This document shows, in pieces, positions 1 through 64,000 of a stretch of DNA of 64,000 nucleotides. The translations under genes and the position numbers were made by a program. Positions within the stretch are counted from its first letter, which is position 1; each line of letters starts with the position of its first letter. Location of the stretch: assembly GCA_025267735.1 (NCBI GenBank), contig CM046299.1:38268887-38332886 (forward strand). The letters are read 5' to 3'. Under the pieces are notes generated by a model. That model ran no database searches and was not told where the DNA came from. It was given only the letters and a program-made list of their open reading frames with translations. This DNA comes from Mactra quadrangularis (lineage: Eukaryota; Mollusca; Bivalvia; Venerida; Mactridae).

Positions 1-647
1 ATATGTATATGTTCTATATTATTATAGTGATGTTTTTGCTATCCACCGGATGTCTTGTCTTTTTTTATAATACTATCATCTTTTTCTACTCTTCTTACTT
101 ACTTCTCCATTCTGTCATCATTCTAGCTCATGATATCATCATTCATCATTCAAAATTTAAACTGTATCAATGTGTGTACTTTATATGTATGAAAATGACT
201 AATAGTAAAATTATTTTCTGTAAATCTACACTGTTTTAGACTACTATTAAGTGTCTTACGACCAAATTCAGCTGTAAATCTATATTGTTATGTTAAATTG
301 TTGTAAGATTTTTGATGATATGCTTCCCAGTTTTTCCAAGGAATTAAGTATTGTAAATTAAGTATACAATGCAGTATTTAAAGGTTTTTGAAAACTTAAT
401 TATTGTCATTTTAAATGGTTATTGTGTTGAAATACTGTAATGCTAGCAATCTTTCAATCTTGTATTACATGGGAGACAACCACTGTGCTCTTATATCTTT
501 CTTACTTCCTTTATATCAGGAATTTAGTTAGATTAAAATTTTGTTCCTTAAAAGAGTGCTATATTTATTGTAACAGGTTTTAAGTTACTTGTAAAAGTGT
601 TTTTCATAGTTATTGCAATATATATTATCAATTTATTATATATATTG
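1..647. other. AT-rich stretch without a recognised gene
   Basis: I see no coding signal or recognisable repeat family here. The only structure is an AT-rich inverted repeat, with arms at about 613-627 and 636-650. Its right arm ends at the stop codon of the transposase fragment that follows on the minus strand. Confidence 0.5.
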
Positions 648-1166
648 CTAATATTGTGTCATAGCAATGGAATCTTCATTTACAGATTTTATTTCACCAC
701 ATATACTTTTAAAGCAAATCCCGTGTCTTTCTTTGAAACGGGATAACCAACCTTGTTTGGCATGAAATTCAGTTATGCCAAGTTTGTTAGCAAATTCGTC
801 GGGTTTCTGCAAAAGAATGGCGCCAGAAATGACGGCCCCATTATCTCTTGCGTTCGTAAACCAACGAATGAGAGCTGTTTCTAGCTCTTCCCACTTTCCA
901 ACCTTCGTAGTTTTTCTTTTTGGACCGTGGGTTGTGTATCCAGCTTTTATTGAATCAGCATTTTTTATCCATGTGGACAACGTGGATGAGCTGATCTCTA
1001 AATCTCTAGCAATTTCTGACTTAGATTTTCTTCCACTCTCAACTTCTAAAAGAGCTAAATATTGAATTCTATTGTCTTCACATCTAACTTTCTCTTTATA
1101 CCTTTCTTCCCCGTCGACGACATATTCCGATCTAGCTATCACCCCAGAATTAACCGGGTCCTTCAC
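648..1166 (-). pseudogene. Tigger/pogo-like transposase, N-terminal DNA-binding part only
   Basis: The 172-residue minus-strand frame looks like the DNA-binding half of a Tigger/pogo (TIGD4/6-like) transposase. About residues 38-68 form a first helix-turn-helix (SEIARDLEISSSTLSTWIKN). A basic GPKRK stretch follows. Residues about 92-160 match a CENP-B/Tc5-type second helix-turn-helix (GWLSRFKERHGICFKSICGE). The frame then stops, and the catalytic DDE domain is absent from the flanking DNA, so it cannot act as a transposase alone. The first ~15 residues come from a local tandem repeat (1128-1331), so the ATG at 1166 may not be the original start. A TIR-like terminus in the matching orientation lies at 11051, beyond the BEL/Pao insertion. 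A domesticated CENP-B-like protein is possible, but the truncation argues against it. Confidence 0.75.
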
Positions 1167-1331
1167 TAGATTACTCGGATTGTTGATTTTTGTTGATCCT
1201 CTTGTGTCCGATCTAGCTATCCCCTCAGAAAACTGAGTCCTTCACTAGATTACTAGGACTTGTGTTAATTAATAAATAATGACTGATCTAGTTATCCCCC
1301 TATATAAGGTCCTTCACCAGATTTTCCGGTA
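1128..1331. repeat. Three degenerate tandem units of 75-81 bp
   Basis: Units beginning near 1128, 1209 and 1284 share 'gatctagctatcccc' and 'ggtccttcactagatt'. The first unit overlaps the 5' end of the transposase frame. The array lies in what would be the 5' leader of the Tigger-like element. Confidence 0.7.
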
Positions 1332-1572
1332 AATTATTCTGTACGTAGTATAATACTTCAATTGAAATTTTGATTCTTGTGAATATAACGCATAGGTTGT
1401 AATGATTTTCTACAGTATATCACATGCCTTTTATAACGATTTAACGTCTATTCACTCAAATCAGTTTTTACAGGTAATGACATGTTTGTATTTAACAAGA
1501 TTCGTAAACAGATCTTGGCTACTACATTATCACAGTTTGATTAAATTTGATAAGTTTTCAAAGGCGAGTGAC

Positions 1573-1797
1573 TGTTCTATAGAGACCTCGAAAGGTCTAA
1601 AACTACTATTAAACGATAAAAACACTGCAAAACGTTTCACAATTTTATTCAGACATCTTGACTATTCTAGTACAGCATACTAAGAGGCGCCAAAATATGT
1701 GCTTGATTTATGTCAATAATCAGTTCTGATATTTAATCGAGCGACAGGACTATAATATTACGATCACGATTACCTCCCCTGAATTATCTCCCGAACA
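1573..1797 (-). repeat. 3' LTR of the BEL/Pao element
   Basis: Starts TGTTCTATAG and ends ATCTCCCGAACA on the plus strand. It differs from the other LTR only at about 1682 (A here, G there). Confidence 0.95.
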
Positions 1798-1798
1798 T

Positions 1799-1808
1799 AC
1801 TCCCCCTC
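1799..1808 (-). promoter_or_regulatory. Polypurine tract next to the 3' LTR
   Basis: The minus strand reads GAGGGGGAGT immediately before the 3' LTR, the expected place and composition for the plus-strand primer of an LTR element. Confidence 0.7.
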
Positions 1809-3287
1809 GTTGATGAACCGTGTTCATCAACATTTAATTACTTAAAACGATTAACGATATATAATGAGCATGCATCGATATTTGAGAGACACAGTTTTAG
1901 TATTCCTGTCAGTCGATTAAATTTACAAGAGTTTCAAAGTATATCTAACTAAATATACAGCAATGATCATAAACAAAACAAGAATATTAATAAGCTAACC
2001 CACCGAACCCTATGTGTAGAGAAGACAAACTTAACTATAAAAACAAAACAAAAATGTCGAACGATACAGATACATTGAATTCTTTACTATTACGATCATA
2101 GCACAATCAACTTCAATTAACTATTAATATAACCTTCCATAACAAAAATTGGAAGTCCTAATGAACAATGATCCAAGCAACTATTTTGAAAAACTTAACC
2201 CACATTTAGCAAGGACGTTAAATTGTCTAGAAACCCATACTAATTCAAATAATGCTATTACGTAAATATCCCATAATTTGAACTCTTACAAAACTATCTC
2301 CAATGAAACGCAAATTTTTACATATTTTTCTTAACAAAAAATTTTGCATGTATCAGTCCCGATAATTCAGCAACATCAAACAATTGTAATACTATTACTT
2401 ATTACAAAAACTTACAAGAATAATAACTATTATTCAATAACATTAAACAAAAGTAATATTTTTACTTAATACAAAAAAAAACCACAAGAATAATAACAAT
2501 TATTCAGCAACATCATACAAAACTTATACTATTACCTTATGCAAAGGAGCCCTCAAAATTAATTATTCAGTTATTCTATTAACCCAATATTTATAATGCT
2601 ATATTAAACAATTTGCAAAAGGCGGTATTTACTTCTTAACCATTGCAAGTACTAGCAATATCAAATTAAAGACACATAATTCTCTCTGCAGTAAATACCA
2701 AACAGTGTAACACACTTATAAATACAATCTATTTACAAAATATTATAACGATAGAAGATCCAACACAGGTCTCGATGTATACTATAGATTATAGAAAGAT
2801 ATACAAGGGTGGAAGCTGAAAGTTTTGAAAATACTGAAAAACTACTTTCAAAACTCTGAAATAATCAAATTTCATATAAACTGCAAAGAGTAATTTATTC
2901 TAAAAATAGACAAACCAGTATTAATACTAAAAACCCTCAGCTTCACCCATTGAAAATATAATATACAAATATGGTATGCAACTTATATTTTTCAAATCAT
3001 CAAACTAACATATTGTACCTAAAATATCAACATCAAATATATAACAAGACCTATATAACAGACTTATTCTTTGACTTTAAGTTAACTATTAACTCATTTC
3101 ATGTATAATCTGTGACATAAGAATACAAGGGAATAAACAATGACCGAGTCATACATCCTTGACATACATATGTAAAACAATGCAATGTTCTATATAATTA
3201 ATTTTTATGACAACTTCCTGCAACACCCTTAAACTATAAGTTTAACTAATCAAGGTAAGTACACTATTGAGCAGTATCTACATATAC
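1809..3287. other. Non-coding 3' part of the BEL/Pao element
   Basis: About 1.5 kb of AT-rich DNA without a coding signal. Near 2360-2530 a ~70-bp unit (containing 'acaagaataataac(t/a)attattca') occurs twice in tandem, with a partial third. Confidence 0.55.
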
Positions 3288-6200
3288 AATATCGAGGGGT
3301 TACTGCCAGAACATGCTATATACCATTTTTTCCAATTTTCACTTTTTTACATTTTCTGAAAGTGCATTTCAATCCGCATATTTTGCACTAATTCACAAGA
3401 TCATATCTTAATTACAAGTAACATTATATAATAAAAACCAAACCAGCTATCTTTCTAACCTTGTAATACCTACATGCCAAATCAGACTATATGTACATAG
3501 CTGGTAACTTTTAACATTGAAACAACAATCAATGGAACCAGAACATTCTATAACAAGATAGCTCATTTTGGCATGAAGGGTATTACTATCAAATAATACT
3601 TTTGAAAATGCCAAAACGTGCTATCGTCAGATAGGTGGTTTTGTTTGGCAGAATAGAACATATTTTAGAAACATTTGTTAATGCTAAAACAAGCCATATT
3701 GATATAGCTGCCACACTTATACTCTGTAGCAGTAATTTAATCAGCTAAAACCATCTACATTGGGATAGAGCTCTTTGGCAGAAACACATCTTTAACTTAA
3801 TGTTATGTTTTGGTGCTCTAAACCAGTTATGTAAAGAAATGTCAGTTTGACCTAGCGGTCAGTTTGCTTTGTTTTGATAAATAGGAAGTGATAAGAAGCT
3901 ATTATAAATAACAATAATGTTTAATTGTAAACAAAATGTTTTCCAGGCATTAAACATTATCATACTGATTATGCTATAATTTTGGGAAGACCTTTACAAA
4001 ATGATTTTGGTTTAAAAAAACTCAATGAAGCTGTTAAATATTAACAACAAAAGTTGTGTAGGGTTGCATAATTTCATTTTTTAAGATTTCTTAGTTTTCG
4101 TATACTTAAATGATTTTTTTAGTAAAGTTTTGTATAACAGGACTCCTCATGGCATGAACTTATCAGATTGTATATCTTTCAAATTAAACAAAATCCAAAT
4201 AATAATGTTTTTTTTTTTTTTGTATACACTTGTAAACAATTAAATGTATATAGTAAGAAAAGTTAAGTTTTTACGTGGGATTTTACTTTAAACAACTAGT
4301 CAATTTTGTAACTAATGAGGCCTAATAACTTAATTTCTGTTGGATAATAGCACCCATACTATTTGTATTTTAGATGAATTAAGAATGAAATGATTGGTCT
4401 TAAACTAATCACGGAAATACATGAAAATTAACCTGCTGTGCAAAGTCATCAGATCATTAAAATTGTTTAATACCGTATAGAGAAATGACGAATAAGCAAG
4501 CAACACCAGATAATGTCCTGGAAGCTACTTCACTGATGATTAAAAACATTAACATATGAATCACTTCACGGATTACTGAATGGAAACATGTACCCACAAA
4601 TTGATATAACGAAATAAAATTCATAACAATCTGTACATCAACACAAAAAGGCAAATATTTAATAAAAGAAACGAACATAATGGTAAGCATATAATACTAT
4701 GGTAACAAAATGTGTTGACAGACAATGCTTGGATGACATATTTAAATCAGATAGTCTGATGATGAAGATATCGCACTCAAAGAGAACATTTGTTCACCAA
4801 ATACTGGAAATTTATTAAACTTAATTAGCCATATATATCATAAATGGAAATAGCAACAAGCTAAAGACAATAAAATACAAAAATAAGAAAAACTGTAGGC
4901 TACAAATTATCTCAAAGACATTTTTAAAATAAACGCAACTGTGTACAGTTTGAGTATGGAAATGGCAAGATGTTTTATGAGGTCATAATTATATAGATGG
5001 GAAATGGTTTTTTAATGTAAATAGTGATCAAAAACTATTCAGTCACTATAGGTGGGTTTAATGTTTTTTATTCAGATAACTGTGGTGGATGACATAGGAA
5101 TAAAAACATATGTTAACCACACCAAGATCTCTTTTGTATATCCTTTTAAAGCACATATATAGGAATTTCAATTATAATAGTCCAATTATATGAAAGTATT
5201 TATACAGACATTATGAAGGTACATTTTGTGACCATTATAATTATCAACAAATATTATTTCACCCCAGCTTCATTTTGTGTTACAAATAGTTTACATTTCA
5301 GTAAGATTCTGTTAAAGTTTAGAAACTAGCTTCACGACAAGCTGTATTCAAAATAATTTTAACTATTTAACCTGGTGCTTGCTTCTTAAGGTTTGCATTT
5401 GATGAAGATATTCTCTTGGTCAAATCAAATACAAATAAAAACTAGTCAACACTGACAAATGCTAAACAAGTTACTAAGTTTTCTGCTGAACATTACATTT
5501 TGACAGAAAGGACCTTTGCAAAGAAATAACCAGCTAAATTATTTTATTATATTGACAAAATGTACATTAACCTTCAAACAGTGTTAAAAAGGTAGTTTGC
5601 TGGTGTTAAAAACACAAGAAAACTTAAGAAAATGTTAAGAAATTTACATATTGAGACTTGAAAAACCTTATCAATAGCTCTATGAGTCACAATATCTCGT
5701 ACATGTATTAGATTTTGAGAATTGACTGTCTAAGTATTTGGGTATTTGACTGGATGTGCCTTACAAGAATGCAATATAGCACAATTTAGCATCTTATTGA
5801 CTCTAAAATATTGTTTAAGTACACCTCATTGTTGAGCCATAAGCAGCTATAAGCTTGTGTAATGTTCTGGTCCCGTTTATTTGCTATATTCTACATTAAG
5901 TGTCTCTGCCAATACAACCTATCAATATATAGAATGTTTTGGCACAATTCATGCCATTCCAATACATTTTTTAATGCATGCTATCTTTTTATAGCATGTT
6001 TTGGTACAATAAGTTTTAAACAGAAATTAAAAATTTCATTCAACCAAAACCAGCTATGTGACTATAGCATGTTTTGGCATGAATGTATTACATATTTAGA
6101 TGCCTATTTTCAGAGCCAGAACAATTCTAGCTATTTGTGACTATGTTAATAAAGATAATGTTAAAAAACATATATCATATTGTCAATGACATAAATATGA

Positions 6201-6322
6201 ATAACTCCACTGCGTGAAATTTTCAAAATATCATTTTTTTATCATTTGAAACAGAAAAATGTTCCTCCTGAAAAATTTCAAAATATGGACATAGCAGGTT
6301 CTGGCAATAACCCCTCGATATG
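3288..6322. mobile_element. 3-kb non-coding inverted-repeat element with internal motif arrays
   Basis: The ends are inverted repeats: ATATCGAGGGGTTACTGCC near 3289, and the reverse complement of ATATCGAGGGGTTATTGCC near 6320, with similarity over about 35 bp and weakly beyond. Toward both ends a motif near TGCCAAAACATGCTATA recurs in both orientations: near 3305, 3438, 3475, 3535, 3550 and 3608 on the left, and near 5932, 5995, 6050, 6063, 6115 and 6287 on the right. It is also part of the terminal repeat. There is no credible reading frame. The layout suits a non-autonomous cut-and-paste transposon whose transposase binds repeated subterminal sites. The superfamily is unknown and I could not fix a target duplication. 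Confidence 0.65.
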
Positions 6323-7350
6323 TTACAAATATATCATTATCATGAAACATCAAATGACATGGTCATGAAATACTCTCAATGCACAATGTAATGTCGTTAC
6401 ACAATCAAATAACACAGACAACTTCACGACTTGTCAGATACTCGGACCAGACAATAAGTAACTTTATACTACGAATTTCAAATGAGCTAGGCATGTATAG
6501 GTTCAAATCCTGCCAACGACGCTTTGTCCAACTAGCAGGGACATGGTAGTTTACTATATTACAAATATTACCTGACAACAAAAACATTATTTTATCATCA
6601 AAATACATCTAATACTCTTCACAAATATATTGTAAATTTATAACCCCTGGAGCAAACCAGTATATTTATACATTGAGACAAGTCATATTATATCAATAAA
6701 CACCAAGTATGTATACATTTACAAATCATATTATATCAATCATCACTATTAATGTGCTTTTAGATCTATCATACTCTACATATTATATACAAGTCAAATC
6801 AACTGGAATCAAACCAGTGTTCACTATTTCAATACAACACAAACTGGTTCAAAGACTGAGGGGAGCAACAATTGTAAAGTTGAACCATAAACTTGTACCT
6901 GTACTATTTTCACCATTTATCAAATATATAGTTAAAAAACGTAAACATAGTACCCGACTTTTCATGAATCTACCCATCCAAGTAATATAAGTAGCTAGAT
7001 TCCAACATGCATGAAACATTAAACCTTTTTGTCAATTGTAATATACTGTTACAATAAAAAATACATATAATACAATATAATACAATATAAGGTCTTCTTC
7101 TTGATCTTCATCCAGTTCATAATTCCACAATGGAAATAACAGTTTGTCTATGTTTATTATACGCGCAGTATTTAAATTTAAAATTTAGTTACTGATACAT
7201 TTTTCCCCTGAAAAAGAAGTAATGTCAGTCTATTTTTCGAATAGCTAAAATGCTAACACTAAATTATTTATCATAATATATTCCAACCCTGAAAAAGAAT
7301 AAAAGTTTGTCTCTTTTTCTAAGAAATGACTACTCAATGACTATAATCAA
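6323..7350. other. Non-coding BEL/Pao stretch between pol and the nested element
   Basis: AT-rich, without coding signal. Two similar pyrimidine-rich segments around 'cctgaaaaagaa' occur near 7206 and 7288. Confidence 0.5.
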
Positions 7351-10300
7351 TTATGAATTATCACAATTTTCCACTATTAAACTCAATCTGGTAATTGGTC
7401 GTCTGTAGGTACTCTCCCTGACTTTGACATCAACCACACGAATACGATTATCTGGTCCAGGATATATGTGAGTCACAATTCCAAACCTCCAATGACCCTT
7501 TTGAATATCGGAATCTAACACAAGAACGACATCACCAATTTTGAAATCACGACTTTCTCTTCGCCATTTTTCTCGTTTTCCCAATGTTGGCAGATATTCA
7601 CGAATCCAATGTTTTCAAAAATTACTTAATGACAATTGAATAAGTCTCCACCTATGTCTTACATCATCGTTTGTAACAAACAGATTTGTCAATCTACTTT
7701 GGTTTTGAATCCAGTACATAACATTCATACTATCTAAGCTGAATACACATGATTCAATACTAATATTCAGTGCTGAACATACAGCTAATGTTAATTCCAG
7801 TCCTAAAACAGTATCCATAAGTTCTAACCGAGGTATGGTATGTGACTTCAAAGGAGCTACCCTTCCTTTTGCAGCAATTAATTGAGATCTATTGGTTCTT
7901 CTATCGGTACAATAGGTGGCCGCCCCGTATGCTGTACTAGAAGAGTCCACGATATCATTAACTGCAGGATTTTGTTTCGATGGAACATGACACCATTGAC
8001 TATGAGAAGTTTCTTGATGTATAAACCCAATGCTATTTGCAACGAACAAAAATAGCATAAATGACAAGACAGCAATAGCATTCATACTGAATCGAAGCAA
8101 CACATTAAACAGTTCATTCTGTAACTTTGGTCCCTGATAACTAACATCACATAATGAGTAATTGTCACACTTTGCTGACGCATCAAAAACCAATCTCACT
8201 TTTGTAGTGGACTTATCTGGACGAAGTACAGGAAAATGAGGAAGATACCATTTCGTTTCCTCTGAATTTCTCATAACTTTAGAAATATATCCTTTGCTTT
8301 CGTAACTATCAACAATAGAATTATAAGCTGTATCTAGTTCAGGATTTTTCATTAATTTTCTCTCCACACTTTTCAATCTACTATAAGCATAATCATAGTT
8401 GTCTTGTAACTGTGACTTGTCTTGTTTCCATGGTAATTTTACTTTATATCTACTATTTATATTGTCATACTCTAAATTGTCCTTAATGCTGTCAATAACA
8501 TTTCTATCTTGATTACTTAACGAGTGTTTAGTCGGAATGGTTTCTACTTCCCAAAACTTTTTCAAACTGTTGTTTATTTCAAGGTTATCTCCCTTTAATG
8601 TTGAATGAAATGTAAACAATGTAGTATCAGAATGATTAATGGACCGGTCATAAATTCCAACACATGTCCAACCTAACGGTGTTAGTCTAGCTGTGGGAGA
8701 ACCTATTTCACCCTGTAGTTCAGCTACTGATGTATGTAGTTCAGCATAGTCCAAACCTATCAATAAATCTATCCTTGATTTCCTACTAACTGATGGAAAT
8801 TTCAAATCTTTCAAGTGACTAAATTTATATGAATGTTTATTCCAATCCACAGGTTTAAGACCTCCGGTGACTTGCTGGGTAGTGCGAGCTTGCATGGATA
8901 CTTTAGTTTTCCTATCAAGACTACTCAGTTCAAACTTGACTAACATAGTTTTCATATTTTCACACCTTCCATTCAATGTACTTATTCGAACATTTTCTAT
9001 TGTGTTACTAAGTCCTAATTGGTCAGCAATTTCCTTATTTACGTAGGTTCCGGTACTTCCGTCATCCAATAAAGCATTCACCATAATATCATATCCATTT
9101 GCAGATACTATAACAGGTATTGTTCTTAAACTGATGTTTTGATTTTGAGCACTCACATATGTTTGATTGTCTTGAGATGACACAATACTTGTCCTATTAA
9201 ATTCACTAGCATTTGGATTCAATTGTTTATGTAGCAATCTGTGATGAAATTTGTCACAATTGTTAAGTCCACATTTCCTTGACCTACGACAACGTTTTCC
9301 AATGTGATTATCACCAAGACATCTAAAACACAGTTTTAAAAACTTAGTTTTATCCCATCTTTCTTCAATACTTAAGCTTTTGAATGTATCACAGTTCCAT
9401 ACACCATGTGTCCCATTACATATCTTACATAATCGTTCATTACTAACATAAGTTTTTTGAACTGTAGATTTTTCCTGTTTACTATCTAATCCATTTTTGG
9501 TTTCTAACGCAGTATTTCTAAATTGTGATTCCATTAAAATCCAGTTTTTCAAATTAATAATATTTTCACTCTCTGAATTTTCACAAAGCCAACGTTGAAA
9601 ACGTACAATCATTGATTCTGGCAGTTTTTTAAGTAATTGTAAGTACATGAAGCTGCTTTCAAGGTCACTTGTGTTGTTCTCTTGCATGTTCACAATAGAA
9701 ATGTCCAATAAATCTGCATATTTTTCTATAATCTTTGCATTTTCATACCTTATAACAGGAAATTTATCAAGTTCCTCCAGAAAACGATTAATTTTACGAC
9801 GTTCTCCACCATATTTTCTTTCAAGTCTGGATTTGGCTGCCTCGTAAGCTACTGCAGAGTGACCTAATCCTTCAATAGCATGAAGTGCATCTCCACCCAA
9901 ATACTGACGTAATTGAAGAAATTTATATTCAGGAGTGGCGTTAGTACTATCAATACATGACATAAATGCACTATGCCAAAATTCAAATGATTTTTTGTCA
10001 CCAGTAAACACAGGAATAGACACTCTTTGCAACTGTTTGTACATGTCACTAGTATGGTCATTTTTAACAACAACGGGTGTACTCACTGAGGTATTAGACA
10101 TAGTATCCTGTTTATAATCCAAAAGTACATTTTGACACCTTTCTTCCACTGCTTCAGCTTCACTAGCTAATTTTAACATGTCCTCATTTCTCTTTAATGA
10201 CTCAAACAAAACAATTAATTCCTGTATAAGTCCCAACACCTCATTTTGACAAAGTTCAATTTGGTCAACAACTGAACGAATAACAAATTTATCCTTCTCT

Positions 10301-10464
10301 TCATCGTCACATAAGTCCTTGTATTTGTTGCATAAACGAGTAAGCCTAGCCTTGCACCTAGACTTCTTTAATTTCAACGAAGCAATATTACTGTCACAAT
10401 TTTCAGCCATGTGGTCGGCATCTTCGACCTCGTGGCTCGGCGAAGCCTTCGACGGTGAACTCAT
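7351..10464 (-). pseudogene. BEL/Pao Gag-Pol with rearranged pol and an in-frame stop
   Basis: The frame runs 949 codons from the ATG at 10464 to a TGA at 7615-7617. It then stays open in the same frame to 7351, ending in a DUF5641-type integrase tail (WRRESRDFKIGDVVLVLDS). The TGA stands where relatives have Trp, so one base change broke the frame. Domains: coiled-coil Gag start; DUF1759-type Gag core (about residues 150-220); zinc knuckles (CKICNGTHGVWNC near 347 and a Cys/His cluster to about 412); an aspartic protease with LLDDGSTGTYV near 465; RT fingers ending LQNELFNVLLRF near 800. The RT palm with its catalytic Asp pair is missing. A short piece normally found after RNase H (SQWCHVPSKQNPA) follows instead. 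RNase H comes next (DSSSTAYGAATY near 838), and then the frame jumps straight to the integrase tail, so the integrase core is absent. Confidence 0.9.
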
Positions 10465-10523
10465 TTTCTCGAGAAATGTCCGATAAATGACATTAAAACA
10501 TAGTCCAAAGTAGTTTAACCTCG

Positions 10524-10534
10524 CTCTGCTACCA
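10524..10534 (-). promoter_or_regulatory. Primer-binding site, initiator tRNA-Met-like
   Basis: Five bases inside the 5' LTR the minus strand reads TGGTAGCAGAG. This is complementary to the CCA end of eukaryotic initiator tRNA-Met (CTCTGCTACCA). The match is 11 bases and then fails. The tRNA sequence is established knowledge; use as primer is inferred. Confidence 0.65.
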
Positions 10535-10539
10535 TTAAA

Positions 10540-10764
10540 TGTTCTATAGAGACCTCGAAAGGTCTAAAACTACTATTAAACGATAAAAACACTGCAAAAC
10601 GTTTCACAATTTTATTCAGACATCTTGACTATTCTAGTACAGCATACTGAGAGGCGCCAAAATATGTGCTTGATTTATGTCAATAATCAGTTCTGATATT
10701 TAATCGAGCGACAGGACTATAATATTACGATCACGATTACCTCCCCTGAATTATCTCCCGAACA
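10540..10764 (-). repeat. 5' LTR of the BEL/Pao element
   Basis: A 225-bp direct copy of 1573-1797, immediately followed by the GTGAC duplicate. It would hold the promoter on the minus strand. Confidence 0.95.
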
Positions 10765-10789
10765 GTGACTCGTCAAACAATAGGCTATT

Positions 10790-11051
10790 CATCGGATATT
10801 GATACCTAGCCGTGAAAGGTGAAAATTTTCAAAAATCAATACTTTGAGCCAGCGCGTAATTTCCAAGTGATTTTATCATTGACGGGACTTGAAATCCAGC
10901 TCGAGTTAACGTAAAATTTGAGCCAACGCATTTTGAGTTATCGCATCTTTTTTAAATGCATTTTAGAGTAAATTCGATTGGGACCGAGACATTGTCTCGA
11001 GCGAAACCGTAATTACGAGCGAGCGCGTTTTGAGCGAACGCGAATGGACTG
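10790..11051 (-). repeat. Terminal/subterminal region of the Tigger-like element
   Basis: The stretch contains recurrent variants of 'gag(c/t)(g/c)aacgcg' and 'cgagcgcgttttgagcg'. It ends in the CAGTCC terminus next to TA. The repeated short motif is typical of transposase-binding subterminal repeats, an inference from the pattern. Confidence 0.55.
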
Positions 11052-11053
11052 TA

Positions 11054-13384
11054 TATCACTTTCACTGTCCTGCATATTTCAGATTTGTTATACCGGTAAT
11101 AGTATTTTTGGGTTTGTTTTGTAGGAAATAAAGGAGACAAATATTGAAAAGTTATACCTGTCTTATCTCCCTCTAAAAGTAAATCATATTAAGGAGCATA
11201 TTTTGATATTTACTTGGCTGTTATACTTTTTGGGTGTAAAAACAATGGTATAATCTATATTGATGAATGGAATTTGTACATCTCTTTATGTTTCAACTAT
11301 ATTATGATGACAGATAACCTATATTCTTTTAACTTTGTTAAAATGTTTAGATCTGTAATAATCTTTGTAACTACATGTATAATGAAAATAAAAATAATTA
11401 CAATTTTTTATCCCTATTGCAATAGGGTCACGATCTTTAACGACTGTGCATTCTGAAGTAAATGTTACTTTAGAGTATTAAAGTATATTATTATTATTAT
11501 ATAAAAGTATTGATTCATGAAAAAATATAGTTATAGGAGCATGAGTCGGTTTTGTTTAAAAGATTTTAATCAGCGATAAAGTATAATGTTAACTTCTCTA
11601 AGCTAGGACTTTCACTATCATGTGAACGGTTTGACATCCATACCAATGATAAAATAAGGAGCGATTATGTCAGCAAAAGCGTTTATAAATAACTATTTTA
11701 GTTAGGATTGTCATTGATAGAAAGTTTTGTATCGATATATCGCAAAGCAAGTATCGGTGATATATCGATATATCGACTCAGACAAGGAGTGTAATAAAAA
11801 CTGCCAGAACTAATGTTGCACTGAGCTCATATGAAATACGTTTTTATCACTAGTGTTTGCTGTTGCCAGTGTCTACACTGTCGGTCCCTGGAATGGATTG
11901 CCCTTGTAGATTGTTATTAGCCGTGTACATAGCCGTCCAATATATAAGAAAATAAGCTTCTAAAGACAATTAAAAACTACATGTATCAGTAGATCTAAAT
12001 GGCTAGCTTAATCTAATTTTGTTTCACAATATTTTCTTATTGCTTTGTCATGTTTTCAACTAGATCTACATTTTGTAATAGTCATCTCATCAACTCATGA
12101 CCTAAGATTATAACCTACGTAGATCTATGTTTATTTAATCATTACATTATTTTTGAGACTTGTGAATGTAAGCACAAGATATTATCTTTGGACATTTCAT
12201 AGACATGATTTTCCGTTTATCGTAAGTAAAAATGTTTTTGAGCAAAATTCTGGGACTAACCAACAACACTTCTTCCCATTAAACGAAGGCGAACTTGTTC
12301 CGAAAATTCTGATAAACGTCAAAACGAAAAATAGTGTTACATCTTATCTCTATAAATGCAAAATTATGCATAAATTAATATTGTTTTATATGGAACGAAA
12401 TCGCTTCAACCATTTCTACATATTGTCATATATTTTCGACCCTTGCTAACATGCTAACTGGGTCACATGACACGTAGTTAATTCAGGAGAACAAAAATGA
12501 ATTAAAGTGTTAGTTTACAAAGATAACGGTGACTAAATGTAATAGGCGTAGTTGGAAGTTGTCAACCAGGACTAAACGTAGTTCAATCCCATGATTTAGA
12601 TGTAGAAACCATGAAATCCTCAACATAATGAAAAGATTGCTTCGGTCAACTATGCTGAGATAATTGTACTCCCACAGTACCTTCACATGCACGGATTTTC
12701 ACACAAATGTTTACGTATGGCACGAATTCGTAAATGTAATCGGATCTTTAGACCACTTTTACATATATACACATTTTTCTTTCGAGTCTTATGGATTGCC
12801 AACTTATAGTCAACAGCAATAATTGGAAAAAGACTTGTTAATATCCGTTAATAACCCGTCACAACTTATAAACACGTGTGATACAAGTCTGAAACCAAAT
12901 TGATCAAGAGATATGTACAGATTCATACGAGTAGATTACATGTTATGGGACCAGTTAACGATACTTTAAGGATTTATTTACGAAAATGAATTTCGTGGAC
13001 AATCGTAGGAAATATTTGACACGTCAAAACATTTGTCTACTCTTTCACGGATCCTCACGAGTGTCTACAAAAAGTTTGTGTATAAGAAGGTAGTATCTGC
13101 CTTAGAAAGCAAACAATTCAGCATATCAAAAGAAATTGCAACAGTCAATCATGATGATATGATTGGTCTACACGCACTAAATTGTAGTTCATCATAGATT
13201 TTTCTTAGTTGTAGGTAGTGCTATGAAGAAAATAATTTGAAAAAAGTACTGTTTACATACTTATACGGTTTTAACGTAAAAAAGCATCGATGGACCTCGT
13301 TAGATTCAGCGGTGCCTGCGTTTAACGCATCTGATAGTACATAAACTTTTACACGTAGTTAGACGTAGTGGAAGTGTTGTAAAT
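11054..13384. other. Intergenic DNA, nothing recognised
   Basis: No coding signal on either strand. A short ATATCGATATATCG-type palindromic stretch lies near 11733-11780. Confidence 0.45.
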
Positions 13385-13665
13385 CAGGGGCGGATCCAGA
13401 ATATTTTATATGGGGGTCTGGACTTTTTCTGAGGGGGAATTCAAACTTTTTCTTGAGGGGGGAGGGTCCAAACTTTGGAACCACAACCACATCATACACT
13501 TTTGCAGAATAATGCAATATATTGATAATAAACCTACATAACCATTAAATCTGTGCTAAGCACCGAGAAAATTTGCTTTATGCTACTTAAAAATTACTTA
13601 CAGTGAAGAAATACACATATGGACAGGTACATTTTGGAAATTCCAGGGGGGGGTCCGGACCAGTT
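13385..13665 (-). mobile_element. MITE with CAGGGGCGGATCCAG terminus, copy 1
   Basis: Starts CAGGGGCGGATCCAG and is the reverse complement of much of the 62505-62834 copy. It includes 'ggtccggacc', 'ttccaaaatgtacctgtcc' and 'ttgtggttcca'. The right end stops short of the second terminal repeat, so one end is lost. It lies about 330 bp upstream of the first receptor gene. The terminus resembles hAT-type ends, but the superfamily is not proven. Confidence 0.75.
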
Positions 13666-13993
13666 ATTTTATAGTTGTTAATGTTTTAAAACTTATGTGT
13701 ACCATACTTTAGCATGCACAAACTCCTATTTCTTTTTTTGCAATTCTTAACGTCATTAGATCCCCATCGAACTTAGTTGACAAAAGTGACACTTCGACAA
13801 ACAGCTTTAAACTTAAGAGTTATTTACAAAAATTGATAAAAGTGGATGTTACCACTGCTTAAGTGTTTATTAAGACAGTTATTAATATATGAATTATATT
13901 TCAATATATTAACAATATGCGGGTATGAGGAAGTTATATTTTAATGCTCGTTGATAGGATTGTAATGTATAATAGTACACATTCATGAGGACA

Positions 13994-14048
13994 ATGGATA
14001 TTTTTGTGTTACTATTTGTAACTTATTTTGACACAATTAAATGCACAG
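13994..14048 (+). CDS. Receptor A exon 1: signal peptide
   Basis: Encodes MDIFVLLFVTYFDTIKCT, a short hydrophobic leader, then donor GT at 14049. It ends in phase 1, like exon 1 of receptor B, and joins in frame to the Ig exon at 16424. It was too short to stand out as an open frame. Confidence 0.75.
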
Positions 14049-17000
14049 GTATGACTTTTCCGTTTTGTAAATTTATACATATAAAGTTCTTAATATAGTA
14101 CATGTTATATTGCAAAGGATGGTCGTATTATCCCAAGGCAAAAGGCCTTATTACCTTAGTTCTTCTTAAAAACGCGATTTAACAAATCGTAAATATTTGA
14201 ATATGTTATTATTAACAAATAAATAATAGTTGAGAAACAGATGGAATTCTTAAAAGCAAAATTTGTGAATAATGATCTGTTCAAATTTGACAATACTTCC
14301 TTCTATTGATAAATAACATTTTGTCTACAAGTTATTTGCTTGCTCATTAGTGTCCACTGCACAAATGGCCCATGTCGCTAAATAGCAATTACAGAGGTAT
14401 GTCAATAACTAAATATGTGTTCTAAAAACTGTGAGATATTGATATATATGAATGAGTGAGAAAAACGACCGAATAAACAATTGCCATGCCGGTTTTAGAC
14501 GCAATTATTTCACAAAAGACCTTGTATACTGTTTTAAAGAGGTAGTACTTACATATTTGCTAACAATGCGAATTGTTTTATTGTGTTTACGTTCTTGTTT
14601 TAGAAAGGCATTCAATATGTTATTTGAAAAAAAAACCCAATGGTTTGAAATTCATGGTAACTTTCTTAGTGTGTTGAAACTTTGGTATGCAAATCAAAAT
14701 TATTGTGTTAAGACGTCTCATGGAGTAACAGATTATGTCATGTATTAATTGGCAACAGATATTTCAAGTTAGTAAATCAAGCTCTACATTTTCATCTTGG
14801 TTTTTTTTCATGTTGCCTACTCTTTAGATGAAATTACTGTTCTGGTGTATTCATTTCAAATGTATCCCAGGTATATCATGTTTGATATTTTCAGATGATG
14901 TTGCAAATTGTGTAGATGCTGTTTTATATTTACAAGAACAATTAAATGTAATTAATATTTTAGTAGATAAATGCACATTTAAAAGAATGGGACTTAAAAT
15001 TTCACGATCGATGTCAGAAAAACGTAATCCTTAAGCCATCTTGCTAATGTACTTAAGGTCACAGCGTGAAAGGTAACAACATTAACAATTGTTTATCATT
15101 ACCTTATTTCTTTGCTTTAACATCATAATCAAACAATATATTAAATTCACAAAGGCTTTCATCTTCACAATGTTCCAATTTCAAATAGAAAATATCATAT
15201 GGTCCCATTCAAGGTGACTTTAGTAAACTAGGAAAATAAAGTATAACATTATGTTTTTGTTTTTTCATGAAATGAAAGTTAAGGAGCAGTAGCTGTGTTA
15301 ATCACTTATGTAAGTAAACTAGTACCTGGCAGACATCGACCAATATCCTAACAGGGACCATCTTTAATTTTGCTCCCCATTGGGTGTGATACCTCAAATT
15401 GTTGCAGTATTAACAAATTTCTGTAACCTTGTAAACTAACAGGTATAAAAAAATCTATGACTTTAAGATCAATGAAAACCAAGATCTCCATCGAGGAATA
15501 ATCAAAATAGCTTTTTTATGAAAAAATATTGATGCTGTCTCAATAATTTTCTTGAGCTATCATAAATCTAACAAAAAATATATAACCCATGGTAGTTCTC
15601 TGTTATAGTATCAATACTGATTTTTTCTCATTTACATCCTAACGAGTTCAAAATATAAAGTATAATTTTAGCATGATCTGCACAAAAAACCTAAACCAGA
15701 ATTTATAAATATTAATTCATATTTAATGAATCAGCAATGTAATAATTACATCAATTACCACCAAAAACGACACCAAGCATAACTTGGTATTAAAAATTTT
15801 CTGAAAACATAAAGAAGTAAAGTGGTATAAACGTCTCTCTATGAAATATTTAATGAATGGGAACGGAATTTGACTTTAGACAATCTCCGTTAACAGATAT
15901 CCTGTAGACCGCAGACGTATATGATTTCTTAGGCTCGCTTTAAGGGTCGCATCGAGATGACCTTTGTGTCGACCAATCTTTCCAATAGCTTTCATCTAGA
16001 CAAAATACTAAGTATGGCATATTGATTTCTTAATTTTATATTTTAAAACCGAGGTTAGCGAGCTGATTTGACGGTGATATTATTCATAGGCTGTAATTGG
16101 ATTGCTCTTGCGTGACGTAGGTCTACGATGCAAACAAGTTTCTAAACGTTATAATTGCGTCATGAACATTACTATGAAAAAATATTAGATTGAATTGGGT
16201 AATTCAGACAGTGAATCATCAAAGGAAACTTGTCACATTTTGCATTTGTAATGACATAAATATGCAAACTGCTCCCTTCATTTAGGTAGTCAAGCATGTA
16301 ATGTTCGATCAAGTAAAAATTAGTAATGAGTTTGGAGCAGCTAATTACCTAAGCATTTCGGCAATTTTACAAATTTATTACATTACAAAGTAGTTTATAT
16401 TATTGTATCTTTTACTTATTTAGTACTGACATTCAGTCCTCTTAAAACGAACTCAGATTGTCAGGACTGTATCATAGGCGAAGATAAGCAAGGAATCAAC
16501 ATTACTTGTGATGTTGATGATGATAGTATTGTTCCCATCGATGTGGTGATGACGATAAACGACGAAATACTTCAACAAATCAATGATGACTACGTGGTAT
16601 TTTTGACGTTGAATAGCTCCGAACATCATTTAGCTCAGCTGGAATGTATTGCTGTATATAATACAACTAATTTGACAGCACATGCTTCTATATATGTGAT
16701 CATAAGTAAGTGCACTATCTATACTATGTTATATCATATTTATTGTTTTGAACAATTAGTCATGTTATCATAAGAATGAATACTTTGAAACGGTATCTCA
16801 ATATTTCAGACTTCAGTACGTGTTTCCCCATAAACTGACGAGTCCATAATTAAAGCACAATAATATGCCATATCTACAATATTGATTTATTGTCGAATAG
16901 TTAGTTCGAATAGTCGAGGGCCTGCTCCCAGATCTGAAACATATGTTTTTTTTATCCGTCATTAGTTAGTGTTACGTCAAATGCACATTTGAGAGTCGAT

Positions 17001-20000
17001 CTATCAACTATCTGATTAAGTCGACCTATATTTAGATGGCTTATATCGCTGAATTGTTTCGGTGAAAAACTAGGTAAAGATGTACCCTTTTAAAGGGCAT
17101 TTTTAAACTAAACCTCGATACAAACATTTTCTTTGGCACAATTATTTCGTTATTTAAAGTATGGTAATTTTTTCAATGATCTGGTGCTAACTTGGAAGTC
17201 TGTTAAGACTCTAAAACTGAGTAATAAGCTCAGACAAAATTTTGCAAACTCTTTGCCGATATCTTGATTTATATCAAAGACACAACCGTAGTTTTAAATT
17301 ACAAAAATTTTCCCAATCAGTGTTGTAGGAAAATTAATATTTATCAATTTAATGCAGTAAAAACAGTATTAGTGAACTTTTCTACTTCATTGCCTATTGG
17401 TTGTGTGGAAAGGTTTCTTGTTGGACTGTATCTGTTCTTCGTATGGTTTCAGACTAATTTTTACATCATAATCCAATTGCTATGTTGATAATCCTCCGTA
17501 AATGGAGAAGTTGAAAGCAACGGCTTCTTACAGTCGTGTAATCGCCGATCGCGTTTATGAACACCAATTAGTCCAGCTAAAGCATTAGACAAAATTAATG
17601 ATTATGTTATATTGTTATTAAATTCTTATTTAAATTATTATTGAATCTTATTTAAAATGCTTCTTCAGTCGAACATAAAGCTCCTTCTGTAATTTTACCA
17701 AGTGAATTGATAGAAGGAAAATCGAACAATATTTCATGCTTAGTAGAAGGTCGGCGACCAGCCGCAAATAACATAACTATGTGGATTGATGATCATTTAG
17801 TCGAAACCACGGTCACCATACAAAAATCAACCATCATTGATACCCTGTACAATAGTTGGGTCACTGTTACTGAGATACAGCGAGCTTGGAATAAGAAAAA
17901 TGTAAAGTGCTGCGAGTACAACAAAGAATTTTTGACAGATAATTCCCCATGGTGCAGCAATGATATCGAAAATGTTATTAATTATATATGTAAGTATTGT
18001 TATGGCTTTCTGTGTCATTGTTTGTACTGTTATTTTCTTTATTAGAATGATATGCACTCAGGTGTTTTAATGTCCAGAAACCACTGCCCTTTATCAATGA
18101 AATATAAAACAATGTCGAATTTAACGAATTGACGATTGACGAGACCCAACCCTGAGCCCTTTTTATAAGGAGAAGAAAGCAACATAATTATAGTATGCAT
18201 ATAGGAAAAACCATGGAAGCATTGCTCAGACCGTACCAGGTTGTCATTATACGCATTTGCTATTGACGATAAAGTTAGTTTTTTACGGTCAACGTTTAAT
18301 TTAGGGTTTTATATCGGGTTTTAATTTCATCTAACTGTCTGACAAAGGAATTATGTCCGTCATTGTTCAGTAAAACGATCTTGCCCAACTCCTTAAAAAC
18401 AAGAATACTTTTGCACTCAGGCAAGCATCTAGAGCTATAATGGCTCTCTAACTTAGGATTTGTGATTTCTTTGTTCAGAGCCTTTTGCTGAAAATATCAA
18501 TAGAAGTAACTCATAACACGGCTGTTATCACTTTAATTATCTTACGATAATATTGAAAAAAAATGTTATACGTAAAATTGATTTTTTTTATAGTCTCACC
18601 GTCTAACGTAAAATTGATGTTAGATAAAGAACATAACATAACAGAAAATAGAACATTTATAATCATAATAGCTACTTGTGTAATAGAAGAGTCTAACCCA
18701 CTGTGTATTGCCACTTGGAATACATCGGATATAGAGATTTTGACAAGTGGTCAAGAGGAAATAATTCATAATGAGGAAACTATGTCTAAAACTTCTAAAT
18801 TTACGGCGTTTATGAACGTGTCAGCTGCTGACAATAAAAAAGTCATAACATGTTCTCCGAACTGCACGACCAAGTTTTCAATGCCAAGTAGCTCTGTGAT
18901 CATTAATTTGCTAGACTATGAAGGTAAGTAAGGTTTATTTTTGAGTCATTATATACGGTGCTGAAATTGTTAAATTTTGACAAACGTTTGCCTAAAATAA
19001 ACCTTTTTTAAACAGCAATTAATTGTAGTTTTCTGGATTATTAAAAACACGGGAAGATTTCAACCAACATTATATAAAATTGAAACAGTTTAAGGCTGCT
19101 ATACAATGTTTCTGTTTATACTGACTCATGACATTTTGGACATAATGTAATCGGAGGCATGAAACTATTTTAATGATGAAAAGGTTATTCAAAGATATTG
19201 CAAAAGACTTTCTCTCATAGTGATTTTACCTATTTACATTTTTACAAAGCGATCATAAGCGAATTAAAGTTCTAACAAAATTGCAACATAAATGTTTGTC
19301 TTAATACATATACACGTGTAGTCATAAGTCTGTCAATTGAAATGTATATGAAGATTTGTTTTGATATGTTGTTTAACTTCGAGTTATTGAGGGGTGTTGA
19401 ATTCCTATGCTTGACTTGTCCGACTCGTACTTGTATGTCTACGAACAAGTAATTAAATCAATGCCACTTGTCCGTGGGCAATTGATATTCAAGCTGTAAA
19501 TATACTAAATTACATAAATATCTAAATGCTTTAGTCAAATTCAAGAGTGAACTACACTGTATAATATTGTCAATGCATTTCATATTGTATAAATTATTAA
19601 TTACATTTCATAATTATATTTCAATATGTCTTGTTGAATATTTAAAGTCTTGACGAGCGCATTTTGACCCGGACAAGTATATTTTAAGATCTCATTTGTC
19701 CGTGGACAAGTGAAAAAAAACCTAGAAATTCCACCCCCTTGATATGTTTTTTTTTAACTTTATCAGACTAACCCGTTCAATCGAATGATGGTTTTGTAGC
19801 GCATAAAATATTTTAATTGCTAAAGCATCATTATATCTCATATTATTACAGAGATATTATTATTGAATGATACTATGGTACTTCTTATCTCTTTTACGGG
19901 TCAGAGATGTGGGGGTTTCATAAGGCAATTGACGTTAAACGTATGTATTCTTAAAACAGATTCTTGGTCTTAAATATTTCACAAATAATATGGCAGTTTA

Positions 20001-23000
20001 AAGTGAGTTAAGTAGACTCTTTATTATTTGATAAAAAAGTGACTGCTAAAATATTGGTTTGAATTACATAATAACGGTCATTCTTTGATGTATACAATAC
20101 AAGAGATAATACTGGTGCATATGTAAATAAATGTTTTTTAGATATCAAGAAGGAACTTTTATTTTCCTTTTATGGAATTAATTTAAGTTATCCAAATTTC
20201 AATAACGATTGCTACTTCTCAGAGTTTAAGATCAGTTTTTCAAAATAAGTTAATCTTATAAATTAAAAAATAAAATTATCGCAAACTTGTCAATTAGAAC
20301 CTTCATATATTTCTACCTATACTTGTGTTTTTCCCCTTCCTTCTAGTTGGTATGTTCAATCTTGTGTTTGTGCAAATATGGTATTGACAAAACCTATAAA
20401 GCATGATCTAATAAAAGTGTTGAAGTAGAATACAAATATGCCATACGGTGACAGATAAAAAGTCCATTTCTCTCAGGTTTCCCTATCTTTGTCCCATCTC
20501 TACACTGTACCTCGCTTTTACACATTTTCAATTCTCCTTTTTATTGATCACATTTTATAATTTTATACTTTTTTTTCGATTTGCTCATCTATCATTCTTA
20601 ATTATTTGAGATTTTGTTCTGCTTTGTTATGTACCGACTGTTTATTTATCAAAGTATTGCTATTTGTTTATCTAGTGTTTAATATAAATTGATGATTTGG
20701 TATTTTAGATGACGTATCAACTGTTGGAGATACAGATTTTACTACCAAAGAAACCAATACTGCCGAACCATCCAGTAATTATCAAATGTCTTTAACATAA
20801 TCCTATCCTCTCTCAAAAACCTTGGGCCATACTAACATTCTGTTCTTTGAAAATCTTTCACTGAGCACTATATACAGTTTTATTGCAACATTTATTTCAC
20901 ACGCTTAGGCACAACAACATCTACAAACTTAATACAGTTCCAAATCATGAGATTTATTATACTTCTATTGCATTCCCGTCGTTACTCAGTTGCTTTGCTA
21001 AAAACATATATGAATTATACAGCTTAATTTTGAATTCATATGACATGTTTTAAGGGTACCGACAAAAGGTAGCAGATAGAAACATCATATAATAAATGCG
21101 ACTTTTTATGTTGACTTATCTGCGTGCTTCGTGGTGCTTGTAATTTGTTTAATTGTATGTAGAAAGCATGTTTGTGTTATTATAAAGAGAAAACTTAAGC
21201 TAAATGAAAGCCTATGTTTGCATGTATAAATCTGTGAAATAGACTAAGTCATGTTGACCGAACTGGCCGCAAACTGTACATTGAGTATAAAGCTGTTATT
21301 GTTTGGGTTTAATTACATTGAATGTACATATATTTAACTGTCTTCAAACCGTGCCGGTCGCCTCTGTATCAAATTTTGACAGTTTGTTAAGCTATTATCT
21401 AATGTACACCAATAATATTTGATATTTTAGATGACACATCACCTAGTCAAAATGTAGACGTGTCTCTAACAGAAAAGAAAACTGGTAAGACATTTAGTTG
21501 TAATTTATAGCATTTTCATCAGAAAAACGAAGCCAACTATTGAAATAAAATTGCATCAAGTTTCAGAGCTTTGATTTAATAGGGAAGTCGTGTGTTTGTT
21601 TGTTTGTTTGTTTTGGTTTTACGGCGCACCAACACAGGAAGGTCATATCGCGCCGAAAGCAATTGATGATACTATTAATGCAACCGAACCATAATGGTTA
21701 AAAGTCTTATATTTTATGATGTATATTCATTTCTTTCAAAAAGTTAATTATCGCATATGATAGTATTGAAAAAAAAAAATCTCTGAGTGAGTTAATCTTA
21801 AAATGTTTGTCACGGATGTTTTTGAAAAGGGTTCGAATCCCACCCGTGGAGATTACACCCTTCTATAAAAAATTGACAATTATGTCGATTTACAGTAAGG
21901 CGCGCGAATAACTAGATTTTTTTTGCGTATTTCGTACGTATTTCGTAAGTATATGGCAAGTATAACGTGCGTACGAATCGCAGCGTATAAGCCGTACGTG
22001 CGTATAATTCGTATATCGCATCGTATCGTATCGTATCGTATCGTATGATCGTATTAATACATGGTATAAATCGTATGGTAAACATCGTATGAATGGTATA
22101 AGCGTCATCTTCGTATCGCATCGCACGTAAGACAAATATTAGCTCACGAAATATTGAATTATTATAATTCAACGGGTATTTTCCCGACATTAATTATTTA
22201 TTAATTGCCGGCGAGTGATTTTCACAATGAAATGGAAAATACGGACACCATAAAACTTGTCCATCATGAAAATCGCTTTTTGTCAGCAAAGAAGCAAGAT
22301 ATCATTCATCGGAAAGGAATGGCAATTTCTGATATAAGAATAAAGAAAATTGGCCTACATAGCATATAAGATGCTCGTACCAAGAAATAAAAAATATTTT
22401 GAAACGATACAGAAAACTGGCTCAGTCTCTCTCAAAAGATTGAAAAGTAAAGATAATTTATTTTCAGTTTCAACTGGTGTAATTTATATGTGGATCTACA
22501 TTTTTACATACATGTAGTGTCTTTAGTCTTACAGCATACATAGACTTACTATTCAATAGAAAATAAGTAAGCTACAGCTTTCGATGTACATGTACTATGA
22601 TATGTTTGTTTGTTGAATTTAACGCCATAGCAACACATCGTTTAGTTCATATAAAGGTGGTCAGTCAACCTACTCACTCCTACTGAAGTCTTAATCTCTG
22701 GATTAAGCTATTAACCAATTACTTAGTGCATGCTTTCGTCAGTGACTGACAACTGCCCTACATGATTACAAATCATTGGCAGGAGGGAGAATGGCTGTAG
22801 AAATAATTTCATGATCAAGCACCATGAAAGTATGCGCTGCCCAGAATCTAACCCACGATCAGTAGACTTGCATGCTACCAAATAAGCTAGCCGGGTGGCT
22901 ATGTACTATGATATAATTCAGGTAAAAAATAATAATATACGAGGGGTGATTGGAAAGTTCGAGGAATTTATTTATTAATGGTACATGGGATAACATAGGA

Positions 23001-26000
23001 AAAAATAAAATACACCATTCTGTACGTATACCAAAGACTGATATAAAGCCCAAATATTTTCTTGATACATTGAAAAATAAAGTTTTCACGAAATATTTTA
23101 CAACACTAGTATACGGTACTTGAAGCACGCCGACGTCATCATTGGGTTACTTAAACGTCGAAGTCAAGTTTCCTATTTACTGTCTGCACATAATCACCAC
23201 CTTATTACCATACACTTTCTATGGCTTTGTACCCACAGATTAAATGTAACCTTTAAGTGTTCCTCACTGAATGAATAAATAATTCTCTTGTGCAATACAG
23301 CACACTGTAAGCCATCAATCCTTATATAGTTGGTTCTCCACTCACGCTGCCTTTCCAACAGTTACTGTCAGTGTCAGTTGATCTGGTCTTTCTTCATCAA
23401 ATACCCATGTTCTACCTTCGCTGAACCTCTTTTGCCATGTGTAGACAATTGTTTTTTCACATGTTGGTAATGTATCAGCAGTTTAATATGTTTAAGCGTA
23501 TCTGCAGGTGACAAATTGAGTCAAACACAACAATTTATGACTGCACCCAACTCAAAATCATTTGTTGACGTCATTCGTTGTTTCGAAGCCACGACTCTAA
23601 AATCTTTGCTATGAAATAACCATTCAAAAGAATTTCATGAAACGTTCAGGAAATTATTTCCAGACGTCACGCTTGTGTAATTAATGTTGGCGCATAATTC
23701 GTACCAAAATTGAGTGCGTAATACCATGTTTAATGTTTAAAAAATAGGTGAAAAATAGCGTGCTTCAAGTGACCAAACAGTGGTTGCTATGGATACCATT
23801 TATTCTTTCTACATATTGATAATCTGTTCACCAATATGATTTTTAAAACTCAAATGAATTATTTTACACTTACTTGAGCTTTAATGTCATTTGACAAAGG
23901 AATAGATATTTTAGAAAGGAATTCCGCGAATTTATCAATCACCCCTCGTATCTGTCGTGTGCCTGTTATTAGCTAGCTTAGTTCATAAGTTGTTTGTGTA
24001 AATCTGAAAATGAATACAATAGGAAAAGGTTTGGTTTCCTAAAACACTGTCTTCTTCTGATATTATGTGATATCTTTTCGCTGGACTTGTCCGATAAGTA
24101 TTCATATAAAAATCTATGGCCCTTACTGAGATTCATACCCACATACAACCTCTTAAGTCATAAGCGGACAATCTACCATGTCGACACACCAACTAGTTTC
24201 ATGGCATGGAGTATAAGTGCTGTTATTTACCTCTGCTACACAAACCTCTCCTTAACAAAAATCTAGGAGCTAGACAATCTTAGTATGCGAGCACACAATC
24301 CCTTGTGGGTTATTAACTTGGTGAGCCAAATGTAACCCTATGAAAATCCCTGGTCAGAACTGAAATCTGAATCCTCAACTACTCGAATCCTCAGCGGACT
24401 CTCAACGGTGTTGCTATAAATCTAGCTTGCAAGGGAGTACAAATACATTAAGTAACCACTGCCAACAGATTTGTTCACTAGGATGAATTTGCCTCATAGG
24501 CAGATCTAGAGGGGGTCAGGCTAGGGGTTCGGACCCAACTGGAATTTCCAAAATGTATCTGTCCACATGTTTATTTCTTGACTGTAACTCATTTTAAACT
24601 AGCAAGAAGCACCCTTTCTTGGTTCTACTTGACATCTGTTGTTTATCATATAAGATGTATCTATAACACGTTCATATGAATTTAAGTAGGAATTGAAGAC
24701 TCAAGAAGAAGAAAATTATTTGTAAAATTCAATCTTTTAATGTTAAACAACAAAAATAATTGAAAATATAGTAGTTTAAATTTCTATATCAGCTACATAT
24801 GTATGATTCAAGCCAGAATATAATTATAGGGTATAATACTATAGTCGTTCTTATTGTATTATGTTGAATTCTTGTCTCAAACACTTTCTAATACAAATAC
24901 AGTGCCCACCAAAAGTTTGGAGAATAAGGAAATTTCTTTTTTACTCTAGTGATTGGTTATTTTAAAAATATTACTTTCAATAATCAAATCAAGGATTATA
25001 TATGATGAAATGAAGGCACATTTCATGAATGCATCACAATAATAGGTTCAGCATCTGATATTTCAAAACCTCCAAAATTATGATAAGTAATTTTGTAAAT
25101 CTTTTCTAAAAATACTTTTCAGCTACTTCAGTTGGATCTATATAAAACAAAAATTAAACAAAACTGATAAGAACTTAGCAACAAATAGTTAAATAAAATA
25201 TTTGAAAACCGCTATTCAGTAGGCCTTTAAAGTTATAATGTCTCCAAAATTTTGATAGGTACTCAACCCGAAGATAACTCAACCCAGTACAACTCAACTC
25301 ATAAGCCCGGACAACTCAACCCATATGTAAGGACAACTCAACCCATGGAAAACTTAACCCGTATGATATAGTATAGTATAATTATTAGTTATTCATTATA
25401 AATAGTCAGAATAAAATAAACATTTTATATTGATATAAAATTTATCGCTAATGAAAGATATCCAAATATGAAAATAACGATGACAATTTTAACCTAATGT
25501 TTGTAAATTAAATTGGAAATATGTCATTAAATAAGGAGCTCTCCAGTTTGTCATTCTTAGGGCAATTCTCCAATTCTCCACTCAGTCACTAAGTAAGTAA
25601 AAGCTGACTGCAAAAGAAACTGGGCAAATCTTGCTACATTTTTTTACTTTTCTTTATATACCTTTTTTTCAAATAAAAATTGTCAATGGGTTAAGATGAT
25701 TGCACTTTCGGGTCGAGTTGTCTAACTTCAGGGCAGGTTGTCCATGGGTTGAGTTTTCTACTGGTTGAGTTGAACCGGACCCGTACAGTGCATGTCACTT
25801 ATATAGCACAAATAGGTGTTAAAAAAGTTCATCTACTTGACGAACAATGTCTCCTAATTATCCATGGAATAAACATTGAGCTAAATATTAAGTCTTTAGA
25901 ATTGGTCCTAATCAGGTGTTGTAGTCTATCATCTAAATGTGCTCAGTCTGAGGAAATAGTTTTTGGAGCTACAACAACTGGAAATCTATCTGCTTTTATT

Positions 26001-29000
26001 GTTCTCCACACAGGAATATGAAAAGTTTATCGACTTCAAGATCTTGTTAAGATAAACACACTTGTACAACCTTTAGCAGCTATAAAATCTGCATATTGTC
26101 ATCTGAAATAATTAAAATGGGAATTTTAATGACATAGATCTAATCATACAAATAACATTCTAAAAATTCTGATTTGAAGATAAACATATTGCATATCCTC
26201 AGCTGAAAGCAACTCGGCTGGAAACAGATGTGGCCCAGCATTTTTAACGTTGGACTGGTATAATTAGCAACCCAGCTCTGTGTTGGTTTGAATCCCATCT
26301 AAAACCTACCCAGTTGATATATATCAATCCAGGATATGCTTGGTGAGTTTTCTGAAAATACTGTCATTCAATTTCTATTTATATTGTAATAGAAGGGAAG
26401 TTTTTTAATTTAATGTCACAGTAATTACCAGTTAATTAACATTATGGGAAGAAGGATATGTAAGCCGCCAGATAGCCCAGTTGCGAAAGCACTCTTTTTA
26501 TATACCAGATTATATACCGGTTTTATATACCGGATTATATGCACTTTACCAGTAAAGCGAGAGGTCCTAGGTTCGATTCCCAGTCAGACTGCATATTTCT
26601 GTCTGATATTTGACATCCATCGTCGGTCCATGACAATAACTTGCTCAGTTGAGAAACACTTGTAAACAAAATAAATGTTCCATAAACAGCCTGGAATTCT
26701 GAAATTTGAGACAAATTTCCAATTCACAGGGTAGTTTGTCACAGCCCTTACCTGTTCACATTATGGGAAGAAATATAGTGGCAGCATAGCTAAGTCGCAA
26801 GAGCACTCACACTGTGAGTAAAAGGTCCAGGGTTCGAGTCCCGGTCAGGCTGAATATTTTTCTTACCCCGTGATGTTAACAAATAAAGACATAATTAGTA
26901 AGGTAAAAAAAACACTTCTTAATGGGTCGAAATAATTGGGGACGAAAAATATTGAGCAAACTGTGAGACTGACGTTGTTAACACAGTTATATTATGCAGA
27001 CTACAATCACGTTTACCTTGTCGATCATTATTGATGAATTGTTGAATATTGACACATGTGACATGTCTGTCCATCGACTCCATCATGCGATTCGACAAGT
27101 CGTTTTTACATAAGAAATCTTAAGATTTCACCTTGTCTTCACCAAGCGACCACGTTGTTGTTTAGATATTGACGACTGTTGGTCATTATTGGCTGTCCCC
27201 GCGTCATTTCCCATTATTTTTGTACAGTGAAAGGTTCCAACTTGACAGACCTGTCAGTTGAAGTGTTTAGGTTGCCGGACATAAAATAACTTTCGGCTAC
27301 TTTTCGAATATGTACTAATCCGGAGGGCAAAATCATAACCATTGAGACTGATCCCGCCCACATTTATCATTGGAACCCGCCTTAAAATAATATCGATAAT
27401 CAAAGTGTTGAATGAGAACCGGTTGTAATTTGTGTATTTTTTATTGCATCATGGCTACCTAAGATATAGAGATACAAGCAAGTCGGAATGATCGCAAGAT
27501 ATATATCGTATCATTCGTATCGAACTAATGGTATAGTAAACAACCGAACGTATGGTATAAAACGTATAGAACGTATGGTATAAAACGTATAGAACGTATG
27601 GTATAAAACGTATATGGTAAGAACTTCGTAAAGATCGTAATTCGTATCGTACGCATTCGACTTTGGAAATGGTATAACGTACGAATGGTATGCGTATTGT
27701 CTTCGTATATGGTAAAGATCGTATTTCAACTATTACGCGCGCCTTACTGTACCTCCATTGATTAGATAAAAAGGTGAATTTGTCGACCTTGTGGAAGGGT
27801 AGATGAGTACTGGTTGTAAACAAGGGTCCAGGAAAGCTTAGTTTGTCGCGATGGACGTTGTGAAATGATTTAAACAGTGTTGTCACAAGTTTAACCCAGT
27901 AAAAAGCCTATAGAACTTATATACGGTGTAAGGTGATATGCTATGTAATATTTACTGTTAGTTGTTGTATTTCAGGCTTTGCTAAAAACTTGATCTACAT
28001 TATACTAGGATCAGGAGGTGGTTTAATGATTCTATCAACAATTGTTGTTGTAACAGTATGTATATACAGGTATGTATGATAGTCCTTATAATGATTTAAA
28101 ATTGAAGACTAACTGAGAAAAACTAACGTTTCAATGAAAATAAATTTTATTTTAGAAATGGATTTTTTTATTTAAATTGGCTGCATACTAAAAGGCGATC
28201 TTATTGCTTAAAGACGCATTATTTCCGCGTTCAAATGAGATATGTATGTATTTTATATGATATTTTTGGTCAAATTGTAAATGATTCTATTGGCGTTTAG
28301 ATAGCATGCTTACACTGTAAGATAGATGTCTTTTAAATTAATTTTTTGTTGCTTGAAACAAGAAGTTAGTTATGGGCAAAATTATTAATTTCTTTTGACT
28401 ACATGCAAGCAAATTAAAGAAAGCCATTACAAATTACATACATGTATTTTGTTCTTAGCAAGGGAATTGTTTCACTAACGCTATTTCAGCACAATTAAGG
28501 TCATAATGGTTATGCTATATGCTTTAAAAATTAAAAATAAATACTTTTTCCTTCACATTAGGCAATTGGAATAAAGCCATCTCGATTTAAGTTTTTTTTC
28601 AAACGGCTTGACATATCATTTTTAACGAACAACCGTGTCTATAAATTGTAGATCTAAGAAAAAAGATAGTCCCGAACATAAAACGAAAAGTTCAACAAAT
28701 GACACAAATAATGCAAACACTGCATATGATATGACTGTGTATGAGGAATGTGGTAAGGAACCAACACAGGAAGATAAACATAAACAACCACATGGTTTAG
28801 AAAACGAATATTCTGTAGCTCAGCATGAGAATACTGTCAATGCACCCAGTTCTGAAGACGGAGACATATATAATCATGTTAACCAGGATTGTGCAAAACC
28901 TATCCAAGATGACAATTATTCTCATTTACCGATAATGAATCAAAACCAATCAAATGCCATTGTCGATGAAACTTACTCACATTTAGCAAATCAAAATCCT

Positions 29001-29198
29001 ATTCAATGTAAAGGCGCATATATCACTGAGTCTACGTATGCTCATGTTCAAGTTGGCAACAAAAGTCATGAACAACAAGCTGCCAATGATGGGCAGGACA
29101 ATAACTATGATGGTTTAAACTGCATGGGCAATAAAGAAACAATTGGTAAGCTCAAACCTGATATTTGTGTTCAGGATAATGATTATGATCATGTTTAA
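13994..29198 (+). CDS. Ig-superfamily membrane receptor with a multi-tyrosine tail (receptor A)
   Basis: Eight exons join in frame to 582 residues: 13994-14048, 16424-16705, 17669-17989, 18594-18923, 20709-20774, 21431-21484, 27976-28069, 28652-29198. Every intron is GT-AG. The first six junctions are phase 1; the last is phase 2. Predicted order: signal peptide (1-18), three Ig-like domains (19-112, 113-219, 220-329), a hydrophilic Ser/Thr-rich stalk (330-369), one TM helix (about 375-400), a basic stop-transfer and a ~180-residue tail. The tail has six related motifs: DIYNHV (Y474), DNYSHL (Y490), ETYSHL (Y509), STYAHV (Y530), NNYDGL (Y553) and NDYDHV (Y579). STYAHV fits the ITIM consensus. 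Its three Ig exons match the third to fifth Ig exons of receptor B on the other strand. The ATG has A at -3 and G at +4. Likely a surface receptor signalling through SH2 proteins (inference). Upstream Ig exons could have been missed. Confidence 0.82.
14049..16423 (+). other. Receptor A intron 1
   Basis: Holds a decayed LINE reverse-transcriptase fragment (14452-15030). The remaining ~1.4 kb (15035-16423) shows no Ig-like exon or recognisable repeat, so equivalents of the first two Ig domains of receptor B are not visible here. Confidence 0.55.
14452..15030 (+). pseudogene. Decayed LINE reverse-transcriptase fragment
   Basis: Reads NNCHAGFRRNYFTKDLVYCF, then SCFRKAFN and NYCVKTSHGVTDYV. Further on, in a shifted frame, it reads FSDDVANCVDAVLYLQEQ, a worn form of the F/YADD palm motif region. 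The order matches the RT palm of a CR1/RTE/jockey-type LINE. Frame changes and stops show it is dead. It is intronic to receptor A. Confidence 0.7.
16424..16705 (+). CDS. Receptor A exon 2: Ig-like domain (homologue of B domain 3)
   Basis: Acceptor 'cttatttag', donor 'gtaagt'; phase 1-1, 282 bp. It contains a CxxC pair (SDCQDC) followed by the Ig-type cysteines in INITCDV and QLECIAVYN. Receptor B exon 4 has the same layout (DFCTNC, IDVTCKV, ELICSARN). Confidence 0.85.
17669..17989 (+). CDS. Receptor A exon 3: Ig-like domain (homologue of B domain 4)
   Basis: Acceptor 'ttcttcag', donor 'gtaagt'; phase 1-1, 321 bp. Key strings are NISCLVEGRRPAANNITMWI and VKCCEYNKEF, followed by another Cys near the end (WCSND). 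Receptor B exon 5 has IDIKCMVEDRRPPAENISLW and VQCCEYNFRF, clearly homologous. Confidence 0.9.
18594..18923 (+). CDS. Receptor A exon 4: Ig-like domain (homologue of B domain 5)
   Basis: Acceptor 'ttttatag', donor 'gtaagt'; phase 1-1, 330 bp. Four cysteines sit in a pattern shared with receptor B exon 6: CVIEESNPLCIATWNT and ITCSPNC here, CLMTHSYPKCDVTWET and VTCIPKC there. Several N-glycosylation sequons are present. Confidence 0.88.
19387..19742. mobile_element. Intronic MITE with subterminal CTTGTCC motifs
   Basis: The left end TTGAGGGGTGTTGAATTCCT and the right end (reverse complement TCAAGGGGGTGGAATTTCT) form imperfect terminal repeats. ACTTGTCCGTGG/CCACGGACAAGT-type motifs recur inside both ends. 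No coding capacity. Confidence 0.65.
20709..20774 (+). CDS. Receptor A exon 5: stalk
   Basis: A 22-codon phase 1-1 exon rich in Thr, Ser, Asp and Glu (DVSTVGDTDFTTKETNTAEP). Acceptor 'tattttag', donor 'gtaatt'. If the donor is not used, a stop follows within about 10 codons, giving a form without the TM segment (possibility only). Confidence 0.6.
21431..21484 (+). CDS. Receptor A exon 6: second stalk exon
   Basis: An 18-codon phase 1-1 exon (DTSPSQNVDVSLTEKKT). Its acceptor and first bases (gatattttagATGAC) nearly repeat those of exon 5, suggesting exon duplication. Confidence 0.6.
21596..21665 (-). repeat. LINE 3'-tail fragment, antisense
   Basis: Reverse complement of the RNase H LINE tail at 36651-36717: 'tcggcgcgatatgacct', 'gttggtgcgccgtaaaac' and an AAAC-type repeat. 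It is a very short 5'-truncated insertion. Confidence 0.7.
21905..22135. repeat. Left subterminal array of cgtat/ggtata motifs
   Basis: Contains (TCGTA)n near 22018-22047 and variants of atcgtatggtaaa and gaatggtataagcg. The peptides it can encode are tyrosine/arginine repeats and are not real proteins. Confidence 0.75.
22604..22900 (-). repeat. SINE (family A) with 14-bp target duplication
   Basis: Read on the minus strand: a tRNA-like head (CACCCGGCTAGC, then CGTGGGTTAGATTCTGG), a body with 'gtcagtcactgacgaaagc' and a tail 'ttgctatggcgttaaattc' plus AAAC repeats. ATGTACTATGATAT flanks it at 22590-22603 and 22901-22914, proving retrotransposition. Confidence 0.92.
22940..23948 (-). mobile_element. 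Mariner-type element, decayed
   Basis: The terminal repeats CGAGGGGTGATTGGAAAGTT and, inverted, CGAGGGGTGATTGATAAATT lie between TA dinucleotides (22938-22939, 23949-23950). The minus strand near 23382-23450 reads VYTWQKRFSEGRTWVFDEER, like the helix-turn-helix/linker of mariner transposases. Stops interrupt the rest. At 1009 bp it is shorter than an intact mariner. Confidence 0.82.
24495..24622 (+). mobile_element. MITE with CAGGGGCGGATCC-type terminus, copy 2 (5' part)
   Basis: 'ggcagatctagaggg', 'ggttcggaccc' and 'ggaatttccaaaatgtat' align with the start of the copy at 62505. The distal half is missing. Confidence 0.65.
25261..25775. mobile_element. Inverted-repeat element with CAACTCAACCCA arrays
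   Basis: Left side: about five copies of (a)caactcaaccca within 25261-25352. Right side: about four inverted copies (tgggttgagtt) within 25686-25775. The AT-rich middle has no gene. The mirrored motif arrays suggest a non-autonomous transposon. Confidence 0.65.
26455..26600 (+). repeat. tRNA-like SINE head with internal insertion
   Basis: An A-box-like segment (gatagcccagttgcgaaagc) is separated from a B box (ggttcgattcc) by a tandem 'ttatataccgg' insert. It resembles the head at 26775 and is preceded by the same 'attatgggaagaa'. It is not a functional tRNA gene. Confidence 0.6.
26775..26855 (+). repeat. tRNA-derived SINE head
   Basis: 'gcatagctaagtcgcaagagc' and 'ggttcgagtccc' mark A- and B-box-like promoters. 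The anticodon arm does not form a normal 5-bp stem with a 7-base loop, so I call a SINE head rather than a tRNA gene. Confidence 0.55.
27485..27730. repeat. Right subterminal array of cgtat/ggtata motifs
   Basis: Includes three direct copies of a ~27-bp unit (gaacgtatggtataaaacg) near 27545-27615, then scattered variants up to the terminal repeat. Confidence 0.75.
27976..28069 (+). CDS. Receptor A exon 7: transmembrane segment
   Basis: Acceptor 'gtatttcag', donor 'gtatgt'. Encodes a ~26-residue hydrophobic helix with a Gly-rich start (LGSGGGLMILSTIVVVTV) and ends in phase 2, completing Arg with the next exon. Confidence 0.8.
28652..29198 (+). CDS. Receptor A exon 8: cytoplasmic tail with six tyrosine motifs
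   Basis: Acceptor 'aaattgtag'; stop TAA at 29196-29198. The tail starts basic (RSKKKDSPEHK), becomes polar and Asn/Gln-rich, and carries six Y-x-x-L/V motifs. Four have His at +2 and most have Asp or Glu just before Tyr. Spacing between tyrosines is 16, 19, 21, 23 and 26 residues. Additional tyrosines (Y426, Y431, Y454, Y524) lie outside the pattern. Confidence 0.85.
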
Positions 29199-30706
29199 AT
29201 TAGATCTGTGTATATTAAATGTTACTTCTTGATAATCCATGATGTCCAAACGTGGTATTGATAGATCTAAATAATGAATTTCATGTAAATTGTAGGGAAG
29301 ATTTTACCGTCTTTAAGATGGACACAAAATATAGTTTATGGCATTTGGGTTCTGACATAATTTAAGTAATCGATGATGCAAATAGTAAAAACAGAGTTAA
29401 AACTAGTGTTTGACCCATATTATTATGACCATACTGTTTCTTTTGGATTATGCCGGTTTTGAAATAATATTGATAAATCTTATTATGGTATTTTTATATG
29501 ATATAGAAATTTCTGAATTAATCTAAACTCGTTTAATTGTTTACAATGTTTCAGTATAATACTTTTATTTTAGTTTTGTTAATAGAAAATTTTGGAATAA
29601 TCTAGAATGTTCCGTCTGTGAATATTATAAAAAATACATTTTCATTTTATCTTTATGTTTCTGTAATCTTCTAAAATGTTCCGTCTGTGTTTTTATGTAT
29701 ATCCATTGTTACATTTGCGCGCTTTAGATAAATGTTTCAAAATGATCCATGTCAGTTTCTAAATGTCGATTATCATACATGTATGTCTTATTTCTTTATA
29801 TATTCACTTTTCATTTCGTTTTGCCTGAGTAAGTTACTAAATCTAAAAGAGTAGAAATATATTTATATGTACTAGTTCCATATTCAATATTTGATAATGC
29901 CCTTAAAATATGTGATTAATTTAAGCTCAGTGAGTCAATAGATGACTGTTTAGTGGAGCATTATTATTTCTTTTATAAAAATATACATTATTGTTTTCTG
30001 ATATTTGACTTAGATCGCATGGTGAAATTTAACTTCAATTTTGTAGTTTTAAGAAACCATTAGTATGCATATTTCTATATTCTTCATATTTTTGAAGGGA
30101 GACATTCAGTTATCATGTTGAATTGTTATAACCACAGAATAGAAATTGAAAACGCTAGAATCGCAGGTAATGAAAGTAGCCAACGTTTGTGTAAATTTTC
30201 TTCCCAAAATACTTCCCAGTCTGAATTCCAAGTTTTATTCCGTTGCAGTAGTAATTTTATCTGTCATACTGTTGACAGACTCATTTATTTTATAAAATAT
30301 ATTACTAAGCATCATCAATATTGTCATATTAATGAAAGAATCATAATGTATCAATATGTTCTCTAAATATTTTATAACTGTTTCTACTATTATTTATTGT
30401 TCTGTTATATATGTGTCATGAATGTTGTAAATGACAAAAGACATGTTATACCGCTTTTTTGACAAAGAAGATGTATGCATGTATGTTATTAATTTGATCG
30501 GACACTTTCTGTCGTGAGAGATGTTTGAAAACTAAATTATGTACATATCTTTTATAATCATATGTCCCTAAAAACATTTTTAACAAGTGTATCATTTCAC
30601 ATTGTTATTTTCGTTCTTTTATTTTTATAAAAAATTCATATTTTCTGTAATTTTTAGTATGTTTATGATTAGTTAACCTGCTGTGTTACTTTCCTTTAAT
30701 CCAAGC
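29199..30706 (+). other. Probable 3' UTR of receptor A and AT-rich flank
   Basis: No further coding signal. Two copies of 'aatgttccgtctgtg' lie near 29607 and 29675. I could not assign a confident poly(A) site. Confidence 0.4.
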
Positions 30707-31222
30707 ATGATTTCATACAGTGATATATTTTAACAAATTTGCTTTTATTTCATCACTTAATTTTCTCTCAAGTCATAATGAAGTATCAATTTCCTTTAAT
30801 GATTAACAAGTCGAGAGTCGGATGTATATAATTAGGAAATAAAATGATAAATGAATCACTCAGAAATGGTGATTCGTTATGTTTGTCTAGTCAGTTAGTT
30901 CCAATGAAAAATATCAAATCATGATGTCAGAAAAATTGTCTCCTTAAATTCAATCATAATTTGATAGAGTGATATATATTTTCCAAATTTGCTTTTAATT
31001 ATTCACTTAATTTTCTTTCAAGTCATAATGAAGTATCCGCTTCCTTTAATAATGGGCACGTCGAGAGCCGGATGTTTATGTAACATAATTACCATATATT
31101 AATTATATTGCATAATTTAGATATAAAATTATAAATGAATGCCTCAATGATGGAAATTTGTTATTTCTCTCTAGTCAGTAAGTTTCAATGAAAAACATAA
31201 AATCATGGTGTCAGGAAAACTG
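30707..31222. repeat. Tandem duplication of ~245 bp
   Basis: 30707-30950 and about 30953-31222 share 'ttaattttct(c/t)tcaagtcataatgaagtatc', 'gtcgagag(t/c)cggatgt' and 'tctagtcagt(t/a)agttt(c)caatgaaaa'. Non-coding. Confidence 0.75.
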
Positions 31223-31287
31223 TATATAACATCCATAGATGTACTGGGAATAAAATACATACATAAGATAAATTATCATCAATAATC

Positions 31288-31440
31288 ACTCGGCTAGCTC
31301 AGTTGGTAGCTTGCAAGTCTTCTGGTCGAGGAGTCGTGGATTCGAAATCCGGGCAGGCTTTACTTTTGTGGAGTTAGGGCATGAAATGATAATGCTTTTT
31401 TTTTCTAACCCCCCCCCCCCCCTATCACTCTATCATTGAT
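31288..31440 (+). repeat. SINE (family A), 3'-truncated, with poly-C run
   Basis: The head CGGCTAGCTCAGTTGGTAGC plus B-box-like 'gtggattcgaaatcc' starts the SINE. A run of 14 C near 31410 interrupts the body. The tail is missing. Confidence 0.8.
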
Positions 31441-32322
31441 TCTTAATCGTATATCAAATGTACAGGTAAACGTACTACACAATGTGTTTAAAGTAATTGA
31501 TATTGCTGTTTCATCTTACATATTGATATATATAATAATAAGAAAGCTGACACAATGCTGTATGCCTCTTTTAGTTGATGTGAATATAGAAAATATAGAA
31601 TAAACCACTTACACAAAAGTCTTTAAATTCGTGAACAAATGTGCTTAAGTAATAAAATTAATCAAACAACACAAATAATCAAAGCACTGGAGTGCTGAAG
31701 CAACGATAATATGAACTCATTTATTTACCATTCTTTAAATACGGACAACCATTCCCTTTCAAAAGTAAAGTGAAATGGAAAAATAATTTGCCTATTTCAT
31801 AGTTACATTTTGTTCCATTTATTTAACTATTTTAGTCTTATCTATGTACAGCATGTATATAAAACATATACATTATACAATATATAATATAAAACATTTA
31901 CATTGCCAATCTTGAAAGAGTTATCAAAGGCTTTACATGACATATATAATAATAGGCATTAAATAACAAAAAGTATCATACATTTATCAACAATATAATT
32001 ATTTTCAACTAACAAATTATAAAACAATTTAAATAAAAAGTAGCCAATCAATGCTATAAGGGACTTTGGTCAGTTATTTCCCCTTGTATACTCTCCAAAT
32101 AGGTAGGTCCAATTAGTTGGATTACTTGGATTTTACCCTAACTTTTCAATGTCAATTTGCCAAAATTAATCTTATATAACTTTTTTTGTAAATCATATTA
32201 TTTGTTTGAAATTCAAGCTAAGTATTTTTAGGGTAACGTACTATCTAAATTTTACCACTTCTGTTAAGATCTTCATTAACAAGGAAGATAATATTTCATG
32301 TTTTCATGAGAAATACTTTCAT

Positions 32323-33460
32323 GGCTATGTGGTTTGCGCCACCTTCTTTCAGTACATGTTTTACTATGTATTATTTACTATTGTAAGCTGGGATAAGCAA
32401 ATGTGATTATAATGATTTCACTGAAAAGATAAGTTGTAAAAGGAATACATTTGCTTATCCGAGCAATGTAAATACTTACGTCATGTATTTTTGACCATTA
32501 TTTATTTTATGCGTCACTTATAAATATGTATAATAAATGACAAAATCATCATACAATTTGCCTTTGTCAAGTTCATTATTCCATGTACTACCAGAACAAG
32601 CTGCGTCAACGGGCAGTAAGGTTGACAACCTGGTTTGATTCCAGTAGTTGTAGATATAAATATAATTTTATGTTAATAAAATATTATATATACAAACTAA
32701 TGTTTGGCGTGTAAATTGGTCACTAAGGATAAGAGCATAAAGAGTAACTTATTCATGGTAAACTTCACGGTGTGTGATTATTACGCAGCACCGCTATCAA
32801 TAGAGAAATCGCGGATTGATTGGCATCAGACCACATTTATTTTCACTCTATGTTCTATATAAACACCAAAGTTTGTATTTGTCAGTTCATTCAAATGAAT
32901 TCTGTCAGGAAATGCCCTTTTTTCCATCTCTTTTATTTAATTCACCCTTCATATATGGCATTAAACACAAGCACTATTTTATGCGGTTTCACTTCCTTAT
33001 TGTGGTCAATCAAAAGGCGAATAACTGTGTTCTGATTCCGATTGCAAAGCTTTAAAATTTGTTTTTACGCTATACCACCTCCTCCCCACCATCCACCAAC
33101 TTATTCACATACTATTGTTAGGCTATGTGGTTTGTCCCACCTTCTTTCAGTACATGTTTTACTATGTTTTATTTACTATTGTAAGCTGGGATAAGCAAAT
33201 GTGATTATAATGATTTCACTAAAAAGTTAAGTTGTGAAAGGAATACATTTGCTTGTCCCAGCAATGTTAATACTTATGTCATGTATTTTTGATCATTGTT
33301 TTATTATACGTGTCATTTAAAGTCATGTATAATAAATGACAAAATCATCATACAATTTTGTCTTTGTCAAGTTCATTATTCCATGTAGTATCAGAACAAG
33401 CTGCATCAACGGGCAGTAAGGTTGACAACCTGGTTTGATTCCAGTAGTTGTGGATATAAA
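32323..33460. repeat. Pair of ~339-bp direct repeats 798 bp apart
   Basis: 32323-32660 and 33121-33460 are near-identical, from 'ggctatgtggtttg' to 'ccagtagttgt(a/g)gatataaa'. Both contain 'gggataagcaaatgtgattataatg' split by small changes, and a B-box-like 'ctggtttgattcc'. The 460-bp spacer is non-coding. This is either an old tandem duplication or a small LTR-like (TRIM) element, though the repeats do not start TG or end CA. Confidence 0.75.
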
Positions 33461-33844
33461 CGATATTAGATGAAATATTTTGATATTCTTAAATATGACT
33501 TCAATGATACAGTCCGAGGATTCCTACTGTAAGGACCTACTTACCAATTGGATTGCTTCAGGTTTTATTAGGTGAGGATAACTGACAAAAATCCCCAATT
33601 TGCAAGTAAAATATATATTTAAAAAAGACTTAAAACTTGACAATAATTTATCTGATAAAATTGATAAAAATGGATTTAGAAAATCGATCATCATCTCTGA
33701 TCAGATCAGAGATTATTTGTATAGCATTGATTACCTACATTTATTGTAAAAGATTCATAGTACAGTTAAAAAAATATTACATAAGAAATATCTAAGAATA
33801 TAAAACAACATCTGATTAAAGGAACTAAAAGAAATAATATGGAG

Positions 33845-35135
33845 CATTAATTTTATTTATTCAAAAGACACAGTCTTTTTTAAGATATTGAAACAGGTTT
33901 GGCACAAATTCTCATAATAGATTTATTAGTAAAACTCAACTTATTTTTTCTGAATCAGGTAAAGCTAAAACGACAAATCAAGAGAGAATGCTTTATCAAA
34001 CAGTGGGGCTCTTAGGTTTGTATACATATGATATTTAAATAAATCATGAAACTCTGTCTCCACTGATACACAAAGGGGACATTTTCTATCATCAAAAAAA
34101 AAAATTTTAAAATCTCCTAGCTTCTATTCGTATTGGGACATCACCAGATCTAAATTAACTTAATGCTGATCTGTGGTGAGGTAGTAAAATCAATTTACAT
34201 TAGTTGTCAACTTTGAAATGTGATTTAAAAGAATAATATGTACGTAGCCTATTTCGACCTCTACCACTGAAACCAGTGTGTCTATCAATACTATTTTCAC
34301 ATTTGTTAACAAAATTACAAAGAACAAAATTCGAAACATGAGTAACTAAAAACTACTTACAGATTGGGTTTTTTTTTCTTTTATAGATTTAACGCCGTGT
34401 CAACACAATTTAGGTCATTTTACGGCGTCCAGCGCACCTAACCTAGCTTTCCTGGACCATTGTCCAGAAAAGAAGTTCTCACCTACCCTTCCATAAGGCT
34501 GAAAACTTCTCCATATTATATAATCAATGGAGGAAAATCGACATTATTGTCAAATTTTCATGGAAGGGTATAACCTCCCCGGGTAGGATTAGATCCCGCA
34601 CCACCTCGGGCACGAGATTTCAAATCCCGGCACTCTACCAACTGCGCTATCTACCCGGGTTTTACAGATTGGAATATGAAATGAAAAATCAATCAAATTA
34701 CTTAAATGAAAGTGTTGCTTAACGACGATAAACCAATTTTTACAAAGTATTCTCGGCACCATCTGCTGCCCACAGAGTTACACTCCATTTTAACCTTAGG
34801 TTAAATGCAGATATAGATTTCCACAGGCGATCTATAGGTAGAACCCAAGCCATTTCGCCAGCCAGTGCAGCATTAGGAGTAAATTTTCCCACACCAAAAA
34901 TAATCTCATTGCCCGATTATCGATAGCTTCAATAGATAAAAACGACCTATAACCCCAAATCGGAGCACTATAATTAACTACTGGCCAAACAATGGAATCA
35001 TACAATTTTGTGAATACATCATAAGATACTCCCCAATGGATTTACATTTGGCAATTAATAACCCCAACGCTCGACTAGCACTCCGGGCAACAGCCTTTGC
35101 CGATATATTAAGATCAAAATGCTAATCAATTTCCG
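33845..35135 (-). pseudogene. Decayed antisense LINE (RT thumb and C-terminal zinc finger)
   Basis: Minus strand, 5' to 3': SASRALGLLIAKCKSIG, YDSIVWPVVNYSAPIWGYRS, then after a frameshift GVGKFTPNAALAGEMAW and WKSISAFNLRLKWS. After a SINE insertion it resumes with SGDVPIRIEARRF and KCPLCVSVETEFHDLF. This order is typical of the C-terminal part of jockey-like LINEs in molluscs. Frameshifts, stops and the SINE at 34368-34661 show it is old. Confidence 0.75.
34368..34661 (-). repeat. SINE (family B) with 11-bp target duplication
   Basis: The tRNA-like head is at the right (AACCCGGGTAGATAGCGCAG on the minus strand). The tail 'ttgacacggcgttaaat' and a T-rich end are at the left. TTACAGATTGG flanks it at 34357-34367 and 34662-34672. 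It splits the antisense LINE remnant. Confidence 0.9.
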
Positions 35136-35480
35136 AATTTCCATATCGTGCATTATTCATAAATATTGAACGTAGCAAAACTAGATCAACGTTTCGTGCA
35201 ACCGAATTACAGTACATGTATGATGTAAATGTGAGGCTTTAAATAAACTTCTTGCACAGTCATTTTTATTGTTATCTTTAGTTAACAAGTTTCAATGTAT
35301 AATATTTTAACTCTTTCCTCTAAATTTTGAAACGACAAGCTCCGTCGGAGACAACAGTGCCGATAGCGGAGCCCACAAATGGATATGGCGGGTTTGTTAT
35401 CGGTCAATAGCGCCACTTAATGAGTGAGGCAATGCAAGGCAATATACGTCTCTAAACGAAATAAAGGGAAATTATATATT

Positions 35481-35495
35481 ATGTCGGCATAATTA
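35481..35495. repeat. 15-bp target duplication of the LINE (left copy)
   Basis: ATGTCGGCATAATTA here is repeated exactly at 36718-36732, directly after the LINE tail. Confidence 0.93.
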
Positions 35496-36605
35496 CAATA
35501 CGCAACTCGAATATCTTCTAACAATAGTAACCCGGCGCGAAAAGTTGTTTTTCAACCAAATTACATTGATAAATTTGACAACAAACCTAACGAAATTAAA
35601 CCATTTGGCCTGCGCGTTAAAAACGACTTAGAAATGCTTAATATTAACACCTCCACCGTTCTACAGAACTTTGATGTGAATGTCCCTCCTTGGACCTACA
35701 ACATACCAAACATTAACATTGATTTGTCTAACTTACGTAAATCTAATACCAGCCCAGAGGCCTATAAATCAGAATTCGTTAACATCTTAGAAAAATATAA
35801 AGATTGTACACATTTATTTACTGACGGCTCTAAAGATGGTAACAAAGTTGGTTGCGCTGCATATGGAAATTCTTTTGTTGCAAGAATGCGATTGCCTGAC
35901 CAGGCATCCATATTTACAGCTGAAGTCAAAGCATTAGATCTTGCTTTATCATACATATCAAATAGTATTAATAGTAATTTTATCATTTTTTCAGATTCTC
36001 TCTCTGTATTATTGGCCATAAAAAATCGTAATTCAAACAATATTCTTATTAAAAGTATCGAATTAAAATTGCATGAAATTTTAAAATCTAAAACAGTACA
36101 CCTCTGCTGGATACCAAGCCATATTGGTATACGAGGAAATGAAAAAGTTGATATTTTGGCCAAAGAATCCTTAAACCTTCAACCAGTGAATATCAAATTG
36201 CCAAGCAGTGACTTCAAATGTTCAATAAACACGTTAATTAAATCAAAATGGCAAACGTTGTGGAACAGTGCAATTTTTAATAAATTACGTGACATAAAGC
36301 CAATCCTTATTTCATCTTCGTCAATTATATATTCTAATCGCAGAGATCAAATAGTAATTTCGCGATGTAGAATTGGTCATACTAGATTAACACATTCATA
36401 CCTTCTCAAAAGAGAAGAAGCACCTAAATGCATACCATGTGACGAGCATTTCAATGTAAAACACGTTCTCCTTGACTGTCAGGATCTAAAATACATTCGT
36501 GACAAACATTTTAAAGTAAACTCACTTAAAGAACTTTTTGAGTCTGTACCATCATATGCTATACTTAACTTTTTGAAAGAGATAAATGTTTATAATAAGA
36601 TATAG
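35496..36605 (+). pseudogene. LINE ORF2 C-terminal fragment: RNase H and CCHC-like finger
   Basis: The frame is open from the truncation point (369 codons; first ATG at 35634) to TAG at 36603-36605. The RNase H acidic residues are visible: FTDGSK, TAEVKALDLAL, IFSDSLS and NEKVDILAKES, with WIPSHIGIRGNE before the last. A C-terminal CIPCDEHFNVKHVLLDC finger follows, typical of I-group LINEs with RNase H (Nimb/I-like, by family knowledge). Endonuclease and reverse transcriptase are absent because of 5' truncation, so this is not an independent gene despite its intact frame. Confidence 0.9.
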
Positions 36606-36717
36606 TTTTACATCATTTATATAGTTTGAATTATTAGTATCATTAATAGCTGTCGGCGCGATATGACCTTTTTGTGTTGGTGCGCCGTAAAACACAAACA
36701 AACACAAACAAACAAAC
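35496..36717 (+). mobile_element. 5'-truncated LINE copy with RNase H and ACAAAC tail
   Basis: The body begins right after the left target duplication and ends in an (ACAAACAA)n-like tail before the right one. It holds only the C-terminal part of ORF2 plus a short 3' UTR ending 'gcgcgatatgaccttttt' and 'gttggtgcgccgtaaaac'. The 15-bp duplication and open frame suggest a fairly recent insertion. Confidence 0.92.
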
Positions 36718-36732
36718 ATGTCGGCATAATTA

Positions 36733-38025
36733 TAGAAAGATTCATCGTGCCAAAAATTGGGTCCGTTTATTAAAGTACCTCATATAGAAAATCGCTCTAC
36801 AGCTTAATTATGTAATTTGAAAAAAACTTTATCTATCAACAGTCCTCGTCTTTAACATTCCAATCTATTGTTTTAAGTATTTACCACCTAAATCTACTTT
36901 GAAGCTGAACAAGTAGCACAAACATAATTAAGCGGTAATATCATTTATTGATAAATCTTTTTTTAGGTATTTAATATAGACTAATGTGTATTCTTTTCAA
37001 TCATGGACCCTGTCACTTTTTATAATGGTGCTTTAAGTCAGTATATGACATTAACCAACAACATTAGCTGTGATAAGCTATTGTCCGACAATATTTAATA
37101 TAAAGTACATAACATTACATCAAATAATGATTATACGAAAATTATATAAAGCATACATACAATGTCCTCACACACGAAACAGTCATAATTCATCCGTATT
37201 ATTATTCATTTTTCATAGACAAATAAATAATTAAATGTATTTTTAACATCCACTATAGTCCGTTTTTTTCTCAACTGTCACAGCTTGAATAATTTCACGG
37301 AGACTGAATGCATTGTTTTTGTAATAGCGTTTTTCTTATTATTAAATATATGTTGACTAAAACATATCATACGGCATAAGAAGCTTTACTCGATCATAAT
37401 ACACACTTTCGGAAACTCATGAATGTGTTTCGACGATAATTTTAACTAACGCATTCACCGTGAAAGTATTCAAGTTTTGACTGTTGAGGAAAAACGAACT
37501 ATACATAATTATAATACTATGGTATAGTGCGTACAAAAAAAAATGTGTTCGGGTAAACATTAAAAATAAGACAATCCACTTCAGGGATAGGCAGTATTGA
37601 AAATAAAATGTGTGTAATTATTTTAACAAAATGAGCATGATGGATACCGCCATTTCTTAGTAAGTCATGCTTGTAATGGTAATTTTATTTTCCATTACAC
37701 CAACAAGTATGACAATCGTAAAACATATCACATGTTTATGTTATTGTCATCCTGGGCGTCTTTCGTCGTGGATAAGTTCATTGTATTGTTATTATAAACA
37801 GTGTTTTGTTTTTTTGTTCAAACTATAGTTAAAAGTTAATAGCGAAAAATATATATAAACAAAGTATGTATAGATTATAATGTATTAAAATCAATATGTA
37901 ACCTGTTATTATGTAATGTATATATATATGTATCGCGATGCGATGGTCCGCAGTATTTAAGCGGAAGTTAAGCCTAAAGTTAAATCTGTTATTATGTTAC
38001 ACATATATTAAAAAACCAAATGATT
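36733..38025. other. AT-rich intergenic DNA, nothing recognised
   Basis: No coding signal, tRNA-like box or clear repeat seen. Confidence 0.4.
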
Positions 38026-38038
38026 TCAATCTCGCATA

Positions 38039-38329
38039 TAACCCGGGTCGATAGCGCAGTTGGTAGCGCGCCGGGATTTGGATACTCGTGCCCGAGGGGG
38101 TGCGGGTTCGAATCTCACCCGGGGAGGTTATACCCTTCCATGAAAATTTGACAATAATGTCGATTTTCCTCCATTGATTAGATAATATGGAGAAGTTTCC
38201 GGCCTTGTGGAAGGGTAAGTGAGTACTGGTTATAGACAATGGTCCAGGAAAGCTAGGTTAGGTGCGCTGGACGCCGTGAAATGACCTAAATTGTGTTGAT
38301 ACGGCGTTAAATCCAATAAATAAATAAAA
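38039..38329 (+). repeat. SINE (family B), full length with target duplication
   Basis: Head CCCGGGTCGATAGCGCAGTT, B box GGGTTCGAATC, body 'cctccattgattagata', tail 'ttgatacggcgttaaatcc' plus AATA repeats. TCAATCTCGCATA flanks it at 38026-38038 and 38330-38342. It is the best reference copy in the window for this family. Confidence 0.93.
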
Positions 38330-38939
38330 TCAATCTCGCATAAATATTACAAGTTCTATAAAAGCAGGAAATTATATTTTTCTACACAACATATTACATG
38401 AACAAAAATAAATCAAAGTCAATAAATAAAACGCATTAAAACTAAAAAAGAAAAATTATTGCATATAATATGGACAATCAAACCAAAAAGGAGAAACATG
38501 ACATGACAATCAATGAGGCAAAAGGACAAGATGTAAAAAAATATCATGAAATAAAAAGTAATGATTAACTGCTCATGAAGCGGGAGATGCATCGTCGGCA
38601 ACCGCAGTACTTTCTCCCGTTACACTCCATCTGTACCGTTGATAATTTGACTGGCAAAATCTCGTTTTCATGAATATGCATGAGGCAGGGGAGGCCAATC
38701 TTCTTCCATTGAAATCGCATGTTACAATTTAATACGCTTCAATAACAATGACGTCAAACATCAACGTCATGCATCATTTGATTAAGAAAAAAAATTATAA
38801 GTACACTTAATGGTAAGCCAAACCTAAGATATAGAACGAAATTTTATCGGCTAGTTTTCCGCAGTGGTTTTCTATGGCCGCATAAGCGGAGTAAATGTAT
38901 TGTGGGATAACCGACGGTGTAGGGGATGATGAATTAATT

Positions 38940-39175
38940 TATAGATCAATACGCTAATGGCGCTGTCGGACATGGTGTTTTGATAGAGACTATGCAACCG
39001 ACGGAAAGGATTATTAGCATACTAAACCAGATTAGATATACTTGGCACAATTGCACAAACTGCATCGTCTGCGTGCCAGTCAACGCGTATAGCGAACTAC
39101 TTAATTTGCAGAATGAAATTCCATCCCTATAATTGCGTATGCGTGGTTTCATGTAAGCGTCCGCGTAGATTGAAA
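38940..39175. repeat. Dispersed repeat, copy 1
   Basis: Shares 'cgctaatggcgctg', 'acatg(g/c)(t/g)gttttgat', 'ttgcacaaactgcatc' and 'gtcaacgcg' with 47511-47785. No terminal structure identified. Confidence 0.55.
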
Positions 39176-40189
39176 TGAAAAATTGCTACAGGGCGCCCCT
39201 AAACATGGAGAAAAACCATTGTAAAAACTACACAGAAAACAACAAGTATAAAGCATAATATACATGTAGAGTATAAGTATAAGCATTTCAAAAAATGCTT
39301 GAAATTGCAGTTTAGCCGTGCATGACATCTGTTCATTTGAGTAAAAACATTCAAGAAATAAGTGTCAGCGTTTCAGACCGTTTAATGTCTATTTATAGAA
39401 TACCGGGATTGGCGTTTCCTTTTAAGGATATGTAAAAACATTTGGACGCTTTTGATTCATATGCGGAACCTTCCGGGCTGATGACAATACATTGAATGAA
39501 CAGGTGCTGTCCTGGACATTTTCTAACTGTGCACGTAAAATAAATAGCATTATTATGGTAGAACTTAGCCTTTTTCATGTCTATTTGGTCACTAAGAAAC
39601 TATAATAGATTTATAAGCACACCGCTGTATTCGATTCAAGTACACGTTCTGCCCGAATTCCAGACAGCAAATCGAACGCTCACCGTTATATATTGTTAGA
39701 CTCGCTCGAAAATGGGGGAAAATAAGTATGCTTTTTTGTAATAAATTGCGAGTCTAAAATTAAAATATAAATACTCTTATCAAGGAAACTTTCTCGTAAA
39801 GAAATGACATGTACCAGTAAGCTTCGCATTTTCGGTCTCATATTGCATCATTCCTGAAACTGGCACAGCGTTCATATATTGACAATGGTATTTTCCAGTA
39901 ATAAAAACAGGTAATCCGACAAAAACATGGTGGAGACGAGTCCATTCACGCGGACCTATTTTGACGGCCATTTTCTTATCATGTGACTTAAAATGAATCG
40001 TTTTGATTAACTATGGCATCCAGTGTCGACTACAAAATGCTCAAATCTTGATGGTGTATATATCGCCATTCATGGACGGTAATAATGAAAAGATGGCAAA
40101 TTTTAGAAACATAAGAAAAAAACTACATGTATGATACAGAAACACATTGGGAAGATTAAATTAATGAAATGCAATTGTTTGGATGAGAT

Positions 40190-40400
40190 CTAACGTGGAT
40201 CACTTGGGGTAAAAAACTAGGTCACATAGCCCAATTGTGAAATCCTTGTGAACACTCAAAATTGGTCAGGATTCTTGGCTATGTAATTGTCGGATGAGTT
40301 CAAACATGGATAACCTTGGATGAAAACTAGCTTCCTGGAGCTAAAAATAGAAAATGGTTTCGTTACCACTCATAAGGCTCCATTTTTTATCAAAATATCC
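40190..40400. repeat. Fragment of the 'aactaggtcac' dispersed repeat
   Basis: Units such as 'ggtaaaaaactaggtcaca', 'ccttgtgaacactc' and 'gagctaaaaatagaaaa' match the larger array at 61885-62960. From memory, this family is abundant in bivalve genomes. Confidence 0.65.
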
Positions 40401-40429
40401 AGGAAATTGATCTAAAAGTCTCTCTAATA

Positions 40430-40890
40430 AGGTTTACTAGTGCAATTCTGAAATTTCTATCAATAAATATTACTGCTGTACAGCTAAAAAATTTATTACT
40501 AAAGATTTACTGCTGTACAAATTAAAAATTTGGCAGTTAATGTTCACTGCTATACTGTTGAAATTTCTATTAATATAAAATTACTGCTGTAACAATAAAA
40601 TGTCTTGCAAAAAAGGTTTACTGGTGCAATGCTGAAAGTTCTATCAAAAATGTTAACTGCTGTACAGCTTAAATTTCTATCAATCAATGTTAATTGCTGT
40701 ACTGCTGAAATTTCTATCAATGAATGTTGAATGCTTTACACATGAAATTTAGAGCAGTAAAGGTTTATTGTGGCACCGCTGAAATTTTAAGCAGAAAAGT
40801 TTACTTTTTAATGCTAAAATTTTACGAATCAATGTTTACTGTTGCACTGCTGAAATATTAAGCAGTAAAGGTTTACGACTGTATATCCTA
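40430..40890. repeat. Degenerate minisatellite in the receptor B 3' region
   Basis: About ten degenerate ~38-46-bp units around 'ttactgctgtacagctgaaatttctatcaa'. It begins about 90 bp downstream of the receptor B stop and probably lies partly in the 3' UTR. Confidence 0.75.
40764..40769 (-). terminator. Possible poly(A) signal of receptor B
   Basis: AATAAA on the minus strand about 210 bp after the stop codon. It lies inside the minisatellite, so it could be chance. Confidence 0.35.
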
Positions 40891-40979
40891 AGTTTAAATT
40901 GTGCTGATGTCTTCGCGTGCACATGGTTTTATCGTAAAATTTGTTTGTGATGACAATTAACTGATAGCTAGAGGAGTTC

Positions 40980-41237
40980 TTAATCATTAACACATAGGTG
41001 TCCACCAACATATACATGAGACTGTTCTTCATTGACATAAATGTGTTTGTCTTCTTGTTCAATAGATGTACTGTTTTCTTCATCTGAAACTTCTACTGTT
41101 GGAGCAGCTGATTTACCAAACTCGACTTCGGTGTATTCAACTTCGGACTCACGATTTGCTAAAATATGTTTAGAAGCCTCGGGGTTGTTACCAAATACTA
41201 GATCAGCATACTCAAGTTGGCGTTGATTGTCAGGTCC
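40980..41237 (-). CDS. Receptor B exon 10: ITIM-bearing tail
   Basis: Acceptor 'ctgttttacag', phase 0, stop TAA at 40980-40982. Carries LEYADLVF, VEYTEVEF, HIYVNE and HVYVGG within 86 codons including the stop. Confidence 0.85.
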   Translation of the reverse strand, partial: GPDNQRQLEYADLVFGNNPEASKHILANRESEVEYTEVEFGKSAAPTVEVSDEENSTSIEQEDKHIYVNEEQSHVYVGGHLCVND

Positions 41238-44200
41238 CTGTAAAACAGATGTATCAGTTTGAAACCATGCATGATGGCTTCAGCTGTACTAGTGCGTCGG
41301 ACTACGGTCGACTTCCTTAGTCGGTAGTACGCCACTCCTCTGAGGGGTCGTGGGTTCGATTCCCAGGTGGTGTTTGGTCGTAAAAATAATCTACGACCAC
41401 TATCCTCCTACTACTGATTCTAAATCATGTAAGGCACTTGTCAGTCACTGACGACTGTATGCACCTAGATACTGTAGATAAAGGGATTCTATATAACAGG
41501 GATTTGTAACGAAGTGCTTTTTTAATTTGCTCAGTCGTCACTGTCTATAAATGGCTGAAGCATGCTGTAAAAACTATTCCAGAGTTTAAAAATTTGATTT
41601 ATGTTTTTGAACATGCCTTCCATGCAACTTGTGAATGTTTCTTAAGTTTTTGACAAAAAGTGTCGCAATTATGACCGAAAATATGACTTTAGGTGATGTA
41701 AAATGGGGCTATAAATGGCAGATCGGCGGGAAAATGCATTATTTTGTGAAACAGTCTGTGAGTGTATTTTACCTCAAAATCATCTAGAAACACATTTTCC
41801 CTAGCATTTATGTCAATTTGAATGGTACTGGTACGAAATTTCATGTAAATATCTTTATTTAAACTTGTTTTCCGTATTGGCCGAAATAAAAGCGACGACG
41901 GTGAAATTTGATGAAAATCTATAACATTTACCTATCGTTACAAATCCCTGTTATATAAAATCCCTGGTACAGTGTAGTTTGAAATGGTGTCTTTGCAAAG
42001 AAATCCTTGATTTTATGGAATTGTCTCGAATGTGATTTAGAATAAAGATTATCAACAAACACATACATGTAATTACTTAAAATTTAGGTTGCAATGTACT
42101 AGAAAATGTCATGTTATATCTTTGATAACTTAGTTACCAGTAATATACATGTAGCTACTAAAGTGAAATGTTAGGACTACTATGTACGTGATTGCTATTT
42201 CCACTGATATAAATCCTTGAGATAGGAGAAACATTACAGCTTTGGAGGTTTTTGCAGTGACTTTTTCAAGATGTTTTGGGTTCGAAATCGGGTCTACTTC
42301 CCCTACCAAATGTCCTTAAAAGTTTGTGCCATTTATTTCATTTTTTGACAATTTCAAAAATGTTGTTGAGAAATTTCATATGCGTAAACTGTTTCAATAG
42401 TTGAATTTTCAGGTTAAAATAATAATAATAATATTTATTTGGCATAGTGTACACATAGCATAATTACATTAACATATATCACAGCATGTTGTAATTAACC
42501 ATGAGACGCAAATATTCCTTTAAGAAAGTTGCTCAGTTAGTGGAAATTATCGGAAGTATTGAAAACGAAGAAAATGAAACTCCCCAATATCCTTTTTGTC
42601 GCTTTTTACCCCGTAAATTAGGCCCTGAAAAGTTTCCCCTGAAGTTGAACATATAAACATGCTGTTTTGATAATGTTATGAGGTTACATGGTCAATAACA
42701 TGTTCCCACAAGTTAAGAAAGTTTTTTTCCCAACTTGTTCCCACATTTAATGTGATATTTTCTAATCGTACGCAAAAGCTAGGAGAGGTGATTTTTTTTC
42801 TAATCGTTCCCACAAGTTAGGAGAGTTGGTACTTTTTCTAACTTGTTCCCACAACTTACGAGAGGGTATAATTTTTTATTACCTCTCGTAAGTTGTGGGT
42901 ACGAGTTAGAAAATCCAACTCTCTTAGCTGGTGGGAACAAGTTAGAAAAACATCACCTCTGGTAAGTTGTGGGAGAGAGTTAGAAAATATATCGACCATG
43001 TCACCTCCATGCTTCCGTAGTAATACGGTGTTAGGTACCTCATTTCTCGGAGGCGGCTCTTGTTGATCACCAATCTCATTATTTACATCATTAAGAGGTA
43101 TATCATTTTCTTTTGCTTAAAAGTAAAACATACTATGATGAACAAAAACTTTGATAAAATTATATACAAATGTACATATACACAATCATAAATGAATTCC
43201 CGCGATCCGGTACATTGGCGACAGGCATGGTCCCGAAGCAAACACACTTTATATAATTTTAAATATGTAAAGTGTTTTTACTTCGGGACCGCGCCGGCCG
43301 TCTGTGATCCGGTACTTCTTCGTACCGAACCATAAGCAGGGTATAAAGCAATCCTTGTTTTTCATCAAACTCTTCTTTGTAGCCAAAACATAGAAAACAG
43401 CCAATTGAAATATAATAACTATTGCATTTCTGTATACAAGAATTCCCCGTTAGACTGTAATTGTTTATTCTGAATCCCCTGCACAAATTATTTTTGAAAA
43501 AAACCTAGCATACAGTTCGATTCATTATTTTGTGCGAAGAATATGAAGCCAATAATGGCACTAAATATTTTTTTATATGCGTAATATGTATAAAATAATA
43601 AGCGGCATACCTTTCGTGTTTCTACACTTGCATGCAATAACAATTGTTACGACGATAATCAGCACAACTCCACCTGCTATCGAAGCAAGTATTTCAATCG
43701 GAAGTGGCCAGAAGCTTTTAGAACTCTCTTCATTTCCCGGTACACTTTCTTGATCATCCGATGTCGTGTCTATAATAGAACATAAATATTATTAAAATGC
43801 AATCATCATTACTTTAATCGTTCCAATATCAGGCATTCTACGTAGAACACTATGTATTAATAAGGTAAGATTTGGTTTTGTTTGACCTGGTACTGTAAAA
43901 CTCTTTGCATCTTATAAACAGTCAAATAAGTGCAAGCGAGTTTTGTGAGTGATAGATCATACGATATATGCGTATATAGGCAAACTAATTCTGTCACTAC
44001 TTGAGATGCAAAGCAGTCTTTTCAAAACACTTTGATAACCGTATTCGAAGCTAGAAAATTTAATTTGTTGAATTTGGTCGAGATTGACAAATTGCGTTCA
44101 GCCTTATGCAAGTTCATTACTAATATCTTTATATTGAATATTATTATAACATAATATAACTTTATATAATTAATTGTACAAAATGGTCTTAACTTCTTAA

Positions 44201-47200
44201 TGCAATGGTAGTTTGAAAATAATACCCATGAAGTTTTTATTTATTGAACTTTATATTGCATAACTTAATACATTTCATCTAAACAGCTGATAAAGGCACC
44301 CGGCTAGCTCAGAATGTGTCACACAAATCTACTGACCAAGGAGTTGTGGGTTCGATTCCCAGCAGGAATACTGTCGTGCAGTTAGGTCATGAAATAATTT
44401 CTACGGCCATTCTCGCTCTTACCACTGATAGACTGTTAACTGCTGAATCCAGAGAATAAGTGAGTAGGTTGACTGACCAATGTGATAATTTCATCCATAC
44501 AATATGTTGCTATGACGTTGAAACCAAATAAAATGATTACTTGTACTTCGGACGAGCAGGTTCACATTCCGCATTCACAAATTATTAGAAAATGTAATGT
44601 TTATCATAATAACACCACATCCCTTGTTTTAAAATTGAATTAATCTATGATAATTACCCCTTATATTGATGGTTAATGTTTCATTGTAACATCCGAAGTT
44701 ATTGCAAGCTTGACAATAGAATTGAAGAATGTCCAAGGAGGTGTTGGCATGGAACTTCATCGTACAGGTGTTCGTTTTGTCGGTAATGTCGGGTGGAGGA
44801 TGAAGAACACTAAATGCAGGAGGATCATATGGCGCAGTGGTGTCTTCAGTGCAATTGACTTGTGTATTGTTTTCATTATACCACGAGATAGTTGCTGGAG
44901 GGTTGTTGATACTTGAACAGGTAATACCAATAGTATCACCCCTCTTGACATAAACTTCTCTAGATGTGTTGAATTCGAGTTGTCCTGGACGTTCTGACCA
45001 ACATGAAAAACAGATGGTACAAAATTACATTACATTATTTGCTACATATTTTTAAGTTGATAAGGTGGATATAATTATTGTTGCTTTTGAATTGGATTCA
45101 ACCCAACAAGAAGCTGGCTATACAATCATTATCAGTCCAATGTCATAACCAATCGGCCATGCTTGTTCATGAGTGAGTAAAAAAGCGAGTCCTCTTCTTA
45201 CGTATATATACTCGGCGACCGAACTGCACCGATGGTATATTTATTTGAATATGCCAAGTATATCAATTAAATGTGAAAAGACGAACAAGAGTTTACGTGG
45301 CAACGATCAGTACCATCAATTTGTATCAATTATACAAGGAAAACAGTTGTAAGACATGCTTTAATTACCACGTTAATGATTTAAGCAATATAAATTCAGA
45401 TGACGCTATGTTACATTGCCATATTATATGGACTTGTATTCCATTGGACTCAGTACATATATTTTTTTAAAAATACAGATCTAAAAAAACAACGGGGACA
45501 TAAATGCATCTAAGACATCTAACCGTTATGACCCTCATACAAAATGGCGACGTCACCAACACTACTGGAAAATAAACTCTAAGCATAAAGATACTCATGC
45601 GCCAAGTTTTATCATAGATGGTTTGTATGTTAACTTTCATCCGGTTTCTGACCAATAAAACCGATCAATAAATCCAAAGAAAATCAGCACAAAGGTATCT
45701 TCATTTTACTATAATAACTTACGTGGCAGACGAAATGACAAACTTTCTCTGGGCAATTTTTTAAACCTGTCTTCACATTTCGGTATGCAAGTAACAACGC
45801 CAGTTTTAACTTCCATTGTCATTCTTATAAAGACACCAAATGTTTTGTTTTCTTCAGCGTTAGTATTGTCAACAATATGGCTGACAACTTCACCATTCGT
45901 TTCCCATGTGACGTCACATTTTGGATAAGAATGCGTCATTAAACATCTGGCTCTCAGGAGATAGTATGTGTTGTTTTCTATGCTCGTGTTATCTATGTAT
46001 AGGGAAACATTATCCGGCGGATCTGTAAGGACAGAATAATATGGACTTATTTATACCAATCTGATTAAAACCCGATCTAATATTTTCTGCTCGTCTACTC
46101 GTTTTACAGGATATATGTTTATGGACATTGTATTTATACAAATGTAATATGAATAGATCTGAAAGTAATTACGTTTTGTACCACATTTGATTGCCTACAA
46201 ATGTCACAAAAAAAGGAACTTAGTCATTATAACGTGCTACCTAGATTGAAACAACGAGATTTCAGTCGTTTAACCAGATTTTTGTATGGACAAATTTAAA
46301 ATTACACTTTTTCATTGTCAGAGGGAGATCATAACTTTTTTTATAAACCGGTTTTTTAAATAACTTAGCAACAGAGTGTTGTTCAATAAGACCAATCCAT
46401 GAAAAATGATTAACATGTTGTAATGAATGAAAGATAGCAAGTTTTGTAATTATTTCAAAAGGTTTACAAAAGTATCATTGATTGTAACTTGGCAAAATAC
46501 GGGAAGTTCTACTTTCAATTTTCTTTCCTCATAGTACAACTTAATCGACGTCATACAAAGCTGTGTTGGAGCGATTTCATGGCGTTTCATTTATAACTTC
46601 TTGCTGCAATTTGGGGTGGCCGGAAAATGATCATAACTTTCTTATATCTGATCGAATTATGTTTTATGTACTTTTAAATTTAAAAACTTTAAAAACTTTT
46701 AAAAACTCTTACTTACAGTGAAACTTGGCAGTCTCATTTTTTGAACAAATTGTGTGGGAATCCCCTTCAAATCTAAAATTATATTCACAGCATTGTACTT
46801 GTTTTTGATTCCAATGACGATGGAACTCCGTCAGTGTTATGTAGCTGTTGTATGACTTAGATGTAATGTTGTACTCGTCAATATGTTTTACATTTTCAAT
46901 TTTCATATTATCAATCCATAGACTTATGTTTTCTGCAGGCGGTCGTCTATCTTCTACCATACATTTAATATCAATCGTTTCACCTAGTAACGGTGCGACT
47001 TTGTGTACTATAACATAAGAGTGTTGAATGTCATTTTGAAAGCATGTTTTTTTTTGACAATTAAATATGCCAATTACTACATAACTAGAAGGTACAGAAG
47101 GACGGAGGTGACATGGTCGAAACTTTCTAACTTGTTCCCACAACTAACATGATGTGATATTTTTTTTAAACTCGTTCCCACAAGTAAGGAGTTACGCTAT

Positions 47201-50200
47201 TGTTTCTTACTTGTTTCCACAACTTACGAGAAGTGACATTTTTTCTAATTCGTTCCCAGAACTAAGGAGAGTAGGTAATTTTCTAACTTGTTCTCTCAAC
47301 TTATGAGAGGTGATACATTTTATTTGAAGTTGTTAAACGTCATTGACGTCACATGGTGGTGCGTCGTTTTATTCGTCTCAAATCTTGTAGTGTAATTATG
47401 AAGTATTGTCAATTATATTGATAATTCAATTTTAATTTTTTTAATTTTCATAATACATGAAATCCGACCAGTAATCTATATTTAACCCTGAGTGTATAAT
47501 TGTTAACGCTTGAATGTTACGATAATAATCAAATTGCTAATAGCGCTGCAAGACATGCGGTTTTGATTGAGCATACAAACACGGATTCCAACAATAAATT
47601 AAAGCGATACGATGATATTCTTCAACAATCCATCACAGAAATAGTAAATCTAAACAGACATGTATGCAATTCAGTTGCACAAAATGCATCATCAGCGTGG
47701 GCATATCAACGCGCGAGGCGGACTATTTGAATTGCGCGGCCTAATGAAATCCTCCGCCGCGGCTTATAATTAGGGTTTGCTGCAGTCTGCTACTAAACAT
47801 GTGAAACCGAAATGTAAAATAATAAGTCATGACCGACTTGATGATATTGTCGTGCCGAGAACTGGAGTATTTCCCGAGGCTTGGAGCGGGACTATTGGAA
47901 TTCTACATTATGGGCATGGCAAGCTCAGTTGGTAGCACACAAGTCTGTCTATTAAGTTGTAAGTTCGATTCAAGGTCAAGGCATACTTTCGTGGAGCTTG
48001 ATCATGACTCATTAAATAATTACTACATATTTTTTTTCTTCTACCACTGTTTCTAAATCATGTAGGGCATTTGTCAGACACTAGCGGAAGTATGCGCTTA
48101 GTTACTGGTTAACAGCTAAATTCAGATATTTAGTCTATCCAGAAATGGCAAGTAGGTTGACTTACCACCGCGATATGACCTATAATCAACTATGTGTTAT
48201 GGCAATGAATACAACAAAAAACATGGGGAGTATTATTCGGGTAAAATAATAACTCACCCTTGATAACATATATTTTTGCCGCTGTAGTCAATGGTTTGAT
48301 TGTAGCATAGTTTCTCGCTGAGCAGATCAGTTCATGATCATGATAGCTATCATTTAGTGTAATGGTTGCCATAATTTGATCATCACTAGTAAGAAGTGAC
48401 TCAGTAATCGTGACGTCATCCAGCAGTAGAGTAACATTGTAAGGTTTTGAACCACCATTTACTTTACACGTGACGTCAATCTCTGACCCATCATTCCCAG
48501 TAACGCAATTAGTACAAAAATCTGCTGTGGTTAATGGATTTAGAACAACACTCGTCGGAGAAACTGAAATTAGAAACATATTGGATTTAGAATTAAGAAA
48601 ATGCTCATAATATTATGCTCTTTGTATTTATTCGAAACGCATCGGTCATTCACTACTAATAACCTCGGACACCATTTTGGAACTACTTTTGCGTCACATC
48701 CACTTACAAAATGCTTTGACCGGTATTGAGCTAACAAATCCACAATCGTTGAGGCGATTACAAACATCCCGATTTAGTCCATAAATTTGAATAACACGAT
48801 TCAATGATATCACTTAACAAATATTTAGTCACAGGAAGTATGAAAAATGTGTTAACTATGGTGGCTGATTTATGCCGCGAAGAAACGAAAAAATGAAAAC
48901 ACGAAGACACGACAAATACAACAATGCGTGTTTTCGCCTTACATCTGTCGTATCTTCGTCTTTTCGATTCTTCGTGGTAAAGAAACGAAAAGACGAAGAT
49001 GTGATAAACTATGGATTTGTCGTGTTTTCGTCCTTTATCTGTTGTATTTATTTTGTCGTGTGTTCGTTTCTTCTCGGCGAAGAAACGAAGCAACGAAAAG
49101 ACGATGATACGACAAAGTATGGATTTGCCGTGTCTTCGTGTTTTCGTTTTTTTCGTTTCTTTGCGGCGAAGAAACGAAAAAAACGACATGGCTTAAATCA
49201 GCCACCATAGTAAACAAAGCCTCGTGTAGTTAAACGACAAGAACATTCATCGGATGTGATTCGCCCCGCGGCTTTAGCACGAACACAATATTCTTGGTGG
49301 ACCCCTCCCCACGAATTCTTCCGACTTCATTCATTTAATGAATGGTTGAGGTGTTCCGAATGCATGATTTTGTTGTGTTCTTACCAGGAGAAATAACTTG
49401 TACAGCATTCGTTCTTTTATTCACTCCTTTATTGGATGTACACTGCACGGTATAGTTCCCTTTATCAGAAGTCTGAAAGTTCTTAATTTTCAAGATATGT
49501 TCCATGTCTATAGATTGATTCTCATATTTATGACCAGTAACACCCATCTTGCATCCACTTACACATTTTTCACCGTGGTACCAATATCGAACATATATAT
49601 CATGATTGTTGTGTACAGTTGTTGAAGGATAGTAACCTAGTTCGACATCCTGTCCAATTATAACAGGCTCTGTCCGTAAATACAGAAGTCCACAATCTTT
49701 GAGAACTGAAAATAGCACACTTTTCATTGGTCCAACTTTATAACACATTATACTTTAATTGAAATGTCTGTTGGCTGCTACCAAAGGCTACCATTGGCAA
49801 AAATTTGGAGGCATATGTAGTGTACAAAGATAATAATGATGGCAGAAGAAATAACTAAAGAGAAATTCCGAATGATAATTAATACTTGTACATGGTGTAA
49901 TCTGAATGAGTTTGTTCAAAAAAGCATTACTTTAGGTCACGAAAACTACAATTATATATTAAATGAAGTAGAAACTGTAGCTTGTTTGGGATAACTATAG
50001 ACAATCTAAACGACATTTTATATTGACAATGTCTCATGATAATCTAAACAATTATGCGAAACCATTCTATATCATTATTTGTTACGCTTACGATTAAAAC
50101 ACTATTACCTATTGTTAAATTTTATTCAACTGGCAGATATGCATTTTAACCAGGCTGATTTAAATCAACCGTGAATACAGAAATATTGTAGTGACCATTT

Positions 50201-53200
50201 AAACCAGTAGAGGTACGAGCCGCCGACAGATGAATAAAATTAAAAAATACCAAAACACTACTCATTTCAAGACTGTACAGGTTAAATGTTTACATAGCTC
50301 ACCTGTTAACTCTAACGACACAGAGTTTGATATGCAACTCTTTCCGTTTGCTGTATATTTAGTATGATATTCAACTTCATCTAACTTTAGTGTGGCATCA
50401 AAAATAATCAAATAATAATGTCCGACGTTGTCTGAATACATATTAAATTCAGAACCATGTTTCAGCTCCGCCCATGGGTTACTCCCTCCACGTCGCTCCC
50501 ATTGGACTTTTTCTTCTGAACTATTTTCAGCCGGAACAAACTTCAAAGAAACTTTCCGGTCTTCTACTGCAGGTTCAATCACTCTTAGGTGTCCACACTT
50601 GTTGCCAGCGGTAGTCACTAGAAATAATTACAAGTATGATCTATGCAAATTGACCTGAGAAATATTAAGATCAATTTTCTGTAATCACCAAAAAATTGTT
50701 GCCACTCATAGTCACAGATTTTTGTCTGTGAGTCATTGAGAAAATCATCAATATTTTGTACTGCCCTATACATTGCCATGGAAACGACTGATTAAGTTCA
50801 AAATAAAACAATGACAGTGGCTACATACTTTGATTAGAAAGATCCCATTTAAGTAACATTAAGAAAAAAATGTTATGATTGCATTGTAAGTAAGATATAA
50901 TTTAATTTCCTTTTGTACTGAAAATTTATCCTAGTAATGTTTATTTATTCCGAAATATGGACTTGAAACCCAGACTTGAATTCAATTTTTGCGTGGACTG
51001 GTAATTTCCTATGAAAGAAATAATGAATCTCCAGCATTTCTGACACATCTAGTTTTTTTCCAAGAAATTATAAGATTATACTTTATATCGATGTTAAAAC
51101 ATTTTTCTGCTTTTCATAAACTGCTTGACTTAAGATACATTAAATGCTTCGATTACTACACTACATGTAGTTTATTACTTGCGTAATAAATTGTTATTTG
51201 TTTTAGTCTACCTATCTTTTAGTGAAATTTTCACCACCGTAGGACATTTTTGTTAATGCAAATCTAATGGTTGATTCATGTAGCTGGATGCCTCCTTGAT
51301 ATCGCACGGGGGATGTATCAAATCTAAGTCGCGTTTAAGTCCGTAATGTAGGTCAAAGGTCAACTAGGTTCATTTATTTTTTATTTGAACCTATGCCCTT
51401 TATACTGAAATTTCAAGAAATTTAATCGGTAATGTGGAGATTTTCTTGTTGAAAACTAATGTATTATGTTTAACTTTATTTTTATGAAAGAAATGAGTGT
51501 TTGATTACATGATTATTAGCATTTTTGTCGCGGAAATAGGTGACAATAAAAACCGTCTACAATAGTTCAACTAGTAGAACTACAGTTAGTGTTTATGGTT
51601 TAAATCTACTTGAATTGTGTTTATTGATGCTTCGTGACCTTTTAGTAGACATTTAATACTCGATAACGTTAAAATAATGTCACAGTGGTGTAAAATTAAG
51701 AGCGAGTGGTATAACTGTTTTAAGAGATTTTTTGACAAATGTGGCAAACTTTTGAAAATGCAGTTCATTATTTTATTCACGTTGCTAGATGACTTACTGA
51801 GCCACATAGAGAATGTTTAAAAACCTATTTTGTGATAAAAAAAATGAGTTTTTAGGTCAAAGGTCAACACATTGCATTTCCTTATTATCAAAGCTATTTG
51901 ATCATAGTACAGTATATTACTTGCAAAAAGTCAAGTAAATTTATAATGGAAAACTTTTAAAATACGTTCAAATAGTTCACAAGATTTTTAAATGCGTTTG
52001 GTTACATGATTACGTCCCTTTATGTAATGTTTGTCGCGTAAATAGGTAAATATACAGCTCCCATTGAGCTCAGTAGGTAGCACGCTAGTCTGCTGCTCGG
52101 GATTTCTTATTTTATATCTATTCCCGCGCAAAGCATACTTTCATGGAGTTTGTTCATGAAATGATTTTTATGGAAATTCTCCCTCCTACCACTGATTCTT
52201 AAATTATGTCAGTCACTGACGAAAGTACATGCTTAGTAACTGGTTGAGAACTTAATCCAGATATTGAGCTTTTCTAGGACGGCCGTGATATGACCTTTAC
52301 ATGTGATGCTACGGCGTTGGACCCAACTAAACGGGGAAATACACAATAAATCAACACTTACATGACAAACATTGAGTTTAGAACATATTTCGATGTCTAT
52401 GAAATGTTTGTAAAATGTATCATAATCTTAAGTTAAGTTAAATCATAATTACTGCGTAGTCATTTTTTTGAAAGTCACCTAACCAGCGCGTTGGACCGTA
52501 AATCGATGAAATTCATTAAATGCTAGAGGAAATCGTGACTAACTTAAATCAAAATTGCACATAGTCGCTGTGGACAGTATAACGATCTAACCATCCAAAA
52601 AAACACAAAATAGGCAGGCTAACGATAGAACAGCGAGGAATAGCTAATGGGTTGTTAAAATGGATGGCGCGACAGCCCTCACCGCAAAAGCGACAAGAGA
52701 ATTACTACATGACAACATCATCACGCTGATGTGCATACCGCCGAAATGTGTAGCTTAACATAGAATAACACGCATGGGATAAATTGAACCGCCGTGTACG
52801 TCGTGGTGTTGCAGCCCAACCCCTAACTGAGCCACGCGGAAGGATTGTGGGCGAGTGGGCAGGAATATGTCAGAATCTTTTCCATCAGTATAAGAGATCC
52901 ATTAGAACGCAATGCCAAACGGTTGCTAACAGCCATGGATGCCACACATGTTATTAGAGAGAGAATCGTTAACAAATACTCATTTTGTTACTTTGACATG
53001 TTCACACCCTGTGATGTTTTTATTACTTGTTAAATCTTTTGTTTTATGTTATGAAATAAACCTAATAATAATGATCCGTCTTTAAACTATATTTGCTGAA
53101 AATTTTACTTAAATCGGACTGGCACTTACTTAGATACGAACCCAAATATACATGTATACTTATACGTTTTGTTAAGTGTATGTATTCCTATTGAATATTA

Positions 53201-54124
53201 TTAACCGTGTAGAGGTTAATGAAGTTTTAAAAAGATCCAAGTTTCCAAGTTTGGGATGAATATCTTTGATAGTATTGAAATTTGTAAAAATGTTAACCTT
53301 GATTTTGGATGTTTCCTAAGTAAAAAAGGGACAAAACTCCTCAAACAGTGGAGCCAGGGTTATGGGCCGTGAAAGTAAGGTGGAAGTAGTGATGATGAAT
53401 AAGTATTCCAAGTTTGAGTTGAATATTTTTGATAGTATTTAAGTAATTTAAATTTGTAAAAACTTTAACCTTGATTTGCAACGCCAACACCAACGCCACC
53501 CCAAACGCCGACGCCGACGCTCGGGTGACAGTACAAGCTCCAATTTTTCTTCGAAAAGTCGAGCTAAAAATGACAAATAAATATATGCTGAAGATATCCA
53601 GTAACATTTTGATTAGCCCGTGTGGATAGCCTTGTCAATAGCGTTTTTTACTTTCAATTCAATGGATTCTGGGTTCAAATCCCATGTAGACACTATATGT
53701 CTTTGTGTAGTTTGATATGGTGTTTCCTTTGCAAACCGCTGTTCTAAGTCACCGGCGACTGCATAAGGTTTAGCACTTGTTTAAAAGCTTTGAGTTAGGT
53801 ACTTTGCAGCCTCGCAAGAGGCAATTAGTAATTCGACTTACAGGCATGATGTGACAAAATTTGAAAATTTGCGGCACACATCATTATGAAATAGAGGCTT
53901 GCGTTTTGACAGATATTATTGGACAATTCAGTATACCCATGATAAATGACACGCTATCTTAAACTAGTAGGAGTAATGATATTAAGCTAAAATTTAAGGT
54001 GGCGTATTCATCTAGCGAAAAACAAAGGCGAAAGGACAAAATATAAGTAAACAAAATTACCTGCTAATGGAAAATATTCCAATAACAATATCAAAGATAT
54101 CACAAACATATTAACACCGGCCAT
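40980..54124 (-). CDS. Ig-superfamily membrane receptor with ITIM tail (receptor B)
   Basis: Ten exons join in frame to 808 residues: 54124-54061, 50617-50303, 49705-49385, 48563-48258, 47007-46717, 46022-45723, 44993-44658, 43769-43611, 43115-43039, 41237-40980. All introns are GT-AG; the first eight are phase 1 and the last is phase 0. Order: signal peptide (1-21); Ig-like domains D1-D6, one per exon (22-126, 127-233, 234-335, 336-432, 433-532, 533-644); a short acidic stalk; TM helix (about 668-690); basic CKCRNTK; and a ~115-residue tail. The tail has LEYADL (Y733) and VEYTEV (Y758), both fitting the ITIM consensus and 25 residues apart, plus HIYVNE (Y790, a YxN Grb2-type motif) and HVYVGG (Y799). 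D3-D5 are homologous to the three Ig domains of receptor A. The ATG has A at -3 and G at +4. An inhibitory surface receptor recruiting SH2 phosphatases is the likely class (inference). Confidence 0.88.
41295..42030 (+). repeat. SINE-like repeat split by a MITE
   Basis: The left part has a B-box-like 'gtgggttcgattccc' and 'gtcagtcactgacgactg'. Sequence resuming at 41966 ('acagtgtagtttgaaatggtg') resembles the continuation seen at 53690 ('tgtgtagtttgatatggtg'). The inserted element is 41482-41965. Confidence 0.65.
41482..41965. mobile_element. MITE with 31-bp terminal inverted repeats
   Basis: Left end AGGGATTCTATATAACAGGG and right end (reverse complement) AGGGATTTTATATAACAGGG continue through 'atttgtaacga'; only one base differs in 31. 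No coding sequence. It lies in receptor B intron 9. Confidence 0.85.
42678..43010. mobile_element. MITE with GAGGTKACATGGTC ends, copy 1
   Basis: Inverted ends around 'aggttacatggtca' and 'tgaccatgtcacct' enclose alternating inverted units of 'tctaacttgttcccacaac' and 'ttacgagagg'. It lies 30 bp from receptor B exon 9, in intron 9. Confidence 0.75.
43039..43115 (-). CDS. Receptor B exon 9: juxtamembrane tail
   Basis: A 77-bp exon (phase 1 to 0) encoding KENDIPLNDVNNEIGDQQ and EPPPRNE, with acceptor 'tacttttaag' and donor 'gtacct'. It is needed to keep frame between the TM exon and the last exon. Confidence 0.75.
43611..43769 (-). CDS. Receptor B exon 8: stalk and transmembrane helix
   Basis: An acidic Ser-rich stalk (TSDDQESVPGNEESSK), then the hydrophobic ILASIAGGVVLIIVVTIVIA and basic CKCRNTK. 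Acceptor 'attatag', donor 'gtatgc'. Confidence 0.85.
44297..44530 (+). repeat. SINE (family A)
   Basis: Head ACCCGGCTAGCTCAG, B box GTGGGTTCGATTCCC, tail 'tgttgctatgacgttgaaacc'. In receptor B intron 7. Confidence 0.85.
44658..44993 (-). CDS. Receptor B exon 7: Ig-like domain D6
   Basis: Phase 1-1, 336 bp. Classic Ig features: GDTIGITCSSINNPPATISW and LQFYCQACNNFGCYNETL, with extra cysteines in between. No counterpart was found in receptor A. Confidence 0.85.
45723..46022 (-). CDS. Receptor B exon 6: Ig-like domain D5
   Basis: Phase 1-1, 300 bp. The CLMTHSYPKCDVTWE / VVTCIPKCEDRF cysteine pattern matches receptor A exon 4. Acceptor 'ccttacag', donor 'gtaag'. Confidence 0.88.
46717..47007 (-). 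CDS. Receptor B exon 5: Ig-like domain D4
   Basis: Phase 1-1, 291 bp. IDIKCMVEDRRPPAENISLW and VQCCEYNFRF; the closest exon between the two receptors. Acceptor 'gttatag', donor 'gtaagt'. Confidence 0.9.
47104..47322. mobile_element. MITE with GAGGTKACATGGTC ends, copy 2 (partial)
   Basis: Begins 'ggaggtgacatggtcga' and contains the same 'ttctaacttgttcccacaac' units as 42678-43010. The far terminal repeat is absent. Confidence 0.7.
47511..47785. repeat. Dispersed repeat, copy 2
   Basis: Shares several 14-16-base blocks with 38940-39175 in the same order. The 76-codon frame across it is not supported as a gene. Confidence 0.55.
47912..48190 (+). repeat. SINE (family A)
   Basis: Head GGCAAGCTCAGTTGGTAGCA, body 'catgtagggcatttgtcag', tail 'gcgatatgacct'. 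Located in receptor B intron 4, next to exon 4. Confidence 0.85.
48258..48563 (-). CDS. Receptor B exon 4: Ig-like domain D3
   Basis: Phase 1-1, 306 bp. DFCTNC, then IDVTCKVNGGSKPYNVTLLL and HELICSARNYA. Homologous to receptor A exon 2, including the CxxC pair. Confidence 0.88.
48855..49211. mobile_element. MITE with ACTATGGTGGCTGATTTA ends and a gaagaaacgaaa core
   Basis: ACTATGGTGGCTGATTTA at 48855 is inverted at 49194-49211. The core is a low-complexity mix of 'cgaagaaacgaaaagacga' and its complement. It produces long basic or Phe-rich open frames on both strands; I regard these as artefacts. It lies in receptor B intron 3. Confidence 0.8.
49385..49705 (-). CDS. Receptor B exon 3: Ig-like domain D2
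   Basis: Phase 1-1, 321 bp. Best classical Ig signature in the gene: FQTSDKGNYTVQCTSNKG (DxGxYxxxC) near the end. Acceptor 'attttcag', donor 'gtaaga'. Confidence 0.88.
50109..50249. mobile_element. Palindromic MITE (TTATTCAAC type), copy 1
   Basis: 'attgttaaattttattcaac' at the left is mirrored by 'tgaataaaattaaaaaat' at the right, with 'ctgatttaaatcaac' inside. Related copies are at 55677 and 63774. In receptor B intron 2. Confidence 0.7.
50303..50617 (-). CDS. Receptor B exon 2: N-terminal Ig-like domain D1
   Basis: Phase 1-1, 315 bp. A divergent V-like domain: a Cys near the start (NKCGHLRV), a Trp (VQWERRGG), and a Cys near the end (GKSCISNSV). The canonical DxGxYxC is replaced by VEYHTKYTANGKSC. 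Acceptor 'atttctag', donor 'gtgagc'. Confidence 0.82.
52057..52345 (+). repeat. SINE (family A)
   Basis: A head remnant (TTGAGCTCAGTAGGTAGCAC), body 'gtcagtcactgacgaaag', tail 'gtgatatgacctttac' and 'gctacggcgttggaccc'. Confidence 0.85.
52769..52957 (+). pseudogene. Tc1-like transposase C-terminal fragment
   Basis: One frame reads HAWDKLNRRVRRGVAAQP, RIVGEWAGICQNLFHQYKRS and QTVANSHGCHTCY, then stops. This matches the usual ending of Tc1-like transposases (W.LERRVR..., E W..IPQ, S...R...V..A.GGHT.Y). The upstream catalytic part is lost. Confidence 0.75.
53220..53575. repeat. Dispersed repeat ending 'gtcgagctaaaaatgac'
   Basis: Two similar segments ('ccaagttt(g)...gatagtat', near 53238 and 53408) are followed by 'caacgccaacaccaacgcc', 'gacgccgacgctcgggtga' and 'cttcgaaaagtcgagcta'. 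I recognise this ending from bivalve repeats (memory, not searched). Confidence 0.5.
53615..53790 (+). repeat. SINE-like fragment
   Basis: A B-box-like 'gggttcaaatcccat' follows a degraded A box. Downstream 'tgtgtagtttgatatggtg' matches sequence at 41970. Too diverged to place in family A or B. Confidence 0.5.
54061..54124 (-). CDS. Receptor B exon 1: signal peptide
   Basis: ATG at 54122-54124. Encodes a 21-residue hydrophobic leader (MAGVNMFVISLILLLEYF...) and ends in phase 1 with donor 'gtaatt'. It joins in frame to D1. Found by matching phase and leader type. Confidence 0.78.
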
Positions 54125-56312
54125 CGTCCTGTAGACACTGGACACAATATTCCCATGCGTTTTTTCTCGGATAGTTTACTATTGACTCATGCTATTGTTT
54201 AAGTTCTAGAGTTATTGCGGTACTTTATTTCCACTTATTATTTCATTGTTCGGTGTTTTCTATCATAAAATCACATAAAGACTATGGACAATGGTTTATT
54301 GTTAATTGTGTAATATTATGTTTTTTATAGAAGGAAGAACTCATCCCTTGTAATCCCTAGCCCGGTCTGTTAGATGACGGAAAGCTCCAGGAAAATAGAC
54401 AGGATCGATAGTCACGTGATCTAACCCTGCAATCATTGATTTTTCGAGGCATTTGGTTAGATTAGAATGCACTTCGCAATCATGGATTTTCCAGGGCATC
54501 TAGCCAAAACTCCCTTCGACCATCGGCTGCCTTTCTACCAGCAGTCCATTAGGAGCTCGTTTCACTATCTTTTACGGTTAAAAACACTTGTTTTTTAACT
54601 ACTGTGAGCACTTTATTGATCACTCTTTCTAAGTTTTATATTAGTATTTTAATATTTGATTATTTTATATTTTATCATCTCTTAACCATTATCATTCTCA
54701 TTTGTCCCAAATCAAGCATTATGATTGTGAAGCGCTTTTGAACGTATAATTCAATATGAAAAGAGCGCTTTACAAATTTGACATATAATAAAATCTACAA
54801 CATGTAGTAAAGTTCATATTTCTTTCCACCACTCTATAAAAGGCCATCTAACATATACTAGGTCACTTCATCGTTTATATACACTTCGTGGATCAATGTT
54901 AATATACTGCAACTTCGAAACATTTCATGAACATTGCCGAATGTATCCAATTGCATTTCATTTTATCAGGAATAGAACCGAAGCGTAACCAAGTGTAGAA
55001 TTGTAAATTTTTATTCGGCGCAGCTGTTTAAGTCTACTTTTGACTTATATTTTAACCAATACAATTTGCTCTACCATAGCTGTTTGTCCAGTGAAATTAT
55101 CTTGCGGTTAAAAGAAATGTATAATAAAAGATATGGTACCATTGGTTATTTGTGATAACGGGTGCGTAGCACGGACAGTAGTTACTGACTGTTATATATA
55201 CTCTGTGTATTATGGGTGACTCACTTTGCTAATTGATTATACATTCGTCGTGGTACGCTCCTGGTATAATGCGAATATGACTATTTATTCTTCAAAGTGA
55301 ACCCGGCATTTCGCTGAATATCTTTTTTGAAGATATTTTTGTATATAACAAAATTAAGTTGTGATTTTTCTACAGCCAATCAAATCGTGGTAAAATTTAA
55401 ACAATCGTAAGACATTTTCTTCCTTTAATTAGTAGGGAAGTTAAATCCTCATACGATTAGTGATACATTAAGCACCTCGATCTGTTTGATAACAGTGTAT
55501 ATCAAAGAAGGAAACTAAACCGATGATGAATCATAATGATACACGACATTCAGTTATCATTGTTTCACTTAAGTTGAACAGTTAAAACGAGTGTGAATCT
55601 AACAGAAGCGGAAAATACCGAGGTAGGACGATAAATCCCGAAGTCAGAGAGCTGTATTAGGATAGTTATACCTTAATGTTGTAGAATTTCCTTTTAATGA
55701 CAGTGGCGCATATATTTACCCCCGCTGATTTAAATATTCACTACAATAACTCTGTTCTCGATAAAGTTTGATATAAATCAACGGAGGTAATGTATACGCT
55801 ACTTACAGTTTACTAAAATTCAACAATAATCGAGATGTAAAGAGTACCACGTTTAATGATAAGTACATCTCTATTTTATTTTAGTCGTTCTACTACACTG
55901 GCACCAGAGTCCTCATATTCTTTAAATACGCACACATATAATATTTTGATAACAATCACAATTAAAAATCGCCCCCGTATACATTATAGGCCGTGAGCCA
56001 GATACACTTTTGCTCCCCCCCCAGGGGGAATTTTCAAGACCCATATTTTTTTATTCCCCTATCTGTCCTGAGTACAACAGTACAAAGTTTGCAAGTTTCC
56101 AGTGGGGCATTGCTGAGAAAATCAACTTTTAATTGTATAGGTAAATAGCAATTTTTGTTCCATTTTTATCGATTTATTTTTGCAAAAACCATTAAATCAT
56201 GTTTGCAACACCAAGTTCTCTTGATATTGTTTGTCAATTAAAAAGAAAATGTGTCTTTTGTGTTTTATAAAGGAAATTGCTGATGATACTGAGCTCATAA
56301 GTACCTTAAAAT
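54125..56312. other. Upstream flank of receptor B
   Basis: No coding signal and no clear core promoter. Contains a palindromic MITE at 55677-55828 and a homopolymer-rich 'ctcccccccc' stretch near 56015. Confidence 0.4.
55677..55828. mobile_element. Palindromic MITE (TTATTCAAC type), copy 2
   Basis: 'gttgtagaatttccttttaa' at the left and 'tttactaaaattcaacaata' at the right are inverted. The core 'ctgatttaaatattcactac' matches copy 3 at 63774. Confidence 0.72.
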
Positions 56313-58402
56313 GTAACATACGTTACAGTGCCTTTGCGCGCAGACTATGAAACATAGCCACATAAAGTAGTCATAATACACTTGCTTTTTAAGATATACA
56401 ATGTTGTTGTATGTAAGAATATGATTTTTATCTTGTTCCTCAGAAATATTAACTTACACACAGCTCTTTAACTTTGTCGCCAAGAGTGTTGAAACATACA
56501 TAACCATAAAAAATCCATTTTTTTCAAATTGGAAAAGATATCATACTTGTAAAATATTTTAAAACATAAGATCAGATATGAATATATATGAAATAAAAAC
56601 GATTGTCATTAAGTATTCAATGACATTTCATTAAATCTCACATTTTAGCAAAATTTTCGGGTAGACATTTAAACATGAAACATACGTGACCATGGTTTTT
56701 CAACTAATGTTAAATATCTTAGTTGAATTCACGTTTACTAATTAGTCTCTCTAATGAACTCTTCATTTTATGATTACTACTTTTGCCATTCCTCAGGATC
56801 GACTAGAGATAATGCTGTCTAAAGTATCAAATGTAACATACGTGATGTAACATACGTTACCGTTAAAATGATATACCGATCTTACAATGCGGAGAAGGGT
56901 TAAACGATGACATATCGAAAATTGGTTTACACCAAAAATGTTATCCACAATGAATAAAGTCGTTATTATCTCATTGAAAAATATAGGACATCTTCAACCA
57001 GACTAAAAAAACATGAAACTGTGTGCATCTCAATGGCTTTGATAAATTAAACTATGAAGATTTATTAACCATTGCATGCAATATAAGCATAGAATCCTTC
57101 ATAGCAATACTCAAATCGATATTTTTGCAATTCATTTGTTACTTCTATTTTTACTAGATGTAACCTAATCTCAAATGTAACCAAAGCGTCCTTTGTTCGC
57201 TTCTTATTCAATAAAACATGGTTTTATGAATTGAAACATACGTTACGTTTGGTAAGGTATGTTTCATATGAAATGTATCATAGTTGATGCTTGTTTGTTT
57301 GCTTGTTTCACAATGTTTCGTTTTTTTGGAAACTTGAAATGTTTAAGTTCTGAATGTTTCTTTTATACCATGTCTTTGAGTGTAAAGGAACACAAAATGT
57401 CTGTTGAATTTAACAGCAGCGAAATAATGTAGTTGGACTTTTATAAACACACGTAACCACAAGTTGTTTTAATTCCTTACAACAAAAACAGCACAATTCA
57501 TGTCGGAATTTATTTTTTGTCGTAGATGAACTATAATACATCGCGGAAGATTTTGTTGCAGAAATATTTAAGGGAACATGGTACATAAGCATGGTACAAC
57601 AAATTGATAATGATAAGGAAGCAAACACATCGTTCATGCAACAACGCCGATCTCTTATCCAATGGCAAACCCTTGGGGATGTAATTTTGGGTGACAAATG
57701 ACTTTTTATATGAAATAAGTGTACCAGTACCTAATGGAATATCTAGGAGAACGTTTTGATTTTTACTTCAAAGTGAATTACTACATGAACTTTGAACACA
57801 ATTGATCTGTTATGCTTTTCTGAGACTAATTTGTAACCTTTTAAACTCTTAATTTTAACATGTTTCCCTTAATTTTGAAGGCAATCCTTATTGATATAAT
57901 TAACAGTATTTAGATATGACATAGTACATAGAAAATAGTCTGTGCTACCATTAAATTATCTAAACTGTTGTACTGGGTGTGACAGATAAAATTGGGATGT
58001 GATAGTTTAAACAGTTTGTTGTAACATACGTTACTACCTATTTCTTTCTTAAGGCATTCATAATTATGAACTTTTCGGTGAGTTCAGTATATAAACTTTT
58101 AAAATGTATTCATTGATTTTGACTGTTCACGGCTATGGTACTTAAGTTTCTTTCGATTTTCCCAAGTTTGAAAGTCATTGTTTCAAGGTTTATAAATGTA
58201 TTTCTGTAATTTTCCTTAAGTTGATCTAAAATTTAAGTCATATTTGAGTGAAGGGGCGTTCTGAATTTATCATTTTGTGGTATATGTATTTCCAGTATCA
58301 ACCCTTTGCCTTCCTAAAGTGCTTAAATCATAGACAAACATACAAATACAGACAAAAAAAATAAAGTTTTATTAGTGTGCTCTGTATAGAAACATACGTT
58401 AC
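56313..58402. repeat. Cluster of seven GTAACATACGTTAC-type motifs
   Basis: Near-palindromic 14-mers start at 56313, 56677, 56833, 56847, 57233, 58021 and 58389 (consensus GWAACATACGTKAY; two adjoin head to tail at 56833-56860). An inverted 'ggtatgtttc' follows the fifth. The DNA between is non-coding and unlike itself. The cluster lies 2.2-4.3 kb upstream of receptor B. Confidence 0.7.
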
Positions 58403-58984
58403 CATAGAAAATAGGTGCTTTTATTCAAACGTGTGTAAAATTTATTTAGTCTGACTAACGAATGACCCTTCCTGTAAATACTTTATTCATTTGTCCATCT
58501 TGTAAAACTTTTATTAATAACTAAAAGTTATCATTAAAATCAAGAAATAAAAATATGTAAAGTGGAGATTTCCTATATGGCTGACATAAGAGAACAGAGA
58601 AACGATGCATTTGATTTGTTTCTATTTTTAGTCTTGCCAAAACGAAAGTACTCTACCTGTCAAGTGACTCTCTTGAAATAGCAAGAAATAAGGGACGCCA
58701 ATCTGTCTGTTATATTTATTGTTTTAGAAAAAATGGCATGTTCAGAACGTAATAGGAAAAAGCACCATTTTTTGTGTTGAAAAGAGGTATGAAAAGAGTC
58801 CCTCAAAATCCCTGCCTCCTCACATATTGGTGTTAAGAAATCACCACACTGCTTACTATCGGAAATGCACAGGAATGACGTTACAGGGTAACCCAAAATC
58901 CAAATCGTTGTCAAAAACAAAATGGCTTCATTATTAAGATGTGTCGAAATAGAATACCGGAGGACAGTAATAAGAACATTTTGG
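58403..58984. other. No feature seen
   Basis: AT-rich, without coding or repeat signal that I can support. Confidence 0.4.
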
Positions 58985-60237
58985 CATAGAAAATGGCCAT
59001 AGGGGGGTCATGAAGTTCAAAGTCCCAGAACTCTGTAAAGCCCCTACAAAACTTTGCAAACTTTTATAAGTGAATTGCAACTACCATGTGGACTTAATAA
59101 TCATACCATTGATAATTACTTCCAGGAGGAGCGATGTCATATACTGGCTTTAGAAGCACTTATGGTTTTTACCGGAAAATGAGAATGAGCGATATTTCAA
59201 AGTCCCATAACTCTGTAAAGCCCCAACAGAACTTTGCAAACTTTTTATCTGTGAACTGTTACTTTCATGTGGGTTTAAAAAATATACCATAGATAATTAC
59301 TCCCAGGAAGGAGCAATGTCTTAAACTTACTTTAAAAGCACTTATGGTTTAAACCAAAAATGAGAATGGGCGATATTTCAAAGTCACATAACTCTGTAAG
59401 GCCTGAACAGAACTTTATAAACTTTTATTAATGAATGCCTACCACTAAATGGGTTAAGCAAATCATACATTTGAAAATTCCCCATGTGGGGAGCAATGTT
59501 ATATACTGGCTCAAGGTCTATTAAAGATTTGACCAGAAAATGAGAATGGGCGATATTTCAAAGTCCCATAACTCTGTTAAGCCCCAACACAACTTTGTAA
59601 ACTTATATCAGTGAATGCCTAACATTATATGGGTTAAGAAAATCATAACCTTAAAAAATCCCCATGTGGGGAGCAATGTCATATACTGGCTCGCGGTCTA
59701 TTATGGATTTGAGTGGAAAATGAGAATGAGCGATAATTCAAAGTCCCATAACTCTGTATTGCCCCAACAGAACTTTGTTAACTTTTATCAGTGAATGCCT
59801 ACCACTACATTGGTTAAGAAAATCATATCCTTGAAAATTCCCCATGTGGGGAGCAATGTCATATACTGGCTCAATGATATGATGAATTTGACTGGAAAAT
59901 GAGAATGGGCGATATTTCAAAGTCCCATAACTCTGTAAAGCCCCAACAGATCTTTGTAAACTTTAATCAGTGAATGCCTACCACTATATGGGTTAAGAAA
60001 ATAGTACCCTTGAAAATTCCCCGTGTGGGTATATACTGGCTCAAGGTCTGTTATGGATTTGACCAGAAATTGAGAATGGGTGATATTTCAAAGTCCCATA
60101 ACTCTGTAAAGCCCCAACAGAACTTTGCAAACTTTCATCAGTGAACGCCTACCACCATATGGGTTAAGAAAATCATACCCTTGAAAATTCCCCCTGGGGG
60201 GGGAGCAATGTCATATACTGGCTCAAGGTCTATTACC
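58985..60237. repeat. Seven-unit tandem repeat with 180-bp period
   Basis: The marker 'agtccca(t/g)aactctgt' starts at 59021, 59201, 59382 ('agtcacata'), 59562, 59742, 59921 and 60092. Spacings are 180, 181, 180, 180, 179 and 171. Units also share 'cagaactttg(c/t)aaac', 'ccccatgtggggagcaatgt' and 'atatactggctcaaggtct'. The first two units are the most diverged. Confidence 0.92.
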
Positions 60238-61884
60238 GTGTACGATGTATAACTATACTTTCATTGTATATTTTAAAAATAAGGTAGTGTATATGTGTGT
60301 ATGCACAGGGAACTATATATTGGGACGTCCGCATTATTTTATGATATGGACTCTGGCGCCAGTGTTCTACTATTACTAGATTTCCAACATGGTTGTCACT
60401 TTTAAAGTATTTTGATATGAACACAAGAAATACGAGATTATGCAAGGATGTAAAAATCGGCCAGTAGTCGGTAATATTAACCGGCTACTAGAACATTTTC
60501 GGCGGCTCCTTTTTCCACAGAAAAATGGGACCCCCAGGCCCCTTTTAACTTTTCATAGTCCTACTCTTACTTGAAAACAAAGATACAACCCTGTTTGGCA
60601 AATTTAACCAGATAATGTAGTGCTCCAGTAAAACTGTATGTTGACGAGTGACCTAGTTCCAGGCCTTGATAGGATATTTTTGTAGCGTGATCTTGTCATA
60701 CAATGACACCACTTTAAATCAATTAATATTGATGTTTTGCAACAATATTAACTGTAATTACCATTTGTTAATTCTGTTTAACGCCATAATCTTTATCAGT
60801 TTGAATCCTATGCTTACTCATGTCACATCGGCCACCATTAGGGATGCTGAGTTACGCTAGGCATGATAGGATTTTTCCCTAGCAACCGTTGCTATCTTTA
60901 TGTAAATTAAAGGAGCGCTAAGTGGTTGTCAAACACTTTAATCGCCATGGCAAGCCTGTTTCACTCTTATAAAAGAAAAGCTGAGGTTACTATTAATTAA
61001 AATATTCATTTAACTTCCTAATTATATATATTTTACTGAGTTTCTCTGCTTATTGTTTGATTTATTCAACTTTTTTATGGACACTACATTCATTCCACAG
61101 TCGTTGCGCGGTTCAGTTTTTTATGTGGAACGCAGGTTCACATATTTGATTGCGGAGTTCACATTTCACTACTTTAGGTGTGAATTCACAGTTTTGAATG
61201 TGAACTCCACACATTTTCTTGTGTACTCCACAGGGGTATAAAAACCTTTGGGAACTCACAATCTGGGTGCACAATCATTTTAGCTGTCTCACTAGCAGAA
61301 GATCTACTTTGAAAACCTAATTTATTTTCGTCACTTTCTAAATGGTTAGATATTAGTAAATGTTTACATTATATCATTCATTTAACTTGGCAAATAGTTA
61401 GATTTTTGCATCCTTAAGATTATTTTCGTACATGAACCGTGTTTCACTGGTCTAAAAAACGACAGAAATTGTTGTATACTCAGTAGTGTAGACTTATGCA
61501 TAACTGTTGTTTATTTAGTTGAATGTAACAGATGATATTAAACTTTAAAATCAAATCATACAAGTTTTTACTTGACAATCTTATCATAACCACAACCTGT
61601 TAGCAGCTGTGAACCCTGCCCCCGAAACATCCGAGCAGCCAGATCAAGCACTATATACATTACGTCTTTGGTGTTGAAGCTTAAGAGCTCAGCTTTCAAG
61701 AGTATTTTACTAGAATCACAATTGGGCAACAACTGTAATCAACTTAAAGTATCATAGCCAGAGCGCTACAATATTGTCCTAAAACATCAGTATTGGAGCT
61801 GTAAACTTATCGTGTGATGAATCGTATTTGCCACCAAAATAAAACAATCGGTATATCTATATGGTTTCATGTTTTTGTTAGCTC
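60238..61884. other. Non-coding DNA with a small gtgaactccaca cluster
   Basis: No gene seen. Near 61110-61225 variants of 'gtgaactccaca' occur in both orientations about every 25-30 bp, too short to classify. Confidence 0.4.
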
Positions 61885-62504
61885 ACTTGTGCTAGCTCAG
61901 GGTGAGCTTTTAGGATCGTTGAATGTCCGGCGTCCGGCATTGAGCGTCCGTCTACAATGGTTGTGAACATTCTAGTGGTTACATTTTAGGCTTAATTCTT
62001 TTCAAACTTTGTGAGGATGCTTGACTAGGTGATTGCTCGGATGGGTTCGTACATGGGTTATCTCGGATGAAAAACTAGGTCACAGGAGCTAAAAATAGAA
62101 AAAAAACTCGTTAACACTGTAGTGGCTACTGTTTGGATCGAAATATTCTGGTCAAGTTCGAATATGGGTTACTTGGAGTCTAAAACTCGGTCACACAGCT
62201 CAAATATGGAAAACCCTTGTGAACACTCTAGTGGTCATATTTTTTACCCAGCTGTCTTCAAACTTGATCAGGATGTTTGTCTAGGTAACTGCTCACAAAA
62301 GTTTGAACATGGGTTATCTTAGATGAAAAACTAGGTCAAAAGTCCTAAAAGTAGGAAAACCTTGTTTACACTCTGGTGGCTTGTTTTTGCTCTAAATAAC
62401 CTGGAAATTGGTCTGGAAGTTTGTTCTGTGTATTCCTAGGTCAAGTATGAATATGGGTCACCTGGGGTCAAAAACAAGTTCACTTAGTCCAAATATAGAA
62501 AAAC

Positions 62505-62834
62505 CATGAGCGGATCCAGGGGGGGGGGGGTTTCAGGGGGGTCCGGACCGCCCCTAGAATTTGGAAAATGTACATGTCCATTAGTGTATTTCTTGCTAGT
62601 AAGTCATTTTTAAGTAGTATGAAGCAATTTTTCTCGGTGCTTAACATAGATTTAATAGGTTATGTAGATTTTATTATCAATATGTTGCATTTTTTCTGCA
62701 AAATGTGTATCATGTGGTTGCGGTTCGAGGTTCTGCCCCCCCCCCCTAGAAAAGTTCGGACCCCCCCCCCGCCGAACAAGAAAAGTTCGGACCCCCCCCC
62801 CCCCCCCTAGAAAAATATCCTGGATCCGCCCCTG
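62505..62834 (+). mobile_element. MITE with CAGGGGCGGATCCAG ends, copy 3 (both ends present)
   Basis: Starts CATGAGCGGATCCAGG and ends CTGGATCCGCCCCTG, with long G and C runs next to the ends. It interrupts a unit of the surrounding repeat: the uninterrupted text 'aaaacccttgtgaacactct' is seen at 62211. The 80-codon frame through it is spurious. Confidence 0.85.
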
Positions 62835-63120
62835 AAAACCCTGTGAACACTCCAGCTGTCACAATTTTTACTCATTTGTCATCAAACTTGGCAGGATGCT
62901 CGTCAAAGTAACTGCTTGGATGAATTCGGATATGGGTCATCTTGGATGAAAAGATACTTCACAGGAACTAAAGGTTACATACCGCTAAAACATTTGTCTA
63001 ACAGGCATATGTGATGACTAATGAATCAGATTCTGTTACAGGTCATCTTCCTATACAAAGCCTATATTTGAAGCATTTGGTTTGTCTGGTTCCCAGTCGT
63101 AATTTGACAGGTAAAAGTAC

Positions 63121-63536
63121 GTCAGGCAAACCATGATCATGGCCGCGCCCGATGTAATGAATTTGGTATTGGATAATTATGTTTTCAAATGATCATTTCT
63201 CACTAAGCCGGCTTAAATCAGAGGATCATTGTACAAGAATTATAGTGGATATTTTTTAGTTGTTCAGTTACATTTATGCTAAACAAAGTATCCGAAATTC
63301 TAACTAGACTAATCAACGTCCGAATTGTGTTCACTTGAAACATGTTTTTGTTAATTCTTTGCTAAATATACGTGTAATCAGAAAAATCGAAATCGAATGA
63401 CCTATATAGTACCGAACTCCTACTAAAGTCACTATCGTCTGCAAATGATCATGCAAGATTAAGAAAACGTAATACATGTACAACGTAATGCCTGAATAAT
63501 AACTGAGGAGGCCGCCATGATCACGGCTTGCCTGAC
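63121..63536. mobile_element. Inverted-repeat element with GTCAGGCAARCC ends
   Basis: GTCAGGCAAACCATGATCAT at 63121 and the reverse complement GTCAGGCAAGCCGTGATCAT ending at 63536 form terminal repeats of about 26 bp. The middle is non-coding. Confidence 0.78.
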
Positions 63537-63773
63537 CCGATAACGATAGTGGTAAGGGGCAGGTCATCCAGACTAGCATTTGGTGCGATGGAAGTGTGAT
63601 AAACCATTACCAAAATATATCAATCTTACTCTGTTCATGTATGCACCAATGGTACTCAGGTGAGCGATAAAGAGCCATCATGGCCCTCTCGTATTATTAC
63701 TTCCTTAGACAATAAACAATTGTATATGCTCATTTTATACATGTACAAAGTATAACATTTTTTAGCACAATGG

Positions 63774-63920
63774 TATTGTTCAATTTTATTCAACGGTCAG
63801 TTACGCAAACATTAACTCCATTGGTTTAAATATTCACTACAGAATGTCTGTACTCCCACTTAATTTAAATCAGTGGAATTAATGTATGCACCACAGACAG
63901 TTGAATAAAATTGAACAATA
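63774..63920. mobile_element. Palindromic MITE (TTATTCAAC type), copy 3
   Basis: TATTGTTCAATTTTATTCAA at the left is exactly mirrored at the right, and the two arms stay similar to the centre, so the element is one ~147-bp hairpin. Confidence 0.85.
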
Positions 63921-64000
63921 TGTGTATGCTTTCAATTTTCTGTTCTTCAAGGGAGAAAACTCTATACTAACTAAATTGATTATTTGCTTAAGTTGTTTCC

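Follow-up and report, generated by a model that had tools for sequence, protein, structure and literature searches.

Two genes that encode proteins with immunoglobulin (Ig) domains lie tail to tail in a window of 64,000 nucleotides (C7:38268887-38332886 of the 979 Mb genome of Mactra quadrangularis), and their arrangement raises the question of what kind of receptor pair a bivalve would keep in this form. Ig receptors that come in activating and inhibitory pairs are known chiefly from vertebrates, with an ascidian parallel. Our analysis leads us to favour, with moderate confidence, the interpretation that the window holds a unit from a cluster of related genes for paired cell-surface Ig receptors, in which gene B is of the inhibitory type and ectodomains and tails recombine.

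Exon structure and paralogy of the two genes

Gene A, on the forward strand from 13994 to 29198, encodes 582 aa: behind the signal-peptide exon come three exons for Ig domains, a pair of short stalk exons, a transmembrane (TM) exon and a single tail exon. Gene B, on the reverse strand from 54124 to 40980, encodes 808 aa and has six Ig exons between its signal-peptide and TM exons, with a short cytoplasmic exon ahead of the one for the tail (Table 1). Every Ig exon of both genes is in phase 1-1. The initial annotation had described a tail-to-tail pair of paralogous Ig receptors on opposite strands, and exon structure, splice phases and shuffling comparisons confirm that description. It had also equated the three Ig exons of A with D3, D4 and D5 of B, in order and phase, and this is borne out by shuffle Z scores of 12-15 for A_D1/B_D3, 32-35 for A_D2/B_D4 and 16-17 for A_D3/B_D5, against at most 6.6 for the other pairs of the nine Ig exons; similarity over D3-D5, the measure on which that annotation had staked its claim beforehand, thus exceeds that between unrelated Ig domains. 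Of the nine exons, four exceed the cut-off of a Pfam Ig family, another three match one with a score under the cut-off, and A_D1 and B_D1 match none.

Several repeats accompany the genes. Minisatellites of 36-39 bp with a common motif occupy B introns at 42758-42988 and 47124-47315, one of them adjoining the cyt1 exon, and the last intron of B carries a tRNA-Arg-like match (41283-41374) that lies on the forward strand, opposite in sense to B, and may be a repeat derived from a tRNA. A retroelement frame resembling RNase H and reverse transcriptase lies between the two genes (35493-36605, forward strand). Elsewhere in the window are a Pao/BEL-type retroelement frame (7615-10563, reverse strand) with Peptidase_A17, DUF1759 and aspartyl protease matches, Tc5/CENP-B-type transposase DNA-binding domains (648-1241, reverse strand) and an array in which a 180-bp unit is repeated 6.8 times (59016-60235).

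Table 1 Exons of genes A and B (window positions) and related copies on C7
Feature	Position	Strand	Remarks
A signal-peptide exon	13994..14048	+	similar exon also in copies A1 and A2
A Ig D1	16424..16705	+	homologue of B D3; phase 1-1; no Pfam Ig match
A Ig D2	17669..17989	+	homologue of B D4; top Pfam match C1-set, 22.7 bits (cut-off 21)
A Ig D3	18594..18923	+	homologue of B D5; C2-set_2, 15.4 bits (under cut-off 21)
A stalk exon 1 (tentative)	20709..20774	+	95% identity to copy A2
A stalk exon 2 (tentative)	21431..21484	+	88% identity to copy A2
A TM exon	27976..28069	+	93% identity to copy A2
A cytoplasmic tail exon	28652..29198	+	10 Tyr; five YxH[LV]; one ITIM-pattern match (STYAHV)
B signal-peptide exon	54061..54124	-	
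B D1	50303..50617	-	Ig-like by pattern, no Pfam Ig match; 57% identity in P0001
B Ig D2	49385..49705	-	missing from Mactra antiquata model P0001
B Ig D3	48258..48563	-	
B Ig D4	46717..47007	-	top Pfam match C1-set, 24.6 bits (cut-off 21)
B Ig D5	45723..46022	-	C2-set_2, 23.1 bits (cut-off 21)
B Ig D6 (I-set), membrane-proximal	44658..44993	-	
B TM exon	43611..43769	-	
B cytoplasmic exon 1 (cyt1)	43039..43115	-	phase 1 to 0
B tail exon	40980..41237	-	two ITIMs, LEYADL and VEYTEV (Tyr 25 apart), and YVN
Copy A1	C7 cluster	+	signal peptide, D1-D3
Copy A2	C7 cluster	+	signal peptide, D1-D3, stalk, TM, A-type tail
Hybrid H	C7 cluster	-	A-type D1-D3 upstream of B-type TM, cyt1 and tail
B'	C7 cluster	+	remnants of B D2-D5; D4 broken by stops; lacks D1, D6 and TM
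Lone signal-peptide-like exon	C7:38253844	-	

The cluster on C7 and its hybrid gene

When the whole genome was searched with B_D4 as query and all 11 of 11 candidates were scored, six places were found, all of them within 165 kb of C7 (38150981-38315891). The tBLASTn check for further cluster members that the initial annotation had recommended, carried out over C7:38120001-38382000, recovered copies A1, A2, H and B', so that the cluster contains A-type ectodomains at four places, one of them in the hybrid H, and a B ectodomain that is broken. In A1, A2 and H the ectodomain exons read through in open frames and have splice sites, and the stretch from A2 through the TM exon of H is a collinear copy of the window from A through the TM exon of B. 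No TM or tail exon of A1 was found within 24 kb, and tblastn over the 262 kb examined gave no second copy of B D6. Two exons depart from their counterparts: D1 of A2 (C7:38179318-38179596) appears to end in a GC-AG donor (gcaagt) in place of the GT seen in A1, H and window A, and B D4 is missing about eight first-strand residues that are retained in B' and in the Mactra antiquata protein P0001.

With GT-AG sites at its exons, H can be read in a single frame from D1 to the stop codon (459 aa), in which A-type D1-D3 are joined to TM, cyt1 and tail exons derived from B. The collinear copy of B reaches the equivalent of window position 44595, ending just before D6, and the next match, from 38208430, corresponds to window position 20397 reversed, just before the first stalk exon of A. 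With breakpoints beside D6 and the first stalk exon, the junction falls between the D6-TM intron of B and the D3-stalk intron of A, two phase-1 introns, and the frame is kept; the junction stretch contains no N in the contig. Judged from these positions, H apparently arose through inversion between phase-1 introns. Its signal-peptide exon is unsure, the nearest being 41 kb off and none close by. Because both of its ITIMs lack the -2 residue (PWYTDL, DEYTEV) and the YVN end is gone, H may be decaying; its tail exon differs from that of B at 20 of 206 positions (0.097), against 266 of 2672 (0.100) in the non-coding flank.

Two other Ig-rich regions appeared among the matches listed in a PF07679 search. 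A dense one-strand run of I-set exons at about 35.76-36.13 Mb of C5 forms a large, unrelated Ig array, and I-set matches on C2 at 43.74-43.79 Mb (forward strand) and 48.42-48.47 Mb (reverse strand) have identical scores in mirrored order, which suggests that a large segment was duplicated in inverted orientation or repeated in the assembly.

Relatives, tails and divergence of the copies

The nearest protein relatives of A and B are three hypothetical proteins of Mactra antiquata, ACF0H5_012578 (P0001), ACF0H5_012584 (P0002) and ACF0H5_012577 (P0003), which appear from their sequences to be members of the same receptor family, so that the family comparison spans two genomes. P0001 (707 aa), the sole match to B among 6792 candidates, lacks D2 and shares 51% identity with B over 83% of the length of B (51% over the 698-column alignment), with both ITIMs retained. 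Among 4583 candidates, A matched P0002 and P0003 at 59-62% identity. The ectodomains of these two are 88% identical over 272 aa and their tails are unrelated: P0003 has a B-like ITIM tail, and P0002, an incomplete gene model with D3 doubled, a short unrelated one containing YVDM. Closely related ectodomains on differing tails thus occur both in P0002/P0003 and in window A/hybrid H. The near-consecutive locus tags of P0001-P0003, and the equal length of the contigs on which they are recorded, indicate that the pair is probably neighbouring in Mactra antiquata too. In a tree of the common three-domain core, A-types and B-types split first (100/100) and the A-types then group by species (Mactra antiquata 89/84; window species 80/94, drawn open), which places the A/B split before that of the two clams and points to expansion or homogenisation within each of them.

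Two ITIM-pattern sites were found in each of window B (P 0.004 against 5000 shuffles), P0001 (P 0.004) and P0003 (P 0.008), which marks them as candidate inhibitory members by sequence pattern. The A tail holds six YxxL/I/V sites in 182 aa; by its tyrosine gaps no canonical ITAM spacing was noted, and neither a charged TM residue nor an ITAM adaptor was identified. This tail also includes one match to the ITIM pattern, and that of copy A2 includes two, so that A is not to be classed as activating. The suggestion that these are paired immune or allorecognition receptors is supported in part, by clustering, differing tails and ITIM-pattern sites. Homology of the A tail to any other tail was rejected (Z -1.0 to 0.7).

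Among six concatenated ectodomain pairs dN/dS was 0.52-0.92, with single domains from 0.25 to 1.64; positive selection was sought and not found, the ratio being below 1 in all six. Ectodomain exons are not clearly better conserved than their own introns. In three of the six pairs they are more diverged (A1-H, 72/939 vs 48/1418, P 5e-6; A1-window A, P 0.019; H-window A, P 0.1), and in the other three less so (A2-H, P 0.043; the remaining two without significance). By contrast, the tail exon of A is better conserved than its neighbouring intron, with a dN/dS of 0.39 and 26 of 547 exon positions different against 61 of 511 in the adjoining intron. The 78 informative sites of the A copies are divided 15/49/14 among the topologies and fall into 31 runs where 42.8 were expected (P 0.0007), so the copies look mosaic, as from exchange between them.

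Interpretation and alternatives

If the window is indeed a unit of a paired-receptor family, the six-Ig ectodomain of B would bind a ligand, a Src-family kinase would phosphorylate its two ITIMs, and an SHP-type phosphatase with tandem SH2 domains would dock on them and damp the activation of haemocytes, where the receptors probably act. A-type members, with the common D3-D4-D5 core as ectodomain, would be read out through other tails, which in window A offers YxxL/V sites in number. Copies that duplicate, exchange segments and undergo inversion at phase-1 introns would keep pairing ectodomains with new tails, and a recognition surface could thereby be shifted from one signalling outcome to another.

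In vertebrates, the SIRP, PIR/LILR, KIR and FcR-like families carry near-identical ectodomains on inhibitory and non-inhibitory tails within one cluster, with exchange between copies and one Ig domain per phase 1-1 exon. The clam genes share the related ectodomains on differing tails, the clustering, the exchange and the exon phase, but belong to a protostome and come without an identified charged TM residue or ITAM adaptor, and no orthology is claimed. A review describes CgIgR, CgIgIT and CgIgIT2 of Crassostrea gigas as haemocyte Ig receptors with tyrosine motifs that are expressed in haemolymph (PMC11999971). By that description they resemble the clam proteins as bivalve receptors with more than one Ig domain (CgIgIT2 has five), a single TM segment and a tyrosine immunoreceptor motif, and differ in being presented as single molecules and not as a tail-to-tail cluster with swapped tails (PMC11999971). 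The fester/FcoR genes of the Botryllus schlosseri fuhc locus are likewise adjacent and paired, with reportedly plastic output and tails bearing ITIM, hemITAM or core YxxI/L/V motifs; FcoR has a V-type Ig, a sushi and two C2-type Ig domains, whereas clam A and B have no sushi exon and are paralogous partners (PMC12065747). A bivalve cluster of the A/B kind was not found described in the titles and abstract openings of the open-licence literature searched. If our interpretation is true, the paired-receptor design arose in a protostome too, as a clustered bivalve family with unrelated tails and a tandem-ITIM tail kept in two clams; it would provide concrete genes for haemocyte restraint and for discrimination of self from foreign or cancerous cells, and would show how exon phase and inversion let receptors switch output.

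We consider it unlikely that A and B play no part in immunity and are ordinary Ig proteins of cell adhesion or neuronal guidance whose tails dock SH2 domains. Adhesion and guidance proteins (Axl, CD166, SYG-1, Lutheran) tie with immune ones among the fold-level matches of a weak fold model, and adhesion proteins such as PECAM-1 also have tyrosine motifs, but guidance genes do not usually expand in clusters, have their tails replaced or show such poor conservation of exons, and the searches returned just one relative for B and two for A. It seems rather improbable that these are allorecognition or self-recognition receptors, with A/B ectodomains so polymorphic that they tell haemocytes what is self, for example against foreign or transmissible-cancer cells. 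A solitary clam is not known to have a fusion reaction, and in this one assembly all the concatenated pairs have dN/dS values under 1. What speaks for self-recognition, besides the mosaic look of the A copies, is the resemblance of clustered pairs with ITIM and other tyrosine tails to the Botryllus FF/FcoR pairs (PMC12065747). That only A and B work, with A1, H and B' as debris and the tail change a meaningless one-off, is very unlikely: the broken and incomplete B', the tailless A1 and the H tail with its lost ITIM consensus and flank-like divergence are set against open, spliceable ectodomains in A1, A2 and H and the independent presence of A-type ectodomains on two unrelated tails in Mactra antiquata.

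A wider extension of the paired-receptor interpretation is speculative, and we give it little credence as a whole: inversion and exchange between tail-to-tail units would act as a switch moving phase-1-bounded ectodomain cassettes between ITIM and non-ITIM tails, A1 would perhaps be a second cassette spliced to the tail of A2, and the arrangement would vary among individuals as a heritable, perhaps allorecognition-grade repertoire, with the D4-type domain C1-set-like outside vertebrates. Domains of the C1-set are generally regarded as a mark of jawed vertebrates. C1-set is the best match of B_D4 and of the D2 domains of the A copies, above the cut-off of 21 bits in B_D4, window A, H (23.4 bits) and A2 (21.8 bits) and below it in A1 (20.4 bits) and P0001 (18.3 bits); P0002 and P0003 gave no C1-set match at E<=0.01. 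With a two-row profile of the D4-type domain, the top PDB matches were antibody Fc chains.
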